From Longispora fulva (GTDB taxonomy: Bacteria > Actinomycetota > Actinomycetes > Mycobacteriales > Micromonosporaceae), in NCBI RefSeq assembly GCF_015751905.1, contig NZ_JADOUF010000001.1, positions 7,564,001-7,628,000 of the forward strand: a DNA stretch of 64,000 nt, in the 5' to 3' direction. Made by a program: the position numbers and the translations under genes. The notes below the pieces were generated by a model. The model saw only the letters and a program-made list of their open reading frames with translations, did no database searches and was not told the origin of the DNA. Of this stretch, positions 1-64,000 are shown piece after piece. Numbering within the stretch: the stretch's first letter is position 1; the number at the start of each line of letters is the position of its first letter.

Positions 1-537
1 CGCGCGCTCGCCAGCGGCGGCCTGCACCTGGTCGACGTCGAGGAGCTCGACACGCACGGCGGGTCGCTGAGAGTTCACGCCCGGCTCACCGAACAGCCGC
101 TCTCGCAGCGCGCCCAGGACCTCCTCGCGCGCGAGGCTGAGGCCGGCCTGCACGACGTCGCCGGCCACAAGGGCTTCGCGGCGGAGGTCGACAAGGTGAA
201 GTTCGACCTGCTGGACTTCCTGATCACCGCGCGGCGCGAGGGCAAGACGGTCGTCGGCTACGGGGCTCCGGGCAAGGGCAACACCCTGCTCAACCAGTGC
301 GGCATCCGCGAGGACCTGCTGGCCTACACCGTGGACCGCAGCCCGCACAAACACGGGAAGTTCCTCCCCGGTACCCATATCCCGATCTTCGCTCCGGATC
401 GCATCGAAAAGGACCGACCGGACTATGTCCTCGTCCTGCCCTGGAACCTGAAGATCGAGCTGGACGCCCAGTTGGCATACGTGCGCGACTGGGGCGGCAA
501 GCTCGTTTACCCGATCCCGACCCTGGAAGTGTCGTGA
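1..537 (+). CDS. C-terminal part of a sugar C-methyltransferase
   Basis: The frame is open from base 1 and has no start in the window, so the gene is cut by the left edge and about 178 residues remain. The visible part begins in the middle of the enzyme (GLHLVDVEELDTHGGSLRVH) and continues into a C-terminal domain with VVGYGAPGKGNTLLN. Both are hallmarks of the SAM-dependent C-methyltransferases that act on NDP-deoxysugars or related sugars, whose C-terminal domain follows the Rossmann fold. The N-terminal zinc-binding and SAM-binding parts lie outside. The stop overlaps the next start (GTGA), which implies translational coupling in a sugar-modification operon. The exact substrate cannot be told. 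Confidence 0.8.
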   Translation, partial: RALASGGLHLVDVEELDTHGGSLRVHARLTEQPLSQRAQDLLAREAEAGLHDVAGHKGFAAEVDKVKFDLLDFLITARREGKTVVGYGAPGKGNTLLNQCGIREDLLAYTVDRSPHKHGKFLPGTHIPIFAPDRIEKDRPDYVLVLPWNLKIELDAQLAYVRDWGGKLVYPIPTLEVS

Positions 538-1346
538 AGGTAGTCCTGTTCTGCGGTGGTTACGGGATGCGGATGCGCGACGGCACGTCCGACGCCCCGA
601 AGCCCATGGTGATGGTGGGCGACCGCCCGCTGCTCTGGCATGTGATGCGCTACTACGCGCATTTCGGGCACACCGACTTCGTCCTCTGCCTCGGCTACGG
701 CGCGTCGGCGGTCAAGGACTTCTTCCTCAACTACGACGAGACCCGGTCGAACGACTTCACCCTGTCCGAGGGCGGCCGGAAGATCGAGTTGGCCTCCAGC
801 GACATCGAGGACTGGACGATCACGTTCGTCGACACCGGGCTGAAGGCCACGATCGGTGAGCGACTGCTCGCGGTGCGCAAGCATGTCGAGGGCGAGGAGA
901 TGTTCCTGGCCAACTACGCCGACACCCTCACCGACGCGCCGCTGCCGGAGATCATCGAGCGGGTCCGGGCCACCGGGGCCCAGGCCTCGCTGCTGGCCGT
1001 GCCGCCGCAGTCCTCGCACCACATGGTCGAGTTCACCGCCGAGGGGCACGTCGAGCGGCTGCGCCCGATGCGCGAGATGCTCGCCTACGAGAATGGCGGC
1101 TACTTCGTCCTGCGGCCCAGCGTCTTCGACGTGCTGCACGAGGGCGAAGAGCTGGTCGTGGAGGCGTTCGCGCGGCTGGCGGAGCGCAAGGAGCTGCTGG
1201 CGTACCCGTATCACGGGTTCTGGTGTCCGGCCGACACGCTCAAGGAGCGGGCCGAGCTCGAAGCCCTCTACAACCACGGCACCGCGCCGTGGATGCTGTG
1301 GGACGAGCTGCACGGCGCCGACCGGGGGTCTGATGGCTCGGCTTGA
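534..1346 (+). CDS. Sugar-1-phosphate nucleotidyltransferase (glucose-1-phosphate cytidylyltransferase-like)
   Basis: 270 residues from a GTG that overlaps the previous stop. The N-terminus VVLFCGGYGMRM is the nucleotide-binding G-G-x-G-x-R loop of the NTP_transferase fold, followed by KPMVMVGDRPLLWHVMRYY, typical of RfbF-type cytidylyltransferases. ENGGYFVL and GFWCPADTLKERAELEALY near the end match the substrate-binding region and the end of that family. It would activate a sugar-1-phosphate as an NDP-sugar for the enzymes around it. Cytidylyl rather than thymidylyl specificity rests on overall resemblance only. The stop overlaps the next ATG, so the operon is tightly coupled. Confidence 0.8.
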   Translation: MKVVLFCGGYGMRMRDGTSDAPKPMVMVGDRPLLWHVMRYYAHFGHTDFVLCLGYGASAVKDFFLNYDETRSNDFTLSEGGRKIELASSDIEDWTITFVDTGLKATIGERLLAVRKHVEGEEMFLANYADTLTDAPLPEIIERVRATGAQASLLAVPPQSSHHMVEFTAEGHVERLRPMREMLAYENGGYFVLRPSVFDVLHEGEELVVEAFARLAERKELLAYPYHGFWCPADTLKERAELEALYNHGTAPWMLWDELHGADRGSDGSA

Positions 1347-1953
1347 GGCCGTCGAGCGGCTGACGCTGCTCGGCGCGCACCCGGACGACATCGAGATCGC
1401 GGCCGGCGGACTGCTGCTGTCGCTGAACCCCAAGACCGTCCATTATGTACTACTGACCGGGTCCCCGGCCCGGCTCGCCGAGGCCAGGGCCGCCGCCGCG
1501 GCGTTCCTGCCCGGCGCGGAGATCACGTTCGCGTTCTCGGCGCTGCCCGACGGCCGGCTGCCGGCGCACTGGGCGGAGGCCAAGGCCGCCGTGCAGGCCG
1601 CGGCCACGGTGCCGGCCGACCTGGTGCTCGCCCCGTCGCTCTACGACGCGCACCAGGACCACCGGCTGCTCGCCGAGCTGGCCCCGACCGCGTTCCGCGA
1701 CGCCCAGATCCTGCACTACGAGATCCCGAAGTGGGACGGGGACCTGGGCCGGCCCAACGTGTACGTGCCGCTGACCGACGACGTCGCGCGCCGCAAGGTC
1801 GAGCTGCTGCACAAGTGCTACCCGTCCCAGCACGCCCGGGACTGGTGGGACGACGAGTTCTTCCTGGCCCTGGCCCGACTGCGCGGGGCGGAGTGCCGCC
1901 GCCGGTACGCCGAGGCCTTCACCGTCTCGAAGATGACTCTGGTAGTTGAGTGA
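1333..1953 (+). CDS. PIG-L/LmbE family deacetylase
   Basis: 206 residues starting at an ATG 14 bases inside the previous gene. The N-terminal LLGAHPDDIEIAAGG is the AHPDDxE zinc-binding motif of PIG-L/LmbE metallo-deacetylases, and SLYDAHQDHR holds the further HxDH ligand/catalytic motif. These enzymes remove acetyl groups from N-acetyl amino sugars. Within this operon it probably deacetylates an NDP-amino sugar or a glycan intermediate, ahead of the acyltransferase encoded immediately downstream. No signal peptide is visible, so it should act in the cytoplasm. The stop overlaps a GTG of the next gene. Confidence 0.82.
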   Translation: MARLEAVERLTLLGAHPDDIEIAAGGLLLSLNPKTVHYVLLTGSPARLAEARAAAAAFLPGAEITFAFSALPDGRLPAHWAEAKAAVQAAATVPADLVLAPSLYDAHQDHRLLAELAPTAFRDAQILHYEIPKWDGDLGRPNVYVPLTDDVARRKVELLHKCYPSQHARDWWDDEFFLALARLRGAECRRRYAEAFTVSKMTLVVE

Positions 1954-1997
1954 CACAACGTGGTCGAGTGACCACCGAACGAAGTGAGGCGCGTCTC

Positions 1998-2669
1998 GTG
2001 ATTCAGGAATCCGCCGACATCGACGAGGGCGTGACGATCGGTGCCGGCACCCGGGTCTGGCACCTCGCCCAGATCCGGACCGGGGCGGTGGTCGGCGCGG
2101 ACTGCAACATCGGCCGGGGCGCGTACATCGGGCCGGGCGTGACGATCGGCGACCGGTGCAAGGTGCACAACTACGCCATGGTGTTCGAGCCGGCCTTGGT
2201 CGAGGACGGCGTGTTCCTCGGTCCGGGCGTGATCCTGACCAACGACAGGTATCCCCGGTCGATCGACCTCGACGGCGAGCTGAAGAACGCCGACGACTGG
2301 CACGCCGACCCTGTGACGGTACGGACCGGGGCCTCGGTCGGGGCCCGCAGCGTGGTGGTCGCCGGTGTGGAGATCGGGAGTTACGCCCTGGTCGGGGCGG
2401 GGTCCGTGGTGACGAAGGACGTGCCGGCGTTCGCTCTCGTGGTCGGTAACCCGGCCCGGTGGATCGGGTGGGTCGGCCGGTCCGGAGAGCGGCTCGTCGC
2501 CGACGGCGCGCGGTGGAAGTGCCCGGCCACCGGCGAGGTGTTCGTGGCGGTCGACGGCGTGCTCGCGCCAGCGACGCCCGACACCGTCGTCCGGCCGTCC
2601 CTCGGCTTCGACGGTGCGACCTCGGCCGCCGGTTCTCCGGTCGGCGACGGTTCGGGCGGTGTCGCGTGA
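1998..2669 (+). CDS. Left-handed beta-helix (hexapeptide repeat) N-acyltransferase
   Basis: The protein is made of hexapeptide repeats (VTIGAGTRVWHLAQIR, GRGAYIGPGVTIGDRC, ASVGARSVVVAGVEIG) and ends its fold with ALVVGNPARWIGWV, like the WbbJ/FdtC/WlbB-type acetyl-CoA-dependent amino-sugar N-acyltransferases. A C-terminal tail of about 60 residues includes KCPATGEVF and is unusually long. I prefer GTG 1998 because GAAGTGAGG lies about 8 bases upstream. GTG 1950 overlaps the preceding stop and is the alternative, adding 16 residues. Deacetylase followed by acyltransferase suggests that an acyl group on an amino sugar is exchanged. Confidence 0.75.
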   Translation: MIQESADIDEGVTIGAGTRVWHLAQIRTGAVVGADCNIGRGAYIGPGVTIGDRCKVHNYAMVFEPALVEDGVFLGPGVILTNDRYPRSIDLDGELKNADDWHADPVTVRTGASVGARSVVVAGVEIGSYALVGAGSVVTKDVPAFALVVGNPARWIGWVGRSGERLVADGARWKCPATGEVFVAVDGVLAPATPDTVVRPSLGFDGATSAAGSPVGDGSGGVA

Positions 2670-3898
2670 AGGTCGCCCTGTTCGGCTCCAACGGCGAGGC
2701 CCGCAACCGCGGCGTCGCCGCCCTGGCCACCGCCACGGCCACCGGCATCCTCAGCAGGGTGCCCGACGCCGAGGTGACCTGGTACGACGACGGCTGGGGC
2801 GTGCGCCCCGACCCCAAGCTGCCCGGCGTCACCCGGGTCGGCGCGCGCCTGACCCGGCGCTACCACCGCCCAGAGTCCTACCACCATATGGCCGTGTCCG
2901 CCGCGCTCGGCGGCATCGCCAACCCGGGGGCCGCCCGGCTGAACGCCGCAGACGCCGTCCTGGACACCTCGGGTGGGGACAGCTTCACCGACCTGTACAG
3001 CCCGGTGCGCTGGCGGCTCGTCAACTGGCCCAAGAAGCTCGCCGTGGCCCGCAGCCGCCCGCTGATCTTCCTGCCCCAGACGTACGGCCCGTTCCACGGC
3101 GACGCCACCCGGCGCGAGGCCCGCGATCTGGTCCTCGCCGCCGCCGGGGCCTGGGCCCGCGATCCGGACAGCTTCGCCCGACTCAAGGAACTCGTCGGGG
3201 GCGGCTTCGACCCGGCCAAGCACCGCCAGGGCGTGGACGTCGCGTTCGCGCTGCCCACCCGGCCGTTCGAGTCCGAGGAACTGGAGGCCTGGCTGGCGCT
3301 CGGCGGCGGCGACGTCGCCGTCCTCAACGTGTCCGGTCTGCTCCTCGACCCGGCCGAGACGCGCTTCGGGCTGTCGGCCGACCTCGTGAAGGTCGTCGAG
3401 GTGCTCACCCGCAAACTCCTCGACGACGGCGCGCGGCTGCTGTTCGTGCCGCACGTGTCCACCCCCGGGGCGCGGGACGACGACGACGCGATCACCCAGA
3501 CCCTGGTGTCGCGGCTGTCGAAGGAGTACGGCCCCGAGCGGGTCACCGCCGCGCCCGCCGGCCTGGACTGTCAGGAGTCCAAGTGGCTGATCGCGCGGGG
3601 CGACTGGTTGTGCGGAATGCGGATGCACGCCACGATCGCGGCGCTCTCCTCCGGGGTACCGGCGGCCTGCGTCGCCTATTCGGACAAGGCCCGGGGCGTG
3701 TTCGCCACCGCCGGCCAGGGCCACCGGGTGGCCGACGCCCGCACCCTGGACACCGACACCCTGCTGTCGGAGCTGTGGGACTCGTGGACGGCCCGCGCGG
3801 CCACCCGCGAGGAACTCGTCACCGGCTCGGCGCGGGCCCGGACCGCCGCCGGGCAGCAGCTCGACGACCTGGTGGAGCTGATCCGTGCGCAGCATTGA
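2666..3898 (+). CDS. Polysaccharide pyruvyl transferase family protein
   Basis: 410 residues from a GTG overlapping the previous stop. It opens with VALFGSNGEARNRGVAALATA and contains VLDTSGGDSFTDLYS, LIFLPQTYGPF and GMRMHATIAALSSGVPAACVAYSDKARGV. This is the motif order of the CsaB/WcaK polysaccharide pyruvyltransferase family, which adds ketal-linked pyruvate to surface glycans from phosphoenolpyruvate. The family has a GT-B-like fold, and the HATIAAL segment is its most conserved site. It overlaps the FrhB-like gene by 14 bases. Family members of this kind often neighbour FrhB-like proteins in exopolysaccharide loci. The acceptor is unknown. Confidence 0.8.
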   Translation: MKVALFGSNGEARNRGVAALATATATGILSRVPDAEVTWYDDGWGVRPDPKLPGVTRVGARLTRRYHRPESYHHMAVSAALGGIANPGAARLNAADAVLDTSGGDSFTDLYSPVRWRLVNWPKKLAVARSRPLIFLPQTYGPFHGDATRREARDLVLAAAGAWARDPDSFARLKELVGGGFDPAKHRQGVDVAFALPTRPFESEELEAWLALGGGDVAVLNVSGLLLDPAETRFGLSADLVKVVEVLTRKLLDDGARLLFVPHVSTPGARDDDDAITQTLVSRLSKEYGPERVTAAPAGLDCQESKWLIARGDWLCGMRMHATIAALSSGVPAACVAYSDKARGVFATAGQGHRVADARTLDTDTLLSELWDSWTARAATREELVTGSARARTAAGQQLDDLVELIRAQH

Positions 3899-5129
3899 GG
3901 ATGTGGCGGCGCGGAAGATGTGCACGGGGTGCGGGGTGTGCGCGTACATGGCGCCGGAGTCCTACCGGATGGTGGACGTCCTCGCGGAGGGCCGCCGGCC
4001 GCTGCCGATCCGGCCGGTCGACCGGGGCCCGGGGCCGGAGGCTCCGGGCCGCGCGCCCCGCGAGGCCGACGCGCTGCGGGCCTGCCCCGGGGTCGGGCTC
4101 ACCGCCGTCGCCGACGACCGCCCGCAGCTCGACGGCTGGGGACCGGTCCTCGGCATGTGGGAGGGCTACGCGGCTCCCGAGTCGCTGCGGTACGCCGCCT
4201 CCTCCGGCGGGGCCGCCACTGCCCTCGCCGGGTTCTGCCTCGAACACCGGGGCTTCGGCGGGGTGCTGCACACCGGCGCCCGCGCCGACATCCCCTACCT
4301 CAACGAGGTCAAGTTCAGCCGCACCCAGGCTGAGCTGCTCGAACACGTCGGCTCCCGGTACGCGCCCGCCAGCCCCGCCGAGGGCCTCGGCCTCGTCGAG
4401 GACGCCGACGCGCCGAGCGTGTTCATCGGCAAGCCCTGCGACGTGGCCGCCTCGCACAAGGCCCGCGCGCTGCGCCCTGGCCTGGACGCCAAGCTCGGTC
4501 TCACCATCGCCATCTTCTGCGCCGGCACGCCCTCAACGCGCGGGACACTGGAGCTGATCAAGGCCCTGGGCTCCGATCCCGAGCAGCTCAAGTCCCTGCA
4601 CTACCGGGGAGAGGGCTGGCCCGGCGAAGCCCGCGCCGAACCCGGCGAACGCCAGCTCAGCTACGACGCCTCCTGGGGCGGCATCCTGGAGAAGCACCGG
4701 CAGTGGCGCTGCTACCTGTGCGCCGACCACACCGGCGAGTTCGCCGACGTGTCCGTGGGCGACCCGTGGCACCGCCCGACGGCCGGGGACCCGGGCCGGT
4801 CGCTGATCGTGGCCAGGACCGCGCGGGGCGTGGAGATCGTGCTCGCGGCCATCGCGGCCGGGGTGCTCGTCGCCGAAGCGGTGCCGTATGACCGGTTGCC
4901 GGCTTCGCAGGCCGGTTTGTTGAAGGTGCGCGGGGCGGTGTGGGGGCGGACCGTGGCGCTGCGGTTGTCGGGGCTGCCCGCGCCCCGGTATCGCGGTCTG
5001 CCGATGTTCGGGATCTGGCTGCGGAAGCTGACCGTCAAGGACAAGCTCAGGTCCACTGTGGGGACTGTGCGGCGGATCGGGCGGCGGGGGCTGCGTCAGC
5101 GGTCCGTTGTCGAGGAGTATCGGCCTTAA
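3885..5129 (+). CDS. Coenzyme F420 hydrogenase/dehydrogenase beta-subunit-like Fe-S protein
   Basis: 414 residues from a GTG inside the end of the pyruvyltransferase gene. CTGCGVC at residues 13-19 gives three cysteines of a [4Fe-4S] site; the usual fourth position is Ala23, and Cys67 (ACPGVG) may replace it. CYLCADHTGEFADVSVGDPW (about 276-295) is characteristic of the FrhB/FdhB C-terminal domain. The family binds FAD and Fe-S and uses F420 in methanogen enzymes. Actinobacterial copies beside pyruvyltransferases have no settled function and may be redox modifiers of a glycan. The basic C-terminus suggests membrane association. Last gene of the operon. Confidence 0.78.
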   Translation: MRSIEDVAARKMCTGCGVCAYMAPESYRMVDVLAEGRRPLPIRPVDRGPGPEAPGRAPREADALRACPGVGLTAVADDRPQLDGWGPVLGMWEGYAAPESLRYAASSGGAATALAGFCLEHRGFGGVLHTGARADIPYLNEVKFSRTQAELLEHVGSRYAPASPAEGLGLVEDADAPSVFIGKPCDVAASHKARALRPGLDAKLGLTIAIFCAGTPSTRGTLELIKALGSDPEQLKSLHYRGEGWPGEARAEPGERQLSYDASWGGILEKHRQWRCYLCADHTGEFADVSVGDPWHRPTAGDPGRSLIVARTARGVEIVLAAIAAGVLVAEAVPYDRLPASQAGLLKVRGAVWGRTVALRLSGLPAPRYRGLPMFGIWLRKLTVKDKLRSTVGTVRRIGRRGLRQRSVVEEYRP

Positions 5130-5159
5130 TAGTGGCTGTGCCGTGGCCTTGGCTGTGGC

Positions 5160-5190
5160 CCGGCAGGGCGTGCGGAGCGCGCCCTGCCGG
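5160..5190. terminator. Stem-loop between convergent genes
   Basis: A perfect 11-base inverted repeat, CCGGCAGGGCG and CGCCCTGCCGG, with a 9-base loop. It lies 31 bases after the polysaccharide operon stop and before the end of the opposing asparagine-synthase-like gene. There is no clear U-tract, as is usual for high-GC actinomycete terminators. It could serve both strands. Confidence 0.6.
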
Positions 5191-5252
5191 CGAGCGGACG
5201 CCGGGCTGGACCCGGACCCACCCCGTTGCCGGTGCGCGCGGGGAGCCCCGCG

Positions 5253-5306
5253 AGGCCCCCGCCGATGGACACCGGGTCGGGGACCTCTCGTAACCGTATG
5301 AAGCTT
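5253..5306 (-). terminator. CATACGGTTACG element plus stem-loop after the asparagine-synthase-like gene
   Basis: Read on the minus strand, the stop codon is followed by six bases, then CATACGGTTACG (5289-5300), then a 9-base stem (5278-5286 pairing with 5253-5261, one mismatch that can be a wobble pair). The same arrangement recurs after two other genes in this window, at 23168 and 32845. The stem is the probable terminator; the role of the 12-mer is unknown. Confidence 0.55.
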
Positions 5307-6944
5307 TCAGGGTTTCGGGGCCGCGAGCAGGTTGAGCAGGAACGCCACGGTGTGCGGGTCGCCCGGGCGGCGGCCGTCCAGCAGCTCCGCCACGTACGAG
5401 GGGCGCACCAGGTCCGGCAGGCCGTCGAGCAGGCCGCGGTTCGCGCGCCAGTGGTCGACGACCAGCCGGGACAGCAGGGGAGCGCCGAGCGGGGACCGGC
5501 GGCTGCCGGCGACCCGCTGGGCCACCTTGCCGACGGCCTTGCGGGCCGTGGCCCGCCAGTTGCCCCGGCCCTTGGCGAGCTGATTGGGGCTGCGGCCGCT
5601 GTCGAGGCGGATCACGGCCAGTTCGAGGTCGAGCTCGCGCATGATGGCGGCGAGCAGCCGGGAGTCGCGCTTGTCCGCCGGGTCGGCGGCGCGGGCCAGT
5701 TCGATGAAGCGGCGGTCGAACATCGGGTTCAGGAACACCCGGTCGACGGCGGCGACCGTGCCGTGCACCCCGCCCCAGCGCTGCATCCGCTGCCACAGGT
5801 AGAACTCGTCCAGCGAGCGCAGCCACTGGTCGCCGTAGCTCGTCAGCTGAGCCGTGACCAGGCCGATCGTGTACTTCTCCGCGGCCTCAGTGAATTCCGG
5901 CACCAGCGCGTCGCGGTCCACGGCCTCGTTGGTGAACAGCCGCCACCGGGCGAAACGCTCCGCCAGGTGCGCCGTGGTCGCGCCCGAGGGCTGCGCGCCG
6001 TAGTAGAAGCCGCGGGCCACCTCGCCGCCGAGGCCGGACAGCCGGCGGCCCTGCGGGAGCTGGCTCTCCGCCGCCGACAGCGGGGCGAGCGCGAGCGGGT
6101 TGGCCGAGCAGTCCAGGCGCAGGGCGGCGGCCGTGGCCAGCGCGTGGCCTTCGGCGGCGGACAGGCCGGTCAGCGAGCTGGTGTCGAAAACCTGGTGCAC
6201 CATCTTGTACCGGGCCGACAGCGCCCCGGCGATCGGCGCGTCCCGCCCACCCTGCGAGTCCAGGGTCAGGGTGTGCAGCCCGCGCCGCCGGTTGCTTGGG
6301 ATCGCGCCGAGCAGGATCCGCGAGTCGTGCCCACCGGTCAGCTGCAGCACCGGATCCTCGTGCTCGTCCAGGTACCGCACCAGCCACTCCCGCAGCAGCC
6401 CCGCGGCCTCCACGGCGGTCGCCTGCCGGCCCCGGGGCTCCTCGGTACGGTCGATGTCGTAGCGGACCAGCTCCACCGTGCCCCGGTGCAGCCGCGCGTA
6501 GTGCCCGGCGGGCACCTTCGACACCCCGGCGAACGGGGTCGCGTCGCCGAGCTGCCAGCCGAGGAGGCTCTGCACGCCCAGCGCGTCGTGGTCGAGGCCG
6601 GCGCCGGCCACCCCGGCCAGGGCGGGGGCGCTCGTGCTGATGCCGGCGACGCCGGAGCCCTGCCACCAATACACCTGGCGGAAGCCCAGGTAGTCGGTCA
6701 CCGCGACGACCGGCTCGGTCTCCGCCGCACGGTGCGCCGCGGCGAACGGGGGCGTGACCAGGCCGAACGCCTCCGGGCCCGTCACGAGCCAGCCGGCAAC
6801 GTCGGCCGGGGTGACGTCGCCGTGCGCGGCGCGGGGCTCGCGGTTCAGCAGGACGGTGAAGCCGCCCTGGGCGAGGCTGCCGTCGGGCAGCTCGACGCGG
6901 TCGGGGACGGACGGATCGGCATGACTGACCGCGAGAAGGTGCAC
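5307..6944 (-). CDS. Asparagine-synthase-like PP-loop protein
   Basis: 545 residues from a GTG with AGGATG upstream; a longer in-frame extension has no family likeness. The synthetase domain carries LQLTGGHDSR (about 200-209), the SGGxDS pyrophosphate loop of the asparagine synthase/beta-lactam synthetase family, which adenylates a carboxylate. The N-terminal ~170 residues resemble the glutaminase-fold half (VVAVTDYLGFRQVYW) but do not begin with the Cys2 nucleophile, so glutamine hydrolysis is unlikely. It may form an amide with another amine or ammonia. It converges on the polysaccharide operon; whether it modifies that product is unproven. Confidence 0.7.
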   Translation of the reverse strand: MHLLAVSHADPSVPDRVELPDGSLAQGGFTVLLNREPRAAHGDVTPADVAGWLVTGPEAFGLVTPPFAAAHRAAETEPVVAVTDYLGFRQVYWWQGSGVAGISTSAPALAGVAGAGLDHDALGVQSLLGWQLGDATPFAGVSKVPAGHYARLHRGTVELVRYDIDRTEEPRGRQATAVEAAGLLREWLVRYLDEHEDPVLQLTGGHDSRILLGAIPSNRRRGLHTLTLDSQGGRDAPIAGALSARYKMVHQVFDTSSLTGLSAAEGHALATAAALRLDCSANPLALAPLSAAESQLPQGRRLSGLGGEVARGFYYGAQPSGATTAHLAERFARWRLFTNEAVDRDALVPEFTEAAEKYTIGLVTAQLTSYGDQWLRSLDEFYLWQRMQRWGGVHGTVAAVDRVFLNPMFDRRFIELARAADPADKRDSRLLAAIMRELDLELAVIRLDSGRSPNQLAKGRGNWRATARKAVGKVAQRVAGSRRSPLGAPLLSRLVVDHWRANRGLLDGLPDLVRPSYVAELLDGRRPGDPHTVAFLLNLLAAPKP

Positions 6945-7015
6945 GCGCTCATCCTGCCCGGTGCGTTCCCCGCCTGTCAGTCGGGTAACGGTCAGGCTTT
7001 CCCGGGCCGTTCGGG

Positions 7016-7726
7016 TCACACCTTCGCGAGCTGCTCTGCGACTTTCGGGGCGAGCTGGGCGACGGTGGCCTTGGCGATCGCCTCGTTCTCGACGGAGTAG
7101 TGGAACGACGCGACCATGTCCATGCCGGCCGCCTTCCGACCCACGAAGACGGCGCATTCGCTCTTCTGGTGGCCGGACGGGATGAAGGAGACGGTCAGGC
7201 AGTAGCCGTAGCTCGCGGTGGTGCCGGGCAGCTCAGGGAGCACCACGTCCGACGAGTAGTCGACACTGCGGTCCACGATCGGTGTGGTGGCTTTCCAGCC
7301 GTGACACTTCTCCGGAATGGTCTTTCGGATCTCGTCGATGACCTGCACGGCGGTCGTGTCCTGGAACCCGGCGGTCGCGCTGAGAGCCCACGGGCCCTCC
7401 CCGGAGGTCCAGACCCGCACGTTTCGGCCGGTGATCGACGAATCAGTGCTCAGCCCCGGGTGACACTCGACGAGTAGTCCCTGGTAGACCCGCTCGGTTT
7501 CCGGCTCGCTCTTTCCTGGGAACGAGATCGCGGTGAGGGCGTCCTCCGGGAGCAGGGCCTTCTTCGTCATCGCGTACATCTCGGGGTCGGTCAGCTTCGT
7601 GGCGCTCGGGCTGGGAGCACTGGTGCTCGGCGCGGCGGCCGGCTTCTTCTCCGGGGCGGACCCGCACGCTGTCGCGGCGGTGGCGAGGAGCAGGGCGGTC
7701 AGGGTGAGGGCTACCCGACGGGGCAT
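7016..7726 (-). CDS. Secreted lipoprotein of unknown function
   Basis: 236 residues. The N-terminus has MPRR, a hydrophobic stretch (VALTLTALLLATAATA) and Cys21, a slightly atypical lipobox, followed by a Ser/Pro/Ala-rich linker to about residue 55. The mature part has four cysteines (in VECHPG, EKCHGW, YGYCLT, KSECAV) that could form two disulfides. The layout resembles extracellular sensor-type lipoproteins of actinomycetes, such as PknH-like sensor domains, but I cannot assign a family. An ATG 39 bases upstream-equivalent is possible but would bury the signal peptide. Confidence 0.65.
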   Translation of the reverse strand: MPRRVALTLTALLLATAATACGSAPEKKPAAAPSTSAPSPSATKLTDPEMYAMTKKALLPEDALTAISFPGKSEPETERVYQGLLVECHPGLSTDSSITGRNVRVWTSGEGPWALSATAGFQDTTAVQVIDEIRKTIPEKCHGWKATTPIVDRSVDYSSDVVLPELPGTTASYGYCLTVSFIPSGHQKSECAVFVGRKAAGMDMVASFHYSVENEAIAKATVAQLAPKVAEQLAKV

Positions 7727-7794
7727 GCGGAATTCCGTTTCACAGGGGAGCGTGTGCCGGAGCAACCTAACCCATGCGCTGCGAGGATGGGAAC

Positions 7795-8520
7795 GTGATT
7801 CCCACTGTGCTGCTGCACGCGTTCCCGCTGTCCTCGGCCATGTTCGCCGCCGTCGACCTGCCCGGCCTGATCGCCCCCGACCTGGCCGGCTTCGGCACCT
7901 CGGCCGTCCCCGACGCGCCCCCGGGCATGTCGGCCCTGGCCGCCGACGTCGTCGCCGAACTCGACCGGCGCGGGCTCGACCGGGTGGTCCTCGGTGGCGT
8001 GTCCATGGGAGGTTACGTCGCGATGGCGGTGGTTCGGGAGTACCCGGAAAGGGTCGGCGCTCTGATTCTCGCCGACACCAAGGCCGGCGCCGACGCTCCC
8101 GACGCCGCGGCGAACCGGCTGCGGATGGCCGAGTCGGTGCTGGCCGGGGGCGACGACACCGACGTGCTCGCTGCCCGGATGCTGGCCCCCGGGTCCCCGG
8201 TCCTCGCCGAGGTCCAGGCGGGGGTACGCGCCGCGCGCCCCGAAGCCGTCGCCTGGGCCCAGCGCGCGATGGCGGCCCGACCCGACTCCTTCGACACGTT
8301 GCGGCAGGTCACCGTGCCGACCCTGGTGATCGTGGGGGAGTTGGACTCCACGACCCCGCCGGCGGAGGCGCGCCTGATCGCCGAAGCGGTACCGGGCGCC
8401 CGGCTCGTCACCATCCCTGGCTCCGGGCACCTGCCGCCCTGGGAACGTCCCGCCGAGTTCACCGCCGCCGTCCGGGAGTTCATGGGGGGCTTGCCGGCGG
8501 GCGCTAGGCTCGGCGCATGA
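7795..8520 (+). CDS. Alpha/beta-hydrolase
   Basis: 241 residues. PTVLLHAFPLSSAMF opens the fold with the oxyanion-hole segment. GGVSMGGYVAM carries the nucleophile elbow G-x-S-x-G, VIVGELDSTTPP supplies the acidic residue, and PGSGHLPPWERP the catalytic histidine. The substrate is unknown; the 3-oxoadipate enol-lactonase/esterase branch is closest by feel. I chose GTG 7795 because GAGGAT sits six bases upstream, fitting either a weak Shine-Dalgarno or a leaderless -10 box; ATG 7774 is the alternative. The stop overlaps the next ATG (ATGA). Confidence 0.75.
   Translation: MIPTVLLHAFPLSSAMFAAVDLPGLIAPDLAGFGTSAVPDAPPGMSALAADVVAELDRRGLDRVVLGGVSMGGYVAMAVVREYPERVGALILADTKAGADAPDAAANRLRMAESVLAGGDDTDVLAARMLAPGSPVLAEVQAGVRAARPEAVAWAQRAMAARPDSFDTLRQVTVPTLVIVGELDSTTPPAEARLIAEAVPGARLVTIPGSGHLPPWERPAEFTAAVREFMGGLPAGARLGA
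8505..8510 (+). promoter_or_regulatory. Putative leaderless -10 box (TAGGCT-N6-ATG)
   Basis: TAGGCT lies six bases before ATG 8517, inside the end of the upstream hydrolase gene. The spacing places the transcription start at or next to the start codon. It would give the permease gene its own promoter. Confidence 0.45.
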
Positions 8521-9665
8521 CGGGCGAGGAACCGACGCACCCCACCGCACCGGGCGAGCCTGCCGAGGCTCTCGAAGAGCTGGCCGAGGCCGCCGAGCAC
8601 GCCGCCGAGGAGGTCTCCCGGTTCGGTACGCCGGGCAAGCCCTTCTCCCGCTCGCCCTTCCTCACCGGGCTGGTCGGCGGCGCCGGCCTGATCACGGCGT
8701 ACGTGGCCTACCAGGCCGTCGTCAACGTCTGGTCCATGCTCCTGTTGATCTTCGTGGCGGCGTTCCTGGCCGTCGGGCTCAACCCGGCCGTCGTCAAGCT
8801 CCGCGCCTGGGGCCTCAACCGGGGCCTGGCTGTCGCGATCGTCGGGCTGGCCATGGTGCTCGTCTTCTGCGGCGGCATCGCGGCCCTGATCCCGCCCCTC
8901 GTGCAGCAGGGCGACCAGGTGATCGGCAAGTTCCCCGACTACCTGCAACAGCTCACCCACAACCAGTGGCTGCACGACCTCGACAAGAAGTACGACATCA
9001 TCACCAAGGTCAAGGAAGCCGCGACCGCCACGAATATCAGCAACCTGTTCGGCGGGGTGCTCGGCGGGGTCAGCACCCTGTTCGGCACCATGTTCAACGC
9101 CCTGATGACCGTGGTGCTGACGTTCTACTTCCTCGCGGCGTTCGACCGGCTCAAGTCCGGCGCGTACAAGCTGGTGCCCGCCTCGCGCCGGGTGCGCGCC
9201 GAGCGGCTGGGCGACGAGATCCTCGCCAAGGTCGGCGGGTACATGATCGGGGCGATCGGGATCGCGGCCGTCGCCGGGGTCGCGTCCTACATCTTCATGC
9301 TGATCGTCGGCATCCCCTACGCGTACGCCCTCGCGCTCCTCGTCGCCATCCTCGACCTCATCCCGCAGGTCGGCGCCACCCTCGGCGCGGTCATCGTGTG
9401 CATCGTCGGCTTCGCGGCCGGCTCCGTGGGCGTCGGCATCGCCTGTGTGGTGTTCTTCGTGGTCTATCAGCAACTGGAGAACTGGATCATCTACCCCAAG
9501 GTGATGAACCGGGCCGTGGCGGTGACCGACCTCGCCGCGATCATCGGGGTACTGGTCGGCGTCGCCCTGTTGGGGGTTGTCGGCGCGCTGATCGCGGTAC
9601 CGGCGGTGGCGGCGATGCAGCTGATCATCCGTGAGGTGGCCATGCCCCGCCAGGACCAGTGCTGA
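8517..9665 (+). CDS. AI-2E family transporter (PerM-like membrane protein)
   Basis: 382 residues. After an acidic N-terminus of about 45 residues come paired hydrophobic segments (MLLLIFVAAFLAVGLNP, AIVGLAMVLVFCGGIAALIP), a central hydrophilic domain around 130-190, then a block of four or five membrane segments. The block includes NALMTVVLTFYFLAAFD, LLVAILDLIPQVGATLGA and the family-typical IYPKVMNRAVAVTDLAAIIGV ending in ALIAVPAVAAMQLIIRE. The family exports small molecules or acts in ion/proton antiport; the AI-2 assignment is historical. The ATG overlaps the preceding stop, but a TAGGCT box six bases upstream may give separate transcription. Confidence 0.85.
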   Translation: MTGEEPTHPTAPGEPAEALEELAEAAEHAAEEVSRFGTPGKPFSRSPFLTGLVGGAGLITAYVAYQAVVNVWSMLLLIFVAAFLAVGLNPAVVKLRAWGLNRGLAVAIVGLAMVLVFCGGIAALIPPLVQQGDQVIGKFPDYLQQLTHNQWLHDLDKKYDIITKVKEAATATNISNLFGGVLGGVSTLFGTMFNALMTVVLTFYFLAAFDRLKSGAYKLVPASRRVRAERLGDEILAKVGGYMIGAIGIAAVAGVASYIFMLIVGIPYAYALALLVAILDLIPQVGATLGAVIVCIVGFAAGSVGVGIACVVFFVVYQQLENWIIYPKVMNRAVAVTDLAAIIGVLVGVALLGVVGALIAVPAVAAMQLIIREVAMPRQDQC

Positions 9666-9849
9666 CCCCCTGAGCCCCCGCGCCCCGGGCTGACGCCTCC
9701 GGCTGCGGTCATGGTCGTGGCGATGGCATGCGGGCGGCGGTCGTGGAGATGGCCGGGATATTTTGACGGCGGAGGCGTCCGCCCGCCTTGGCCTGGGACG
9801 CAGCGTCTGCGGGCCGGTCAGAGGACGACCGTTGTCCGTGCCCGCACTG

Positions 9850-9929
9850 GCACCGTGTCCTCACCGGAACGGTGCTTGACCAGGACGGGAACAGCGTCGC
9901 CCCGGTCGTGTGCCGACCGGGGCGACGCT
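9850..9929 (-). terminator. Terminator hairpins behind the Scy-like gene
   Basis: A 16-base perfect inverted repeat (9893-9908 with 9914-9929, 5-base loop) starts 14 bases past the stop of the minus-strand Scy-like gene. A second 7-base repeat (9850-9856 with 9869-9875) lies beyond it. The rest of 9666-9943 has no convincing gene; it also holds a 10-base repeat, GACGCCTCCG at 9692 and its complement at 9770. Confidence 0.7.
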
Positions 9930-9943
9930 GACTGATCTGGTGG

Positions 9944-12097
9944 CTACTTCGCCGCGGCGGTCGACTTCGGGCTGGCCGGCTGGTCGGACTTCGCCGGCCC
10001 CACCGTCGCCTTGGGGCCCTCGGCCTTGTCCGCTCCGGCTGACGACGCCTTCGTGCCCGTGGCCTGCGCGGACTCGCGATCCGTGGACTTCGCGGACGCA
10101 TCGGTCGACTTCTGGGACGTGTCGGTTCCCTCCGGGGCGGCGCTCTCGGCCTTCGCGGCGGGGTCGGTAGCCGAGGCATCCGCCTTGGCCGTCGATCCGT
10201 TCCCGCTTCCGGACTTCGCGGCGGCGATCCGCACGGTCTCGGTGCCCGGGGTCCCGCCGGCCGCCTTCTGCGCGGCCCCGCCCGACGATCCGGCAGAGGT
10301 GCCAGCCTCAGACTTCGCTGCCGACTCGGCCGGAGCGGGAGCCCCGGCACTGGCCTTGGCCGCGGACGGTGCCGGAACCCCGGCCCCCGACGAGGCACCC
10401 GACCCGGCTGGACGAGCAGCCGCACCGACGTCAGTCCCCGCTGTGACAGGGGCCCCGGCAGCGGCGGGCACAGCCGACGCACCGAGCTCGGCGGCTGCGG
10501 AAGGCTCGGAAGCGGTGCCAGTCGCGACAGCGGCAGCAGCGGGAGACGCGGCAGGGGCCGGAGTGGAAGCGGCGGAAGCGGCAGCTGCCGGAGTGGCAGC
10601 GGCAGGAGCGGCAGCGGCGGCAGGCATGACCGGGGCGGCGATCGCGGCCGGCCGGCGGAGCGGCTCGTCGTCCTCCACGGTCGCGAACAACGCCGCCGAG
10701 TTCCCCGTCAGCTTCGCCAGGGTCTCCCGGAGCCGGGCCACGTCCTCGCGGATCTCCTGTCGGCGGTCCGCCAGATCCGCGATCTTGCGGTGGGCGTCGC
10801 CGACGACCGACTGCGCCTCGGCGTGTGCCGCGGACAGGGTGGCGGCGGCCGTCTGCTGGGCGGCACCCACCGCCTTGCTGGTGTGCTCGTCCGCGGTCGC
10901 CCGGGCGGCGGTTAAGGCCTGCTCCGCGTGGGCCTTGGCCTCGGCGATGATCCGCTGGGCCTCGGTGCGGGCCTGCTCGGCGGCGGTCTGGGCCGCCTTC
11001 TGCAGGGACTCGGCCTTCGAGTTCGCCTCATTGACCGTGCGCTCGGCCTTCGAATTCGCTTCACTGATCGTGCGCTCGGCCTTCGAGTGCGCCTCGCCGA
11101 CCGTGCGCTCGGTCTCGGACTTCGCCTCGGCGCGCAGGGCCGTGGTCTCGCGCTGGGCCACGGAGCGCAGGGTGTCGGCGTCGGACCGCGCCTTGGTGAG
11201 GGTGGCCTCGGCCTCGGCCCGGTGTTCGGCGGCCTTGCGCTGGGCTTCGGCCCGCAGCTCCTCGATCTCGCGTTGCGCCGTCGCGCGCCGCTCGGCGACC
11301 TCGCGCTGCAGCTGCTGGTGCAGGTCGGTGATCTGCTGCTTCGTGGTGGCCCGCAACTGCTGGGTCTCGGCGTGGGTCTGTTCGGCCTGGGTGCGGGCCG
11401 CGGTGAGCATCTGCTCGGACTGGACCTGGCTCTCCGTCTTGAGCGCCTCGACGGACCGCTGGGTCTCCGCGGTCAGCTGGTCGGCCTGGCTGCGGGCGGC
11501 GGACACGAGGCGCTCGGCCTCGGCGCGGGCCTCGGCGAGGGTGCGCTGGGCGTTGGCGGTGGCCTCGTTGACCTGTTTCTCCAGCGCGGCCCGGCGGGCG
11601 GCCTCCTCCTGCTCGGCGGTGACCCGGCGGGCGTTGAGGGCGGTCTGGAAGTCCTTGGTCGCCTGCTCGGCCTGCGCGCGGGCCTGCCCGACGGTCTGCT
11701 CGGCCTGGTTGCGGGCCTCGACGAGGGTGCGCTCCGCGGCGGCGCGGTGCTCGGTGATCGCCTGGTTGGCCCGGGTGGTGATCAGACGGGCCTCCTCCTC
11801 GGCGAGGGCGAGGATCTGCTCCACCCGGGGACCGAGGTGCTTGTACTGCGCCTTGTCGCCGACCACGGACCGGCGGCGCAACTCCGCGATCTCCGCCTGC
11901 AGCTGGGCGACCTGGCCCGCGTACGCCTGGGCCTGGGCGAATGCCTCTTCCCGCTCGGCGGCCAGCCCGGCCACGAAACCCTCGATCTGCGTCACATAGC
12001 GGTCGACCTGCTTGCGGTCGTACCCCCGCAGTGTGGTTTCGAAGGTTGTCTCGGTGGAGGTATTGCCCAATGTGAACACATCACCCTGCTGACCCAT
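9944..12097 (-). CDS. Scy-like DivIVA-domain coiled-coil protein
   Basis: 717 residues. TTFETTLRGYDRKQVDRYV (about 17-35) is a short DivIVA-type N-terminal motif. RVEQILALAEEEA follows, then a very long Ala/Glu/Arg coiled coil (about 60-500) ending DRRQEIREDVARLRETLAKL, then an Ala/Pro/Ser-rich low-complexity tail. Streptomyces Scy, often annotated as a cellulose-binding protein, and its neighbour FilP have this architecture and organise the polar growth site with DivIVA. The protein is shorter than Streptomyces Scy (over 1300 residues), so orthology is an inference from architecture and gene order. ATG 12097 has no Shine-Dalgarno but TAGTAT lies 7 bases upstream. Confidence 0.65.
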   Translation of the reverse strand: MGQQGDVFTLGNTSTETTFETTLRGYDRKQVDRYVTQIEGFVAGLAAEREEAFAQAQAYAGQVAQLQAEIAELRRRSVVGDKAQYKHLGPRVEQILALAEEEARLITTRANQAITEHRAAAERTLVEARNQAEQTVGQARAQAEQATKDFQTALNARRVTAEQEEAARRAALEKQVNEATANAQRTLAEARAEAERLVSAARSQADQLTAETQRSVEALKTESQVQSEQMLTAARTQAEQTHAETQQLRATTKQQITDLHQQLQREVAERRATAQREIEELRAEAQRKAAEHRAEAEATLTKARSDADTLRSVAQRETTALRAEAKSETERTVGEAHSKAERTISEANSKAERTVNEANSKAESLQKAAQTAAEQARTEAQRIIAEAKAHAEQALTAARATADEHTSKAVGAAQQTAAATLSAAHAEAQSVVGDAHRKIADLADRRQEIREDVARLRETLAKLTGNSAALFATVEDDEPLRRPAAIAAPVMPAAAAAPAAATPAAAASAASTPAPAASPAAAAVATGTASEPSAAAELGASAVPAAAGAPVTAGTDVGAAARPAGSGASSGAGVPAPSAAKASAGAPAPAESAAKSEAGTSAGSSGGAAQKAAGGTPGTETVRIAAAKSGSGNGSTAKADASATDPAAKAESAAPEGTDTSQKSTDASAKSTDRESAQATGTKASSAGADKAEGPKATVGPAKSDQPASPKSTAAAK

Positions 12098-12104
12098 GCA
12101 CCTA

Positions 12105-12110
12105 ATACTA
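12105..12110 (-). promoter_or_regulatory. Putative leaderless -10 box (TAGTAT-N7-ATG)
   Basis: On the minus strand TAGTAT stands seven bases before ATG 12097, with no Shine-Dalgarno between them. This would let the Scy-like gene be transcribed separately from the FilP-like gene upstream. Confidence 0.45.
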
Positions 12111-12163
12111 GCCAGAAGGTGTGTGAGCACGGTGTGAGGAGCACGTGCCACGAGAAAATACGG

Positions 12164-12196
12164 CGGTGCCCGGCGCAAGGAACGCGCCGGGCACCG
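12164..12196 (-). terminator. Terminator hairpin after the FilP-like gene
   Basis: A perfect 13-base inverted repeat (CGGTGCCCGGCGC with its complement at 12184-12196) around a 7-base loop, starting 16 bases after the FilP-like stop. It separates the transcripts of the two coiled-coil genes. Confidence 0.7.
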
Positions 12197-12211
12197 TGGG
12201 TGAGGCTGGGG

Positions 12212-13462
12212 TTACTTGTCGTCCTTCTTGTCTTCGGCCTTCTCCTCGGCCTTGGCCGGGGTGCCGCCGAGCACCGCGCCCAGCGCGCCGCCGCCGATGT
12301 TGGCGAGGCCACCGAGCATTTCGCGGAGCTGGCCGAGTTGGGCGGTGACGGAGTCCCGCTGGCGGGTGAGCTCCTCCACCTCCCGGCGGGCGGCCGTGGT
12401 GGTCAGCTCGGCCTCGCTGCGGGCGTCGGCCGTGGCCCGCGCCGCCTCGCTCCGGGCCTCGCTCGTGGTCTTCTCCGCGAGCGCCTTGGCCTTCTCGATC
12501 GTGTCGTTCGCCGTGCGGTCGGCCTCGATCCGCCGGGACTCGGCGCGCTGCTCGGTCTCCTTGGCCCGCTCGTCGGCGGTGCGGGCACGCTGCTCCGCCT
12601 CGGTGACGAGCTTCTGGGTCGCGGCGACCGCGGAGTTGTGCCGCTCGGACTCCTCGCGCTCGGAGGTCTCGCGACGTTCCGCGAGCTCGAGGGCCAGGGA
12701 CTGCAGGTCCTTGTCCCGCTTCTCCTTGGCCTCCGCGTAGAGCTTGGTGGCCTCGGCGCGCTTCTCCTCCGCCTCGCGGGCGGCCTTGGCGCGCAGCTGG
12801 GTGATCTCCCGCTCGGCCGTGGCCCGCAGGGTGGCGACCTCGCGCTCGACCGTCGCGCGCAGCTCGGCCACCTCGTGGGCGGCGGAGGTACGCAGCTGCT
12901 TGGTCTCGCGGTCGGCGTCCGCCCGCAGCGTGTCGGCTTCCCGACGCGCCTGCACCCGCAGCTCGGCTGCCTCGCGCTCGGCGGCCGTCTTCAGGCCGCT
13001 CGCCTCGCGCTCGGTGGTCGCCTTCATGGCGGCCGCCTCCGCGCGGGACTTGTCCGTGATCTCGCGTGCCTCCAGCCGGGCGGTGGACAAGATGCCCTCC
13101 GCCTCCCGCTTCGCCTCGGCGCGGTGCTCGTTGGCCTGCTCCTCGGCGAGGCGGAGGATCTGCTCCACCCGGGTGCCGAGCCCCGAGAGCGTGGGCCGTG
13201 AGTTCTCCTCGATGGCCTTGGTCTGCTCGGTGACCTTCTGTTCCAGCGAGCCCATCCGCTGTTCGGACTGGCGGAGGCGACGCTGGGCGTCGGTCATCCG
13301 CTGCTCGGCCTCGGAACGGGCACCTTCGGACTGGGCCAGCGCAGCATTGAGCCGCTGGACGAAGTCGTCGACCTGCGCGCGGTCATAACCACGCAGAACG
13401 ACCGTGAAATCGGGTTGACTGTTCGCTTGCTCGAAGAATGTCATGGAGGGCTGCTGGGGCAT
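12212..13462 (-). CDS. filP: FilP-like coiled-coil cytoskeletal protein
   Basis: 416 residues. The N-terminus has PDFTVVLRGYDRAQVDDFV, the same motif as its neighbour, then LSGLGTRVEQILRLAEEQA and a continuous coiled coil to about residue 395. It ends with ELTRQRDSVTAQLGQLREM and a Lys/Asp/Glu tail. Streptomyces FilP is an intermediate-filament-like, DivIVA-interacting protein of about 310 residues with the same motif order, and its gene is next to scy, as here. ATG 13462 fits best because GAGTAT lies six bases upstream; TTG 13498 and ATG 13444 are alternatives. Paralogy to the Scy-like protein is plain from the shared N-terminal and RVEQIL segments. Confidence 0.65.
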   Translation of the reverse strand: MPQQPSMTFFEQANSQPDFTVVLRGYDRAQVDDFVQRLNAALAQSEGARSEAEQRMTDAQRRLRQSEQRMGSLEQKVTEQTKAIEENSRPTLSGLGTRVEQILRLAEEQANEHRAEAKREAEGILSTARLEAREITDKSRAEAAAMKATTEREASGLKTAAEREAAELRVQARREADTLRADADRETKQLRTSAAHEVAELRATVEREVATLRATAEREITQLRAKAAREAEEKRAEATKLYAEAKEKRDKDLQSLALELAERRETSEREESERHNSAVAATQKLVTEAEQRARTADERAKETEQRAESRRIEADRTANDTIEKAKALAEKTTSEARSEAARATADARSEAELTTTAARREVEELTRQRDSVTAQLGQLREMLGGLANIGGGALGAVLGGTPAKAEEKAEDKKDDK

Positions 13463-13581
13463 TGGCACATACTCGCAGACCGGCAGGGGTCTCGCCAAGG
13501 GTGGAAGCCCTTTACGTAGACCGATAAATACGTATACGAACGGTTTCTAACCGTAGGCTCGAGAACACGCTCTGTCAAAAA
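13463..13581 (-). promoter_or_regulatory. Upstream region of the FilP-like gene with palindromes
   Basis: An AT-richer stretch in a GC-rich window. It contains ACGGTTTCTAACCGT (13540-13554), a perfect inverted repeat with a 3-base centre, and CGTATACG (13531-13538). The first may act as terminator or operator for ccr, which ends at 13582. The second sits near the probable promoter of the FilP-like gene. Confidence 0.4.
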
Positions 13582-14907
13582 CTACTGTCCTCGGAACCGG
13601 TTGATTTCCGTCAGGTGCTTGGCCCGCATCTCCGGGTTCCGCACGCCCTGACCTTCCTCAGTGGCGAGACAGAGCACGCCGACCTTGCCCTGGTGCTGGT
13701 TGCGGTGCACCTCGTAGGCGGCCTGACCTGCCTGCTCAAGGGGGTAAACGCTGGACAGCGTCGGGTGGATACGGCCCAGTGCCACGAGCCGGTTGGCCTC
13801 CCACGCCTCGCGGTAGTTCGCGAAGTGGCTGCCGACGATCCGCTTGAGACTCATCCAGAGGTACCGGTTGTCGTAGGTGTGCCAATATCCGGAGGTCGAC
13901 GCGCAGGTGACGATCGTGCCGCCCCGCTTGGCGACGTAGACGGAGGCGCCGAAGGTCTCGCGGCCCGGGTGCTCGAAGACGATGTCGGGGTCCTCGCCGC
14001 CGGTCAGCTCGCGGATCTTCGCCCCGAAACGGCGCCACTCGCGCTCGTCCTGGGTGTTCTCGTCCTTCCAGAACTGGAAGTCGCGGCGGTCGATGATGTG
14101 CTCGGCGCCCATCTTCCGGCAGATGTCCGCCTTGTCCTCGCTGGAGACGACGCAGATCGGGATCGCGCCGCCGTTGAGCGCCATCTGGGTGGCGTAGGAG
14201 CCGAGGCCGCCGGACGCGCCCCAGATCAGGACGACGTCGCCCTGCTTCATGTCGGCGCCGTTCTTGGAGACCAGCTGCCGGTACGCGGTGGAGTTGACCA
14301 GCCCGGGGCTGGCCGCCTCCTCCCAGGTCAGGTGGTCGGGCTTCGGCATCAGCTGGTTGGCCTTGACGAGGGCCAGCTCGGCGAGCCCGCCGAAGTTGGT
14401 CTCGAAGCCCCAGATCCGCTGCTGCGGGTCGAGCATCGTGTCGTCGTGGCCCTGGGGCTCCTCCAACTCGACGTTGAGGCAGTGCGCGACGACCTCGTCG
14501 CCGACCTTCCACTTGGTGACGCCCGCGCCGACGGCGAGGACGACACCGGCGGCGTCGGAGCCGATCACGTGGTACGGCAGGTCGTGCCGCTTGGTCAGCT
14601 CCGACAGCTTCCCGTACTTCTCCAGGAACCGGAACGTGGACACCGGCTCGAAGATCGAGGTCCACACGGTGTTGTAGTTGACCGCGCTGGCCATGACGGC
14701 GATCAGCGCCTCGCCGGGGCCGACCTCGGGGGTGGGCACCTCCTGGACGTGCATGGACTGCCGGGGGTCCTTGTCGCGGTGCGCGACGCCGTCGAACATC
14801 CCCTCGTCCTCACGGCGGACGACGACCCCTCGGTAGCTCGCCGGGATCTTGATCGCGGCGAGTGCCTCGCGGTCGCCCGCGTTGATGGCGGTGCGGATGT
14901 CGTCCAT
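13582..14907 (-). CDS. ccr: Crotonyl-CoA carboxylase/reductase
   Basis: 441 residues, the usual Ccr length, from an ATG with AGGAGG seven bases upstream. It is a zinc-free MDR enzyme that reductively carboxylates crotonyl-CoA with NADPH and CO2 to (2S)-ethylmalonyl-CoA. It feeds the ethylmalonyl-CoA pathway and extender units for polyketides. SAVNYNTVWTS (about 74-84), IWGFETNFGG and GSHFANYREA carry the Asn, Phe-Glu and His residues that form the known CO2-binding pocket; IWGASGGLGSYA is the NADPH loop. Epimerase, thiolase and MeaB lie next door. Upstream it has a sigma70-like promoter and a palindrome shared with the icmA upstream region. Confidence 0.93.
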   Translation of the reverse strand: MDDIRTAINAGDREALAAIKIPASYRGVVVRREDEGMFDGVAHRDKDPRQSMHVQEVPTPEVGPGEALIAVMASAVNYNTVWTSIFEPVSTFRFLEKYGKLSELTKRHDLPYHVIGSDAAGVVLAVGAGVTKWKVGDEVVAHCLNVELEEPQGHDDTMLDPQQRIWGFETNFGGLAELALVKANQLMPKPDHLTWEEAASPGLVNSTAYRQLVSKNGADMKQGDVVLIWGASGGLGSYATQMALNGGAIPICVVSSEDKADICRKMGAEHIIDRRDFQFWKDENTQDEREWRRFGAKIRELTGGEDPDIVFEHPGRETFGASVYVAKRGGTIVTCASTSGYWHTYDNRYLWMSLKRIVGSHFANYREAWEANRLVALGRIHPTLSSVYPLEQAGQAAYEVHRNQHQGKVGVLCLATEEGQGVRNPEMRAKHLTEINRFRGQ

Positions 14908-14970
14908 GGGTGCCTCCTGTGACCGGCGTCTCTGCCCGCATGTTACTCATGGGTAGCAGGGTGCGCGCAG

Positions 14971-14999
14971 CATTCTGTGAGATACCGCACTCAGGTCAA
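14971..14999 (-). promoter_or_regulatory. Putative ccr promoter
   Basis: On the minus strand TTGACC (14994-14999) and AGAATG (14971-14976) are separated by exactly 17 bases. Transcription would start about 57 bases before the ATG. A GTATCT hexamer within the spacer is an alternative -10. Confidence 0.5.
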
Positions 15000-15012
15000 A
15001 GGGTGTCACGTG

Positions 15013-15026
15013 AACGATCGTTAAGG
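15013..15026. promoter_or_regulatory. Candidate operator AACGATCGTT upstream of ccr
   Basis: A perfect 10-base palindrome, AACGATCGTT (15013-15022), followed by AAGG. CGATCGTTAAGG (15015-15026) recurs at 23973-23984 in front of the acyl-CoA mutase gene. It lies about 15 bases upstream of the predicted ccr -35 box, a place typical of an activator or repressor site. TetR-type fatty-acid regulators use palindromes of this kind, but no regulator gene is present here. Confidence 0.45.
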
Positions 15027-15054
15027 AAGACCTTCCGGCGAGAAATCCCGCCGG
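15027..15054 (-). terminator. Hairpin after the epimerase gene
   Basis: CCGGCG (15035-15040) pairs with CGCCGG (15049-15054) across an 8-base loop, directly after the epimerase stop at 15056. The adjoining GGAAGACCTTCC forms a second small palindrome. Confidence 0.45.
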
Positions 15055-15055
15055 A

Positions 15056-15526
15056 TCAGTGCCCGGCGGCGGGCTCGACGAGCTCGACCAGCACGCCCCC
15101 GGCGTCCTTGGGGTGGACAAAGTTGATTCTGGAGTCGGAAGTACCCCGCCGCGGGGCGTCGTAGAGGAGCCGGACGCCGCGTTCGCGGAGTGTGGCGCAG
15201 GCCACGTCGATGTCGGCCACGGTGTACGCGACCTGCTGGACCCCCGGACCCGACCGGTCGAGGAACTTGGCGATCGTGGAGGAGGGGGACAATGGGGACA
15301 AGAGCTGGATACAACCGCCCTCGGAGGTGGGGCCGACCGCGAGCATGGCCTCGCGTACCCCCTGCTCCTCGTTGGTCTCGGTGTGGACACAGCGCATGCC
15401 GAAGGTGTTCTCATAGAACGCGATGGCGGCGTCGAGGTCGGCTACGGCCACCCCGACGTGGTCGATGCGGAGCAGGCCGATACCGTCGGAACGGGGTGCT
15501 GCCCCCGGGGCTGCGGATGTGGTCAT
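15056..15526 (-). CDS. mce: Methylmalonyl-CoA/ethylmalonyl-CoA epimerase
   Basis: 156 residues, of the vicinal-oxygen-chelate (glyoxalase-like) fold. [20 protein letters not shown] contains the first metal-ligand histidine, [10 protein letters not shown] and [15 protein letters not shown] further fold motifs, and GVLVELVEP the glutamate ligand near the C-terminus. It interconverts the R and S forms of methylmalonyl-CoA (and ethylmalonyl-CoA), linking Ccr or propionyl-CoA carboxylase products to mutases. The start is the ATG at 15526; an upstream extension runs through the thiolase promoter and has no family likeness. It is divergent from the thiolase gene with only 37 bases between starts. 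Confidence 0.88.
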
Positions 15527-15563
15527 GCCCCTAGTCTGGACGAACTTCAATCGTGGAGGCGAC

Positions 15564-16748
15564 ATGGGCTCGGTGATCGTCAACGGCGCGCGTACCCCGA
15601 TGGGGCGGCTGCTCGGCAACCTCAAGGACTTCTCGGCCACCCAGCTGGGATCTGTCGCGATCAAGGCCGCTCTCGAGCGGTCAGGGGTCGCGCCGGAGCA
15701 GGTCCAGTACGTGATCATGGGTCAGGTGCTGCAGGCCGGCGCGGGGCAGATCCCCGCCCGTCAGGCGGCCATCGGCGCGGGCGTTCCGATGAACGTCCCC
15801 GCGCTCACCATCAACAAGGTCTGCCTCTCCGGGCTCGACGCGATCGCGCTGGCCGACCAGCTGATCCGCGCCGGTGAGGTCGACATCGTCGTCGCCGGCG
15901 GCATGGAGTCGATGACCAACGCGCCGCACCTGCTCGTCGGGCAGCGCGCCGGTTACAAGTACGGCGACGTGGTCATCAAGGACCACATGGCCCTCGACGG
16001 CCTGACGGACGCGTACGACAACATCCCGATGGGCCAGTCGACGGAGAACTTCGTCAGCAAGCTGGGCATCTCCCGCGAGGACCAGGACGCGTTCTCCGCC
16101 CGCAGCCACCAGCGCGCGGCCAAGGCGCAGAGCAACGGCGTGTTCGCCGACGAGATCGCCCCGGTCAGCGTGCCGCAGCGCAAGGGCGACCCGGTGCTGC
16201 TGACCGAGGACGAGGGCATCCGCCCGGACACCACGGTCGAGACCCTGGGCAAGCTGCGCCCGGCGTTCGACAAGGCCGGCACCATCACCGCCGGCAGCTC
16301 GTCCCCGATCTCCGACGGCGCGGCCGCCGTGATCGTGATGAGCAAGGCCAAGGCCGAGGAGCTCGGCCTGGAGTGGATCGCCGAGATCGGCGCGCACGGC
16401 AACGTCGCGGGTCCGGACAACTCGCTGCACTCCCAGCCGTCCAACGCGATCAAGCACGCCCTCGCCAAGGAGGGCCTGACGGTCGCCGACCTCGACCTGA
16501 TCGAGATCAACGAGGCGTTCGCGGCCGTGGGCATCCAGTCGATGCGCGACCTGGGCGTCAGTGACGAGATCGTCAACGTCAACGGCGGGGCGATCGCGCT
16601 CGGCCACCCGATCGGCATGTCCGGCGCCCGGCTGGCCCTGACCCTCGCGCTGGAGCTCAAGCGCCGGGGTGGCGGGGTCGGCGCCGCCGCGCTGTGCGGT
16701 GGCGGTGGCCAGGGGGACGCGCTGCTGCTCCGCGTGCCGCGTAGCTGA
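15564..16748 (+). CDS. Acetyl-CoA C-acetyltransferase (thiolase)
   Basis: 394 residues, starting at an ATG with GGAGG six bases upstream. Thiolase II catalytic residues are visible: Cys87 in [10 protein letters not shown], His348 in [12 protein letters not shown] and Cys378 in [18 protein letters not shown] is also present. It condenses two acetyl-CoA to acetoacetyl-CoA, the first step of the ethylmalonyl-CoA pathway, or works in reverse in degradation. The same neighbours (epimerase on one side, MeaB-type GTPase on the other, Scy/FilP nearby) are, from memory, found in Streptomyces. The next start overlaps its stop. Confidence 0.9.
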
Positions 16749-17134
16749 TGCGCGGAGGGGTACCGCTGGCGTTCTTCGCCCGGCTCCTCGGTGGCCAGCC
16801 GGCCACCGAGGCGTCGGACGGCTACGACGGTTACGAGTTCTGGCTGGGGGCCGACGAGCGCGGCACCGGCGGGGCGCTGATCGTCATGCGCGAGGACGAG
16901 CCGATGGTGCCCGACGAGCCGTACTGCCTGGTCTGGGGCGTGCAGGAGGGGACGACGTACGGCGGCGTCCGCTCGGTGACCGTGAGCGAGGGTCAGGTCG
17001 AGTTCGACCTGGCCCCCGGGAACGCCGCCGAGTTGGACGTGCCGCGCACGTTCCGGATCACGTTCGCACCGGACCAGACCGAAACCGTACGAAGAGGCCT
17101 ACAGCGGACGCTGGGTGAGGAAGTCGTGGCATGA
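16748..17134 (+). CDS. Conserved hypothetical protein between thiolase and meaB
   Basis: 128 residues, with ATG overlapping the thiolase stop and its own stop overlapping the meaB start. It is acidic, with a YDGYEFWLGADERGTGGALIV core, no membrane segment and no motif I recognise. Strict translational coupling between thiolase and MeaB suggests a role with acyl-CoA or B12-dependent mutase metabolism, but that is inference from position only. The predicted strands suggest a small beta-rich protein. Confidence 0.7.
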   Translation: MRGGVPLAFFARLLGGQPATEASDGYDGYEFWLGADERGTGGALIVMREDEPMVPDEPYCLVWGVQEGTTYGGVRSVTVSEGQVEFDLAPGNAAELDVPRTFRITFAPDQTETVRRGLQRTLGEEVVA

Positions 17135-18120
17135 TGCAGGACGAGGCCCCGGCCCGGTTCCGACTCCGTGACGCCGACGTCCCGACCCTGGTCGCGCTGG
17201 CCCGGCAGGGTGACCCCCGGGCCGTGGCCCGGCTGATCACCCTGGTGGAGAACGCCAGCCCGCTGTCCCGGGAGATCGCGGCCGAACTCGCACCACACAC
17301 CGGGCGCGCGCCGGTGATCGGGATGACCGGCTCGCCCGGCGTCGGCAAGTCCACAACCACGTCCGCGCTGGTCACGGCCTACCGTGAGGCGGGCAAGCGG
17401 GTCGGCGTGCTGGCCGTGGACCCGTCGAGCCCGTTCTCGGGCGGCGCGATCCTCGGCGACCGGGTCCGGATGCAGGACCACGCGACCGACCCCGGGGTGT
17501 ACATCCGCTCGATGTCCAGCCGGGGCCACCTCGGCGGGCTGTCGGCGACCACCCCGCAGGCCGTCCGGGTGCTCGAGGGCGCCGGCTGCGACGTGATCAT
17601 CATCGAGACGGTCGGCGTCGGCCAGGCCGAGGTGGAGATCGCCTCCCTCGCCGACACCACGCTCGTGCTGCTCGCCCCGGGCATGGGCGACGGGATCCAG
17701 GCCGTCAAGGCCGGCATCCTGGAGATCGCCGACATCTTCGTGGTCAACAAAGCCGACCGGGACGGCGCGGACAGCACCGCCCGCGACATCCGGGGCATGG
17801 TCGCGCTCAGCGCCCCCGGCCCGGGCGCCTGGCGGCCGGAGCTGGTCAAGACCGTGGCGTCGAAGAACGAGGGCATCGATCTGGTGCGCGCGGCGATCGA
17901 CAACCACCGCGAATGGCTGATCACGCACGGTGAACTCGACCGGCGTCGGACGGCCCGGGCGGCTGCGGAGATCGAGGCGCTCGCACTATCCACTCTCAGG
18001 GCAAAACTGGGCAACCTGCGTGGTGAGGCCGCATTGCCCGATCTGGCGGCAAAGGTGGCCACCGGAGGTCTCGATCCGTTCACAGCGGCAGACGCGCTTC
18101 TCGCTGGCCTTTCCCAGTAG
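17131..18120 (+). CDS. meaB: MeaB-type GTPase, chaperone of B12-dependent acyl-CoA mutases
   Basis: 329 residues, typical for MeaB/ArgK. MTGSPGVGKST (66-74) is the P-loop, VLAVDPSSPFSGGAILGDRVRM the conserved switch region with the aspartate and metal ligands, IETVGVGQAEVEIASLAD switch III, and NKAD (206-209) the guanine-specificity motif. The family gates cofactor loading and protects methylmalonyl-, ethylmalonyl- or isobutyryl-CoA mutases. The mutase large subunit in this window (24056) is a candidate client. ATG 17131 overlaps the preceding stop; ATG 17134 is the next codon. It is the end of the thiolase operon. Confidence 0.9.
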   Translation: MMQDEAPARFRLRDADVPTLVALARQGDPRAVARLITLVENASPLSREIAAELAPHTGRAPVIGMTGSPGVGKSTTTSALVTAYREAGKRVGVLAVDPSSPFSGGAILGDRVRMQDHATDPGVYIRSMSSRGHLGGLSATTPQAVRVLEGAGCDVIIIETVGVGQAEVEIASLADTTLVLLAPGMGDGIQAVKAGILEIADIFVVNKADRDGADSTARDIRGMVALSAPGPGAWRPELVKTVASKNEGIDLVRAAIDNHREWLITHGELDRRRTARAAAEIEALALSTLRAKLGNLRGEAALPDLAAKVATGGLDPFTAADALLAGLSQ

Positions 18121-18180
18121 CTAAGCTCCCTGCGCGATCCCCTGCGATGTGGCTCGGGCGCTGAACCAGGGGAGGCTACG

Positions 18181-21100
18181 TTGACGGCTTGGACCGTCAC
18201 GCTGCGTGGGATTCGGTACCGCTGGGGCCGCTCCCTCGCCGTGCTGCTGCTAGCCACCGTGGCCGTGACCGCCGCGGTGCTCGCCCCCGCGTACTCCCGG
18301 GCAGCCCAGCAGTCCGTGCTGCTCGACGGCCTGACCCACGCGTCCCTGACGAGTACCGGGCTGCTGGTCGGCGCGGCCACCCCCGCCGACGCCGCCGCCG
18401 CCCCGACCTCGGGCACCAGGCTCGCGATCAGCAACGCCCTGGGGCGCTACCCCACCCTGAAGGCCGCGTTCGGCACGCCGGTCGCCTCGGTGGAGGCCGA
18501 GTCACAGTTCGGTGACCCGTCGGACGCGCTGGCCGCCCGGCTCGCGTACCGGGACGGGGCCTGCGAGCACCTGGTCGTCACCGGCGCCTGCCCGACCGCC
18601 GAAGGACAGGTCCTGGTCAGCGACCGCTCGGCCAAGGACAACAAGCTCGCGACCGGCCAGCAGGTCACGCTGCGTGGCAAGCCCGGCCGGACCCGCACCC
18701 TGATCATCACCGGCACCTACACCCCGGTCGACGCCTCCGCCGGCTACTGGGGCCGCACCGCGTACTTCAACGCCGGCTCGCCCGGCCCCGACGGCGCGAG
18801 CACCCGGACCGACGCCCTGTTCGTCGGCATCGAGGAGGACGTCCGGTCGCTGGGCACCGACGCGCGGGTCCGGTTCGAGTACCCGTTGAAGCCCCAGGCC
18901 CTGGACCTGGACAACGTGGCCTCGGCCCGCGAGGACCTCAAACTCCTCGGCCGCGCGCTGCCCTCGGCCGGCGGCCTGCAGGTCACCTCCGCGCTGCCCG
19001 GGGTCCTCGACGACATCGTCGTGGAGCAGGAGGCCGTGGCGCGCAACGTACCCGTCGTCGCCATTCCGCTCGTCCTGCTCAGCCTGTTCGTGCTGTTCCT
19101 GCTGGTCGCGGCCGTGACCGAGGAGCGCTCGCCCGAGCTGGCCCTCGCCAAACTGCGCGGCTACCCGCTGGCCCGCGCCGGACGGTTCGGGTTCGCGGAG
19201 TCCCTGGTCCTGATCGTGCTGGCCGCCCCGCTCGGGCTCGTGGCCGGGCTGCTGCTGGTCAGGGCAGCCGCCGCCATGGTGCTTGCGCCAGGCACCGCCG
19301 TCGAGCTGTCCGGGCCGGTGCTGCTCACCACGGTGGCAGCCGTCGCCGGGGCCGTGCTCGCCGCGCTCGGGGCCGGCTGGCGCACCCTGGGCCGGCCGGT
19401 GCTGGCGCTGCTCCGCCGGGTACCCAACCGGGCGAAATGGCGGGCCACGGTGCTGGAGGTGGCTGCGGCGACCCTGGCGGCGGTCGCCCTGTTCCAGGCC
19501 TTCCGGGACCGGTCCTCCGCGCTGGCGCTCGTCGCCGCGCCCCTGTTGGCGCTGGTCGCCGGCATGGCCGTCGCCCGGCTGCTCACCGGCTACGCCCGGG
19601 GCTCGCTGCGCCGCGCCGGCCGCCGGGGCCGGCTCGCCGCCCTGCTCTCCGCCGCACAGCTCGCCCGCCGGCCCGCCGGGCACCGGATCGTCGTCGTGCT
19701 CACCGTCGCCGTCGCGCTGCTCACCTTCGCCGCCACCTCCTGGGACGTGGCCGCCGGGGCCCGGACCGAGCGGGCCCGGCAGACCATGGGCGCCGACCGG
19801 GTTTTCACGGTCGACGTCGCGCACCCCGACGCGCTCGTCGCCGCCGTCGCGCAGGCCGACCCGTCGGGCCAGTCGATGGCCGTCGTGCGCGGCCAGCAGC
19901 ACTACGGCGACGGATCCGTGGAACTCCTCGCCGTCGAGTCCGCCAAGCTGCCGGCCGTCGCCGACTGGGCCGGGCACGACCTCAAAGCACTGGCCGGCAA
20001 GCTCCGGCCCGGCGCGGTCGCCCCGGTCGTGGTCAAGGACCGGATCGAGGTCGACGCGTCGGCCGCCAACCTGAAGACGGAGAAGGACCGGCCGCTGCGG
20101 CTCGTCGCCGTGGTCAGCGCCCCCGGCGAACCGCCGCGCACCGTCGGCCTCGGCGTCATCGTCGCCGGCGGGCACACGTACGGCGCACCGCTGCCCGGGT
20201 GCGCCACCGGCTGCCGGCTCCTCGGACTGGGCGTGTCGCGCACCCCGGGCAGCACCGACGTGTACACCGTCGACGTCACCCTCTCCGCCGTGCGCGGGGC
20301 CGATGGGCCGGTCGACGCTGGCTTCGAGGCCGACGGCCGCTGGCGCCGGCTCGCCGCCCGCGCCCCGCAGGCCGAACTCACGGTCCGCTCCGGGCCCGGC
20401 CTCGGCCTCGGCATCCGCAGCGGCGACGCCGGCGACGTGATCGCCGAACACGTGTCGGCCCCGGACACGATCCCGGTCGTGGCCGTCGGAGCCGTCCCGA
20501 AGGGCGACGCGTTCGCGTTCCCGGCGCTCACCGACCGGCCCCAGCAGTTCGGCGTCGCCGCCCGGGCCGACCGGCTGCCGAGGGCCGGCGACCGGGGACT
20601 GCTGTTCGACCTGGACTACGCGGTGCGCTCCGCCGAGCGGACCACGAGCCTCGCGGACACCGACACCCTGCGCTACGAGGTCTGGGCCTCCCCGAAGGCC
20701 CCCGCCGACCTGGGCAAACGACTGACGGCCGCCGGCGCGCGGGTCCTGGAGTCCGACTCCGTCGACGGCACCGTCACCCGGCTCGAACGCCTCGCCCCGG
20801 CGCTGTCCCTGCGGCTGTACCTGCTCGCCGGCGCGGCCGCCGTGCTGCTGGCCGTCGGGGCGGTGCTGCTGACGGCGTACGTCGGCGCGACGGCCCGGCT
20901 CAACGAACTCGCCGCGCTCCGGCTGGCCGGGGTGCCGGCGTCGACGCTGCGCCGGGGGGTGCTCCGGGAGTACCGGGCGCTGCTCGGGGTTCCACTCCTG
21001 GTCGGCGCGGTCACCGGGATCGGCGGGGCGGCCCTGATGCTGCCCGGCCTGCAACTCGTCTCCGTCCGCGACGCCGCCGGACTGGGAGATCTGGCCGACG

Positions 21101-21228
21101 CGTTCGGCCCCGGCTGGCTGCCGGCGGCGCTGCTGGCCGTGGTGTGCGGGCTCGGACTGGCCGTCGCCGTGGTGCTCCGGATGTTCGCGGGCGCGTCCCC
21201 GCACCGACTGCGGGAGGGTGAGCGATGA
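18181..21228 (+). CDS. Large FtsX-type ABC transporter permease
   Basis: 1015 residues from a TTG with GGGGAGG upstream. The layout is a first membrane helix (about 14-34), a periplasm-type domain, a block of six or so helices (about 290-540), a second extracellular domain, and three C-terminal helices (about 870-1010) with the FtsX-like LNELAALRLAGVPASTLRRG. This is the MacB/FtsX architecture duplicated, as in lipoprotein or peptide exporters and antibiotic-sensing permeases. The next two genes, overlapping or abutting, encode ATPases, so the three form one transporter. The substrate is unknown. Confidence 0.8.
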   Translation: MTAWTVTLRGIRYRWGRSLAVLLLATVAVTAAVLAPAYSRAAQQSVLLDGLTHASLTSTGLLVGAATPADAAAAPTSGTRLAISNALGRYPTLKAAFGTPVASVEAESQFGDPSDALAARLAYRDGACEHLVVTGACPTAEGQVLVSDRSAKDNKLATGQQVTLRGKPGRTRTLIITGTYTPVDASAGYWGRTAYFNAGSPGPDGASTRTDALFVGIEEDVRSLGTDARVRFEYPLKPQALDLDNVASAREDLKLLGRALPSAGGLQVTSALPGVLDDIVVEQEAVARNVPVVAIPLVLLSLFVLFLLVAAVTEERSPELALAKLRGYPLARAGRFGFAESLVLIVLAAPLGLVAGLLLVRAAAAMVLAPGTAVELSGPVLLTTVAAVAGAVLAALGAGWRTLGRPVLALLRRVPNRAKWRATVLEVAAATLAAVALFQAFRDRSSALALVAAPLLALVAGMAVARLLTGYARGSLRRAGRRGRLAALLSAAQLARRPAGHRIVVVLTVAVALLTFAATSWDVAAGARTERARQTMGADRVFTVDVAHPDALVAAVAQADPSGQSMAVVRGQQHYGDGSVELLAVESAKLPAVADWAGHDLKALAGKLRPGAVAPVVVKDRIEVDASAANLKTEKDRPLRLVAVVSAPGEPPRTVGLGVIVAGGHTYGAPLPGCATGCRLLGLGVSRTPGSTDVYTVDVTLSAVRGADGPVDAGFEADGRWRRLAARAPQAELTVRSGPGLGLGIRSGDAGDVIAEHVSAPDTIPVVAVGAVPKGDAFAFPALTDRPQQFGVAARADRLPRAGDRGLLFDLDYAVRSAERTTSLADTDTLRYEVWASPKAPADLGKRLTAAGARVLESDSVDGTVTRLERLAPALSLRLYLLAGAAAVLLAVGAVLLTAYVGATARLNELAALRLAGVPASTLRRGVLREYRALLGVPLLVGAVTGIGGAALMLPGLQLVSVRDAAGLGDLADAFGPGWLPAALLAVVCGLGLAVAVVLRMFAGASPHRLREGER

Positions 21229-22520
21229 CCGAGCCCCGACACGACCAGACCGGCGGGGCCCACGAGTTCCGGGGCTGGCTCGCCAACCCGGAACCCGAGG
21301 CGGAACCGGCCCCGGAGCCGTGGCCGAGGGAGGCCGCGCCGGAGTCGTGGTCCCGCGAGGCGGAGCCCTGGCCGCCGGCCCGCGAGGCGGACCCGTGGAC
21401 CCGCGACTCCGATCCGGGCCGTGACTCCGGCCGTGAATCGGGCCTGGGCCGTGACCCGCGGCCGGTCCGTGAACCCGGACTGGCTCCGGCCGCGCCGCCG
21501 GGCACCGACCAGTGGACCCCGGTCCGCCGCCCCGAGGCCGGCGCCACGGTCGAGCCCACCTGGCTGCGCGACCACACGGCCCAGCCCCCGGCCCTCACCG
21601 ACCTGGACCGCCCCCTGACCCGACGGGACGTCACCGGCTACACCACCTCCGGCCTGCCCCTGGTCCGCAGGGTCTCCGGAGCGGCGGTCACCTGCCGCGG
21701 CCTGGTGTACATCTACCGCCTGGAGGGCTATGACGTCGTCGCCCTGTCCGGCGTGGACCTCGACATCGCCCCCGGCGAGTCCGTGGCGCTGGTCGGCCCG
21801 TCCGGTGCCGGCAAGTCCACCCTGTTGTCCCTGCTCGCCGGCCTGATCTCCCCGGCGGCCGGCCGGCTGGAGGTCGGAGCGCACGACCTGGCCAAGGCCA
21901 CGGAGGTCGAGCTGCAGCGGATGCGGGCCACCGACATCGGCGTGATCCTGCAGGGCGCGGCCCGCAACCTGCTGCCGTACCTGACCGCCGAGCAGAACAT
22001 CCACTTCGCCCAGGGCGGCGCGGCCCGGCAGAACCGGGGCCAGCTGCCCAAGCCGAAGGAACTGCTCAGCCTCGTCGGGATGAGCGGCCGGCGGGCCCGG
22101 CTCAAGCCCTCGGAGATGACCCCGGGGGAGCGCCAGCGGCTGGCCCTGGCCGTCGGGATCGCCAACGGCGCCGGCCTGCTGCTCGCCGACGAGCCGACCA
22201 GCCAGCTCGACGCGCGGTCCCGGGACGAGATGCTCCGGGCCCTGGACGCGGTCAACCGGGCCGGTACCACGGTCGTCGTGGTGACGCACGACCCCGAGGT
22301 CGGCGCGCAGATGGGCCGCACGGTGACCATCCGCGACGGCCGGGTCGGGGCCGAGGGGCTGCGCGGGGAGGACTTCGCGGTGATCGGCCGCGACGGTTCG
22401 CTCCATTTGCCCCCAGAGGTGCTGGAGGTTTATGCACCTGGAACCTTGATGCGGGTTGAGTTGCAACCGGACGGAACGGTACGACTGAACGCGATGACAC
22501 CGCCCCAGGAGGACCAGTGA
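21225..22520 (+). CDS. ABC transporter ATPase with disordered N-terminal extension
   Basis: 431 residues; the ATG overlaps the permease stop. The first ~150 residues are rich in Pro, Arg, Glu and Trp with loose repeats (EPWPREAAPESWSREAEPW) and should be disordered. The ATPase domain follows, with GPSGAGKST as Walker A and LLLADEPTSQLD as Walker B. The signature motif is degenerate: EMTPGERQR where LSGGQ(E)QR is expected. With a second, canonical ATPase encoded next, this suggests an asymmetric pair in which one site is catalytically weak. The Trp/Arg repeats could contact the membrane or a partner. Confidence 0.8.
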   Translation: MTEPRHDQTGGAHEFRGWLANPEPEAEPAPEPWPREAAPESWSREAEPWPPAREADPWTRDSDPGRDSGRESGLGRDPRPVREPGLAPAAPPGTDQWTPVRRPEAGATVEPTWLRDHTAQPPALTDLDRPLTRRDVTGYTTSGLPLVRRVSGAAVTCRGLVYIYRLEGYDVVALSGVDLDIAPGESVALVGPSGAGKSTLLSLLAGLISPAAGRLEVGAHDLAKATEVELQRMRATDIGVILQGAARNLLPYLTAEQNIHFAQGGAARQNRGQLPKPKELLSLVGMSGRRARLKPSEMTPGERQRLALAVGIANGAGLLLADEPTSQLDARSRDEMLRALDAVNRAGTTVVVVTHDPEVGAQMGRTVTIRDGRVGAEGLRGEDFAVIGRDGSLHLPPEVLEVYAPGTLMRVELQPDGTVRLNAMTPPQEDQ

Positions 22521-23167
22521 AAACCCTTGTAGTCGACGGACTGACCGTCAGGTACGACGACCACGCCGTGCTGACCGATGTCTCCGTCGTCGCGGCCCCC
22601 GGTCAGCTCCTCGCCGTGACCGGCACCTCGGGCGCGGGCAAGACCACCCTGCTGTGGGCGATGGCCGGCCTGTTGAAGCCGGCGGCCGGCGCGGTCACCG
22701 TGGACGGCGCGGCGCTGCGGGACCGCGACCACGCGGTGTCCGAGGGCGTCGTGCTGATGCCGCAGGACAACGGGCTCGCCGCGATCCTGACCGCCAACGA
22801 GAACGTCCAGGTCGCCCTGCTCGCCGGCGGGGTCACCCCGAACGACGCCGCGCAGCGCACCGCCGACAGCCTGGAGAAGCTGGGCCTGACCGGCCAGGCC
22901 GAGCAGCTGGTCGAGGAGATGTCCGGCGGCCAGCAGCAGCGCGCCTCCATCGCCCGGGGCCTGGCCATGCACGGCACGATCGTGCTGGCCGACGAGATCA
23001 CCAGCGAGCTCGACGCCCAGAACCGGCAGCGGGTGATCGAACTGCTCCAGGCCGAGGCGCGCCGGGGTGCCGCAGTCGTGTTCGCCACCCACGACCCGGA
23101 GGCCGCCGCGGCGTGCGACGCCGAGCTGCACCTGGTCGACGGCCGCGCGGAGCTGGTCAGAGGCTAG
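22517..23167 (+). CDS. ABC transporter ATPase (canonical)
   Basis: 216 residues from a GTG overlapping the previous stop, with AGGAGG just upstream. All motifs are intact: GTSGAGKTT (Walker A), EEMSGGQQQRASIARGLA (signature), IVLADEITSELD (Walker B) and the switch histidine in FATHDPEAAA. It is of the LolD/MacB type that works with FtsX-like permeases. Together with the preceding ATPase it probably forms a heterodimer energising the 1015-residue permease. Confidence 0.85.
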   Translation: MKTLVVDGLTVRYDDHAVLTDVSVVAAPGQLLAVTGTSGAGKTTLLWAMAGLLKPAAGAVTVDGAALRDRDHAVSEGVVLMPQDNGLAAILTANENVQVALLAGGVTPNDAAQRTADSLEKLGLTGQAEQLVEEMSGGQQQRASIARGLAMHGTIVLADEITSELDAQNRQRVIELLQAEARRGAAVVFATHDPEAAAACDAELHLVDGRAELVRG

Positions 23168-23254
23168 AAACGTCAGACGGTTACGGCGGGGCCCGACCCG
23201 GCACGCGCCGGTCAGTCCGGAGCCCCGCCCGGGCACGGCCCGCTCCGCGGGCCG
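23168..23254 (+). terminator. CAGACGGTTACG element and hairpins after the ABC operon
   Basis: Six bases after the TAG comes CAGACGGTTACG (23174-23185), one base different from the element at 32851 and from the one on the minus strand at 5289. It runs straight into GGCGGGGC (23185-23192), which pairs with GCCCCGCC (23222-23229). A further 8-base stem (23236-23243 with 23247-23254) lies near the end of the opposing Asp23 gene and may terminate it. Confidence 0.55.
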
Positions 23255-23260
23255 CCCGGC

Positions 23261-23935
23261 TCACCTCTGGGGCAGCTCCGGCGTGTGGATGTCGTCCACG
23301 AGGATGTTCACCTCGGACACCCCCACACCCAGCATCCGCTCGACCGCCTCGATGACATTGGCCCGCACGGCGTCGCACACGGTCAGCACCACGTGCCCGT
23401 ACTCCACGACCAGGGTCAGCCGCACCTCCGCCTGCCCGCCGGTCAGCTCGACGGACACCCCACGGGTCGCCGAGGCGTCCGCGGCGCCCAGCCCGATCCG
23501 CTCGCGGACCGACTGGAACATCCGCGACACGTCCCCGCCGAGGTCGTGCACGCCCTCGACCTCACGGGCCGCGATCGCCGCGACCTTCTCCACGACCTCG
23601 TCGGCCACCCGGGTCACGCCTCTGCTCGCGGGGATCTCCGCGGTCGCCCGCCGGTCCGGCGCCCCGCCGGCCCGACGCTCCGGGGTGTCGGCGACGGCCC
23701 GCCGTTCGGCGCGGGCCGGCTCGGCGCGGGTCGGCTCCATCCGCTGTTCCGGGATCTGTTCGACCTGCTCGGCGCGGCGAAAGGCGCTGAGGGAGTGCTG
23801 TCCTGTCGGCGGTTCCACGACCACCGGCGGCACGTATCCGACCGGGTAGTTGTTGGTGTGCGCCGGGGTGTACTCCTCCGGCATCGCGACGTAACCACTC
23901 AGGCGGGGGGCCGGCGCGTCGGGCTGCTCCGTCAT
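23261..23935 (-). CDS. Asp23/Gls24 family envelope stress protein
   Basis: 224 residues. The first ~100 residues are Pro/Arg/Glu-rich and look disordered. The Asp23 domain starts at about 103 with RGVTRVADEVVEKVAAIAAREVEGVHDLGG and ends with VNILVDDIHTPELP, both diagnostic. These small domains form membrane-associated stress-response assemblies in Gram-positive bacteria; the precise role in actinomycetes is open. ATG 23935 lacks a Shine-Dalgarno, but TAGGCT stands seven bases upstream, so the mRNA is probably leaderless. Confidence 0.8.
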   Translation of the reverse strand: MTEQPDAPAPRLSGYVAMPEEYTPAHTNNYPVGYVPPVVVEPPTGQHSLSAFRRAEQVEQIPEQRMEPTRAEPARAERRAVADTPERRAGGAPDRRATAEIPASRGVTRVADEVVEKVAAIAAREVEGVHDLGGDVSRMFQSVRERIGLGAADASATRGVSVELTGGQAEVRLTLVVEYGHVVLTVCDAVRANVIEAVERMLGVGVSEVNILVDDIHTPELPQR

Positions 23936-23942
23936 AGTTCGC

Positions 23943-23948
23943 AGCCTA
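23943..23948 (-). promoter_or_regulatory. Putative leaderless -10 box (TAGGCT-N7-ATG)
   Basis: On the minus strand TAGGCT stands seven bases before the Asp23-family ATG (23935). It is the same hexamer as at 8505, 43967 and 58299. Confidence 0.5.
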
Positions 23949-23970
23949 TCCGCGCGGTCAACCCCTCCCT

Positions 23971-23999
23971 AGCGATCGTTAAGGTGGCCGGCCTACTAT
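23971..23999 (+). promoter_or_regulatory. icmA promoter with candidate operator
   Basis: TACTAT (23994-23999) is a good -10. AGCGATCGTTAAGG (23971-23984) covers the expected -35 area and shares CGATCGTTAAGG with the region upstream of ccr. A protein bound there would interfere with RNA polymerase. No cobalamin-riboswitch-like sequence is evident in the short leader before GTG 24056. Confidence 0.45.
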
Positions 24000-24055
24000 C
24001 GGGGCGGGGCGCCACCGCGCCTGGATGGCAACAGACCCAAACCCAGGGGGATGTC

Positions 24056-25729
24056 GTGGACGCCGAGCAGATCGCCGCAGGCCGGGCCCGGTGGCAGGAG
24101 CGGTACGAGAAGTCGAGGGTCCGCGACGCGGACTTCACCACGTTGTCGGGGGAGACCGTCGAGCCCGTCTACGGGCCGCCGGAGGGGATCGACTACCCCG
24201 GGTTCGAGCGGATCGGCTGGCCGGGCGAGTTCCCCTACACCCGCGGTCTCTACCCGACCGGTTACCGGGGCCGGACGTGGACGATCCGGCAGTTCGCCGG
24301 CTTCGGCAACGCCCAGCAGACCAACGAGCGCTACCACCTGCTGCTCAACTCGGGCACCGGCGGCCTGTCCGTCGCGTTCGACATGCCGACCCTGATGGGC
24401 CGCGACTCCGACGACCCGAAGTCGCTCGGCGAGGTCGGGCACTGCGGGGTGGCGATCGACTCCGCCGCCGACATGGAGACCCTGTTCAAGGGCATCCCGC
24501 TGGGCGACATCACGACGTCGATGACGATCTCCGGCCCGGCCGTCCCGGTGTTCTGTATGTACCTGGTCGCGGCCGAGCGGCAGGGTGTGGACATCCACGG
24601 GCTGGACGGCACGCTGCAGACGGACATCTTCAAGGAGTACATCGCGCAGAAGGAGTGGCTGTTCCCGCCCCAGCCGCACCTGCGCCTGATCGGCGACCTG
24701 ATGGAGTACTGCGCGGCGGAGATCCCCAAGTACAAGCCGCTGTCGGTGTCCGGGTACCACATCCGCGAGGCCGGGGCGACCGCCGCGCAGGAGCTGGCGT
24801 ACACCCTGGCGGACGGCTTCGGCTACGTCGAGCTGGGCTTGTCGCGCGGCATGGACATCAACCGGTTCGCCCCGGGCCTGTCCTTCTTCTTCGACGCGCA
24901 CCTCGACTTCTTCGAGGAGATCGCCAAGTTCCGCGCCGCCCGGCGGATCTGGGCACGTTGGCTGCGGGACACCTACGGCGCGACCAGCGAGAAGGCGCTC
25001 TGGCTGAAGTTCCACACCCAGACGGCCGGCGTGTCGCTGACGGCGCAGCAGCCGTACAACAACGTGGTCCGCACGGCCGTGGAGGCCCTCGCCGCCGTCC
25101 TCGGCGGGACCAACTCGCTGCACACGAACGCCCTGGACGAGACCCTGGCGCTGCCGACGGACTCCTCGGCGGAGATCGCGATGCGCACCCAGGCGGTCCT
25201 CATGGAGGAGATGGGCCTGACGAACGTGGCCGACCCGCTGGGCGGCTCGTGGTACGTCGAGGCGCTCACCGACCAGGTCGAGGCCGAGGCCGAGCGGATC
25301 TTCGCCAAGATCAAGGAGATCGGCGGCGACGGCACGATCACCACGGGCCTGCTCAAGGGCATCGAGGACGGCTACTTCATGGCGGAGATCGCCGAGAGCG
25401 CCTTCGTGTTCCAGAAGGCTCTGGAGTCCGGGGACAAGAAGATCGTCGGCGTCAACTGCCATACCGAGACGATCAGCCACGAGCTGGAGATCCTCCGGGT
25501 GTCCCACGAGGTCGAGGTCGAGCAGAAGCGCCTGCTGGCCGAGCGTAAGGCCGGCCGGGACCACGCCCGGGTCGATGCGGCGCTGGCCGACCTGGTGGCG
25601 GTCGCGCGGACCGACGGGAACATGGTTCCGCCGATGCTGGAGGCCTGCCGAGCGGAGGCCACCCTGGGCGAGATCTGTGACGTGCTGAGGGCGGAGTGGG
25701 GAGAGTACCGGGAGCCGGCCCGCTTCTGA
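24056..25729 (+). CDS. icmA: Isobutyryl-CoA mutase-type large subunit
   Basis: 557 residues from a GTG with AGGGGG six bases upstream. It is the acyl-CoA-binding TIM-barrel subunit of B12-dependent mutases without a B12 domain, as in IcmA; a separate small subunit is needed and is not in the window. TWTIRQFAGF places Phe at residue 80 and YIAQKEWLF places Gln at 198. These are the two residues known to distinguish isobutyryl-CoA mutase (Phe80, Gln198) from methylmalonyl-CoA mutase (Tyr and Arg there). It should interconvert isobutyryl-CoA and n-butyryl-CoA, linking valine breakdown to butyryl/ethylmalonyl-CoA. Automated annotation would probably say methylmalonyl-CoA mutase. Confidence 0.85.
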   Translation: MDAEQIAAGRARWQERYEKSRVRDADFTTLSGETVEPVYGPPEGIDYPGFERIGWPGEFPYTRGLYPTGYRGRTWTIRQFAGFGNAQQTNERYHLLLNSGTGGLSVAFDMPTLMGRDSDDPKSLGEVGHCGVAIDSAADMETLFKGIPLGDITTSMTISGPAVPVFCMYLVAAERQGVDIHGLDGTLQTDIFKEYIAQKEWLFPPQPHLRLIGDLMEYCAAEIPKYKPLSVSGYHIREAGATAAQELAYTLADGFGYVELGLSRGMDINRFAPGLSFFFDAHLDFFEEIAKFRAARRIWARWLRDTYGATSEKALWLKFHTQTAGVSLTAQQPYNNVVRTAVEALAAVLGGTNSLHTNALDETLALPTDSSAEIAMRTQAVLMEEMGLTNVADPLGGSWYVEALTDQVEAEAERIFAKIKEIGGDGTITTGLLKGIEDGYFMAEIAESAFVFQKALESGDKKIVGVNCHTETISHELEILRVSHEVEVEQKRLLAERKAGRDHARVDAALADLVAVARTDGNMVPPMLEACRAEATLGEICDVLRAEWGEYREPARF

Positions 25730-25742
25730 CAGACTTTCTCTC

Positions 25743-26663
25743 ATGAAGCAGCTCGATCCGCGCAACGCACCATCGATGTTCACCCGTGGCGCCGTCGACC
25801 TCGGCGCGATCCGGGACCGGGCGGCGGCCCAGGCCAAGGCCGAAGCCGCCGCCGCTGCCGGTGCTCCGCCGGCCCCGGCCCCCGCTCCGGCGGGCGGCGC
25901 GATCGTCGACGTGACCGAGGCGTCGTTCCAGGAGGTGATGGAGCGGTCACTGACCGTTCCGGTGCTCCTGCTGTTCAGCACCGAGTGGGCGACCGAGGCC
26001 GCCGACCTGCGTGCCGAGCTGGAACGGCTGGCGACCGAGTCGGAGGGCGCGTTCGTGCTCGGCCGGGTCGACGCAGAGAAGGAGCCCCGGGTCTCCCAGG
26101 CCTTCCGGGTGCAGAGCGTCCCCACGGTGTACGCCGTGATCGGCGGTCAGCCCACCCCCGGTTTCGAGGGCGTGATCGACAACGCGCAGCTCAAGCAGTT
26201 CGTGGACGCCGTGATCAAGGCCGGGGGCGGGGAGCCGGCCGAGGCCCCGGAGGACCCGCGCCTGCTGGCGGCGGAGGACGCGCTGATGGACGGCGAGCTG
26301 GACGCCGCGGCGACGGCGTACGGCGAGATCCTGAAGGAGAACCCGGGGGACGCGGTGGCCCAGGCCGGGCTCGCCCAGGTGGAACTCCTCCGTCGGATCG
26401 CCGGCGTCGACCCGAACGCCGCCCTGGCAGCGGCCGAGGCGAACCCCGACGACGTGGCCGCCCAGACCCTGGCCGCCGACATCGAGGTGCTCTCCGGAAA
26501 CGCCGAGCAGGGCTACAACCGGCTCGTCGGGCTCGTCCGGCGCACCGCCGGGGCCGAGCGCGACCAGGCCCGGCTGCACCTGATCTCCCTCCTCGCCCTC
26601 GCGGCCCCCGAGGACCCGGTCGTCGCGAAGGCGCGCCGGGCCCTGGCCAGCGCGTTGTTCTAG
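25743..26663 (+). CDS. YbbN/CnoX-like thioredoxin-TPR protein
   Basis: 306 residues. An Ala/Pro-rich N-terminus (30-52) precedes a thioredoxin fold (about 54-160). There the usual WCGPC is replaced by STEWATEAADL, so it has no redox-active cysteines; the cis-proline is present in QSVPTVYAV. The C-terminal third has TPR-like helices (DAAATAYGEILKENPGDAVAQAGLAQVELLR). This matches the actinobacterial YbbN co-chaperone family, which protects clients under stress. There is no Shine-Dalgarno; CAGACT seven bases before the ATG may be a leaderless -10. It begins 13 bases after the mutase gene. Confidence 0.82.
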   Translation: MKQLDPRNAPSMFTRGAVDLGAIRDRAAAQAKAEAAAAAGAPPAPAPAPAGGAIVDVTEASFQEVMERSLTVPVLLLFSTEWATEAADLRAELERLATESEGAFVLGRVDAEKEPRVSQAFRVQSVPTVYAVIGGQPTPGFEGVIDNAQLKQFVDAVIKAGGGEPAEAPEDPRLLAAEDALMDGELDAAATAYGEILKENPGDAVAQAGLAQVELLRRIAGVDPNAALAAAEANPDDVAAQTLAADIEVLSGNAEQGYNRLVGLVRRTAGAERDQARLHLISLLALAAPEDPVVAKARRALASALF

Positions 26664-26674
26664 ACGGGACCCCG

Positions 26675-27742
26675 ATGCCCCCCGGCCCTTCGGACGACCC
26701 GAGCACCGCGCGCAGGATCGCGGTGCTCGACGCGCCGTCGAACCTCGGCCTCCGCCCGCCGACCATCGGGTCGGTCCCGGGCTGCGGCAAGGCTCCCGGC
26801 GCGCTGCGGGACGCCCGGATCGTGGACCGGCTGAAGGCGTACGACGCCGGCTGCGTCACCCCGCCCCGGTACGACCCGGGGGAGTGGCGGCCGGGGGACG
26901 GGGTGGCCCAGGCGGGCTCGGTGGCGGTGTACTCGAAGATGCTCGCCGCCCGGATCGGCGACCTCCTGGACCGGGAGTACTTCCCGGTCGTCCTCGGCGG
27001 GGACTGCTCGATCACCCTCGGGGTGGCGCTGGCGCTGCGCCGCCGGTCGCTGTCCCTGGCCGCCGAACAGGCGGCGCACGCGGCCAGGGAGGCCGCGCGG
27101 GTGGCGGAGGCGGAGACCGACCCGGAGCGGTACGCGGCGGAGGTCGCGGCGGCCGTGCGGGCCACCGTCCTCCCGCCCCAGCTGCCCGAGGGCCCCCGCT
27201 ACGGCCTGGTGTACCTCGACGGGCACTCCGACTTCCGGCACGAGGGCAACGCGCCCTTCGTCGGGGCTGCGGCGGGGGAGAACCTGGCGCTGGCCACCGG
27301 GCGGGGCCAGTTGGCGTTGACGGACATCGACGACCTGAAGCCGTACCTGCACGACCAGGACGTGGTGGTGCTCGGCATCCGACAGCACGACGAGCACCGG
27401 ATGGATCTCCGCGCGGCCGGGATCGAGCACCGCACGGTGCCGGCGCTTCGCGCCGAAGGAGCGTCCCGGAGCGCGGCGTGGGCCCGGGAGGTGCTCGCCG
27501 ACTGCGCCGGCTACTGGGTGCACGTGGACGTCGACATCCTCGACCCCTCGGTGATGCCCGCCGTGGACGCCCCGGACCCGGGCGGCATCGCCTACGGGGA
27601 GCTGGAGCTGCTGATCGCGGGCCTGACGGACGCGCCGGAGTGCCTGGGCCTGCACATCTCCGTCTTCGACCCGGACTACGACCCGACCGGCACCTACGCC
27701 GAGGAGCTGGTCCAGCTGCTGGTGAACGGGCTCGGGGTCTGA
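26675..27742 (+). CDS. Ureohydrolase (arginase/agmatinase) family protein with altered metal motif
   Basis: 355 residues. The fold is clear: VVLGGDCSITLG (106-117), YLDGHSDF (180-187), HVDVDILDP (283-291) and a terminal helix pattern. Canonical arginases have GGDHS and DAHxD; here the first manganese-ligand His is Cys111 and the second motif is DGHSD. The other ligands (Asp182, His184, Asp186, Asp285, Asp287) are kept. An Ala/Glu-rich insertion (about 127-172) separates the first two motifs. It may be a formimidoylglutamase- or guanidinohydrolase-like enzyme with changed metal use; the substrate cannot be given. It starts 11 bases after the previous gene. Confidence 0.72.
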   Translation: MPPGPSDDPSTARRIAVLDAPSNLGLRPPTIGSVPGCGKAPGALRDARIVDRLKAYDAGCVTPPRYDPGEWRPGDGVAQAGSVAVYSKMLAARIGDLLDREYFPVVLGGDCSITLGVALALRRRSLSLAAEQAAHAAREAARVAEAETDPERYAAEVAAAVRATVLPPQLPEGPRYGLVYLDGHSDFRHEGNAPFVGAAAGENLALATGRGQLALTDIDDLKPYLHDQDVVVLGIRQHDEHRMDLRAAGIEHRTVPALRAEGASRSAAWAREVLADCAGYWVHVDVDILDPSVMPAVDAPDPGGIAYGELELLIAGLTDAPECLGLHISVFDPDYDPTGTYAEELVQLLVNGLGV

Positions 27743-27972
27743 CTTGGCTACCCAGGGTGACCACACATGGAGTGCGATCGAATCACGCTCCGTGCTCGTT
27801 GCACTGGGGTGGGACAGCGCGATTGTCCGGTACGCCATGATGTGTCATCGGCCATATGGCCAGCACGCGGCGGCCGGGTGGAGCAAACCCGACTGGCCGT
27901 TCAGTTGGGACCGGGCAGCGCATAGGCTGGGACCCAGCACACAGCGCGGTGGGCGAAGGGGAGTGGACCCAT
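27743..27972 (+). promoter_or_regulatory. gdh upstream region with palindrome GGCCATATGGCC
   Basis: This 230-base gap holds a perfect 12-base palindrome, GGCCATATGGCC (27850-27861), and an imperfect repeat GGACA-N7-TGTCC (27812-27828). Both are candidate operators for the large dehydrogenase gene. A confident -10/-35 pair is not apparent. CCATATGG recurs across the start codon region at 27970. Confidence 0.35.
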
Positions 27973-30900
27973 ATGGAACGGCGTCCGGCGACCGTGACAG
28001 ACATTACAGAGAGTCTGTCTGGGATCGGTGTCGATGACGAGGCCGAGCTCGCAGAGCCGGTACCGAACCGCGATCGTTTGATCGCCGATGCGTGCGCGTT
28101 GGCGGGTGAGAAAGATCAAGAGCTGGCGGAGCTGTACTGGCGCCTCGTCCCCGACGAGGAGCTGGTGGACGAGAGCCCCCAGGACATGCTGCGCGCCACG
28201 CTCGAGCACAAGACCCTGGCGGCCCAGCGGCTGCCGGGCGAGCTGAAGCTCGACGTCGACAGCACCTCCAGCGACGGGCACACCACGGTCACCGTCGTGA
28301 CCGACGACATGCCGTTCCTGGTCGACAGCGTGACCGCCGCCCTCGCCGGCGAGGGGCTGGGCATCCACCTGCTGGTCCACCCGCAGGTCGTGGTGAGCCG
28401 CGAACCGCTCGGCCGGCTGACGGCGCTGTTCCCGTCCGTGGACCCCGACGACGCCGGTGACGGCCAGCTCGTCGAGAGCTGGATGCGGATCGAGGTCGAC
28501 CGGGTGCGCGACGAGGCCCAGGAGACCTCGCTGCGCAACGCCATCCAGCGGGTCCTCACGGACGTGCGCGAGGTCAACGAGGACTGGCCGAAGCTGCGGC
28601 ACCGGGCGCTGAGCCTGGCCGACGAGCTGTCCGGCGCGAAGCTGCCCGTCCCCGACAAGGACATCAACGACACCGTGGAGCTGCTGCGCTGGCTGGCGCA
28701 GGACAACTTCACCCTCCTGGGCTACCGGGAGTACGACCTGGTCGACGGGGAGTACCTGCAGGCCAAGCTCGGTACCGGTCTCGGCATCCTGCGCCAGGAC
28801 TCCACCCAGCCGCGCGCGCTGTCGTCGATGACGCCGGAGGCGTACGCCAAGGCCCTCGACCAGCGGCTGCTGATCATCACGAAGGCCAACTCCCGGGCGA
28901 CAGTGCACCGCACCGCGTACCTGGACTACATCGGCATCAAGACGTTCGACGCGAACGGCGTCGTCAACGGCGAGCGCCGCTTCCTGGGCCTGTTCGGCTC
29001 GGGCGCGTACCTGCACTCGGTGCGGGAGCTGCCGGTGATCCGGCGCAAGGTCGACGAGGTGCTGGACCGCTCGGGCCTGTCCCCGCGCAGCCACTCCGGC
29101 AAGGACCTGATGGAGGTCCTGGAGACCTACCCGCGCGACGAGTTGTTCCAGATCTCCACCGACGAGCTGTTCCACACCGCGATGGGCGTCCTGCGCCTGG
29201 CCGGTCGTCGGCAGCTCAAGCTGTTCGTCCGCAAGGACGCCTACGGCCGGTTCATCTCGTGCATGGTCTACCTGCCGCGCGACCGGTTCACCACCGGCAA
29301 CCGGCTCAAGATGCAGGAGATCCTCCTGCACGAGCTCAACGGCATCGGGGTGGACTACACGACGCGGGTGTCGGAGTCGACGCTGGCCCGGGTGCACTTC
29401 ATCGTGCGCACCGACCCGAACGCCCCGCCCGGGGAGATCGACACCGACGCGATCAGCGAGAAGCTGTCCGACGCCACCCGGCTGTGGGACGACGACTTCC
29501 GGCTCGTCCTCGACCGGCACCTCGGCGAGGACCAGGAGAAGCGGCTGTTCGCGCGGTACATCGACGCGTACCCGCAGACCTACAAGGACGAGCACACCCC
29601 GACCGAGGCCGCGAAGGACATCGCGAAGCTGGAGCTGGTGGACGAGCCGGGCGAGCTCGCCCTGCACCTGTTCCGCCGGCGCAAGAACGACGCGGACCTG
29701 CGGTTCAAGGTGTTCCGGTACGGCGAGCCGATGGTGCTGTCCGCCGTGCTGCCCGTGCTGCACTCCCTCGGCTTCAAGGTCACCGACGAGCGGCCGTACG
29801 AGATCCGCCGCTCCGACGGCACGGTCTACCTGTACGACTTCGGCCTGGTCGCGCCCGAGGACTCCTCGCCGGCCCCGGAGATCCGGGCGACGGTGGAGAA
29901 CGCCTTCTCGGCCACCTGGCACGGCGAGGCCGAGGTGGACGGGCTCAACCAGCTCGTGCTGCGCGCCGGGCTGAGCTGGCGGCAGGTCGTGGTGCTGCGT
30001 GCGTACGCGAAGTACCTGCGGCAGGCCGGGACGGTCTTCTCCCAGGAGTACATGGAGGAGACGTTCATCGCCTACCCGGGCGTCGCGACGCTGCTGGTGG
30101 CGTTGTTCGAGACCCGGTTCGACCCGCGCCTCGGGCTGACCGAGGAGGCCCGCGCCGCGCACGCCGACGAGCTGGTCGTCGCGCTCAAGGCGGAGCTGGA
30201 CCAGGTCGGCAGCCTCGACCAGGACCGGATCCTGCGCAGTTTCCTCACCCTGATCCAGGCGACGCTGCGCACCTCGTTCTTCCAGCGTTCCCCGGGCGGC
30301 CGGCCGAAGTCCTACATGGCCTTCAAGCTCAACCCCGAGGCGATCCCGGACCTGCCCCAGCCCCGGCCGAAGTTCGAGATCTGGGTGTACTCGCCGCGCT
30401 TCGAGGGCGTGCACCTGCGGTTCGGCGCCGTGGCCCGGGGTGGTCTGCGCTGGTCGGACCGCCGCGAGGACTTCCGCACCGAGATCCTGGGCCTGGTCAA
30501 GGCGCAGATGGTGAAGAACGCCGTCATCGTGCCGGTCGGCTCGAAGGGCGGCTTCGTCCTGAAGCAGGCCCCGCCGGCCACGGACCGCGACGCGTTCTTC
30601 GCCGAGGGCGTGGACTGCTACAAGTTGTTCATCTCCGCGCTGCTGGACGTCACGGACAACCTGGTCGCCGGCAAGATTGTGCCGCCGGCCGAGGTGGTGC
30701 GGCACGACGGGGACGACCCGTACCTGGTGGTGGCGGCCGACAAGGGCACAGCGACGTTCTCGGACACCGCGAACGGCATCTCCGAGGCGTACGGCTTCTG
30801 GCTCGGCGACGCGTTCGCCTCCGGCGGCTCGGCCGGCTACGACCACAAGAAGATGGGCATCACGGCCAAGGGCGCGTGGGAGTCGGTCAAGCGGCACTTC

Positions 30901-32844
30901 AGAGAAATGGGCGTTGACACCCAGACCGAGGAGTTCACGGTCGTCGGCGTCGGCGACATGTCCGGCGACGTGTTCGGCAACGGCATGCTGCTGTCCGAGC
31001 ACATCCGGCTCGTGGCCGCATTCGACCACCGGCACATCTTCCTCGACCCGAACCCGGTCGCGGCGGCGTCCTTCGCCGAGCGGCAGCGGATGTTCGACAT
31101 CCCGCGCAGCAGCTGGGACGACTACGACAAGTCGCTGATCTCGGCCGGCGGCGGGGTCTACCCCCGCACGCTCAAGTCGATCCCGTTGTCGCCTGAGGTC
31201 CGGGCGTCCCTGGGCATCGACGACAGCGTCACGGAGCTGTCCCCGCCGGAGCTGATGAAGGCCATCCTCAAGGCCCCGGTCGACCTGTTCTGGAACGGCG
31301 GCATCGGCACCTACGTCAAGTCCTCGCTGGAGAGCCACGCGGACGTCGGCGACAAGGCCAACGACGCGATCCGGGTCAACGGCAGGGACCTGCGGGTCAA
31401 GGTCGTCGGCGAGGGCGGCAACCTGGGCTGCACCCAGCGCGGCCGGATCGAGTACAGCCGCGCGGGCGGGCACATCAACACCGACGCCATCGACAACTCG
31501 GCCGGCGTCGACTGCTCCGACCACGAGGTCAACATCAAGATCCTGCTCAACGGGGTCATGCAGCGCGCCGAGCTGGACCTGGCCGAGCGCAACGTCCTGC
31601 TCGCCGAGATGACCGACGAGGTCGCCGAGCTGGTGCTCGCCGACAACTACGGCCAGGCCACGGCGCTCGGCAACGCCCGGGCCCAGTCGCACTCGCTGCT
31701 GCCGGTGCACCGCCGGCTGATCAGCGAGCTGGAGCGCACCGGCCGACTCAACCGGGACCTGGAGGCGCTGCCCAGCGAGGAGGAGCTCGACGCCCGCGAC
31801 GCCGCCGGCCTCGGGCTGACCTCGCCGGAGTTCGCCGTCATGATGGCCTACGTCAAGATCGTGCTGGAGGACGAGATCCTGGCGTCCGCCGTGCCCGACG
31901 AGGACTGGACCACCGACGTGCTGTCGGGGTACTTCCCAACCCCGCTGCGCGAGCGGTACGCCGCGGACATGCACAACCACGCCCTCCGTCGCGAGATCGT
32001 CACCACGGTCCTCGTCAACGACGTCGTGAACCGGGGCGGCATCTCCTTCGTGTTCCGGGCGGCGACCGAGACCGGGGCCGACCCGGCCGACGTCCTGCGC
32101 GCGTACGTCGTGGTCCGCGAGGTGTTCGGGCTGCGCGAACTGTGGCGCTCGGTGGAGGCCCTCGACAACGAGGTCCCGACCGACACCCAGACCCTCGTGC
32201 TCCTCGAGGCCCGCCGGCTGATGGACCGGGCGGTGCGCTGGCTGGTCCAGAACCGCCGGGTCCCGCTCGACGTGCCCGCGGAGATCGCCCGGCTCCAACC
32301 CGGGGTCGCCAAGCTCCTGCCGGAACTCACCACCCTGTTCCGGGGCGCCGAGCGGGAGGCGCTGAAGGCGCACGCCACGATGTTGCACGGCAAGGGCATC
32401 CCCGAGGACCTGGCGGACTGGGCCACCCGGCTCATCTACGGCTTCGGGGTCATCGACATCGTCGAGGTGGCCGCGAACAAGAACGCGGCGCTCGACGAGG
32501 TCGCGGGCGTGTACTACGTGCTGTCCGAGCGGTTCCGGGTCGATGCGCTGCTGACCCAGATCTCGCAGCTGCCCCGGGCGGACACCTGGCAGACCCTGGC
32601 CCGGATGGCCCTGCGCTACGACCTGTACGCGGCTCTGGCGGCGCTCACCGCCGAGGTCCTCTCGGCGTCGACGTCCGACCTCAGCCCCGAGGAGCGGGTC
32701 GACGTGTGGGAGCAGGTCAACGCGGCGTCCATCGCGCGGGCCCGCAACGCGATCGGGGAGTTCGACGACTCCCGGGCCGACCTGGCGGCGCTGTCCGTCC
32801 TGCTCCGCCAGATCCGCACGCTGGTCCGGACCTCGGCGGCATAA
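27973..32844 (+). CDS. gdh: NAD-specific glutamate dehydrogenase, large (~180 kDa) class
   Basis: 1623 residues, the size of the GDH180 class first described in Streptomyces. It oxidatively deaminates glutamate to 2-oxoglutarate with NAD. N-terminal ACT-like regulatory modules (about 85-440) are followed by the catalytic part with GGLRWSDRREDFRTEILGL, MVKNAVIVPVGSKGGFVLK (catalytic lysines), VVGVGDMSGDVFGNGMLLS and VVGEGGNLGCTQRGRIEY, then a long helical tail. ATG 27973 is preceded by GGGGAG about 10 bases upstream; an in-frame ATG at 27856 has no support. The class is allosterically controlled by amino acids. Confidence 0.92.
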   Translation: MERRPATVTDITESLSGIGVDDEAELAEPVPNRDRLIADACALAGEKDQELAELYWRLVPDEELVDESPQDMLRATLEHKTLAAQRLPGELKLDVDSTSSDGHTTVTVVTDDMPFLVDSVTAALAGEGLGIHLLVHPQVVVSREPLGRLTALFPSVDPDDAGDGQLVESWMRIEVDRVRDEAQETSLRNAIQRVLTDVREVNEDWPKLRHRALSLADELSGAKLPVPDKDINDTVELLRWLAQDNFTLLGYREYDLVDGEYLQAKLGTGLGILRQDSTQPRALSSMTPEAYAKALDQRLLIITKANSRATVHRTAYLDYIGIKTFDANGVVNGERRFLGLFGSGAYLHSVRELPVIRRKVDEVLDRSGLSPRSHSGKDLMEVLETYPRDELFQISTDELFHTAMGVLRLAGRRQLKLFVRKDAYGRFISCMVYLPRDRFTTGNRLKMQEILLHELNGIGVDYTTRVSESTLARVHFIVRTDPNAPPGEIDTDAISEKLSDATRLWDDDFRLVLDRHLGEDQEKRLFARYIDAYPQTYKDEHTPTEAAKDIAKLELVDEPGELALHLFRRRKNDADLRFKVFRYGEPMVLSAVLPVLHSLGFKVTDERPYEIRRSDGTVYLYDFGLVAPEDSSPAPEIRATVENAFSATWHGEAEVDGLNQLVLRAGLSWRQVVVLRAYAKYLRQAGTVFSQEYMEETFIAYPGVATLLVALFETRFDPRLGLTEEARAAHADELVVALKAELDQVGSLDQDRILRSFLTLIQATLRTSFFQRSPGGRPKSYMAFKLNPEAIPDLPQPRPKFEIWVYSPRFEGVHLRFGAVARGGLRWSDRREDFRTEILGLVKAQMVKNAVIVPVGSKGGFVLKQAPPATDRDAFFAEGVDCYKLFISALLDVTDNLVAGKIVPPAEVVRHDGDDPYLVVAADKGTATFSDTANGISEAYGFWLGDAFASGGSAGYDHKKMGITAKGAWESVKRHFREMGVDTQTEEFTVVGVGDMSGDVFGNGMLLSEHIRLVAAFDHRHIFLDPNPVAAASFAERQRMFDIPRSSWDDYDKSLISAGGGVYPRTLKSIPLSPEVRASLGIDDSVTELSPPELMKAILKAPVDLFWNGGIGTYVKSSLESHADVGDKANDAIRVNGRDLRVKVVGEGGNLGCTQRGRIEYSRAGGHINTDAIDNSAGVDCSDHEVNIKILLNGVMQRAELDLAERNVLLAEMTDEVAELVLADNYGQATALGNARAQSHSLLPVHRRLISELERTGRLNRDLEALPSEEELDARDAAGLGLTSPEFAVMMAYVKIVLEDEILASAVPDEDWTTDVLSGYFPTPLRERYAADMHNHALRREIVTTVLVNDVVNRGGISFVFRAATETGADPADVLRAYVVVREVFGLRELWRSVEALDNEVPTDTQTLVLLEARRLMDRAVRWLVQNRRVPLDVPAEIARLQPGVAKLLPELTTLFRGAEREALKAHATMLHGKGIPEDLADWATRLIYGFGVIDIVEVAANKNAALDEVAGVYYVLSERFRVDALLTQISQLPRADTWQTLARMALRYDLYAALAALTAEVLSASTSDLSPEERVDVWEQVNAASIARARNAIGEFDDSRADLAALSVLLRQIRTLVRTSAA

Positions 32845-32891
32845 AACCACCATACGGTTACGGAGGGGACCGATCCTGCTGGGTCGGTCCC
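32845..32891 (+). terminator. CATACGGTTACG element and terminator hairpin after gdh
   Basis: Six bases after the TAA is CATACGGTTACG (32851-32862), identical to the element behind the asparagine-synthase-like gene. Three bases later the stem GGGACCGA (32866-32873) pairs perfectly with TCGGTCCC (32884-32891) across a 10-base loop. Confidence 0.6.
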
Positions 32892-33002
32892 ACCCACCGG
32901 GGTGAGGCGCCGATCGGGAGGCACGGATCGAGAGCCGACCAGCCCCGCCCAGCGGGGTGCGGCGCGTTGACGGGATTCGGTCGGTCCCGTCCACCGGGGT
33001 GA
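32882..33002. repeat. Degenerate repeats downstream of gdh
   Basis: GGTCGGTCCC-(AC/GT)-CCACCGGGGTGA occurs at 32882-32905 and 32979-33002, 22 of 24 bases alike. A weaker copy between them (from about 32935) contains the compact hairpin CCCCGC-CCA-GCGGGG (32943-32957). Beyond these, 32845-33147 contains no gene that I can support. Confidence 0.55.
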
Positions 33003-33147
33003 CACGGTGACCGGAAATGGCACCTGACCACGGAGTGTCCCTTTCCGCGTCTACTGTCGGGGAAAGGCCATCCGCGCGCCACGTACCCGGCGATCAAAAC
33101 GCCGGATAATGCGGGACGGCGGCACAGGCTCGGCGGAGGATGGGGCG

Positions 33148-33909
33148 ATGGGGCACTGGTTCAACCATCGGATCATCGAGACCGGGCGCCTGCCCCTGTT
33201 CTGCTTCTTCGCGTGCCTGGTGCTCGCGTTCTCGTTCATCCGGCTGTCCGTCCGGATGATCCGGGCCCAGGTGAAGTGGTGGCCGGGCAACGTCACTCCC
33301 GGCGGGCTGCACATCCACCACGTCGTCTTCGGCGTCGTGTTCATGATCGTCGGCGGGGTCGCCGGCATCTCGATCTCCGACGAGAAGACCATCTGGCTGG
33401 CCGGGTCGGCGTCGCTGTTCGGGATCGGCACGGCCCTGGTCCTCGACGAGTTCGCCCTGATCCTGCACCTCAAGGACGTGTACTGGGGCGAACAGGGCCG
33501 CACCTCCGTCGACGCGGTGTTCGTCGCCGTCGCGCTCACCGGCCTCCTGCTGCTCGGCGTGAAGCCGTTCGGCCTGGAGGACGTGACGGTCTACAACGAC
33601 GACGGCGCGGTCAGCCGGAACGGCACCCGGGCCGTGGTGGTGTTCACCCTGCTGGTCAACGGGCTGCTCGCCGTGCTGACCCTGCTCAAGGGCAAGATCT
33701 GGACCGGGCTGGTCGGGATCTTCATGCCGGTGCTGCTCATCTTCGGCGCGATCCGGCTCGCCCGGCCGTCGTCGCCGTGGGCGCACTGGCGGTACCCGGC
33801 GGACTCGCGGAAGATGGCCAGGGCCATCCGCAGGGAACGCCGCTACCGACATCCGGTGATCAAGGCGAAGATCTACGTCCAGGAACTGATCTCCGGCCGC
33901 CACGGCTAG
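33148..33909 (+). CDS. Integral membrane protein of unknown function
   Basis: 253 residues with GGAGGA seven bases before the ATG. Five to six hydrophobic segments are visible: about 15-35, 52-75, 82-105, 122-142, 165-185 and 190-207. There is a conspicuous LHIHHVVFG (50-58) at the start of the second, which could bind metal or haem, and a basic C-terminus. I do not recognise a named family. It follows gdh by 300 bases with its own ribosome binding site and overlaps the opposing DUF2199 gene by 4 bases. Confidence 0.75.
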   Translation: MGHWFNHRIIETGRLPLFCFFACLVLAFSFIRLSVRMIRAQVKWWPGNVTPGGLHIHHVVFGVVFMIVGGVAGISISDEKTIWLAGSASLFGIGTALVLDEFALILHLKDVYWGEQGRTSVDAVFVAVALTGLLLLGVKPFGLEDVTVYNDDGAVSRNGTRAVVVFTLLVNGLLAVLTLLKGKIWTGLVGIFMPVLLIFGAIRLARPSSPWAHWRYPADSRKMARAIRRERRYRHPVIKAKIYVQELISGRHG

Positions 33910-34481
33910 TGCGTCTTCCGGCGGCCCCGCCGCCACCAGTCCCGCCATCGCGGCCGATCCCCGGTCATCACGCCGGGCACGTGTCCCCGCTCCCGCGCCG
34001 CCAGGATCTCGCTGTCCGGCCACACCTGGGTCAGCACCCGGGCGAGCCGCCTCTCGTCGCTGCGCCTGATCTGGGCGACCAGACCCGGCCCCGGTGCGAC
34101 GGCGGTCGCCCTGGCCCCGAACACCTCCGGCCACGGTGCCACGGCGGTCGCCAGCCGACCGCTGAACGTGTAACCCGACCACGTCTCGCCGCCGGCCCGC
34201 GCCGCGCCGATCACCGCCTGCCACTCGGGCCTGCTGGTCACGCACAGCCAGACGCCGAAGGTCGCCGTGTGTCCGGTGTCCAACGGCACCGGCAGGATCA
34301 CCCGGATGAAGTTGCCGACGCCGCTCGCGGTGACGACCTGCTCCGTCCTGACCCCGATCAGCCGGTCCTGCTCCTCGTCGGACAGCAGCGCGACGGGGTC
34401 GGGCAGGAGGTAGTCCCAGGCCCGCGCGTGACCGGGCAGGTCGTCGCCGCAGCGGTAGCAACTGTGTTCGTTCTCGCTCAT
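33906..34481 (-). CDS. DUF2199 domain protein
   Basis: 191 residues. The N-terminus HSCYRCGDDLPGHARAWDYLLPDP, with a CxxCG pair, and the following LLSDEEQDRLIGVRTEQVV segment match DUF2199 proteins. These are small cytoplasmic proteins of unknown function with a probable zinc knuckle. FGVWLCVTSRPEW is another family block. The last ~45 residues are basic (WRDWWRRGRRKTH). It overlaps the membrane-protein gene tail to tail by 4 bases. Confidence 0.78.
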   Translation of the reverse strand: MSENEHSCYRCGDDLPGHARAWDYLLPDPVALLSDEEQDRLIGVRTEQVVTASGVGNFIRVILPVPLDTGHTATFGVWLCVTSRPEWQAVIGAARAGGETWSGYTFSGRLATAVAPWPEVFGARATAVAPGPGLVAQIRRSDERRLARVLTQVWPDSEILAARERGHVPGVMTGDRPRWRDWWRRGRRKTH

Positions 34482-34680
34482 GGTCGCCCCTGTCTGCCGG
34501 GTGCTCGACCGATCACGATAGTGCGGCTGTGCGGGTCCCGCTGTCCCGTGCCGTCAGGTCCAGGCACGTGTTCGGACCGCCGCCCGTCGCGGGGCGCGGC
34601 GACCAGCGCGCCCGGCCCGCTCACCGGGCGCGAGAACGCGGCGCCCGACAGGTCCGCGCGGTCCTGACGCGGAGTCCGTT

Positions 34681-34747
34681 CGACCCGGAGCCTGATGCGA
34701 AGCGTCATCCGGGTCAGAGCCGCGGCCCGGAGCCTCGTCCGGGCCGC
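34681..34747 (-). terminator. Two stem-loops after the phosphonatase-like gene
   Basis: A perfect 11-base stem (34720-34730 with 34737-34747, 6-base loop) lies 19 bases past the stop on the minus strand. A second 8-base stem, GACCCGGA/TCCGGGTC (34681-34688 with 34707-34714), follows. The remainder of 34482-34765 shows no gene. Confidence 0.6.
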
Positions 34748-34765
34748 GCGTGGAGCCTCAGCCGG

Positions 34766-35413
34766 TCAGAGCAACAGGTCCGGCAGCTCGCGGACCGAGT
34801 TGAGGATGTGGGTCGCCCCGGCGGTCCGGAGGGTCTCCGCGTCGTGGGCCCCCGTCAGTACCCCGCCTACGAAGGACGCCCCGGCCCTCAGCCCGGTCAG
34901 CACGTCCGAGGACGTGTCGCCGACGACGGCCACCGCCCGCACGTCGTCCACCTGCAGCCGGAGCAGCGCGGTCAGCACGAGATCCGGGTACGGCCGCCCC
35001 CGCCCCGCCTCGGCCGGCGTCAGGGTCAGGTCCGCGATGTCCTGCCAGCCGAGGGCCGCGAGCAGGGCGTCCGCGGTGGTCCTGGCGAAGCCGGTGGTCA
35101 GCGCGACCCTGATCCCCGCCTCGCGGAGTTCGGCGATCGTGTTGGCGGCCCCGGCGATGGGGGCGGCGCGCCCGGCCCGCACGAGGGTGCCGTAGGCCTC
35201 CTCGAACGCGAGGTTGGCCCGCTGGGCCGCGGCCTCCTCGCCGAGCATCGCCCGGAACACCGAGATCTTGGACTCGCCCATCGTGCGCTGGACGTAGTCG
35301 AGCTGGTCCTCGGTGTGTCCGGGGAGGGCGGCCTGGAACGCCTCGATCACGAGCCCGTCGTCCGCGATCGTCGTTCCGGCCATGTCCAGCACCACAAGGT
35401 CGATCATGGTCAC
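34766..35413 (-). CDS. Phosphonatase-like HAD hydrolase
   Basis: 215 residues. LVVLDMAGTTIADDG carries the HAD nucleophile (first Asp of DMAGT) and resembles phosphonoacetaldehyde hydrolase (PhnX). TTGFARTTADALL is motif II and VAVVGDTSSDVLTGLRAGASF motif IV. The phosphonatase-like family described alongside FAD oxidoreductases in aminophosphonate loci (TIGR03351-type) matches the gene pairing here. GTG 35413 overlaps the stop of the upstream oxidoreductase and has GAGG seven bases before it; ATG 35407 is the alternative. It would cleave a C-P bond of a phosphonoaldehyde, releasing phosphate. Confidence 0.8.
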   Translation of the reverse strand: MTMIDLVVLDMAGTTIADDGLVIEAFQAALPGHTEDQLDYVQRTMGESKISVFRAMLGEEAAAQRANLAFEEAYGTLVRAGRAAPIAGAANTIAELREAGIRVALTTGFARTTADALLAALGWQDIADLTLTPAEAGRGRPYPDLVLTALLRLQVDDVRAVAVVGDTSSDVLTGLRAGASFVGGVLTGAHDAETLRTAGATHILNSVRELPDLLL

Positions 35414-36513
35414 CACCCCGCCTCTTCCGCTGTCTGCTCCGCCATCGCGGGGGATCCGGTCATGCCCCGGCCTCCGGGGCCGGTCACCAGCCACACGCCC
35501 GGCAGGGGCTGCGACCGGTGCAGGACGGCCTTCGGGTCCAGGCACTGGGCGTACACGCCGGCCCACCGGCGGACGATCCGCGGCAGGGGGCGGCCCAGGA
35601 TGGCCGAGGCCACCTCGGTGAGGTGGTCGTACGGCGGCTCCACCACGTCGAACCCGAACGGGTGCTCGTACTCGTGGGTGTCCCCGATCGTCAGCCCCCC
35701 GTCGAGCCGCTGCACCATCAGGAGCTGCATCTTGTGCTCCGCCGCGATGGGCGCCTGGGGCTCGGTGAGGCCCTCGGAGCGGAAGAAGGGGTAGTACCGG
35801 AAGCTGTCGCCGTCCGCGACGGCCGTGGTCAGCGGCTGGTCCAGCGGGGCGGTCTGCGCCATCTGGAGCCGGACCTTGCGAATGGGCAGCGAAGGGGCCA
35901 GCTCGCGGACCAGGCCGCCGAGCCACGCGCCGGTCGCGAGGACCACCTGGTCGGCCTCGTGGGTGTCCCCGTGGTCGTCGCGGACGCTGCCGGTGGCCAC
36001 GTCGCGCACCTCCCGACCGGGCAGCCACGTGTACCGGCCGGACCGCGCCATGTGCGCGCGCAGCGCCGGCAGGGCGACCCGGGACTCCACGGCCGCGTCG
36101 CGCTCGCAGTGCAGGGCCGCGAGGAACTCGCCGCCGAGCGCCGGGTTGAGCGCCCGGGCGTCGGCGCGGCTGAGGAGCCGCAGGCCCCGTACCCCCGCCG
36201 AGGCCTCGCGTAGGGCACCCTCGGCGACCTCGACCTCGGCCTCGGTCCGGCAGATCGTCAGCGATCCCGCCGGCCGGAAGCCGACGCCGGGCACGGCCGC
36301 GCCGATCCCCTCCCACAGTTCCCGGGCCCGCAACGCCGTCTCGACGTCGGGGCCGTCCAGCCGGCCGCTGACCCAGACCAGGCCGAAGTTCCGGACGGAG
36401 GCGCCGCGCGCCTCCGCCTCCCTTTCCAGGTGTACGACCTGATGGCCGCGCTCGATGGCCCACCACGCGTGCATGGTGCCCAGGACGCCGCCGCCGACGA
36501 TGACGATCCGCAC
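35410..36513 (-). CDS. FAD-dependent oxidoreductase of the aminophosphonate-associated type
   Basis: 367 residues from a GTG with GAGGAG six bases upstream. RIVIVGGGVLGTMHAWWA is the dinucleotide-binding GxGxxG, VVHLER ends the second strand, and VWLVTGPGGRGMTGSPAMAE is the C-terminal FAD-binding motif of the DAO family. The pairing with a phosphonatase-like hydrolase matches the TIGR03364 type. That family has been proposed to oxidatively deaminate an aminoethylphosphonate-like compound to the phosphonoaldehyde its partner cleaves. The two genes overlap and form one operon. A dre-like operator lies 97 bases upstream. Confidence 0.8.
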   Translation of the reverse strand: MRIVIVGGGVLGTMHAWWAIERGHQVVHLEREAEARGASVRNFGLVWVSGRLDGPDVETALRARELWEGIGAAVPGVGFRPAGSLTICRTEAEVEVAEGALREASAGVRGLRLLSRADARALNPALGGEFLAALHCERDAAVESRVALPALRAHMARSGRYTWLPGREVRDVATGSVRDDHGDTHEADQVVLATGAWLGGLVRELAPSLPIRKVRLQMAQTAPLDQPLTTAVADGDSFRYYPFFRSEGLTEPQAPIAAEHKMQLLMVQRLDGGLTIGDTHEYEHPFGFDVVEPPYDHLTEVASAILGRPLPRIVRRWAGVYAQCLDPKAVLHRSQPLPGVWLVTGPGGRGMTGSPAMAEQTAEEAGW

Positions 36514-36609
36514 TCGCAACTCCTCACGATCTTGTCGACCGTCAGGCTGTCCGGGCCGGGTGGCCGCTGGCCGGCGCGGAGGTGTCCGCCGGGTGAAGTT
36601 CGCCCGAGA

Positions 36610-36625
36610 ATTGGTCTAGACCAAT
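36610..36625. promoter_or_regulatory. DasR/PhnF-type GntR operator
   Basis: ATTGGTCTAGACCAAT is a perfect 16-base palindrome with the core TGGTCTAGACCA. This core is that of the DasR response element, and is close to the TGGTATAGACCA site bound by mycobacterial PhnF. It sits 97 bases upstream of the FAD oxidoreductase start and is the most likely operator for that pair. No GntR gene is within the window. Confidence 0.7.
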
Positions 36626-36644
36626 CCGGATCCTAGCCCGTTCC

Positions 36645-36714
36645 CGGTGATCAAGTACACCCTCGGTGCGGTTTTCCGGGGCCTGAAACCGCAGGAGCGC
36701 GTAGTTGATCACCG
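36645..36714 (-). terminator. Nested inverted repeats after the hexosaminidase gene
   Basis: An outer perfect 10-base repeat (CGGTGATCAA at 36645-36654, complement at 36705-36714) encloses an inner perfect 8-base repeat (TGCGGTTT at 36667-36674, complement at 36686-36693). It lies 35 bases past the hexosaminidase stop and may be its terminator. The outer arms contain TGATCA and could also be paired protein sites. Confidence 0.5.
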
Positions 36715-36749
36715 ACGGGGCGCGGCAGGCCCGGGATCCGGGTCAGCGC

Positions 36750-38216
36750 TCAGCGGGTGGTCGAGGACAGGATCTCGGCCGCGGCCTCGCCGTTCGCGCG
36801 GCTCGCGCCGTGCGTGGTCACGAAGGCGGAGACGCCGGCGGGGCGCCAGGCGGACGGCCAGCCCATCTCGACCACCACGACCGCCGGGTGCCGGGCCGCG
36901 AGGGCCTCGATCAGCGCACGGGCCTGGGGGAACCGGTGGGTGTCCCGCCCGACGACCACGATGTCGCGGTCGCCGGCCACGGCGGACAGGTCCGCGGCGG
37001 ACGGCCCGAGGTACGGGGAGCCGTTCTGGGAGATCGCGACCGTGACCAGTTCGCCGTCGAGCGGCAGCCCCCACGGGACCGTGCCGACCGCGATGTTGGA
37101 CTCCGAACCCAGCTGCACGAGCAGCGGCTCCTTCAGGGGTGGCAGCAGGCCCTCGACCCGCACCGCGCGCCGGGCGGCGACCCGGATCGCGTCCCGGACG
37201 GCCTCGGCGCTCTCGGCGGCCACCGGCTTGAGGTCGGCGACCGAGGCGGCGCCGCGCGCGACGGCCTCCTCGAGCCGGGCGACCGGCAGCCGGCCGCCCC
37301 GGGCGGCGAAGACGATCCCGTCGACGATGGACTCGCAGAGCGCCTCGTTGATGTCGGAGCCCAGGCACAGCAGGTCCGCGCCGGCGAGCAGCGCGCGGAC
37401 GGCGGCCTCCGGCTGGCCGATCGCGCCGCTCGCGCCCCGCATCTCCAGGGCGTCGGTGACGACCGCGCCGGTGAAGCCCAGCTCGCCGCGCAGCAGGTCG
37501 GTGAGGACCCGGCCGCTGGCGGTGGCGGGGGCGTCGCCGGTCAGCTCCGGCACCCGGATGTGCGCGGTCATGATCATGCGGACGCCGGCGTCGATCGCCG
37601 CCTGGAACGGCGGCAGGTCCCGGCCGCGCATCACGGCGAGCGAGTCGGTGATGGTCGGGAGTTCGAGGTGCGAGTCGCTGACCGTGGCCCCGTGGCCCGG
37701 GAAGTGCTTGGCGCAGCCGGCCACCCCGGCGGACTGCAGCCCGTCGATCGCCGCGGCGGTGTGCCGGGACACCAGCTCCGGGTCCGCGCCGAACGAGCGG
37801 GTCCCGATCACCGGGTTCTCGTCGGCGGTATTGACGTCCACAGTGGGCGCGAAGTCGACGTTGATGCCGACCGTGGCGAGTTCGAGACCGATGCCCCGGT
37901 ACGTCGCCCGGGTCAGCTCCGGGTCGTCGGCCGCGCCGAGGGCGGCGTTGCCCGGGTAGGGGCTGCCCTCGTGGTACGACAGCCGGGTGACGTCGCCGCC
38001 CTCCTCGTCCAGGGCCAGGATCACGTCGGGGTTGGCGTCCCGGAGCTGGGTGACCAGTGTGGCGAGTTGGGCACGGTCCACGATGTTATAGCCGAAGAGG
38101 GTATACCCAGCCAAGCCCTCTTTGAGCAGTCTGATTGCCCAGGGGGGAGCGGTCGTTCCCGGGAAGGCGGGCAGCATGGTGCTGAGGGCGAGCCGGCGGA
38201 GCGTCGGGTCGGTCAT
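36750..38216 (-). CDS. GH3 family beta-N-acetylglucosaminidase (NagZ-like)
   Basis: 488 residues. AKHFPGHGATVSDSHLELP (169-187) is the GH3 NagZ signature with the His-Asp dyad acting as acid/base, and VVTDALEM contains the nucleophile Asp255. A second domain of about 150 residues (330-488) follows, as in two-domain GH3 enzymes. There is no signal peptide, so it acts in the cytoplasm on GlcNAc-containing muropeptides or imported chitooligosaccharides. It is divergent from a ROK regulator across 102 bases holding a palindrome, and a DasR-like site lies beyond its 3' end. Both fit GlcNAc metabolism. Confidence 0.85.
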   Translation of the reverse strand: MTDPTLRRLALSTMLPAFPGTTAPPWAIRLLKEGLAGYTLFGYNIVDRAQLATLVTQLRDANPDVILALDEEGGDVTRLSYHEGSPYPGNAALGAADDPELTRATYRGIGLELATVGINVDFAPTVDVNTADENPVIGTRSFGADPELVSRHTAAAIDGLQSAGVAGCAKHFPGHGATVSDSHLELPTITDSLAVMRGRDLPPFQAAIDAGVRMIMTAHIRVPELTGDAPATASGRVLTDLLRGELGFTGAVVTDALEMRGASGAIGQPEAAVRALLAGADLLCLGSDINEALCESIVDGIVFAARGGRLPVARLEEAVARGAASVADLKPVAAESAEAVRDAIRVAARRAVRVEGLLPPLKEPLLVQLGSESNIAVGTVPWGLPLDGELVTVAISQNGSPYLGPSAADLSAVAGDRDIVVVGRDTHRFPQARALIEALAARHPAVVVVEMGWPSAWRPAGVSAFVTTHGASRANGEAAAEILSSTTR

Positions 38217-38281
38217 GCCCTGGGGTGTCCTTTCGCTGGCTCACCGTAAGCTGTCCATATTCTCACGGTGCGGAAATCTAA

Positions 38282-38296
38282 TAGGAAACTTTCCTA
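38282..38296. promoter_or_regulatory. Palindromic operator TAGGAAA-C-TTTCCTA
   Basis: A perfect 7-base inverted repeat around a single C, in the 102-base region between the hexosaminidase and the divergent ROK gene. AT-rich palindromes of this form suit a ROK/NagC-type repressor. Its position 23 bases before the ROK start suggests autoregulation together with control of the hexosaminidase. Confidence 0.6.
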
Positions 38297-38318
38297 AAGA
38301 CTAGAGGACAATATCAGT

Positions 38319-39404
38319 ATGAGTCCAGGCCGCCGCCCCGGCACGCCCCGGCTGCTGCGCGCGCTCAACGATCGAGCCGCACTCGAACTGCTCCTTGCGC
38401 ACGGCCCGCTGACCCGGGCTCAGTTAGGAGAGTTTACAGGTCTATCCAAGGTCACGGCGTCCCAGCTCGTCGAGCGCCTCGAGCAGCGGGGACTGGTGAC
38501 CCACGTCGGCTCCCAGGCCGGCGGCAGGGGCCCGAACGCGCTGCTCTACGCCCTGGTCGCCGACTCGGCGTACGTCGTCGGCGTCGACGTCGGCCCCACC
38601 CGGGTGCAGGCCGCCGCCGCCGACATCACCGGCAAGATCGTCGGTCAGGTCGCGATGTCGACCCACGACTCCGACGACCCGGTGGGCGTCGTGCACACCG
38701 CCGTGACCCGGGCCCTCGGCTCAGCCCCGCTGTCGAGGCTGAAGCGGGTCGTGCTGGGCACCCCGGGCCTCGTCGACCCCGCCACCGGCGACCTGTCGTT
38801 CGCGTGGGACCTGCCGCACTGGCACCAGGGCCTGCTCGGCGCGCTCCGCGAGGACCTCGGTGTGCCCGTCGTGTTCGAGAACGACGTGAACCTCGCGGCC
38901 GTCGCCGAGTCCCGGCAGGGCGCGGCGGTCGGCGTGGATGACTTCGTCCTGATCTGGGTGGACCGGGGCGTCGGCATGGCCTCGATGATCAACGGTCGGC
39001 TGCACCGCGGCGTCACCGGCGCGGCCGGCGAGATCGGCTACCTCCCGGTCCCCGGCGGGGAGCTGCCGACCGGAGCGTCGCCCCGCGAGCAGGGCTCGTT
39101 CCAGAAGGTGATGGGGGCCGAGGCCGTCGCGCTGGTCACCGACTCCGACGAGATGGCCCGCCGGCTCGCGCTCGGCGTCGCGGGCGCGTGCGTGGTCCTC
39201 GACCCCAGTCTCGTGGTACTCGCCGGCTCCGTCGCCCGCGAGGGCGGCCAGGACCTGGCGGAGCGGGTCGAGCGCGAGGTGCACGCGCTCGCGCCGATCA
39301 TCCGGCCGAAGGTGGTGCTGGCCGAGGTCGACACCGACCCGGTGCTCAACGGGGCGCTGCTGACGGCTGTGGACGCCGCGCGCGAGGAACTGTTCGAGTC
39401 CTGA
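38319..39404 (+). CDS. ROK family transcriptional regulator
   Basis: 361 residues. The N-terminal winged helix (LTRAQLGEFTGLSKVTASQLVERLEQRGLV, about 31-60) is followed by a ROK sugar-kinase-like domain (VVGVDVGPTRVQAAAAD, VFENDVNLAAVAE, GVGMASMINGRLHRGVTGAAGEIGYL). The usual ROK zinc motif CxCGxxGCxE is missing: VPGGELPTGASPREQGSFQ stands there. Such repressors sense a sugar or sugar phosphate. AGAGGA lies about 10 bases before the ATG. The likely target is the divergent GH3 gene through the palindrome at 38282. Confidence 0.85.
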   Translation: MSPGRRPGTPRLLRALNDRAALELLLAHGPLTRAQLGEFTGLSKVTASQLVERLEQRGLVTHVGSQAGGRGPNALLYALVADSAYVVGVDVGPTRVQAAAADITGKIVGQVAMSTHDSDDPVGVVHTAVTRALGSAPLSRLKRVVLGTPGLVDPATGDLSFAWDLPHWHQGLLGALREDLGVPVVFENDVNLAAVAESRQGAAVGVDDFVLIWVDRGVGMASMINGRLHRGVTGAAGEIGYLPVPGGELPTGASPREQGSFQKVMGAEAVALVTDSDEMARRLALGVAGACVVLDPSLVVLAGSVAREGGQDLAERVEREVHALAPIIRPKVVLAEVDTDPVLNGALLTAVDAAREELFES

Positions 39405-39409
39405 CCGGT

Positions 39410-39439
39410 GGCGGGGCGCGCCTGAGTGTGCGCCCCGCC
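39410..39439. terminator. Bidirectional terminator between ROK gene and ABC permease
   Basis: A perfect 10-base stem, GGCGGGGCGC (39410-39419) with GCGCCCCGCC (39430-39439), 10-base loop. It begins 6 bases after the ROK stop and lies in front of the opposing permease end. Confidence 0.7.
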
Positions 39440-39503
39440 AGGCCCGGCGCCAGCCGCGGAGCGGCCCGGGCCCGGGGTCCCCGTCAGGTCACGCCCGGCG
39501 GGG

Positions 39504-40460
39504 TCAGGTCACGTCGCGGCGGGTGAACGTCCAGAACGCCGCGCCCAGCGTCACCACCAGCACCACCGCGAACACGACCGCCGAGTCGTTCATGGTCAAC
39601 GTCCACTCCACCGGCACGCAGGACCCGCCGCCCCGGCACCCGGCGACATCCATGAACCGCATCTCTTTGCCCACCCACGCGCCCGCGTAGCTGGACGGCA
39701 CGAACCGCTCGTACCGCGACACGGTGAACAGGCCCTCGAACAGGATCCGGACCCCGACCTCGCCGACCAGGATCACGCCGATCGCCGCGCCCAGGGCCGC
39801 CGCCGTCCGCCGCCCGATCGACGCCACGGCGAACGCGACCGTCCCGATCAGCAGGGTCAGGACGAGCATCCGCAGCCCGGTGAGCGCGATCGAGGCGACG
39901 AACCCCGGGGTGACCCCGTCGAAGGTGCCCCCGAACTGGGCCAACAGCACCATGATCCCGGCCCACGCCGCGCCCAGCACCACGAAGACGCCGGTCAACC
40001 CGGTGATCAGCGCGACGTACTTGCCGAGCAGGGTGGGCGCGCGCCGGGGCCGCCACAGCAGCAGGTTCGCCACTCCGCCGCTGGACCACTCCGCGCCGAT
40101 GAAGGAGGAGCCGACCAGGAAGGCGTACAGGCACAGCAGGCCGCCGAACACCATGACCAGCGGTTCGGCGTACCCCTTGAAGTCGAACGTCGCCGGCAGG
40201 AACCACCGCGGGTCCGCCGCCTCGATCTTGGTGTCGCAGGCGTCGTTCTGGACGCCGCCCTGCGTGCACTGCGCCCGCATCTCGGCGGTGCTCGCGGCGG
40301 CCCGCTCGCGCGCCTGCGCCCAGTCGGCATCGGTCAGCCTGTGGTGGCTGAAGAACAAGCCGGCGGCGATGAGCAGCAGGCCAGCGACCAGGAGCAGCAG
40401 GGTCAGCCTGGTGAACCGGCGGCTGGCCAGTCGGTTCCACTCGGCCTTGAGAAGGTTCAT
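39504..40460 (-). CDS. ABC-2 type transporter permease
   Basis: 318 residues. MNLLKAEWNRLASRRFTRLTLLLLVAGLLL is the typical ABC-2 start. One extracellular loop (about 45-110, with two cysteines in QCTQGGVQNDACDTK) precedes five more membrane segments, the last being SAVVFAVVLVVTLGAAFWTF. The ATG overlaps the stop of the ATPase gene upstream (ATGA), so the two form one exporter. The substrate is unknown. Confidence 0.82.
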   Translation of the reverse strand: MNLLKAEWNRLASRRFTRLTLLLLVAGLLLIAAGLFFSHHRLTDADWAQARERAAASTAEMRAQCTQGGVQNDACDTKIEAADPRWFLPATFDFKGYAEPLVMVFGGLLCLYAFLVGSSFIGAEWSSGGVANLLLWRPRRAPTLLGKYVALITGLTGVFVVLGAAWAGIMVLLAQFGGTFDGVTPGFVASIALTGLRMLVLTLLIGTVAFAVASIGRRTAAALGAAIGVILVGEVGVRILFEGLFTVSRYERFVPSSYAGAWVGKEMRFMDVAGCRGGGSCVPVEWTLTMNDSAVVFAVVLVVTLGAAFWTFTRRDVT

Positions 40461-41389
40461 CGGACGCCCACCTGCTGGTCCACGCTGTCGGTCAGGGTCA
40501 GGAACACGCTCTCCAGGTCGGGGCGCAGCGGCACGAGCTCCGCGACGAACAGCTCCCGGGCCGCGAGCGTCCGGGTGATCCACGACGGATCGACCAGATC
40601 ACGAACAACGAACCCGTCTTCGTGTACGTCCACCTGCGCGCCCGCCTCGGTCAGGATCTCGGCGGCGAGCAACGGCTGGTCGACCCGCACCCTGTACTCC
40701 CCCCGGTCCTGGGACGCCAGCACGTGCTCGACCGGCCCGGACACGATCGCCCGGCCCTTGGCGACGATGGTCACCGAGTCGCAGATCTGCTGCACCTCGC
40801 CGAGGATGTGGCTGGACAGCACGACCGTCACGCCGTCAGCGGCCAGGTCGCGCATCAGATCCCGCATTTCCCGGATCCCGGCCGGGTCCAGCCCGTTCGC
40901 CGGCTCGTCCAGGATCAGCAGCTTCGGCTCCTTGAGCAGCGCCGAGGCGACCGCGAGCCGCTGGCGCATGCCGAGGGAGTAGCCCTTGACCCGGTCGCGG
41001 GCCCGGTCGGTCAGCCCGACGAGCTCCAGCACCGCGTCCACCCGGGACAGCGGCACCCCGCCCGCCTGGGCCAGCAGGGTCAGCGTCTTGCGCCCGGAGA
41101 AGTTGCCGAAGAACTGCGGGCTCTCCACGATCGCGCCGATCGAGTCCATCACCTGCGGCAGCGCGGCCGGCACCTCCCGGCCCAGCAGCACCATCCGGCC
41201 GGCGTCGGCCCGGATCAGCCCCAGCAGGGTCCGCAGCGTGGTGGTCTTGCCCGAGCCGTTCGGGCCGAGGAAGCCGTGCACCTGCCCGGCGGTGACGCTC
41301 AGGTCCAGCCCGTCGAGCGCGCGGTGCTCACCCCCGAACAGGCCCTTGTACGTCTTTCTCAGTCCCTCGATCTCGATGACCGCGGCCAT
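40457..41389 (-). CDS. ABC transporter ATPase (drug-export type)
   Basis: 310 residues with GGAGG before the ATG. GPNGSGKTTTLRTLLGLI is Walker A, KGYSLGMRQRLAVASALL the signature, and LLILDEPANGLDPAGIREMR Walker B with D-loop; the switch histidine is in LSSHILGEVQQICD. A C-terminal extension of about 90 residues is typical of DrrA/CcmA-type ATPases. It pairs with the ABC-2 permease. Confidence 0.88.
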   Translation of the reverse strand: MAAVIEIEGLRKTYKGLFGGEHRALDGLDLSVTAGQVHGFLGPNGSGKTTTLRTLLGLIRADAGRMVLLGREVPAALPQVMDSIGAIVESPQFFGNFSGRKTLTLLAQAGGVPLSRVDAVLELVGLTDRARDRVKGYSLGMRQRLAVASALLKEPKLLILDEPANGLDPAGIREMRDLMRDLAADGVTVVLSSHILGEVQQICDSVTIVAKGRAIVSGPVEHVLASQDRGEYRVRVDQPLLAAEILTEAGAQVDVHEDGFVVRDLVDPSWITRTLAARELFVAELVPLRPDLESVFLTLTDSVDQQVGVR

Positions 41390-41539
41390 GGCTTCCCTCC
41401 TGCACCGTCGCGCCCTCTCCGGCCCGGACCCACATCCGTGGCGCTACGCGCGACAACCGTGGCCGGCGCGCGGCGGAACGTGTGCCGCACCACAGTACGT
41501 CGGGACAACGCGTGCGGGCACTCGTGGTTGGATGGTGAC

Positions 41540-42331
41540 GTGCCACATGCCGACACCGTTGTTGACCTCGCCGCCGTCACGGTCACCCGGGGCGACACCC
41601 GCCTCGTCGCCGACATCGACTGGCAGGTGGAGCTGGACGAACGCTGGGTGGTGCTCGGCCCCAACGGTGCCGGCAAGACCACTCTCCTCCGGCTGGCCGG
41701 CGGCCGGCTGCACCCGAGCTCCGGATCGGCCCATGTGCTCGGCGAGAAGCTGGGCGCCGTCGACCTCGCCGAGCTGCGGACCAGGGTCGGCCTGACCAGC
41801 GCCGCGCTCGCCGACCGGATCCCGGTGCACGAGACCGTGCACAACGTCGTCGTCACCGCCGCGTGGGACGTCGTCGGCCGGTTCCGCGAGGACTACGAGA
41901 CCATGGACGACATCCGGGCCCGGGTCCTCCTCGAACAGCTGGGCGTCGCGCACCTCGCCGACCGGCAGTACGGCACCCTGTCGGAGGGCGAGCGCAAGCG
42001 GGTCCAGATCGCCCGGGCGCTCATGGTCGACCCGGAGCTGCTGCTGCTCGACGAGCCGGCGGCCGGGCTGGACCTGGGCGGGCGCGAGGACCTGGTCCGC
42101 CGCCTCGCCGAGCTGGCCTTCGACCCGGAGGCCCCGGCGATGGTCCTCGTCACCCACCACGTCGAGGAGATCCCGCCGGGGTTCACGCACGCGCTGCTGC
42201 TGCGGGACGGCGGGGTCGTCGCGCAGGGGCTGATCGGCGACGTGATCAACAGCGTGACCCTGAGCGCGACGTTCGGGCTGCCGTTGACCGTGGAACTGCG
42301 CCAGGGCCGGTACACGGCACGGGCGCTGTAG
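41540..42331 (+). CDS. Stand-alone ABC ATPase
   Basis: 263 residues from a GTG. GPNGAGKTTLLRLAGG is Walker A, YGTLSEGERKRVQIARALM the signature and LLLLDEPAAGLDLGGRED Walker B. It resembles the YlmA/ModF-like ATPases in which no permease gene is adjacent; the following gene is an unrelated inhibitor on the other strand. It may therefore work with a distant permease or in a non-transport role. TTGGAT six bases before the GTG could be a leaderless -10. It is divergent from the ABC exporter operon. Confidence 0.82.
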   Translation: MPHADTVVDLAAVTVTRGDTRLVADIDWQVELDERWVVLGPNGAGKTTLLRLAGGRLHPSSGSAHVLGEKLGAVDLAELRTRVGLTSAALADRIPVHETVHNVVVTAAWDVVGRFREDYETMDDIRARVLLEQLGVAHLADRQYGTLSEGERKRVQIARALMVDPELLLLDEPAAGLDLGGREDLVRRLAELAFDPEAPAMVLVTHHVEEIPPGFTHALLLRDGGVVAQGLIGDVINSVTLSATFGLPLTVELRQGRYTARAL

Positions 42332-42340
42332 GCCGCTTCA

Positions 42341-42355
42341 CCCCGCTGGGCGGGG
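42341..42355. terminator. Compact hairpin CCCCGC-TGG-GCGGGG
   Basis: A 6-base GC stem with a 3-base loop, 10 bases after the ATPase stop. The same compact design occurs at 32943-32957. Confidence 0.5.
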
Positions 42356-42452
42356 CTGTGCACGGCGGGTCCGGCCGGGTCGTCCCTCGCAGGGTGCCGG
42401 CGCTGTCGGCGAGGCTCCACCGTAGCCGTCGAATGGGTGTGATCTGTCCGCG

Positions 42453-42758
42453 TTAGCGGACGAGGCGGATGCTGAACCGGTCGGCGGTCAGCTCCACCGG
42501 CTCCCAGCTCCGCCGCAGCCGGGCGCGCACATGGCTGTCCGCGGTGAGCGACGCGCACAGCGTGAAGACCCGGTGCCCGGGCGCTCCCGGCAGCGCTCCC
42601 GGCTCGACCCGGTCGGAGACCAGCTTCACCCCGGCGGGCAGGGGCTCGAGTTCCCAGCGGTAGCCGGTGCCGCCCCGTTCGGGGAGCACCACCTCCACGG
42701 TCTGCTCCGGTGACACCGCCACCGAACCACCGTTGTGTTCCACGCTGATCCGCACCAC
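42453..42758 (-). CDS. Chagasin-type (I42) cysteine protease inhibitor-like protein
   Basis: 101 residues from a GTG with GGAAGG eight bases upstream. The small immunoglobulin-like fold of chagasin is suggested by the three family loops: LPERGGTGYRWELE (the GxTGYxW loop that enters the protease active site), the middle strand HRVFTLCA, and LRRSWEP in the position of the RPWE loop. There is no signal peptide, so if active it works inside the cell or is released otherwise. No papain-like protease is encoded in the window. Confidence 0.68.
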   Translation of the reverse strand: MVRISVEHNGGSVAVSPEQTVEVVLPERGGTGYRWELEPLPAGVKLVSDRVEPGALPGAPGHRVFTLCASLTADSHVRARLRRSWEPVELTADRFSIRLVR

Positions 42759-42817
42759 GACGACCGCCTTCCGGTGACCCCGTTCCCAGTATGGGGGCCG
42801 GGTCAGGGTGATCCCTG

Positions 42818-43228
42818 ATGTCGGGCGTGCCAGGAGCCCGGCACGCTTGGGAGGTGCGATTCATACTGAACGTGTTGTGGCTGGTCTTCGGCGGATTCTT
42901 CATCGCGCTCGGCTACGCGGTGGCGGGCCTCATCTGCTACCTCCTCGTCGTCACCATCCCCTTCGGGATCGCGTCGTTCCGGATGGCGAACTACGCGCTG
43001 TGGCCCTTCGGCCGGACCCTCGTCCGCGACCCCGGGCACGGGGCGATGTCCTCGCTCGGGAACATCCTGTGGTTCGTGGTCGCAGGGTGGTGGCTGGCGC
43101 TCGGGCACCTGGTCACGGCGGTCGGGCTGTGCGTCACGATCATCGGGATCCCGTTCGGGATCGCGCACCTCAAGCTGATCCCGGTGTCGCTGACCCCGCT
43201 GGGTCGACAGATCGTCGACATCCCCTAG
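42818..43228 (+). CDS. YccF-type inner membrane protein
   Basis: 136 residues. FILNVLWLVFGGFFIALGYAVAGLICYLLVVTIPFGIASFRMANYALWPFGR is the diagnostic start of the YccF/DUF307 family, and a second copy of the pattern ends in TIIGIPFGIAHLKLIPVSLTPLG. Four membrane segments are expected; the function is unknown. Homologues usually begin near VRFILN, which would be GTG 42854, but the GGAGG there overlaps that codon. ATG 42818 has AGGGTG at a normal distance and is my choice. Confidence 0.75.
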   Translation: MSGVPGARHAWEVRFILNVLWLVFGGFFIALGYAVAGLICYLLVVTIPFGIASFRMANYALWPFGRTLVRDPGHGAMSSLGNILWFVVAGWWLALGHLVTAVGLCVTIIGIPFGIAHLKLIPVSLTPLGRQIVDIP

Positions 43229-43239
43229 ACGGACGTCGG

Positions 43240-43258
43240 GCCGGCGGTTGACGCCGGC
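43240..43258. terminator. Hairpin between yccF-like gene and antitoxin gene
   Basis: GCCGGCG (43240-43246) and CGCCGGC (43252-43258) form a perfect 7-base stem with a 5-base loop in the 37-base gap between convergent genes. Confidence 0.55.
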
Positions 43259-43265
43259 GACCGTG

Positions 43266-43565
43266 TCACGCAGCCGAACTCCGGGGCCGGAATTCGACGG
43301 AGAGATCGACTCCGAGCGCCCGCGCCAGCCGTTCCAGCACCGCCAGCGTGGGCGTGGTGCCGCCGGCCTCGAATCGCGCTACGGCGGACTGCGTCATCCC
43401 GGATGCCTCGGCCAACCGCGTCTGGGTCCACCCGAGCCGCTCACGGAGTTCGCGCACCGCGCGCCCGAGTTCGAAGGCGAGCCGGGTGGCCTCGTAGGCG
43501 TCGGAGGCCCCGGGCTCGGCGAGCCGCTGGTCTCGCAGGGTCGCCCAGTCGGACCGTTCGGTCAT
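43266..43565 (-). CDS. higA: HigA-type antitoxin (XRE helix-turn-helix)
   Basis: 99 residues. LRERLGWTQTRLAEASGMTQSAVARFEAGGTTPTLAVLERLARAL is an XRE helix-turn-helix that fills the C-terminal half, as in HigA antitoxins of the toxin-first systems. The ATG overlaps the toxin stop (ATGA), so the two are translated together. It would bind and silence the toxin and repress the operon at the palindrome over the toxin start. Confidence 0.82.
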   Translation of the reverse strand: MTERSDWATLRDQRLAEPGASDAYEATRLAFELGRAVRELRERLGWTQTRLAEASGMTQSAVARFEAGGTTPTLAVLERLARALGVDLSVEFRPRSSAA

Positions 43566-43915
43566 GTCCGCTCCTCCTCGTCCACCGTGTGCTCCTCGTT
43601 GAGACACCTGCTCAACGCCCGCCTGGCCCGTTCGACTTCCCGGTCCTCCCGGGGCTGGGTCTTGCGGAAGACCGTCAGCAGGATGATTCTGCGGTCCGAT
43701 GCGATCCAGTAGGTCACCCGGACCGCGTCGCGCTCCAGGTGGAATCGTAGTTCCCGAAGCTTTCCATCCAGCTGTTTCGTGTAGGGCTCACTGAGTAGAG
43801 GGCCGTTCTCCGCCAGCAGATCGACGTAGAACGCGGCCCGGGCGAACAGTGCGGTGGGCAGTCCTTCCAGCCATTGCCGGACTTCGGGCTCAAGCTCCAC
43901 GGTACCCCAGCTCAT
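43562..43915 (-). CDS. higB: HigB-type toxin (RelE/ParE superfamily)
   Basis: 117 residues. WLEGLPTALFARAAFYVDLLAENGPLLSEPYTKQLDGKLRELRFHLERDAVRVTYWIASDRRIILLTVFRKTQ follows the actinobacterial HigB/RelE-like ribosome-dependent mRNA interferase pattern (phage-derived Gp49-like). Toxin first, antitoxin second, with overlap, is the HigBA order. A 16-base palindrome covers the first two bases of its start codon and the predicted -10 box. The operon is expected to give a leaderless transcript. Confidence 0.82.
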   Translation of the reverse strand: MSWGTVELEPEVRQWLEGLPTALFARAAFYVDLLAENGPLLSEPYTKQLDGKLRELRFHLERDAVRVTYWIASDRRIILLTVFRKTQPREDREVERARRALSRCLNEEHTVDEEERT

Positions 43916-43929
43916 AGCATCGATGCTAT
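43914..43929. promoter_or_regulatory. Toxin-antitoxin operator palindrome overlapping the higB start
   Basis: ATAGCATCGATGCTAT is a perfect 16-base palindrome. Read on the minus strand, it overlaps TATAGC (a -10 box, 43925-43930) and runs into the higB ATG. Binding by the antitoxin would block both the promoter and the start. Confidence 0.65.
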
Positions 43930-43966
43930 ATCAATCCCGCACGCGGCCCGGTGACCCGCACCTCGA

Positions 43967-43972
43967 TAGGCT
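43967..43972 (+). promoter_or_regulatory. Putative leaderless -10 box (TAGGCT-N6-GTG)
   Basis: TAGGCT stands six bases before GTG 43979, with no Shine-Dalgarno in between. The box is close behind the divergent toxin promoter. Confidence 0.5.
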
Positions 43973-43978
43973 GGGTGC

Positions 43979-44644
43979 GTGGCTGAACAGCGGATGCTCG
44001 ACCGGGTGCGGGCCCTGCTCCGCAAGGCCGAGTCCACCACCTTCCCCGAGGAGGCCGACGCCCTCACAGCCAAGGCCCAGGAGCTGATGGCCCGGCACGG
44101 CATCGACGACCTCGGCCCGGGCGCGGACACCGGCCCGACCCACCGCCGGGTCGCTGTCCCCCCGCCGCACGACGGGGCCAAGGCCATGCTCCTCGACGCC
44201 GTGGCCGGCGCGAACCGGTGCCGGGCCGTGTGGTCGCGCGAGGGGGCGTACGCGACGGTGTTCGGCTTCCCGGCCGACCTCGACGCGGTCGAGGTGCTGT
44301 ACCAGTCGGTGCTGATCCAGGCCACCAAGGCGATGATCCGCGAAGCCCGCACCCGGGCCCGGTACGGCCGCGCCGACACCCCCGCGTTCCGGGAGTCGTT
44401 CCTGATCGCGTACGCCGACCGGATCGGCGCCCGCCTCGACGCCGTCTCCGGGGAGGTGACCCCGGAGGACCTGCTGCCGGTGCTGGCCTCCCGGGAGGTC
44501 GAGGTCAAGGCGGCGGCGGACAAGCTGTTCCCCGAGGTGGAGAGCGTGCCGGTGTCGGTGCCGAGCCGCGAGGGGTGGAACTCCGGGTCTCTCGCGGCCG
44601 AGCAGGCTTCGCTGCGGGGCCGGCGCGGGGTCGACGGCCGCTGA
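43979..44644 (+). CDS. DUF2786 family protein
   Basis: 221 residues. MLDRVRALLRKAESTTFPEEADALTAKAQELMARHGID (6-43) is the DUF2786 motif; the rest (RCRAVWSREGAYATVFGFPADLDAVEVLYQSVLIQA) matches the longer actinobacterial form of the family. Function unknown. The start has no ribosome binding site but a TAGGCT box six bases upstream, so it is read as leaderless. It is divergent from the toxin-antitoxin pair. Confidence 0.82.
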   Translation: MAEQRMLDRVRALLRKAESTTFPEEADALTAKAQELMARHGIDDLGPGADTGPTHRRVAVPPPHDGAKAMLLDAVAGANRCRAVWSREGAYATVFGFPADLDAVEVLYQSVLIQATKAMIREARTRARYGRADTPAFRESFLIAYADRIGARLDAVSGEVTPEDLLPVLASREVEVKAAADKLFPEVESVPVSVPSREGWNSGSLAAEQASLRGRRGVDGR

Positions 44645-44751
44645 CCGCCCCGGGCCGAGCCCTGGCCCCGGGCCACGCGAGCCCGGCCCGCCGGGACGTC
44701 CCACCCGTTGACCCTGGTCACTGACAGCTCCCGGCCCCCGGACCGGGGCCG

Positions 44752-44757
44752 TAGGGT
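44752..44757 (+). promoter_or_regulatory. Putative leaderless -10 box (TAGGGT-N6-GTG)
   Basis: TAGGGT stands six bases before GTG 44764 of the histidine kinase. The spacer AGGACC contains AGGA, but it is too close to the codon to be a good Shine-Dalgarno. Confidence 0.45.
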
Positions 44758-44763
44758 AGGACC

Positions 44764-46242
44764 GTGTCCACCCTCAGAGATCTCGTCGAGGAGCACGCCG
44801 ACCTCGAACAGCCCGACATCGACCACCTGCACCGCCTCGCCGGTGACTGGCAGCTCCTGTCGGACCTGTCGTTCGCCGACCTGCTGATGTGGGTGCCGGT
44901 GGAGAACGGCGAGTTCCGGTGTGTCGCCCAGGTGCGTCCGACAACGGCCCCGACCGCGTACCTCGACGACCAGGTCGGGCACGTCCTCGGCGGCCCGGAC
45001 GTCGCGCACCTCGCCGTCGCGCTGGAGGAGGGCCGGATCTGGCGGGAGGGCGACCCGGTCTGGTACGGGGACACGCCGGCCCGCCGCGAGGCCATCCCGG
45101 TGCGAACCCCGGACAGCCAGAGGGTCATCGCCCTGCTCGGCCGGGACACGAACCTGTCGACGGCCAGGACCCCGAGCCAGCTGGAGCTCAACTACCTGAC
45201 CACGGCCGACGACCTGACCCAGATGGTCGCGGACGGCACGTTCCCGCCGGAGCACCGCCCGGGCGAGACGACGAGCGCGCCCCGGGTGGGCGACGGTCTG
45301 ATCCGCCTGGACGCGGACGGCAAGGTGGTCTACGCGAGCCCGAACGCGCAGTCGGCGTACCGCAGACTGGGTTTTCCCTCCCATCTCACCGGCGAGGATC
45401 TCGCGGCCCTGACCGGCAGGCTCGCCGACGACCCTCTCGAGGGCGGCGAGGCCGTGGAACGGATCTTCGCGGCGCTGCGCGGCGAGTCCCCGGCCCGCAA
45501 GGAGCTCGACGGCCGGGGCGCGACCCTGCTGCTCCGGGCGCTGCCGCTGCTGCCGGGCGGCCACCCGATCGGCGCGGTCGTCCTGTGCCGGGACATCACC
45601 GAGGTCCGCCGAAGGGACCGCGCCCTGGTCACCAAGGACGCCACGATCCGCGAGATCCACCACCGGGTGAAAAACAACCTGCAGACCGTGGCCGCGCTGC
45701 TGCGCCTCCAGGCCCGCCGGGTGGACTCCCCGCAGGCCAAGCTGGCGCTGGAGGAGTCGGTGCGCCGCGTCGCGTCGATCGCGCTCGTGCACGAGACCCT
45801 GTCGATGGCCTCCGACGAGACCGTCGAGTTCGACACGATCGTGGACCGGGTCGCGTCGATGGCCGCCGAGGTGTCGGTCGCCGAGAGCCGGGTGACGCTG
45901 CGCCGGGAGGGCACGTTCGGCGTGCTGTCCGCCGAGATCGCCACCCCGCTGGTCATGGTCCTCAACGAACTCCTCCAGAACGCCGTCGAGCACGCCTACG
46001 GCCCCGCCGAACAGGGCGAGGTCGTCATCTCCGCGCACCGCTGGCGCCGCCAACTCCACGTCACGGTGTCCGATTCGGGCCAGGGCCTGCCGGCCGACTT
46101 CAACCTGGACGCCAGCAAGCGCCTGGGCCTGCAGATCGTCCGCACCCTGGCCACGGGCGAGCTGCGCGGCACGATCGAGCTCCGTAACCGGGTCGACTCG
46201 GGCATGGAAGCCGTCGTCGTAGTCCCCCTGAGCCGCCGCTAA
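44764..46242 (+). CDS. pdtaS: PdtaS-type sensor histidine kinase
   Basis: 492 residues without membrane segments. An N-terminal GAF-type domain (about 20-150) and a PAS domain (about 185-290) precede a HisKA_2 domain with IREIHHRVKNNLQTVAALL. The phospho-acceptor region is His299-His300, followed by an HWE/HisKA_2-type ATPase domain (VMVLNELLQNAVEHAY, VSDSGQGLP, LGLQIVRTLATGELRG). Mycobacterial PdtaS is a cytosolic kinase of this layout that phosphorylates the RNA-binding antiterminator PdtaR and senses metal and nitric oxide. The pdtaR gene is not here; whiB1, its neighbour in mycobacteria, is 10 kb away. Confidence 0.85.
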   Translation: MSTLRDLVEEHADLEQPDIDHLHRLAGDWQLLSDLSFADLLMWVPVENGEFRCVAQVRPTTAPTAYLDDQVGHVLGGPDVAHLAVALEEGRIWREGDPVWYGDTPARREAIPVRTPDSQRVIALLGRDTNLSTARTPSQLELNYLTTADDLTQMVADGTFPPEHRPGETTSAPRVGDGLIRLDADGKVVYASPNAQSAYRRLGFPSHLTGEDLAALTGRLADDPLEGGEAVERIFAALRGESPARKELDGRGATLLLRALPLLPGGHPIGAVVLCRDITEVRRRDRALVTKDATIREIHHRVKNNLQTVAALLRLQARRVDSPQAKLALEESVRRVASIALVHETLSMASDETVEFDTIVDRVASMAAEVSVAESRVTLRREGTFGVLSAEIATPLVMVLNELLQNAVEHAYGPAEQGEVVISAHRWRRQLHVTVSDSGQGLPADFNLDASKRLGLQIVRTLATGELRGTIELRNRVDSGMEAVVVVPLSRR

Positions 46243-46249
46243 AAACCTT

Positions 46250-46480
46250 TCATATGTTACGAGTCGGGGCCTCCCCGGCACTATCGGCACTTCTGCGAGG
46301 GGCCTGCCCCAGGAACCGCTCCGCCGTAGTCACCCACTCGCACGGCCACGGCTTCCGGCACTCCACACACAGGTACACCAGCCATTTGGCGTGTTCGTCC
46401 AGCCAGATCTCCGCCTGGACGTCGCGGCGTTCCCGTGCCTCGGCCAGGTACTCCTCGCGGCTCAGTTCACTGTCTGCCAT
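46250..46480 (-). CDS. Small conserved hypothetical protein with CxxC
   Basis: 76 residues. GAGGAG lies eight bases before the ATG. The protein is acidic and helical at first (LSREEYLAEARERRDVQAEIWLDEHAKWL), then has LCVECRKPWPCEW, a three-cysteine knuckle that may bind zinc. It is divergent from the XRE regulator gene and ends 7 bases from the kinase stop. No family recognised. Confidence 0.65.
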   Translation of the reverse strand: MADSELSREEYLAEARERRDVQAEIWLDEHAKWLVYLCVECRKPWPCEWVTTAERFLGQAPRRSADSAGEAPTRNI

Positions 46481-46531
46481 GGACCCAACTCCTCACTCGC
46501 AGTTACGCCCAGATTGCACCGCGCTCCGCGA

Positions 46532-46548
46532 AAACGCAAGATGCGTTT
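46532..46548. promoter_or_regulatory. Operator-like repeat AAACGCA-AGA-TGCGTTT
   Basis: A perfect 7-base inverted repeat with a 3-base centre, between the small divergent gene and the XRE regulator. It lies 30-50 bases upstream of a -10-like CACTAT (46580-46585). It is a candidate binding site for the XRE protein. Confidence 0.45.
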
Positions 46549-46611
46549 GGTGACTTGCGATCGTGGCGTGTCGCGCGCACACTATGCGCAATGGGTGACG
46601 AAGGGATGACC

Positions 46612-47478
46612 ATGCGGAAGAGTCCTGCGGTCCGGCGGCGACGCCTCGGCATCATGCTCCGGCGGATCCGCGAGGAGGCCGGCCTCACCGCCGACAAGGT
46701 CGCCAAGGAGCTGGCCGTCGCGGGCTCGACCATCACCCGGATCGAGAAGGGCGAGTCGGCGGGCCGCCCGGGGATGCTGCGTGACCTCCTGGACCACTAC
46801 GACGTGGGCAGCCCGCAGCGGGAGGTGCTGGTCCAGCTCGGCAGAGAGGGCCGCCAGAAGGGCCTGTATGACGCCTACGGCACGGTCATGATCGCGGCAT
46901 ATGCGGACCTCGAAGCCGAAGCTGAAACGATCACCCAATTCGAGAACGTCCTCGTTCCGGGTCTGTTGCAGACTGCGGACTACACACGGGCAATCATTCG
47001 GGCCGTGCGCCCTGATATCGGGGTGGATGAGCTGGCTCGCAGCGTCGAGTTGCGTCTGGCGCGCCAGGCGATGCTCGACCGCGACGACCCGCCCGAGCTG
47101 CGACTGATCCTCGATGAGGCGGCCCTCCGTCGCATCGTCGGCGGCCGAGATGTGATGTGTGCGCAGCTCGCGTGGCTCATTCAACGAGCAAGGCTGTCGC
47201 ACGTGACCCTTCAAATTGTGCCCTTGGCTGTAGGGGCGCATGCGGGCATGAGCGGAGCCTTCACGATCCTCGGCTATTCAGAGCCGGAGCTCGATCTTGT
47301 GTATCTCGGCAACGCGAGCGGCGGGCTGTATCTTGAGAAGGCCGCTGACATCCGGTGGTATCTGATCACGCATGAGCGGCTGCGGGCTGCCGCCCTGTCG
47401 CCAGTTGACAGTTTGGCTCTCCTCGCGGCCGTCGCCGAGGAGTTCGCATGCCCAGCAGAGTCACCTCCGTCGACCTGA
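46612..47478 (+). CDS. XRE regulator with DUF5753 domain
   Basis: 288 residues. RRRRLGIMLRRIREEAGLTADKVAKELAVAGSTITRIEKGESAGRPGMLRDLLDHY is the N-terminal helix-turn-helix. The DUF5753 domain follows (ENVLVPGLLQTADYTRAII, GGLYLEKAADIRWY). In Streptomyces and relatives such genes (BldB/WhiJ-associated) usually sit next to a DUF397 gene, as here. They form regulator/antagonist pairs in development and antibiotic control. ATG 46612 has AAGGGA upstream; ATG 46591, with CACTAT five bases before it, could be a leaderless start. Confidence 0.82.
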   Translation: MRKSPAVRRRRLGIMLRRIREEAGLTADKVAKELAVAGSTITRIEKGESAGRPGMLRDLLDHYDVGSPQREVLVQLGREGRQKGLYDAYGTVMIAAYADLEAEAETITQFENVLVPGLLQTADYTRAIIRAVRPDIGVDELARSVELRLARQAMLDRDDPPELRLILDEAALRRIVGGRDVMCAQLAWLIQRARLSHVTLQIVPLAVGAHAGMSGAFTILGYSEPELDLVYLGNASGGLYLEKAADIRWYLITHERLRAAALSPVDSLALLAAVAEEFACPAESPPST

Positions 47479-47726
47479 GCAACGCGATCTGGCGTAAGTC
47501 GAGCAAGTCGGGCGGCAATGACGGAAACTGCGTCGAGTTGGCCGCGCTGGGTGCCGCCCGGTGGTGCAAGTCAAGCCGTTCGGGGGCGGGAAACAGTAAC
47601 TGTGTCGAGTTGGCTTTTCTGCCGGCGACGGTCGCCGTCCGCGACAGCAAGGACGTCACCGGCCCCGTGCTGACCTTCACTCCGGAGGACTGGCGGGCCT
47701 TCGTCGCCGCCCAGTCCGGCACATAG
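47448..47726 (+). CDS. DUF397 protein with internal duplication
   Basis: 92 residues, overlapping the XRE gene by 31 bases. The DUF397 motif W-x-KSS-x-SG-x(4)-NCVELA appears twice: IWRKSSKSGGNDGNCVELA (14-32) and RWCKSSRSGAGNSNCVELA (38-56). A single C-terminal half follows (VAVRDSKDVTGPVLTFTPEDWRAFV). Ordinary members have one copy, so this is a partial tandem duplication. In WhiJ-type pairs the DUF397 protein modulates its XRE partner. Confidence 0.85.
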   Translation: MPSRVTSVDLSNAIWRKSSKSGGNDGNCVELAALGAARWCKSSRSGAGNSNCVELAFLPATVAVRDSKDVTGPVLTFTPEDWRAFVAAQSGT

Positions 47727-47769
47727 TCCGTTCGCGCCCACCCGGCGTCCCCTGGCGGGACAATAAGGT

Positions 47770-48546
47770 GTGCGCGCCCACCTGCCCGCCCGCCTCGAAC
47801 TGCCCTACGTCGAGCAGGGCGACCCGGCCGCTGTCCCCGTCGTCCTCCTGCCCGGGGTCGGTGACTCGCACCGGATCTTCGGGTCGATCCTGGCGCACCT
47901 GCCGGCCGACATCCACGCCGTCGCGCTGACCCCGCGCGGCCACGGTGACGCGACCCGCCCCCGGGCCGGCTACGGCACCGCCGACCTGGCCGGGGACCTC
48001 GCCGAGTTCCTCGACGCGCTCGGCCACGACGACGCCGTGCTCGTCGGCGCGTCGAGCGGCGGGCTCATCGCCCAGCGGTTCGCGGTCGACCGGCCGGGTC
48101 GGGTCCGAGGCCTGGTGTTCCTCGGCGCTCCGGTCACCCTGCGGGACAACCCGGAGGTGGAGGGGATTACCGCCGAGCTGACCGATCCGATCGAGCCGGA
48201 CCACTTCCGTCGACTGTGGACATACCTTCTCCCGGAGCCGCCGCCCGCGCCGCTGCTGGACATGCTCGTCGAGGACAACCTCAAGGTGCCGTCCCGGATC
48301 TGGCACGCGCTGTTCGAAGGCCTGGTCGCCGACGACTCCGACCGGGGCCTGGCGGCGGTCACGGCCCCCTCGCTGACGATCTGGGGCGACCGGGACCCGA
48401 TCGTGCCGCTCGACGAGCAGCGGGCCCGCGCCGAGGCCCTGCCCGGCGGCCGACTCATTGTGTACCCGGACGCCGGCCACTGCTTCTACCTGGAACACCC
48501 GGCCCGGGTGGCCGCCGACATCGCGACCTTCGTCCGGTCCCTCTGA
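47770..48546 (+). CDS. Alpha/beta-hydrolase
   Basis: 258 residues. VVLLPGVGDSHRIFG gives the oxyanion loop, VGASSGGLIAQRFA the nucleophile Ser, TIWGDRDPIVPLD the acid and PDAGHCFYLEHPARV the histidine. The lid (EPDHFRRLWTYLLPEPPPAPLLD) resembles haloalkane dehalogenase/esterase relatives. The substrate is unknown. There is no Shine-Dalgarno; GACAAT five bases before the GTG may be a leaderless -10. Confidence 0.78.
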   Translation: MRAHLPARLELPYVEQGDPAAVPVVLLPGVGDSHRIFGSILAHLPADIHAVALTPRGHGDATRPRAGYGTADLAGDLAEFLDALGHDDAVLVGASSGGLIAQRFAVDRPGRVRGLVFLGAPVTLRDNPEVEGITAELTDPIEPDHFRRLWTYLLPEPPPAPLLDMLVEDNLKVPSRIWHALFEGLVADDSDRGLAAVTAPSLTIWGDRDPIVPLDEQRARAEALPGGRLIVYPDAGHCFYLEHPARVAADIATFVRSL

Positions 48547-48607
48547 CGGCGGGGCGGCCCCCGGCACTCGACAGTCCGCACCTGCCGGGCGTCCCGGCGG
48601 AGCACGC

Positions 48608-48645
48608 GACAGCCCCTGCCGGGTGGAGGTCCGGCAGGGGCTGTC
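48608..48645. terminator. Strong bidirectional terminator
   Basis: GACAGCCCCTGCCGG (48608-48622) and its exact complement (48631-48645) form a 15-base stem with an 8-base loop, followed on the plus strand by CACCCCCTTT. It lies between the convergent hydrolase and protease genes. Confidence 0.8.
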
Positions 48646-48711
48646 ACCCCCTTTCCCCAGGTGCGGGTGCTCTCGGTTCACCCCCACCCGGGGAGGTGAG
48701 GCGTCAGGCGG

Positions 48712-51700
48712 TCAGCACGCGCCCCCGTCCGACCAGACGGCCCAGGACTGCGGCGCGCCCGGCTCGGCCCCGGTCGAGTACCAGGTGGAGTTCCACTTGT
48801 GGCCGTTGTAGCTGACCACGTCACCGGGCACGTACGCCTGGCTCGCGCTCCAGGCGGGGAGGCCGCCGCAGCCGCCGGGGTCGGTACCTGTCACCGTCAG
48901 GGTGTAGGTGGCCGAGTGCGTCGCGCTCGTCCCCGACCCGGTGACCGTGATCGTGTAGACGCCGGCCGGGGTCCCCGCGCCGGTCGTGATGGTCAGCGAG
49001 GACGAGGAGCCGGACTGCACCGACGACGGGCTGAAGCTCGCCGTCGCCCCGCCCGGCAGGCCCGTGGCGGAGAACGTCACGGTCTGCGGGCTGCCCGCAG
49101 TGGTCGTGGTGCCCACGGTGGACGTGACCGACGACCCGGCCTGCGCGGTACCCGATGACGGGTTGAGCGAGACGGAGAAGTCGTTGGCCACGGTGCCGAC
49201 CGTCATGGTGTAGCTCGCGGTCCGGGTCACGGATCCGCTGCCGGTGACGGTCACGGTGTACGAGCCGGCCGGGGTCCCCGCGCCGGTCGCGATGGTCAGC
49301 GACGACGACGCGCCGGACTGCACCGACGACGGGCTGAAGGCCGCCGTCGCCCCGCTCGGCAGCCCCGACGCGCTCAGGGTGACCGTCTGGGCGCTGCCGG
49401 CCGTGGTGGCCGTCGCGACCGTGGCGGTGACCGAACCGCCCGGCTGGGTGCTGCCGGAGTTCGGGTTCACCGAGACCGAGAAGTCGTTGGTCTGGGTGCC
49501 GCCGACGGCGAGCTTCCAGATCGTGTACGCCACGCCGTCGGCGCTGCGGTTGAGTGCCGTCGCGTTGATGTTGGCGGTGGTGTCGCACGACTGGTGGTAG
49601 CAGGAGTCATAGGGTGCGCCGGCGGTCCCGCCCCACTTGGTGGCCTCGGCCGAGGTCTTCGTGGCGCTGGCCCCGGTGGCGTACCCGGAGGTGGGGATGC
49701 CGCCGTTCTGGAACGAGTAGTCGTCCGAGCGGCCCTGGCCTTCGACGTTCTCCTGCGGCGCGAGGCCGAGGGAGGTCCAGTACTCCTTCATCGGAGCCGA
49801 GGTCGTCGAGTTGACGTTGTTGATGAAGTAGCCGCCGTTCTTGGAGGCCACCATGTCGAAGTTGTAGTACCCCTTGATCGCCGCGCGGGCGCTCGAGGAC
49901 AGCGAGTTGACGTAGAACTTGGAGCCGTTGAGGCCCTGCTCCTCGTCCGTCCACCAGCCGAACCGGACGTGCTTGGTCATGGTCGGGTTCTGCGCGGCCA
50001 GGGCCAGCGCGTTCTCCAGGATCGTCGCCGAGCCGGAGCCGTTGTCGTTGATGCCCGGACCCGCCGAGACGCTGTCGAGGTGCGCGCCGAACATGACCGT
50101 GTTGTTGGTGTCGCCACCCGGCCAGTCCGCGATCAGGTTGTTGGACACGTAGGTGCAGCTGGTGCACTGCTGCTCGGTGACCGTGTAGCCGGCCGCCTGG
50201 AGCTTGCCCTTGATGTAGGCCACGGACGCGGTGTGGCCGGCCGAACCCGCTCGACGGGTACCGCCGTTCTGCGACGCGATCGTGTTCAGCTGCGTCAGGT
50301 GGGCCTGCACCTTGGCGACGTCGATGTCCGGGGCGTTGCCGCCCGGATTCGTGCTGCCCACGGTCAGGCTGTAGGTGGCGGTGTGCGTGACGCTGCCGGT
50401 GCCGGTGACCGTGACGGTGTAGCTGCCGGCGGTCGCGGAGGCGGACACGTTCAGCGTCAGGGTCGACGACGACCCGGAGGTGACCGACGACGGGCTGAAG
50501 CTGGCGGTGACGCCCGCCGGCAGGCCCGACGCGGTCAGGGCGACGGTCTGCGCGCTGCCCGAGGTGGTGGTCGTGCCGACCGTGCTGGTGACCGACGAGC
50601 CCGGCTGCGCGGAACCCGAGGACGGGCTCAGCGAGATCGAGAAGTCGTTCGTCGGGTTGACGGTGCAGGTGGCCTCACCGGACTGCGCCGGGACGGACAC
50701 CGCAGCCCAGGCCGCCTTGGTCGCGGCGCACTCGGGGCCGCCCGGGAACAGGTTCGCCGCCGCCTGCACGGTCGCCTTGCGGACCGTGGCGTGCGTCCAG
50801 GTCGAGCCCTTGGTCTGCAGCCCGGCGTGGAAGATCTTGCCGGCCTTCTGGATGCCGATGCCCGTCAGCGATGTGCTGTTGCAGGTGGGGCTGTTCGGCT
50901 TGCCCCCGCCGGGCGCGGTGCCCTCGGCGAGCAGGTAGAACCAGTGGTTCTGCGGGCCGGCCGCCGCGTGCACCTCGGTGTTGGGGATCGAGGAGGTGTA
51001 GCAGTTCGGGTCGCCGTTGACGAGCGACGGATTGTACATCTTGCGGATCGGGCCCTGGCCGACGAGGTCGACCTCCTCGCCGACGTCGTAGTCGGCCGGG
51101 TCGTTCGGGTTGTTCGCGTACGCCTCGGTCAGCGCCCCGAAGATGTCACCGGTCGACTCGTTCAGCCCGCCGGTCTCGTTGCCCGAGCCGCCCTGCCCCG
51201 TGCCGGAGTACTGGAAGATCGCGTGGCCCATCTCGTGGCCCACCACGTCCATGTTCGTGGCCTGCTTGGTGTTGGCCTGGTTGTGCCCGAACGTGCCCGT
51301 CGACCCGTCCCAGTACGCGTTGACGTCGGCCAGCCCGACGTACAGCGGGAACGCCCGGCCGGAGCCGTCGATCCCGTTGCGCCCCAGCCAGTCGCGGAGC
51401 ATGTTCCACTCCTGCTCGACCGAGTAGTACGCGTCGCCACAGGCCGTCTTCAGGTCGGTGCCCGACCCGTTGCCCCAGGTGGTGGACGTGTTCGTGTAAG
51501 TCTGCTTCGTGGAGTTCGGCCCACAGGTCAGGCCGGGGCGACCCGGGTCGGACAGGGTCCGCGCCGTGGGGGAGGAGCCGGACGTGTCGATCGTGACCGT
51601 GCCGTTGTGGTGGCCGTTGAGGGTGTCGGCCTTCACGTCGTCGTAGGAGTCGGCGACCGCGCCGGTCCGCGCGTCGACGTAGACGTGCTGCTTGCTGGGC

Positions 51701-52200
51701 GCCGTGGCGGTCCGGCCGCTGACGACGGTCGCCCACACGAGGCGGGGACTGTCGCCGGCCAGGACCGACAGCACCGGCGGGGTGGCGTCGGTGACGGTGG
51801 CCAGCCGGGCCTTCGCCGTGGCCGAGGCGGTGGCGGCGGTGACCGACGGCGTGGTGTCGACGCTGATCCGGGCGGTGGGCGAGGCGTTGATGCCCCGGAT
51901 CCGGCCGGTCGTGTCGGTGGTGACGACCGCGTCCCCGCCGATGACCGGTAGGCCGCGGTAGGTGCGCTCGTAGGCGTTGTAGTACAGGCCGCGCTCGCCG
52001 ATGAAGGACCCGGTGCGGCGAAGACTCTCGCCGGGGCCCTTGGCGAGCGCGTCGAGCCCCGAGTCCGCGGCGACGTCGGCCGCGGACAGGGCACGATTCG
52101 CCAGATCGGGGGTGGGGATGGCGGCAGCGCTCGAGGGGATGATCTGCGCGGTCGCGGCGACGATGCCGATGCCGAGCAAGATCGTTGCTGTCCGTTTCAC
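48712..52200 (-). CDS. Secreted M4-M28 double metalloprotease with Ig-like repeats and a chitin-binding-type module
   Basis: 1162 residues. Signal peptide 1-26; propeptide of the FTP type (about 30-190). A thermolysin-like M4 domain follows, with HEMGH at 322-326, the NESTGD glutamate (348) and His411. After a first Ig-like module (517-615) comes an M28 aminopeptidase (622-900) whose zinc ligands and catalytic Glu align with the Streptomyces griseus aminopeptidase spacing: His707, Asp719, Glu753/754, Asp782, His869. Two more Ig-like modules (905-1002, 1006-1104) and a C-terminal CBM5/12-like module (1111-1162) complete it. Endo- and exopeptidase in one chain would degrade protein on a polymer surface. 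The GTG has AGGAG seven bases upstream. Confidence 0.88.
48889..49488 (-). repeat. Tandem repeat encoding Ig-like modules 2 and 3 of the protease
   Basis: Two adjacent ~295-base units (about 49195-49488 and 48889-49188) encode near-identical modules beginning NDFSVS and containing FSPSSVQSG and AGTPAG. A third, more diverged unit sits at about 50358-50652. The high DNA identity of the first two suggests recent duplication or gene conversion. Confidence 0.75.
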
Positions 52201-52246
52201 TGAGGTGCTCCTAGGCGACTGTTATCTGTGTAACTGTCAGCACCAA

Positions 52247-52275
52247 ATAAATAAGACTGTTAACAGATCGGTCAA
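52247..52275 (-). promoter_or_regulatory. Promoter of the secreted protease
   Basis: On the minus strand TTGACC (52270-52275) and ATTTAT (52247-52252) are 17 bases apart. The palindrome CTGTTAACAG (52257-52266) lies between them, where a repressor would block the polymerase. This AT-rich island is striking against the GC-rich background. Confidence 0.6.
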
Positions 52276-52519
52276 TGCCGATTCACCCTTGCCGGACCCT
52301 TGCCACCGGGTCGCCCCCGCCGGTAACCCCCTTGGCGACGCGGGGCGGGCACTACGGGGTGGCACCCGGCCGTGAGCCCCGCGCCGCCGGCCGGCACCCG
52401 CCCCCGGGCGCCGCCGCCCGCAGTTTTCCGATCAGGAAACCAGGAAAACCAGGCCACCGGGGGTCCAGTGACCGGGACCATACTGGTGCGCGGCGACCAG
52501 CCGTGCGACGATGACCCCC
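52276..52519 (+). promoter_or_regulatory. Upstream region of the sulfur assimilation operon
   Basis: No gene is supported in this stretch. It holds GTTTTCC-N13-GGAAAAC (52423-52429 with 52443-52449), a perfect 7-base inverted repeat that could bind a sulfur regulator. A -10-like CATACT (52479-52484) lies 36 bases before the leader peptide ATG. Confidence 0.4.
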
Positions 52520-52606
52520 ATGTACGCCGCCCTGCGCCGCCGCCTCGTGGTCCGCCGCCACGTGGACTACGGCCGCGTGCGCAGCGCCATCTGTCCGGCC
52601 CTGTAG
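52520..52606 (+). CDS. Putative regulatory leader peptide of the sulfur operon
   Basis: 28 codons: MYAALRRRLVVRRHVDYGRV followed by RSAICPAL, then TAG. The RRHVD-x2-RV-x-SA-x-C core is the pattern of small actinobacterial leader peptides found upstream of sulfur and cysteine genes; the cysteine codon near the end would sense cysteinyl-tRNA supply. An in-frame ATG at 52511 adds three residues. The sulfite reductase starts 96 bases after the stop. Between them GGCGCG-CGGT-CGCGCC could act as attenuator stem. The gene is too short for ordinary ORF calling. Confidence 0.7.
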   Translation: MYAALRRRLVVRRHVDYGRVRSAICPAL

Positions 52607-52702
52607 ACGCCGCCCGCAATTTCCTCGCCGGGCGCGCGGTCGCGCCGGGCATCGTCGCTCTGTCGCCAGACCGTGCGCCTCTCCGTATCCAGGAGACGCA
52701 GC

Positions 52703-54379
52703 ATGACGACCAGAGCCAAGGGACAGGGCCAATGGGCCCTCGGATACCGCGAACCACTCAACCCCAATGAGCGGATGAAGAAGGACGACGACGGGCTCAA
52801 CGTGCGGGCCCGGGTCGAGAATGTCTACCAGTACACGGGTTTCGCCGGTATCGACCCTTCCGACCTGCGGGGCCGGTTGCGCTGGTGGGGCCTGTACACC
52901 CAGCGCAAGCCCGGGATCGACGGTGGCCGGACGGCCGTGCTGGAGCCGCACGAGCTCGAGGACGAGTACTTCATGCTCCGGGTCCGCATCGACGGCGGCC
53001 AGCTCTCCCTGGAGCAGTTGCGCGTCATCGCCGACATCTCGGTGAAGTACGCGCGCAGCTCCGCCGACCTCACCGACCGGCAGAACATCCAGCTGCACTG
53101 GATCCGGATCGAGGACGTGCCCGCGATCTGGAAGGCCCTGGAGGCGGTGGGCCTGAGCACCCAGGAGGCGTGCGGCGACGTCCCCCGGGTCATCGTCGGC
53201 AGCCCGGTGGCCGGGATCTCCGCCGAGGAGCTGATCGACCCGACGGACGTGATCCGGGAGATCGAGCGGCGCTTCGTCGGCAACCCCGAGTTCTCCAACC
53301 TGCCCCGCAAGTTCAAGTCGTCGATCTCCTGGCTCCCGGACGTGCCCTACGAGGTCAACGACGTCGCCTTCGTCGGCAGCGTGCACCCGGACCACGGCCC
53401 GGGCTTCGACCTGTGGGTCGGCGGCGGCCTGGCGGTCAACCCGATGCTGGCCAAGCGGCTCGGCGTCTGGGTGCCGCTGAACGAGATCCCCGAGGTCTGG
53501 GCCGGCGTGATCGGCATCTTCCGCGACTACGGCTACCGCCGGCTGCGCACCAAGGCCCGGCTGAAGTTCCTGGTCAACGACTGGGGCGTGGAGAAGTTCC
53601 GCGACGTCCTGGAGAACGAGTACCTCAAGCGCAAGCTGTCCGACGGCCCCCCGCCGGTGCTTCCGGAGCGCCCGATCGACCACATCGGGGCCGCCCCGCA
53701 GCTCGACGGGAACTTCTACCTCGGCGTCGCGCCGGTCGTCGGCCGGATCTCGGGCGAGAAGCTGCACGCCCTGGCCGACATCCTGGAAAAGCACGACCTT
53801 CATCGGGTACGCACGACGGCGTACCAGAAACTGTTGGTTCTCGATATTCCGCCCGCGATTGTGGACACCGTCGCTGCGGAGCTCGACCAGTTGGGCCTGA
53901 GCAGTAAGCCCTCCACCTGGCGGCGCGCGACGATGGCCTGCACCGGCATCGAGTACTGCAAGCTCGCCATCGTCGAGACCAAGGCCACGGCCGCGACCCT
54001 GATCACCGAACTCGAGTCCCGGCTCGGCGACGTGGACGCGGACATATCCATCAATATCAATGGTTGCCCGAACGCGTGCGCCAGGACCCAGGTGGCCGAC
54101 ATCGGCCTCAAGGGCATCCTGCTGGGCGGCAGGCCGGGCTTCCAACTGCACCTCGGCGGGGGTCTGGCCGTGTCGGCCGGCGCCTGGGCCGAGGACACCG
54201 ACGACCCCGAGGCCGTCCCGGTGGGCAGCCTCGGCCGCAAGCTGCGCGGCCTGAAGTCCACGGCCGAGGACCTGCCCGACTACGTCGAACGCCTGACCCG
54301 CCGCTACCTGGCCGCCCGCGCCGAGGGCGAGACCTTCGCCGCCTGGGTGGCCCGCGCCGAAGAGGAGGCACTGGCATGA
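52703..54379 (+). CDS. sirA: Ferredoxin-dependent assimilatory sulfite reductase
   Basis: 558 residues; AGGAG seven bases before the ATG. Two ferredoxin-like half-domains and two siroheme/4Fe-4S halves are present. LTDRQNIQLHW is the siroheme-binding region, and the coupled cluster uses CTGIEYC (about 413-419) and NGCPNACARTQ (about 454-464), i.e. C-x5-C and C-x3-C. It reduces sulfite to sulfide; closely related nitrite reductases share all motifs. The APS reductase gene that follows with ATGA overlap and the siroheme chelatase gene after it argue for sulfite. It matches mycobacterial SirA/NirA in length. Confidence 0.88.
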   Translation: MTTRAKGQGQWALGYREPLNPNERMKKDDDGLNVRARVENVYQYTGFAGIDPSDLRGRLRWWGLYTQRKPGIDGGRTAVLEPHELEDEYFMLRVRIDGGQLSLEQLRVIADISVKYARSSADLTDRQNIQLHWIRIEDVPAIWKALEAVGLSTQEACGDVPRVIVGSPVAGISAEELIDPTDVIREIERRFVGNPEFSNLPRKFKSSISWLPDVPYEVNDVAFVGSVHPDHGPGFDLWVGGGLAVNPMLAKRLGVWVPLNEIPEVWAGVIGIFRDYGYRRLRTKARLKFLVNDWGVEKFRDVLENEYLKRKLSDGPPPVLPERPIDHIGAAPQLDGNFYLGVAPVVGRISGEKLHALADILEKHDLHRVRTTAYQKLLVLDIPPAIVDTVAAELDQLGLSSKPSTWRRATMACTGIEYCKLAIVETKATAATLITELESRLGDVDADISININGCPNACARTQVADIGLKGILLGGRPGFQLHLGGGLAVSAGAWAEDTDDPEAVPVGSLGRKLRGLKSTAEDLPDYVERLTRRYLAARAEGETFAAWVARAEEEALA

Positions 54380-55065
54380 CCGTCGCCTTAGAGAAGCTGG
54401 CCTACAAGGCCGGCAACGACCTGGAGGAGGCCACCGCCGAGGAGATCGTCTCCTGGGCCGTGGAACAGTTCGGCCCGAAGTTCTGCGTGACCAGCTCGTT
54501 CGCCGACGCGCTGCTCGCGCACGTGGTGTCGCGGGTCGCGCCCGGCGTGGACGTGATCTTCCTGGACACCGGCCTGCACTTCGCCGAGACCCTGGCCGTC
54601 CGCGACCAGGCCGTGCGCACCCTGCCGATCACGGTGAAGTCCATCCCGCCACAGCGCACCGTCGGCCAGCAGGACGGCGACGTCGGCCCCCGGCTGTTCC
54701 ACCGGGACCCGAACGAGTGCTGCAAGCTGCGCAAGGTCGAGCCACTCGTCCGCGCCCTCGACCCGTACGTGGCGTGGGCCACAGGGCTCCGGCGCGACGA
54801 GGGCCCGACCCGCGCCGACACCGCCGTGGTCGCCTACGACTACGAGCGCGAGAAGGTCAAGATCGCGCCGCTGGCCCGGTGGACGGCCGCCGACGCCGAC
54901 GCGTACATCGCGCTGCACGACGTACCCGTGAACGCGCTCATCGACCAGGGCTTCCCCTCGATCGGCTGCTGGCCGTGCACCCGGGCCGTGGCCCCGGGCG
55001 AGGATCCCCGGGCCGGCCGGTGGGCGATGTTCGAGGAGAAGACAGAGTGCGGCATCCACCAGTAG
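54376..55065 (+). CDS. cysH: Adenylylsulfate (APS) reductase
   Basis: 229 residues, start overlapping the sulfite reductase stop. TSSFADALLAHVV is the P-loop-like nucleotide site of the PAPS/APS reductase fold. Cys115-Cys116 (ECCKLRK) together with Cys198 and Cys201 (GCWPC) provide the [4Fe-4S] ligands that mark APS-type enzymes, and ECGIHQ at the C-terminus holds the catalytic Cys225. It reduces APS to sulfite and AMP with thioredoxin, supplying the enzyme encoded just upstream. Confidence 0.93.
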   Translation: MTVALEKLAYKAGNDLEEATAEEIVSWAVEQFGPKFCVTSSFADALLAHVVSRVAPGVDVIFLDTGLHFAETLAVRDQAVRTLPITVKSIPPQRTVGQQDGDVGPRLFHRDPNECCKLRKVEPLVRALDPYVAWATGLRRDEGPTRADTAVVAYDYEREKVKIAPLARWTAADADAYIALHDVPVNALIDQGFPSIGCWPCTRAVAPGEDPRAGRWAMFEEKTECGIHQ

Positions 55066-56252
55066 GGCCGTCGCCCGCCGGCCCGGCCGAGCCGGGTTCC
55101 CCGGGGCCCGGCCCCGGCGGGGCCGGGCGGCCGGCCCTGGTCCTGCTGGCGCACGGCAGCCGCGACCCCCGGGCGGCGATGACGACGGAGGACCTGGCCC
55201 TGGCCGTGTCCGCCGCCCGCCCGGGCCTCGACGTCCGGGTCGCCTACCTCGACCACGCCTGGCCCCGGCCGGGCGAGGTGCTCGCCGACCTGGCGGCGTC
55301 CGGTACGCCCTCGGCGGTCGTGGTGCCGCTGTTGCTCACCTCCGCCTACCACGGCACGGTCGACGTGCCGGCGGTCCTGGCCGACCCGCCGCTGCCGGTG
55401 CACCGCGCCCCGGTGGTGGGCGCGGACCAGGCGTTGTATCCGGCGTTGCTGCGCGGGCTGCGCTCGGCGCTGCGGGCCCGGTTCCCGGTCGTCGGCTACG
55501 CCGGCGCGCCCCCGTTCCCGGATCACGCGTCGGTGTCCGGCCGGGTCGAGGACGCGCCAGGGGGCGAGGATCCGCTGGCGTTGTCCGCTCCCCGCCTGGT
55601 CGAGAATGTGCCCGCCGCGTCGGCGCACGGGGCGGATGAAGTCGCGTCGACCTCATCAGTGTCCTCGGCGGCTGGGGTGGCCCGGTGGTCGCAGACCCAG
55701 GCCGAGCCTGTCGGGCGGACCGTGCCGGCCCTGGCGGAGTTGGGTGGGGCAGCCGTGCCGGCCCGGGCGGGGCGAGGTGCAGAGGTCGTCGCGACCATGG
55801 CCGGCCCTGCCGGCTCGCCCGCCGATGTCCGGGCCCAGGTCCGTTCCGCCTGGCGGATGCCCCACGGCGGTACCCCGTGCGACGGGCTGGTGGTGATCGC
55901 CGCCGGTACCTCCGACGAAGCGGCCCGCGCCGGGCTCGCCGTCGTCGCCACCGAACTGGGGGAGTGGCTGGGCGTGCCCACCCGGATCGGGTTCGCCTCC
56001 GGCCCCGGCCAGGGGGCCCGCGAGGCGGTCGTGGCGCTGCACGCCGCCGGCGCGGACCGGGTCGGGGTCGTCTCGTGTTTCCTCGCCCCGGGCCGGCTCT
56101 ACGACCGGGCCCGCGACCGTGCCCTGCTGGCCGGGGCGCTGACCGTGGCCGAGCCGCTCGGAGCTGCTCCGGAGCTGGTGGACGTGGTGCTCTCCCGGTA
56201 CGCGGCGGCCGCCCCTCCCGGGGTGTCGGCACCCCTGTCCGCGGTCGCATGA
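55047..56252 (+). CDS. Sirohydrochlorin chelatase (CbiX/SirB family) with long insertion
   Basis: 401 residues from a GTG inside the cysH end, with GAGGAG eight bases upstream. The N-terminal half starts ALVLLAHGSRDPRAA (His36 is the metal-site histidine) and contains VVVPLLLTSAYHGTVDV; the second half (about 270-400) has LVVIAAGTSDEAARAG, RIGFASGPGQGAREAV and VGVVSCFLAPGRLYDRA. Actinobacterial two-half chelatases are usually about 240-280 residues. Here about 110 residues of Ala/Gly/Ser/Val-rich low-complexity sequence separate the halves. It inserts iron to make siroheme for the sulfite reductase. Confidence 0.82.
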   Translation: MRHPPVGPSPAGPAEPGSPGPGPGGAGRPALVLLAHGSRDPRAAMTTEDLALAVSAARPGLDVRVAYLDHAWPRPGEVLADLAASGTPSAVVVPLLLTSAYHGTVDVPAVLADPPLPVHRAPVVGADQALYPALLRGLRSALRARFPVVGYAGAPPFPDHASVSGRVEDAPGGEDPLALSAPRLVENVPAASAHGADEVASTSSVSSAAGVARWSQTQAEPVGRTVPALAELGGAAVPARAGRGAEVVATMAGPAGSPADVRAQVRSAWRMPHGGTPCDGLVVIAAGTSDEAARAGLAVVATELGEWLGVPTRIGFASGPGQGAREAVVALHAAGADRVGVVSCFLAPGRLYDRARDRALLAGALTVAEPLGAAPELVDVVLSRYAAAAPPGVSAPLSAVA

Positions 56253-56660
56253 GGACACTTGCACGCCGTTCGAATGTGTGTTCGAATAACGGGGTCAGGT
56301 TCGGCTCGGGGGGTTCCCACGGCCGTGGCCGCCCGGGTCTGACGGCTCCTCGGGTCAGGGGAGCCTGCGCACGTGAAACGACCGAGGCCCGGGTTGGTCA
56401 CCCGGGCCTCGGTCGAAAACGAAATGTGTGCCGCGCCGGAGACCACAGCGGTCGAGACCAGTGGTTGCGGCGGAGCGGTGGAGACACAGCTGTGCGGCGC
56501 CGCAGTAGTGAAACGGCGGTGGGAACACAGCGGCAGTTGTGGAGCGGTCGAGCTGCAGCGGTGGAGATTTCGGCGCTGGAGAAACGACACCGGGGATGCT
56601 GCGGTATTTCGTACAACTACAAAGCAGGTGTGCTCGCGCGTCGAGATTGCGCGGTGTGGA
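56253..56660. other. Gene-free interval with hairpin and short-repeat cluster
   Basis: Longer frames here have atypical composition and no start signals. A perfect 15-base stem, CGACCGAGGCCCGGG (56380-56394) with its complement (56402-56416), probably terminates the sulfur operon and, on the minus strand where TTT follows, the whiB transcript. From 56449 to 56583 the decamer GCGGT(C/G)GAGA and close variants recur at 56449, 56476, 56517, 56545, 56559 and 56574. Confidence 0.55.
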
Positions 56661-56915
56661 TCAGGCGGTGCGAGCCTGGACCCGGAAGCTGCCGCGCCGC
56701 TTGAGGGCGCGCCGCTCTTCCTCACTCATTCCGCCCCACACGCCGGCGTCCTGACCACTTTCGAGGGCCCACTGCAGGCACTCGCTGGTCGCGGGACACC
56801 GCCGACACACGGCCTTGGCCTGCTCGATCTGGAGGAGGGCGGGGCCGGACGTCCCGATCGGGAAGAACAGCTCCGGGTCCTCGTCGCGGCAGGAGGCAAC
56901 GTGACGCCAGTCCAT
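56661..56915 (-). CDS. whiB1: WhiB1/WblE-type iron-sulfur regulator
   Basis: 84 residues. The N-terminus MDWRHVASCRDEDPELFFP and the four cluster cysteines Cys9, Cys37, Cys40 and Cys46 (C-x27-C-x2-C-x5-C), then GVWGGMSEEERRALKRR, match WhiB1, the essential NO-responsive [4Fe-4S] protein that binds the primary sigma factor. AAGGAGA lies nine bases before the ATG. A promoter with a CRP-like site is found about 130 bases upstream. Confidence 0.93.
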   Translation of the reverse strand: MDWRHVASCRDEDPELFFPIGTSGPALLQIEQAKAVCRRCPATSECLQWALESGQDAGVWGGMSEEERRALKRRGSFRVQARTA

Positions 56916-57359
56916 GAGGGCAACTCTCCTTGGATTGTGGATCTTCAATGACTTCCGATGTCTTACGCGTCCCACGCTCAGCGAAGCTGGGGGCCACCGC
57001 AAGCGCGGGAGCAGGCTGTGGTACACGTCTTGCTTCAGTTCGCTTGTGAATACTTTCACGAACTCACGCGATGTCAAGAGGTGAGTCCCAAGAAACTTCG
57101 ACACGGTGAGCAACGTCACCGACTGTTTGTCCGAATTTTATCGGGATTCTCGATCCTGCGCTCGCGACTGTATGTAGTTATGGTAGAGCCTGTGGTCACC
57201 ACGTGCCCGCGATTTCCGTGAGCCGAGGGTCACCATCTCCGCGATGGCCCACGAGACGCCCAGCAGAGGCGGCATCCAGAGGGCTCAGACGATGTCCCGG
57301 ATCTCGAAAACCCGTTTGGTGGAACAACGAGACGGACGAACAGACGATACGACCGCTGA
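56916..57359 (-). promoter_or_regulatory. whiB1 upstream region: promoter, CRP-like site, long leader
   Basis: On the minus strand TTGACA (57072-57077) and AGTATT (57049-57054) are 17 bases apart, predicting a start near 57042 and a leader of about 127 bases. TGTGA-N6-TCACG (57045-57060) resembles the CRP consensus and covers the -10. In mycobacteria whiB1 is under CRP control. The rest, to the end of the lipid kinase gene at 57360, shows no gene. Confidence 0.6.
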
Positions 57360-58277
57360 TCAGCAAACTACGCGCAGCGCGTCGGGAACGGCACGGAAGA
57401 CGACACTCCGCCGTTCGCCCACGTAGTCGCCGTCGACCTGGAAAGCCATCGCCTTCGGTGTACTCAGCGTGAAACCGTCCGCGTCGTGCAGCCGCAGGAC
57501 CCGCTTCCCGTGGGGTTCCTTCCCGCTTGACAACATCTGGGTGATTGTGCGAATGGTGCTCGGCAGCCACATGCCCCGCAGAGCGAGCACGTCGAGCCCG
57601 AGATCGAAGGACGCGTCGGGGTTCGGGTGCACCGGTTTCGCGCCGATATAGGTCCACGGGGCGGTGTTCTGCACGATCGCCATCGACAGCCCGTCCTCGT
57701 CCGGCGCGCCCTCGCGGCTCAGAGTCAGGCTCGGGTGCCGCTCCTGCCGGCTGGCGTACTGGGCCATGGCGGCCTGGAAGTACAGCAGCGGGGTCGACGC
57801 GCGGCCCTTGCGGCGGGAGCGCTCCACCCTGCGGGTCACGGCGGCGTCCATCCCGAAGCCGGCGCAGAAGGTGAAGTACCGGTCATCGGCCATGCCGAGG
57901 CCCACGGACCGGCTGCGGCCCTCGCGGACGGCCTCCAGGATCACGCCGGCCGCGTCGACCCAGGAGTTCGGCAGGCCCAGGGCGCGGGCGAACACGTTGG
58001 TCGAGCCGCCGGGCACCACGGCGAGCGCGGTGTGCGGGGCCGGGCCGTCGGCGAGCAGCCCGTTGACGGCCTCGTTGATCGTGCCGTCGCCGCCGAGGGT
58101 GACGACGAGGTCGATGCCCGATTCCACGGCTTTACGCGCCAGTTCGGCCGCATGTCCTCTGTGTCCGGTGTGCTCGACCGAGAGGTCCAGTTCCGAGGCC
58201 AGGGCCCGGGCCAGCACGTCCCGGCTCCGGTCGTTGGTGGTGGTGGCTTTGGGATTGACCACGAGGAGCGCCCGCAT
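57360..58277 (-). CDS. Diacylglycerol kinase-like lipid kinase
   Basis: 305 residues. MRALLVVNPKATTT starts the DAGK catalytic fold, VVTLGGDGTINEAVNGL contains the GGDGT nucleotide motif, and AVVPGGSTNVFARALGLP is the next conserved block. The C-terminal beta-sandwich ends with FQVDGDYVGERRSVVFRAVPDALRVVC. It phosphorylates diacylglycerol or a related lipid at the inner membrane face. The ATG has TACAGT seven bases upstream and no Shine-Dalgarno, so it is probably leaderless; its promoter abuts that of the divergent gene. Confidence 0.88.
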   Translation of the reverse strand: MRALLVVNPKATTTNDRSRDVLARALASELDLSVEHTGHRGHAAELARKAVESGIDLVVTLGGDGTINEAVNGLLADGPAPHTALAVVPGGSTNVFARALGLPNSWVDAAGVILEAVREGRSRSVGLGMADDRYFTFCAGFGMDAAVTRRVERSRRKGRASTPLLYFQAAMAQYASRQERHPSLTLSREGAPDEDGLSMAIVQNTAPWTYIGAKPVHPNPDASFDLGLDVLALRGMWLPSTIRTITQMLSSGKEPHGKRVLRLHDADGFTLSTPKAMAFQVDGDYVGERRSVVFRAVPDALRVVC

Positions 58278-58284
58278 GGCCGGC

Positions 58285-58304
58285 ACTGTACCGCCCGGTA
58301 GGCT
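58285..58304. promoter_or_regulatory. Back-to-back leaderless promoters
   Basis: TACAGT on the minus strand (58285-58290) lies seven bases before ATG 58277. TAGGCT on the plus strand (58299-58304) lies seven bases before GTG 58312. The two -10 boxes are only 8 bases apart, so polymerases must compete. Confidence 0.55.
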
Positions 58305-58311
58305 GTCCGGC

Positions 58312-58722
58312 GTGGCAGAACCGGTGGACCCAGTGCGACCCGTCACTCTCAAGGCCCTCGTCGGCCTCCTGTGGGGGAAGGCCGCCGTGCTCGTCGGGCT
58401 CACCGGCTGGCTGCTCTACGCCGACCTGTCCGGTCGCGCCGGTAGCAGCAGACTCGCGAACTTCGTCACGATCTATTCCGCCGTGTACGCGGTGTTCCTG
58501 ATCCTGGCCGGCTGGGCGGTGTACAGCCGGAAGAGCTGGTCGCGCGGTCCGGCCGTGATGCTGGAGCTGTTCCTGCTGCCGATCGGGTACTACATGGTCA
58601 CCGGCGGGCAGCCGCTGCTGGGCGTGCCGGTGATCGTCCTCGGTCTGCTCGGGGTGTTCCTCGCGCTGCACCGCAGGACCCTCGAGGCCATCGGGATCGA
58701 CCTGCCGCGCCGGGGCGCATGA
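58312..58722 (+). CDS. Small integral membrane protein
   Basis: 136 residues from a GTG with TAGGCT seven bases upstream. Four hydrophobic segments are visible: VGLLWGKAAVLVGLTGWLLY, FVTIYSAVYAVFLILAGWAVY, PAVMLELFLLPIGYYMVTGG and GVPVIVLGLLGVFLALH. It resembles the four-helix membrane proteins commonly found in actinomycetes; function unknown. It is divergent from the lipid kinase. Confidence 0.72.
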   Translation: MAEPVDPVRPVTLKALVGLLWGKAAVLVGLTGWLLYADLSGRAGSSRLANFVTIYSAVYAVFLILAGWAVYSRKSWSRGPAVMLELFLLPIGYYMVTGGQPLLGVPVIVLGLLGVFLALHRRTLEAIGIDLPRRGA

Positions 58723-58752
58723 CCTTGTGACGACGGCCCGGCCCGGGTGGTG

Positions 58753-58820
58753 GGTCCGTGGTGTGTTCGGTGGAAGAGAGAAGAGCCTTTGACTCTCTTC
58801 CACCGAACACACCACGGACC
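58753..58820. terminator. 28-base perfect inverted repeat
   Basis: Bases 58753-58780 are the exact complement of 58793-58820, with a 12-base loop, between two convergent genes. It is probably a very strong bidirectional terminator. The length and perfection exceed every other hairpin in the window, so a mobile or palindromic-repeat origin is possible. Confidence 0.75.
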
Positions 58821-58845
58821 ACGTTCGACCACGCCTCTGCGGGCG

Positions 58846-59652
58846 TCAGCGGGTGTCGGTGAGGGCCACTCGGAGGCCGGCGAGGGTTCTGGTCAGTAGG
58901 CGCGACACCTGGACCTGGGAGATGCCCAGCTCCGCGGCGATCTCCGCCTGGGTTCGGTACTCGAAGAAGCGCAGGGCGACCATCCGCTTCTCCCGCTCGG
59001 GGAGCTGGCTGAGCAGCGGGCGGAGCGCCGCGCGGAACTCCACCGAGTCCAGCGCCTGGTCGGGGGCCGCCCGGTCGGCGTTGTCCAGGGGGACGACGCA
59101 GAGGCGTTCGCTCTCCAGGGCCTCGGAGACCGCCGCCGCCGACGAGCCCAGGGTGCCGGCCAGCTCGACCAGGGTCGGGGCCCGGCCGAGGCGCTGGTGC
59201 AGCTCGGCGGACGCCCGGCTGGCGGCCGAGCGCAGCTCCTGGAGCCGGCGGGGCAGCCGCAGCGTGTTGCTCTTGTCCCGCAGGTGCCGCTGGAGCTCGC
59301 CGGTCATGGTCGGCGTCGCGAAGGTGGTGAACTCCGCGCCCCGGTCCGGGTCGTAGCGGTCCATGGCCTTGAGCAGCCCGACCATCGCGACCTGGATCAG
59401 GTCGTCGAAGTCCTCGCCCCGGCCCTTGAACCGGCGGGCGAGCCCCTTGACCAGCGGCATGTGCCGCCCGACCAACTGGGTGCGCAGCGCGCGCCACGGC
59501 CGGGAGTACTGCTCCGCCGCGGCGAGCCGGGCGAGGAGTTCGCGGGTCTCAGGTTCGGGTGCTTTATCAAGATAAATCGACGGAAAGTAGCTGAGTGGCT
59601 CGACCGAGCGACTGGGTCGCGGGATCATGGTCGTCAGCGTGGCTGTCGTCAT
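58846..59652 (-). CDS. SigB/SigF-family sigma factor
   Basis: 268 residues. Region 2 is FDDLIQVAMVGLLKAMDRYDPDRGAEFTTFATPTMTGELQRHLRD, region 3 SSAAAVSEALESERL, and region 4 RMVALRFFEYRTQAEIAAELGISQVQVSRLLTRTL. These place it in the group 3 stress/sporulation sigma factors. The ATG overlaps the anti-sigma stop, giving the rsbW-sigF order known from mycobacteria and Bacillus. It would be held inactive by the anti-sigma factor and freed by an anti-anti-sigma factor not found here. Confidence 0.9.
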   Translation of the reverse strand: MTTATLTTMIPRPSRSVEPLSYFPSIYLDKAPEPETRELLARLAAAEQYSRPWRALRTQLVGRHMPLVKGLARRFKGRGEDFDDLIQVAMVGLLKAMDRYDPDRGAEFTTFATPTMTGELQRHLRDKSNTLRLPRRLQELRSAASRASAELHQRLGRAPTLVELAGTLGSSAAAVSEALESERLCVVPLDNADRAAPDQALDSVEFRAALRPLLSQLPEREKRMVALRFFEYRTQAEIAAELGISQVQVSRLLTRTLAGLRVALTDTR

Positions 59653-60044
59653 CCGGCGCTCGCCCGACGCTTGGTCATCCGGATCGTCGCCACGCCGGCT
59701 TGCAGCTCGGCGGCGACGTCGGCGACCAGTGCGGCGAGAACCCGCCAGGCGAAGGTCTGGGTGTCCGGCAGAGCGCCGGTGGCCGGCGCGCTGATCGCGA
59801 CGGCCAGGCTGTCGGGCCCGACATCGAACCGACACGTCAGCTCGGTGTCCTGCGGGTTGCCGATCGCCGGGAGCAGCAGAGCGCACGCCTCGTCGACGGC
59901 GATCCGGAGGTCCTCGATCTCGTCGAGGGTGAAGTGCAACCGGGCCGCGAGGCCCGCCGTGGCGGTGCGAAGAACGGAGAGGTAGGCGCCGTCCGCCGGA
60001 ACGGTCAGCTCCACGATGTCGTCGGTCATCGTCTGGGCGGTCAT
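59649..60044 (-). CDS. RsbW-type anti-sigma factor
   Basis: 131 residues. The GHKL ATPase fold of anti-sigma factors is seen in VLRTATAGLAARLHFTLDEIEDLRIAVDEACALLL (N-box region). The C-terminal ATP-lid motifs are weak, with no clear DxGxG, so kinase activity may be reduced. It overlaps the sigma factor gene by 4 bases, as in usfX/rsbW-sigF operons, and should bind that sigma factor. ATG 60044 has AGGGGG upstream at a long spacing; ATG 60029 is possible. Confidence 0.82.
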   Translation of the reverse strand: MTAQTMTDDIVELTVPADGAYLSVLRTATAGLAARLHFTLDEIEDLRIAVDEACALLLPAIGNPQDTELTCRFDVGPDSLAVAISAPATGALPDTQTFAWRVLAALVADVAAELQAGVATIRMTKRRASAG

Positions 60045-60369
60045 GGTCTATCGACCCCCTGCTGAAGTCGTGGTCACGTGTAGCCAAACGGGCGGCGCGG
60101 CCATCGGTAATGGCCAGGTCCGGGTTACCCCGGTTTGCTCTTTCGAGGAGTCATCCTTCCGGCAAGGAGCCTTGATCGCAAGAGCCCAGGTGAAAGCACG
60201 GATGGCCGCCGAATGGCGAAAAGTCCACAGTATGCGGAGCGCGTCACGATCGGTGCCCGTTCGGAAACAGATGATCACAGTGATTCTCGCAAATTGCTGT
60301 CTTTCGTTTTATGGCCAATCGCTCACGCGGGATGCTTGGAACTCGGGCCGGAAGGCGTAAGGTGATGAG
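60045..60369. other. Gene-free divergent regulatory region
   Basis: Short frames here have no ribosome binding sites and unusual composition, so I leave them out. The interval is less GC-rich than its surroundings. It has GGCCAT-CGGTA-ATGGCC (60099-60115), a perfect 6-base inverted repeat about 55 bases upstream of the anti-sigma gene, and a TAAGGT box at 60358 serving the other side. Confidence 0.45.
60358..60363 (+). promoter_or_regulatory. Putative leaderless -10 box (TAAGGT-N6-GTG)
   Basis: TAAGGT stands six bases before GTG 60370 of the S26-like peptidase gene. No Shine-Dalgarno is present. Confidence 0.45.
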
Positions 60370-60684
60370 GTGTTCACAGTCCTCGTCGAGGGGCCGTCAA
60401 TGACGCCGACCCTGCACGACGGAGACAGGCTCATCGCGCGACGCGGTGGCCGGGCCATCCGCCCCGGCGACCTGGTCGCAGCCCGGTTCCGATCCCGTCC
60501 CGACACGATCGTGGTGCGGCGGGCCGACCGGCAGGTTCCCGACGGTTGGTTGCTGACCAGCGACAACCCGTTCGGCGAGGACGCTTCCGAATCCCCTGGC
60601 GTGGCGGAGATCTGCGGTCGGATCCTCTTCCGGGTCGCCCCACGTCCGGGCCCCCTGCACGGCCCCCCAGTCATTCTGAGCTAG
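60370..60684 (+). CDS. S26/S24-like peptidase, short form
   Basis: 104 residues. VLVEGPSMTPTLHDGDRLIARR holds the Ser of the SM motif of signal peptidase I/LexA-type Ser-Lys peptidases, and WLLTSDNPFGEDASES is the second conserved block. In active enzymes a lysine follows the middle strand (VKR); here it is TIVVRRAD, so the general base is Arg and activity is doubtful. It resembles the short actinobacterial proteins of the nickel superoxide dismutase maturation-protease type, but no sodN gene is near. It lies 7 bases upstream of the malic enzyme gene, presumably in one operon. Confidence 0.72.
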   Translation: MFTVLVEGPSMTPTLHDGDRLIARRGGRAIRPGDLVAARFRSRPDTIVVRRADRQVPDGWLLTSDNPFGEDASESPGVAEICGRILFRVAPRPGPLHGPPVILS

Positions 60685-60691
60685 GAGATCT

Positions 60692-61813
60692 GTGGACCCC
60701 GTCTTTGAACTGCACCGCGGCGGCAAGATCGCCGTCACTCCCACCGTGGGGCTGGACAGCAGGGAGGACCTCTCCCTGGCGTACACCCCGGGAGTAGCCA
60801 GGGTCTGCGAGGCCATCGCAGCCGATCCGACGCTGACCCGCGAGTACACGTGGGTGGGCAACACCGTCGCCGTGGTCACCGACGGCACGGCCGTCCTCGG
60901 GCTGGGCGACATCGGCCCACGCGCCGCCATGCCCGTCATGGAGGGCAAGGCAGCCCTGTTCAAGAAGTTCGGCGGCGTCGACGCCGTGCCGATCTGCCTC
61001 GACACCAAGGACCCCGACGCGATCGTCGAGATCGTCCGGGCCCTCGCGCCGTCGTTCGGCGGCATCAACCTGGAGGACATCTCCGCCCCGCGCTGCTTCG
61101 ACATCGAGCGCCGGCTGGACGACCTCCTCGACATCCCGGTCTTCCACGACGACCAGCACGGCACGGCCATCGTGGTCACGGCGGCCCTGCGCAGCGCGGC
61201 GACCCTGCTCGGGCGGGCGCTCGCCGACACCAGGGTCGTCGTGTCCGGGGCCGGGGCCGCCGGGGTGGCGGTCACGAACATGCTGCTGGCCGCCGGGGTC
61301 GGCGACGTCATCGTGGTCGACTCGCGCGGCGTCATCGACGCGGACCGGGGCGGCGTCAAGGCCGAGCTGGCGTCCCGGACCAACGTCTCGGGCATCCGGG
61401 GCGGGATCGGCGACGCCCTGCACGGGGCCGACGTGCTCGTCGGGGTGTCCGGCGGGCAGATCCCGGCGGAGGCGCTGGAGCGGATGGCCCCGGGCGGCGC
61501 GATCTTCGCCCTGGCCAACCCGAATCCCGAGGTGCACCCGGAGCTGGCGGCGCGGTACGCGAAGGTCGTCGCCACCGGGCGCAGCGACTTCCCGAACCAG
61601 ATCAACAACGTGCTGGCGTTCCCGGGCGTGTTCCGGGGCGCGTTGGACGCCCGCGCGACCCGGGTGACCGAGGCGATGAAGCTGGCCGCGGCGGAGGCGA
61701 TCGCCGGGCTCGTCGCCGACGACCTGCGCCCCGACCAGATCATCCCGAGCGCGCTGGACCCGAGGGTGGGGCCCGCGGTGGCGGCGGCGGTGGCGGCGGC
61801 ATCGAAGGTGTGA
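60692..61813 (+). CDS. NAD(P)-dependent malic enzyme (short bacterial form)
   Basis: 373 residues from a GTG with AGGAG upstream. LSLAYTPGVARVCEAI contains the catalytic Tyr and TDGTAVLGLGDIGPRAAMPVMEGKAALFKKF the catalytic Lys and substrate site. VFHDDQHGTAIVV gives metal ligands, VVSGAGAAGVAV the cofactor loop, and SDFPNQINNVLAFPG is conserved. It decarboxylates malate to pyruvate with formation of NAD(P)H. The short form lacks the phosphotransacetylase-like domain of MaeB. Confidence 0.93.
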   Translation: MDPVFELHRGGKIAVTPTVGLDSREDLSLAYTPGVARVCEAIAADPTLTREYTWVGNTVAVVTDGTAVLGLGDIGPRAAMPVMEGKAALFKKFGGVDAVPICLDTKDPDAIVEIVRALAPSFGGINLEDISAPRCFDIERRLDDLLDIPVFHDDQHGTAIVVTAALRSAATLLGRALADTRVVVSGAGAAGVAVTNMLLAAGVGDVIVVDSRGVIDADRGGVKAELASRTNVSGIRGGIGDALHGADVLVGVSGGQIPAEALERMAPGGAIFALANPNPEVHPELAARYAKVVATGRSDFPNQINNVLAFPGVFRGALDARATRVTEAMKLAAAEAIAGLVADDLRPDQIIPSALDPRVGPAVAAAVAAASKV

Positions 61814-61823
61814 GGTGTGGGTT

Positions 61824-61862
61824 GGTCACCCGCCGGGGCGCGGAGCGCCCCGGCGGGTGACC
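61824..61862. terminator. 18-base perfect terminator hairpin
   Basis: GGTCACCCGCCGGGGCGC (61824-61841) pairs with its exact complement (61845-61862) over a 3-base loop, 11 bases after the malic enzyme stop. The following stretch to 62076 shows no gene; it contains CCGC-TGG-GCGG near 61892. Confidence 0.8.
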
Positions 61863-62076
61863 GTGCACGGATCGGGGACCGCCGCTGGCCCCGCTGGGCG
61901 GTGCCGCCGCGCGCCGTGTGAGGAACGCGGCGTAACCGAAAATGGGTTTGATCTGGCCTTTGATCTGACGCCGGTGGCCCGCTGAGGGCGGGGATGCGAA
62001 GGCGGAGGCGTTTCTGCATACCGGTGTTGTATGCAGGAATGCCGACAACGCACGCATCGTCGTCCTCAGCGGGTCC

Positions 62077-62544
62077 TCACATGTAAAGGCCGCGGTGGTA
62101 GATCAGGGGGTTGGTCGACGCCGCGTCGAGGGCCTGGACGCGGCCGAGGACGAAGTCGTGGTCGCCGGTCGGGGTGACCGCCTCGATCACGCAGTCCAGC
62201 CACGCCGTCACGCCTTCCAGGATCGGCGCGCCCGAGTGCGGGGCCGGCAGCCAGGCCACGTCGGCGAACCGGTCCGCCCCCGGCGTCGCGAACAGCCGGG
62301 CCACGTCCTCCTGACCGGCGGCGAGGATGTTGACGCAGAACGCGCCGTGCCGGCGGATCGTCGGCCACGAGCCGGACGTGTGCGCGGGGAAGAAGCCGAT
62401 CAGCGGCGGGTCGAGCGACACCGACGTGAACGAGTTGATGCTCAACCCCGCCGGACCCTGCGGACCGAGCGTCGTGATCACGACGACGCCGGTGGGGAAG
62501 TGGCCGAGGACGCGGCGGTACTCGGCGGCGGGGATCACGGGCAT
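62077..62544 (-). CDS. Flavin reductase family protein
   Basis: 155 residues. YRRVLGHFPTGVVVITTLGPQGPAGLSINSFTSVSLDPPLIGFFP is the flavin-binding start of the FMN reductase split-barrel fold, followed by GAFCVNILAAGQEDVARLF and DHDFVLGRVQALD. These enzymes supply reduced flavin to monooxygenases; no partner oxygenase is adjacent. The ATG has CACAAT six bases upstream and no Shine-Dalgarno. Confidence 0.88.
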   Translation of the reverse strand: MPVIPAAEYRRVLGHFPTGVVVITTLGPQGPAGLSINSFTSVSLDPPLIGFFPAHTSGSWPTIRRHGAFCVNILAAGQEDVARLFATPGADRFADVAWLPAPHSGAPILEGVTAWLDCVIEAVTPTGDHDFVLGRVQALDAASTNPLIYHRGLYM

Positions 62545-62550
62545 CGGGTC

Positions 62551-62556
62551 ATTGTG
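62551..62556 (-). promoter_or_regulatory. Putative leaderless -10 box (CACAAT-N6-ATG)
   Basis: On the minus strand CACAAT lies six bases before ATG 62544. It conforms to the xAxxxT core seen at the other predicted leaderless starts. Confidence 0.35.
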
Positions 62557-62630
62557 CCGGCTCCAGGCCCCCGAGGTGACACCCGTGCGTGGGCGTGATG
62601 TCGCTCACGGTCCCGCCGGACCGGCGCTGA

Positions 62631-62636
62631 TAGGTT
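62631..62636 (+). promoter_or_regulatory. Putative leaderless -10 box (TAGGTT-N6-ATG)
   Basis: TAGGTT stands six bases before ATG 62643 of the oxidoreductase gene, without a Shine-Dalgarno. Confidence 0.45.
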
Positions 62637-62642
62637 CGCGGC

Positions 62643-63593
62643 ATGTTCGCCGCCTATGCCGCCCGGATCAGCCCGGAGGACCCCCTGTCGGCCCTGGAGG
62701 TCGGCGAGCTCGCCGCACCGGAGACCCCGGCCGACTGGGTCACCGTCGAAGTGCGGGCCAGCGCGCTCAACCACCACGACCTGTGGTCCCTGCGCGGGGT
62801 CGGCCTCGGCGAGGACGCCCTGCCGATGGTGCTCGGCTGCGACGCCGCCGGGGTGTACGACGGCCGCCGGGTCCTCGTCCACTCCGTGATCGGCGAGGGC
62901 GAGGACGAGACCCTCGACCCGCGCCGCACCCTGCTGAGCGAGAAGTGGCCCGGCACCCTGGCCGACACCGTCCGGGTCCCGGCGCGCAACGTGATCGACC
63001 TGCCCGACTCGATCAGCTTCACGGACGCGGCGTGCCTGCCGACGGCGTGGCTGACGGCGTACCGGATGCTGACCACCCGCGGGCGGTTGCCCAAGGGCGG
63101 CAGCGTGCTCGTGCAGGGCGCCGGCGGCGGGGTCGCCACGGCCGCGGTGGTCCTCGCGCACGCCCTCGGGGCCCGGGTGTACGCCACGAGCCGCTCCGCG
63201 GAGAAGCGCGCCCAGATCGAGGCACTGGGGGCCGTCGCGCTCGAGTCCGGCGCGCGGCTGCCCGAGCGGGTCGACGTCGTCGTCGAGACCGTCGGCAAGG
63301 CCACCCTCGACCACTCGATCAAGTGCACCGCCCCGGGCGGCCGGATCGTGGTGTCCGGCGCGACCAGCGGGCACCTGGCGACCGTGGACCTGCGCCGGGT
63401 CTTCTTCCTCCAGCAGGAGATCCTCGGCTCGACGATGGGCACCCGCGACGAGCTCGCCGCGCTGCTCGACCTCGTCGCCACGGCGGGGATCCGTCCGGTG
63501 ATCGACTCGGTCCGGCCGTTCGTCGAGGTCAGGGGTGCCTTCGAGGCGCTGGCCTCCGGTGAGGTGTTCGGGAAGCTCGTGCTGGAGCACTGA
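62643..63593 (+). CDS. MDR superfamily zinc-independent oxidoreductase (quinone reductase-like)
   Basis: 316 residues. The GroES-like N-terminal domain includes VRASALNHHDLWSLRGVG and VLGCDAAGVYDGRRV. The Rossmann domain has VLVQGAGGGVATAAVVLAHALGARVYATSRSAEKR, and DVVVETVGKATLDHSIKCTAPGGRIVVSG follows. The structural-zinc cysteine cluster is missing, as in quinone oxidoreductases. NADPH use is likely from the Ser-Arg after the second strand. The substrate is unknown. It converges on ackA with an 8-base gap. Confidence 0.85.
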   Translation: MFAAYAARISPEDPLSALEVGELAAPETPADWVTVEVRASALNHHDLWSLRGVGLGEDALPMVLGCDAAGVYDGRRVLVHSVIGEGEDETLDPRRTLLSEKWPGTLADTVRVPARNVIDLPDSISFTDAACLPTAWLTAYRMLTTRGRLPKGGSVLVQGAGGGVATAAVVLAHALGARVYATSRSAEKRAQIEALGAVALESGARLPERVDVVVETVGKATLDHSIKCTAPGGRIVVSGATSGHLATVDLRRVFFLQQEILGSTMGTRDELAALLDLVATAGIRPVIDSVRPFVEVRGAFEALASGEVFGKLVLEH

Positions 63594-63601
63594 CCAGGTC
63601 G

Positions 63602-64000
63602 TCAGGCCGTGAGCACCGACCGGGTCTGGGCGGCGATCTCCAGCTCCTCGTCGGTCGGCACCACGCACACCGCGATCCGCGCCCCCGCCGGGGAGATGAT
63701 CCGGGCCTGGCGGGACGGGACCTCGTTGAGCGCCGCGTCGATCTCGATGCCGAGCGGTTCGAGGCCGGCGAGGACCGCGGCCCGGACGACGGCGGAGTTC
63801 TCGCCCACCCCGGCCGTGAACGCGATCGCGTCGAGGCGGCCGAGGACGGCGTGGTAGGCGCCGACGTACTTGCGGATCCGGTGGCAGTACACGTCGAAGG
63901 CCAGTGCCGCCTCCGGGGCCGGGCTGGCCAGCAGGTCGCGCATGTCGGAGATACCGGCCAGGCCGAACAGGCCGGACCGGCGGTTGAGCAGCTCCTCCAC
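63602..64000 (-). CDS. ackA: Acetate kinase, C-terminal part
   Basis: The frame is open to the right edge, so at least 133 residues of the C-terminus are seen and the start lies outside. EELLNRRSGLFGLAGISDMRDLL, ALAFDVYCHRIRKYVGAYHAVLGRLDAIAFTAGVGENSAVVR (the second acetate kinase signature, with GVGENS) and CVVPTDEELEIAAQT are unmistakable. The enzyme interconverts acetate plus ATP and acetyl phosphate. A phosphotransacetylase gene would be expected upstream, beyond the window. Confidence 0.95.
   Translation of the reverse strand: MEELLNRRSGLFGLAGISDMRDLLASPAPEAALAFDVYCHRIRKYVGAYHAVLGRLDAIAFTAGVGENSAVVRAAVLAGLEPLGIEIDAALNEVPSRQARIISPAGARIAVCVVPTDEELEIAAQTRSVLTA

Follow-up and report, generated by a model that had tools for sequence, protein, structure and literature searches.

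Short repeats at the 3' ends of genes are best known from proteobacteria, there typically as hairpins. ERIC/RU-1 and YPAL are small, non-autonomous palindromic intergenic repeats that lie near gene ends, and REP elements are associated with a Y1 (TnpA-REP) transposase. REP elements tagged GTAG/CGTC are described, in the accessible portion of one survey, as high-copy short sequences lying mostly 3' of coding regions, in convergent or unidirectional gaps and near or overlapping stop codons (PMC3733652). Stem-loops, according to the accessible part of another study, prefer convergent gaps in the bacteria examined (PMC1590033). For Streptomyces, the accessible part of a study of transcript ends describes ends without a U-tract as common, about 25% of all ends carrying a U-rich motif, and ascribes those without one to other mechanisms or to processing (PMC8780764).

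The repeat analysed here, F1, is carried by the actinomycete Longispora fulva. It resembles REP elements, as that survey's accessible portion describes them, in its high copy number, its position at gene 3' ends and its preference for convergent and unidirectional gaps (PMC3733652), yet it is not palindromic, is not generally prone to form hairpins and consists of modular slots instead of one stem. By eye, the F1 consensus carries neither a GTAG nor a CGTC tag at an end. A search for the RAYT transposase (PF01797, Y1_Tnp) gave no match in L. fulva and none in its congener; the same search was positive in 5 of 14 named genomes. With no palindrome, combinatorial slots and no RAYT, F1 is not a member of the REP family; in position and host restriction it appears to behave like the REP/ERIC class of 3'-end repeats. 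It differs from ERIC/RU-1 and YPAL, having no terminal inverted repeats by eye and no general hairpin, and a second repeat of L. fulva, F2, is of the ERIC/RU-1 and YPAL type. Like intrinsic terminators, F1 stands behind stop codons and is frequent in convergent gaps, but it has no general hairpin and no T-tract after its core.

Integron attC sites combine a GTTRRRY core with a matching inverse core. They were considered as a match and rejected: most copies have GTTACGG as their core, a sequence that does not fit RRRY, and no inverse core was seen by eye in the copies inspected. The motif letters of F1 were not found in the literature searched, and the best-ranked matches name no such repeat for this group in their titles or the openings of their abstracts. 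No conserved F1-like motif is mentioned in the accessible part of the Streptomyces study (PMC8780764).

A slotted repeat of about 60 bases

The window is a 64-kb stretch (7,564,001-7,628,000) of the single-contig 8.68-Mb L. fulva genome. A preliminary description of it drew attention to a 12-base element behind three genes, with a constant distance from the stop codon and a constant link to a hairpin, and proposed a functional 3' element. The three sites exist and match exactly (Table 1). With stop codons that end, by gene calls, at 5307 (minus strand), 23167 and 32844, the gap from stop to element is exactly six bases at all three, beginning with AA. The weaker site reported at 46251 also exists: the last base of the PdtaS-like gene is 46242, and behind it stands AAACCTTTCATATGTTACG, by eye a degenerate F1 copy. 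Pfam backs the identities of the ABC ATPase, the glutamate dehydrogenase and the PdtaS-like gene (GAF_PdtaS/HisKA_2), and the asparagine-synthase-like reading frame (5307-6944, minus strand, 545 aa) is without a Pfam match from its called start. Within the window alone the 12-mer is unremarkable when up to two mismatches are allowed (11 occurrences against 6.5 expected), and Rfam covariance models, run against the window and the F1 copies inside it, gave no gathering-level match.

The whole genome gives a different scale, with 34 exact copies of the 12-mer against 1 for the reversed pattern. Thirty-one of the 34 are CAGACGGTTACG, and with 15 on the forward and 19 on the reverse strand there is no strand skew. 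For the shorter core ACGGTTACG the count is 110, compared with 11 for its control, and CAGACGGTTA is the top over-represented 10-mer (18 against 0.14 expected) in a 1.66-Mb sample partly chosen for holding copies. The longer element became apparent from an alignment of 40 copies: the 12-mer is one piece of the interspersed repeat F1, about 60 bases long, of which L. fulva holds a few hundred copies. A sequence-only profile finds at least 151 matches in the genome, and nhmmer at E<0.2 finds 19, 16 and 29 copies, or 64, in 1.36 Mb contiguous sequence (1.06-1.40, 4.10-4.50 and 5.20-5.82 Mb). The sampled blocks are not random, the long ones having been placed at known matches and most of the short ones picked for holding matches. 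The density in the three blocks, about 47 copies per Mb, implies roughly 300-400 copies genome-wide, depending on how much F1-poor sequence is counted. Among the 150 matches listed, the first 1.0 Mb holds a single one and the interval from 2.0 to 3.5 Mb another; 1.0-1.8 Mb is rich in copies and lies near the point opposite dnaA (6.31 Mb) if the contig is circular. F1 is therefore sparse in much, though not all, of the ter-proximal half.

Table 1. F1 and F2 copies in the window (window coordinates)
Feature	Position	Strand	Exact 12-mer	Remarks
F1 copy behind asparagine-synthase-like gene (stop end 5307)	5249..5307	-	CATACGGTTACG, 5289-5300	slots AGAGGTCCC / CGACCCGG / TGTCCATCGG; nhmmer E 8.7e-9
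F1 copy behind second ABC ATPase gene (stop end 23167)	23168..23224	+	CAGACGGTTACG, 23174-23185	slots GCGGGGCC / CGACCCGG / CACGCGCCGG; nhmmer E 4e-11
F1 copy behind NAD-glutamate dehydrogenase gene (stop end 32844)	32844..32903	+	CATACGGTTACG, 32851-32862	nhmmer E 9.2e-7
Degenerate F1 copy behind PdtaS-like gene, AAACCTTTCATATGTTACG...	46243..46290	+		by eye; absent from profile matches at E<0.05
Fourth F1 copy, TCGGTTACGCCGCGTTCC	61885..61960 (outer limits approximate; core 61931-61939)	-		E 0.0047
F2 palindromic repeat, related to F1	61978..62075	-		98-nt hairpin, z -6.5

The fourth copy in Table 1, which the preliminary description had missed, has an AGATCAA leader before its core and lies in the gap between a malic-enzyme-like gene (plus strand) and a flavin-reductase-like gene (minus strand). 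The F2 copy lies directly upstream of it and directly behind the stop codon at 62077.

An F1 copy starts with an A/C-rich leader, usually a short way past a stop codon, and finishes in a G+C-rich tail. Next to the leader stands TCAGACGGTTACG or TTTTCCGGTTACG; three variable slots follow, each drawing on a small set of words, with CCCGG and CGG at their ends. The leader is A-rich and often reads AAAACC, AGATCAA..CCATCAT or AACCTTTTC; CAGA, CATA or TTTTC often stands in front of the core, CGGTTACG. Slot B is 8-9 nt long, with words such as GCGACACC, GTGGGGCC, GAGGTCCC and GAGGTTCC and a class one base longer, CCGCGTTCC; it starts with GCGACAC in 27 of 71 ungapped copies. Slot C holds TGCCCCGG, CGACCCGG, TCACCCGG and other words. 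Slot D holds CGCG, CACG, GTTC, TCTC, CATC and others, and is usually followed by C[AG]N and CGG. Mutual information over the 71 ungapped copies reaches a z of 29 within slots and is about 6 or less between slots, with part of the slot D signal coming from one-base length differences. An RNA stem was rejected as the source of this signal, strong mutual information being found only between nearby columns of one slot; the same copies gave no convincing long-range complementary covariation.

Pairs of copies have 53-62 nt in common at 87-91% identity, and one composite pair shares 175 nt at 87%. Such long shared stretches point to common descent. The variation shows strong linkage inside a slot but far weaker linkage from one slot to another 10-20 nt away, which is unlike simple copy-and-decay. 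A hidden peptide was also considered and rejected: some tails are open frames, but stops occur at every phase relative to the core, and these stops, together with slot classes one base apart, make a conserved reading frame unlikely.

Position at gene ends and folding

Placement was scored against 1,473 genes called in 1.664 Mb with our own, unvalidated codon-usage caller. The 89 copies at E<0.05 comprise 59 in convergent gaps, 14 tandem sense, 10 tandem antisense, 2 in divergent gaps and 4 inside an opposite-strand call; those four calls may be over-extended. Convergent gaps make up 18% of gap length yet hold 59 of the 85 intergenic copies (p 1e-24), and divergent gaps make up 33% yet hold 2 (p 1e-12), both shares being computed on gaps of at least 60 nt. 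All but two of these copies (83/85) lie in a gap with at least one gene 3' end. Counting convergent gaps of every length, F1 occupies 62 of 295 in the whole sample and 39 of 208 when the three longest blocks are taken alone. The F1 profile contains the leader and so may favour A-rich sites near stops, but the count of GGTTACG is independent of the profile: of 1,472 stretches of 45 nt next to stop codons, 52 contain this heptamer, where its frequency in the remaining sample predicts 1.3 (2.3 if spread evenly).

Distance from the stop is another matter. A stop codon precedes 73 copies on their own strand. In these the core lies at -1 to 25 nt in 55 and at 8-12 nt in 26; the six-base spacing is found in 8. 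The exact six-base gap of the window sites is therefore not general. In tandem gaps, orientation relative to the ending gene shows no bias (14 sense, 10 antisense; p 0.54), which argues against a purely sense-strand terminator.

The link to a hairpin is likewise not general. The three copies in the window have lower folding z values than most (-1.6, -2.6 and -2.1; the copy behind the PdtaS-like gene, -0.1), and individual copies do form stems, as at 23186-23245 (z -2.6). Over the 65 nt from the core end, however, the 89 copies have a median z of -0.36, and 15% fold clearly better than shuffles (z below -2), against a median of -1.76 and 47% in F1-free convergent gaps, represented by the first 90 eligible gaps read from 5 nt past the stop. 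A scan of whole gaps of 60-250 nt gives the same contrast. The median best 44-nt energy is -23.9 kcal/mol (z -1.1) in 46 F1 gaps and -32.7 kcal/mol (z -2.8) in 60 F1-free gaps sampled from 94 with a similar median length (p 0.001 and 0.002, respectively), and 6 of the 46 F1 gaps reach a z below -3, compared with 29 of the 60 F1-free ones (p 0.00014). The G+C content of F1 gaps is slightly lower (0.737 against 0.768). F1 thus tends to occupy gaps that lack the usual hairpin; the element may replace the hairpin, or may only sit in places too cramped by abutting genes to hold one.

The preliminary interpretation is therefore partly supported. There is strong support for a non-random 3' element with a tie to gene ends, and none genome-wide for the fixed spacing or the fixed link to a hairpin. 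The element may be a terminator component.

Distribution among genomes and origin

The exact 12-mer occurs in 1-2 copies in 21 of 60 genomes of relatives and in none of the other 39, and the F1 tail is absent from the eight of these 12-mer contexts that were inspected. The F1 profile, searched against 149 other genomes of the family under stricter filters, with 34 candidates per listed genome scored, gave one borderline match (E 9.8e-4). A scan of about 85,000 species with a 25-base degenerate F1 pattern, which left out records close to the genome of the window, gave one exact match, in an Anaerolineae bin. In the congener, the one further genome of the genus among those searched, 570 kb of one contig, largely syntenic with L. 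fulva from 5.337 Mb on, holds no F1 profile match below E 0.7, and GGTTACG is near chance there (2 of 510 stretches of 80 nt against 1.4 expected). The search of phages gave one 20-nt match (E 0.6), and that of plasmids gave weak matches, with 2 records at E<0.01 and, in a second search, 5 at E<1. The plasmid match examined, from Streptomyces, lies 12 nt past a stop codon and was rejected as the palindrome GGTACGG...CCGTACC and not F1; this palindrome occurs in 48 of 246 genomes of the class and is absent from L. fulva. Among the genomes searched, F1 looks confined to L. fulva.

The palindromic F2 is present in both species, close behind stop codons. Its outer arms, CCCGCTGAG and CTCAGCGGG, are followed by CCAnnnCGCCTTAGATCAA, and its inner arms are of several exchangeable kinds, complementary by eye in the copies inspected. 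The outer-frame pattern has 26 matches in L. fulva and 66 in the congener, where the variable gap makes a few sites count double, and is absent from 198 further genomes of the family, so far suggesting that F2 is restricted to the genus among the genomes searched. Copies of F1 outnumber those of F2 in the blocks sampled, and F1 often sits on the AGATCAA tail of F2, as at 61,885-62,075 (minus strand) in the window. In several congener copies the AGATCAA tail is followed by TGTACC, and TTTGTACC is found in 2 of 510 stretches there. The tail being present in both species, the leader is common to both; the CGGTTACG body, as far as the searches reach, belongs to the L. fulva lineage alone.

Comparison with the congener bears on whether F1 was inserted or arose by change in place. 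For seven conserved gene pairs with F1, the gap in L. fulva minus that in the congener is 14, -125, 89, 129, 184, 314 and 63 nt, that is, longer by more than 40 nt in five, similar in one and shorter in one. Three of these seven gaps are nearly empty in the congener (4, 18 and -4 nt against 188, 147 and 59 in L. fulva), and at a fourth site the aligned flanks are 13 nt apart in the congener and 75 nt in L. fulva. Among 15 F1-free convergent pairs, the L. fulva gap is also the longer one, by more than 40 nt in 8, and shorter in 3, with a median of 87 nt against 47 in the congener. The gap comparison gives no clear-cut empty site, and F1 has no terminal inverted repeat by eye. One copy has a leader that runs into the final codons of a gene, codons with homologues in the congener, which looks like change in place and not insertion.

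Several further repeats and arrangements were seen. Neighbouring F1 copies less than 5 kb apart face inward in 10 of 18 pairs. Mobile gene cassettes flanked by such copies were considered. At both facing pairs in the compared region the enclosed DNA is missing at that position in the congener; at one of them the missing block extends several kb past the pair, and the numbers are too small to go further. At 5,416,345-5,418,050 two inward-facing copies surround about 1.6 kb with an apparently divergent gene pair, absent from this position in the congener, where the aligned flanks are about 41 bp apart. Between about 4.101 and 4.130 Mb, ten copies of CAAGTGACTTGA, an imperfect palindrome, are spread over about 28 kb, eight of them continuing to GAA; they resemble operators repeated within a prophage or an integrated element. 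A third palindromic repeat, GATCAACTACACG..TTGC ... GCAA..CG(T/C)GTAGTTGATC, lies near gene ends at 4.275, 4.391, 5.239, 5.507 and 7.091 Mb. The congener has a palindromic repeat of its own, TGGGACCCCTCA...TGAGGGGTCCCA, with eight strand matches at about 4-5 apparently intergenic loci.

Explanations for F1

The reality of F1, its copy number, its restriction among the genomes searched, its placement at 3' ends and in convergent gaps, its modularity and its want of a general hairpin are observations. They are probably best explained by a lineage-specific, 3'-end-associated short interspersed repeat that plausibly makes a hairpin-independent transcript end. A repeat of about 60 nt would have expanded in one actinomycete lineage to its present 300-400 or so places, mostly gene 3' ends in convergent gaps. 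It would have arisen by copying and been kept where no promoter was harmed. It would probably also act as a module for 3' ends or termination, so that the gaps concerned need no hairpin. F1 may mark or terminate transcripts without the usual hairpin.

A neutral or selfish repeat without function, whose 3' bias reflects purging from promoters and coding sequence, would account for a placement like that given for REP repeats in the accessible portion of the survey cited above (PMC3733652), and it fits the scarcity of F1 in relatives and in much of the ter-proximal sequence. Purging from promoters alone gives no reason, however, for so strong a preference for convergent over tandem gaps; the cores close behind stop codons and the deficit of hairpins in F1 gaps also speak against this reading, which we consider rather doubtful.

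A sequence-specific terminator or roadblock that needs no hairpin, with a lineage-specific protein binding CGGTTACG and making the CCCGG and CGG contacts, is unlikely on our assessment. Such a protein would stop RNA polymerase, or set the RNA 3' end, between convergent genes, and on origin this account differs from the repeat reading in that the copies would have arisen or been maintained by selection and not by mobility. The 3' placement and convergent bias speak for it, as do the weak hairpins in just the F1 gaps, the words that vary as local units at fixed spacing in the manner of a multi-contact recognition site, and the leader that overlaps conserved codons at one site. The lack of orientation bias in tandem gaps speaks against it, as do the long shared stretches, which argue for copying, and the 233 of 295 convergent gaps without a detected copy. 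The more specific proposal that F1 is a new transcript-end signal, made of a core and three word slots read by a lineage-specific factor at about one-fifth of convergent gene ends (62/295; 39/208), is one to which we give still less credence; the congener would then use other sequences at its convergent ends.

An ordinary intrinsic terminator, in which hairpin arms happen to share sequence, is very improbable. The window copies and some others form strong stems, and the complementarity of box B-C to the sequence downstream of it is slightly higher within a copy than between copies, an effect that is weak though above permutation (z ~3, 87 copies). But the tails fold far less well than F1-free gaps, TTTT is absent from the 65 nt after the core in all 89 copies, and there is no convincing long-range covariation; folding and covariation largely refute this reading. 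A chromosome-maintenance or DNA-uptake type of signal, suggested by the high-copy short core and its scarcity on much of the side opposite dnaA, is scarcely credible given the absence of strand skew, the F1-rich stretch at 1.0-1.8 Mb and a slotted 60-nt body that such signals do not resemble.

L. fulva is a G+C-rich actinomycete with a high-copy family at gene 3' ends that is generally not a hairpin and stands in gaps that tend to be without strong ones. If F1 does end transcripts, a mechanism that needs no hairpin could be tested at several hundred natural sites in this genome.
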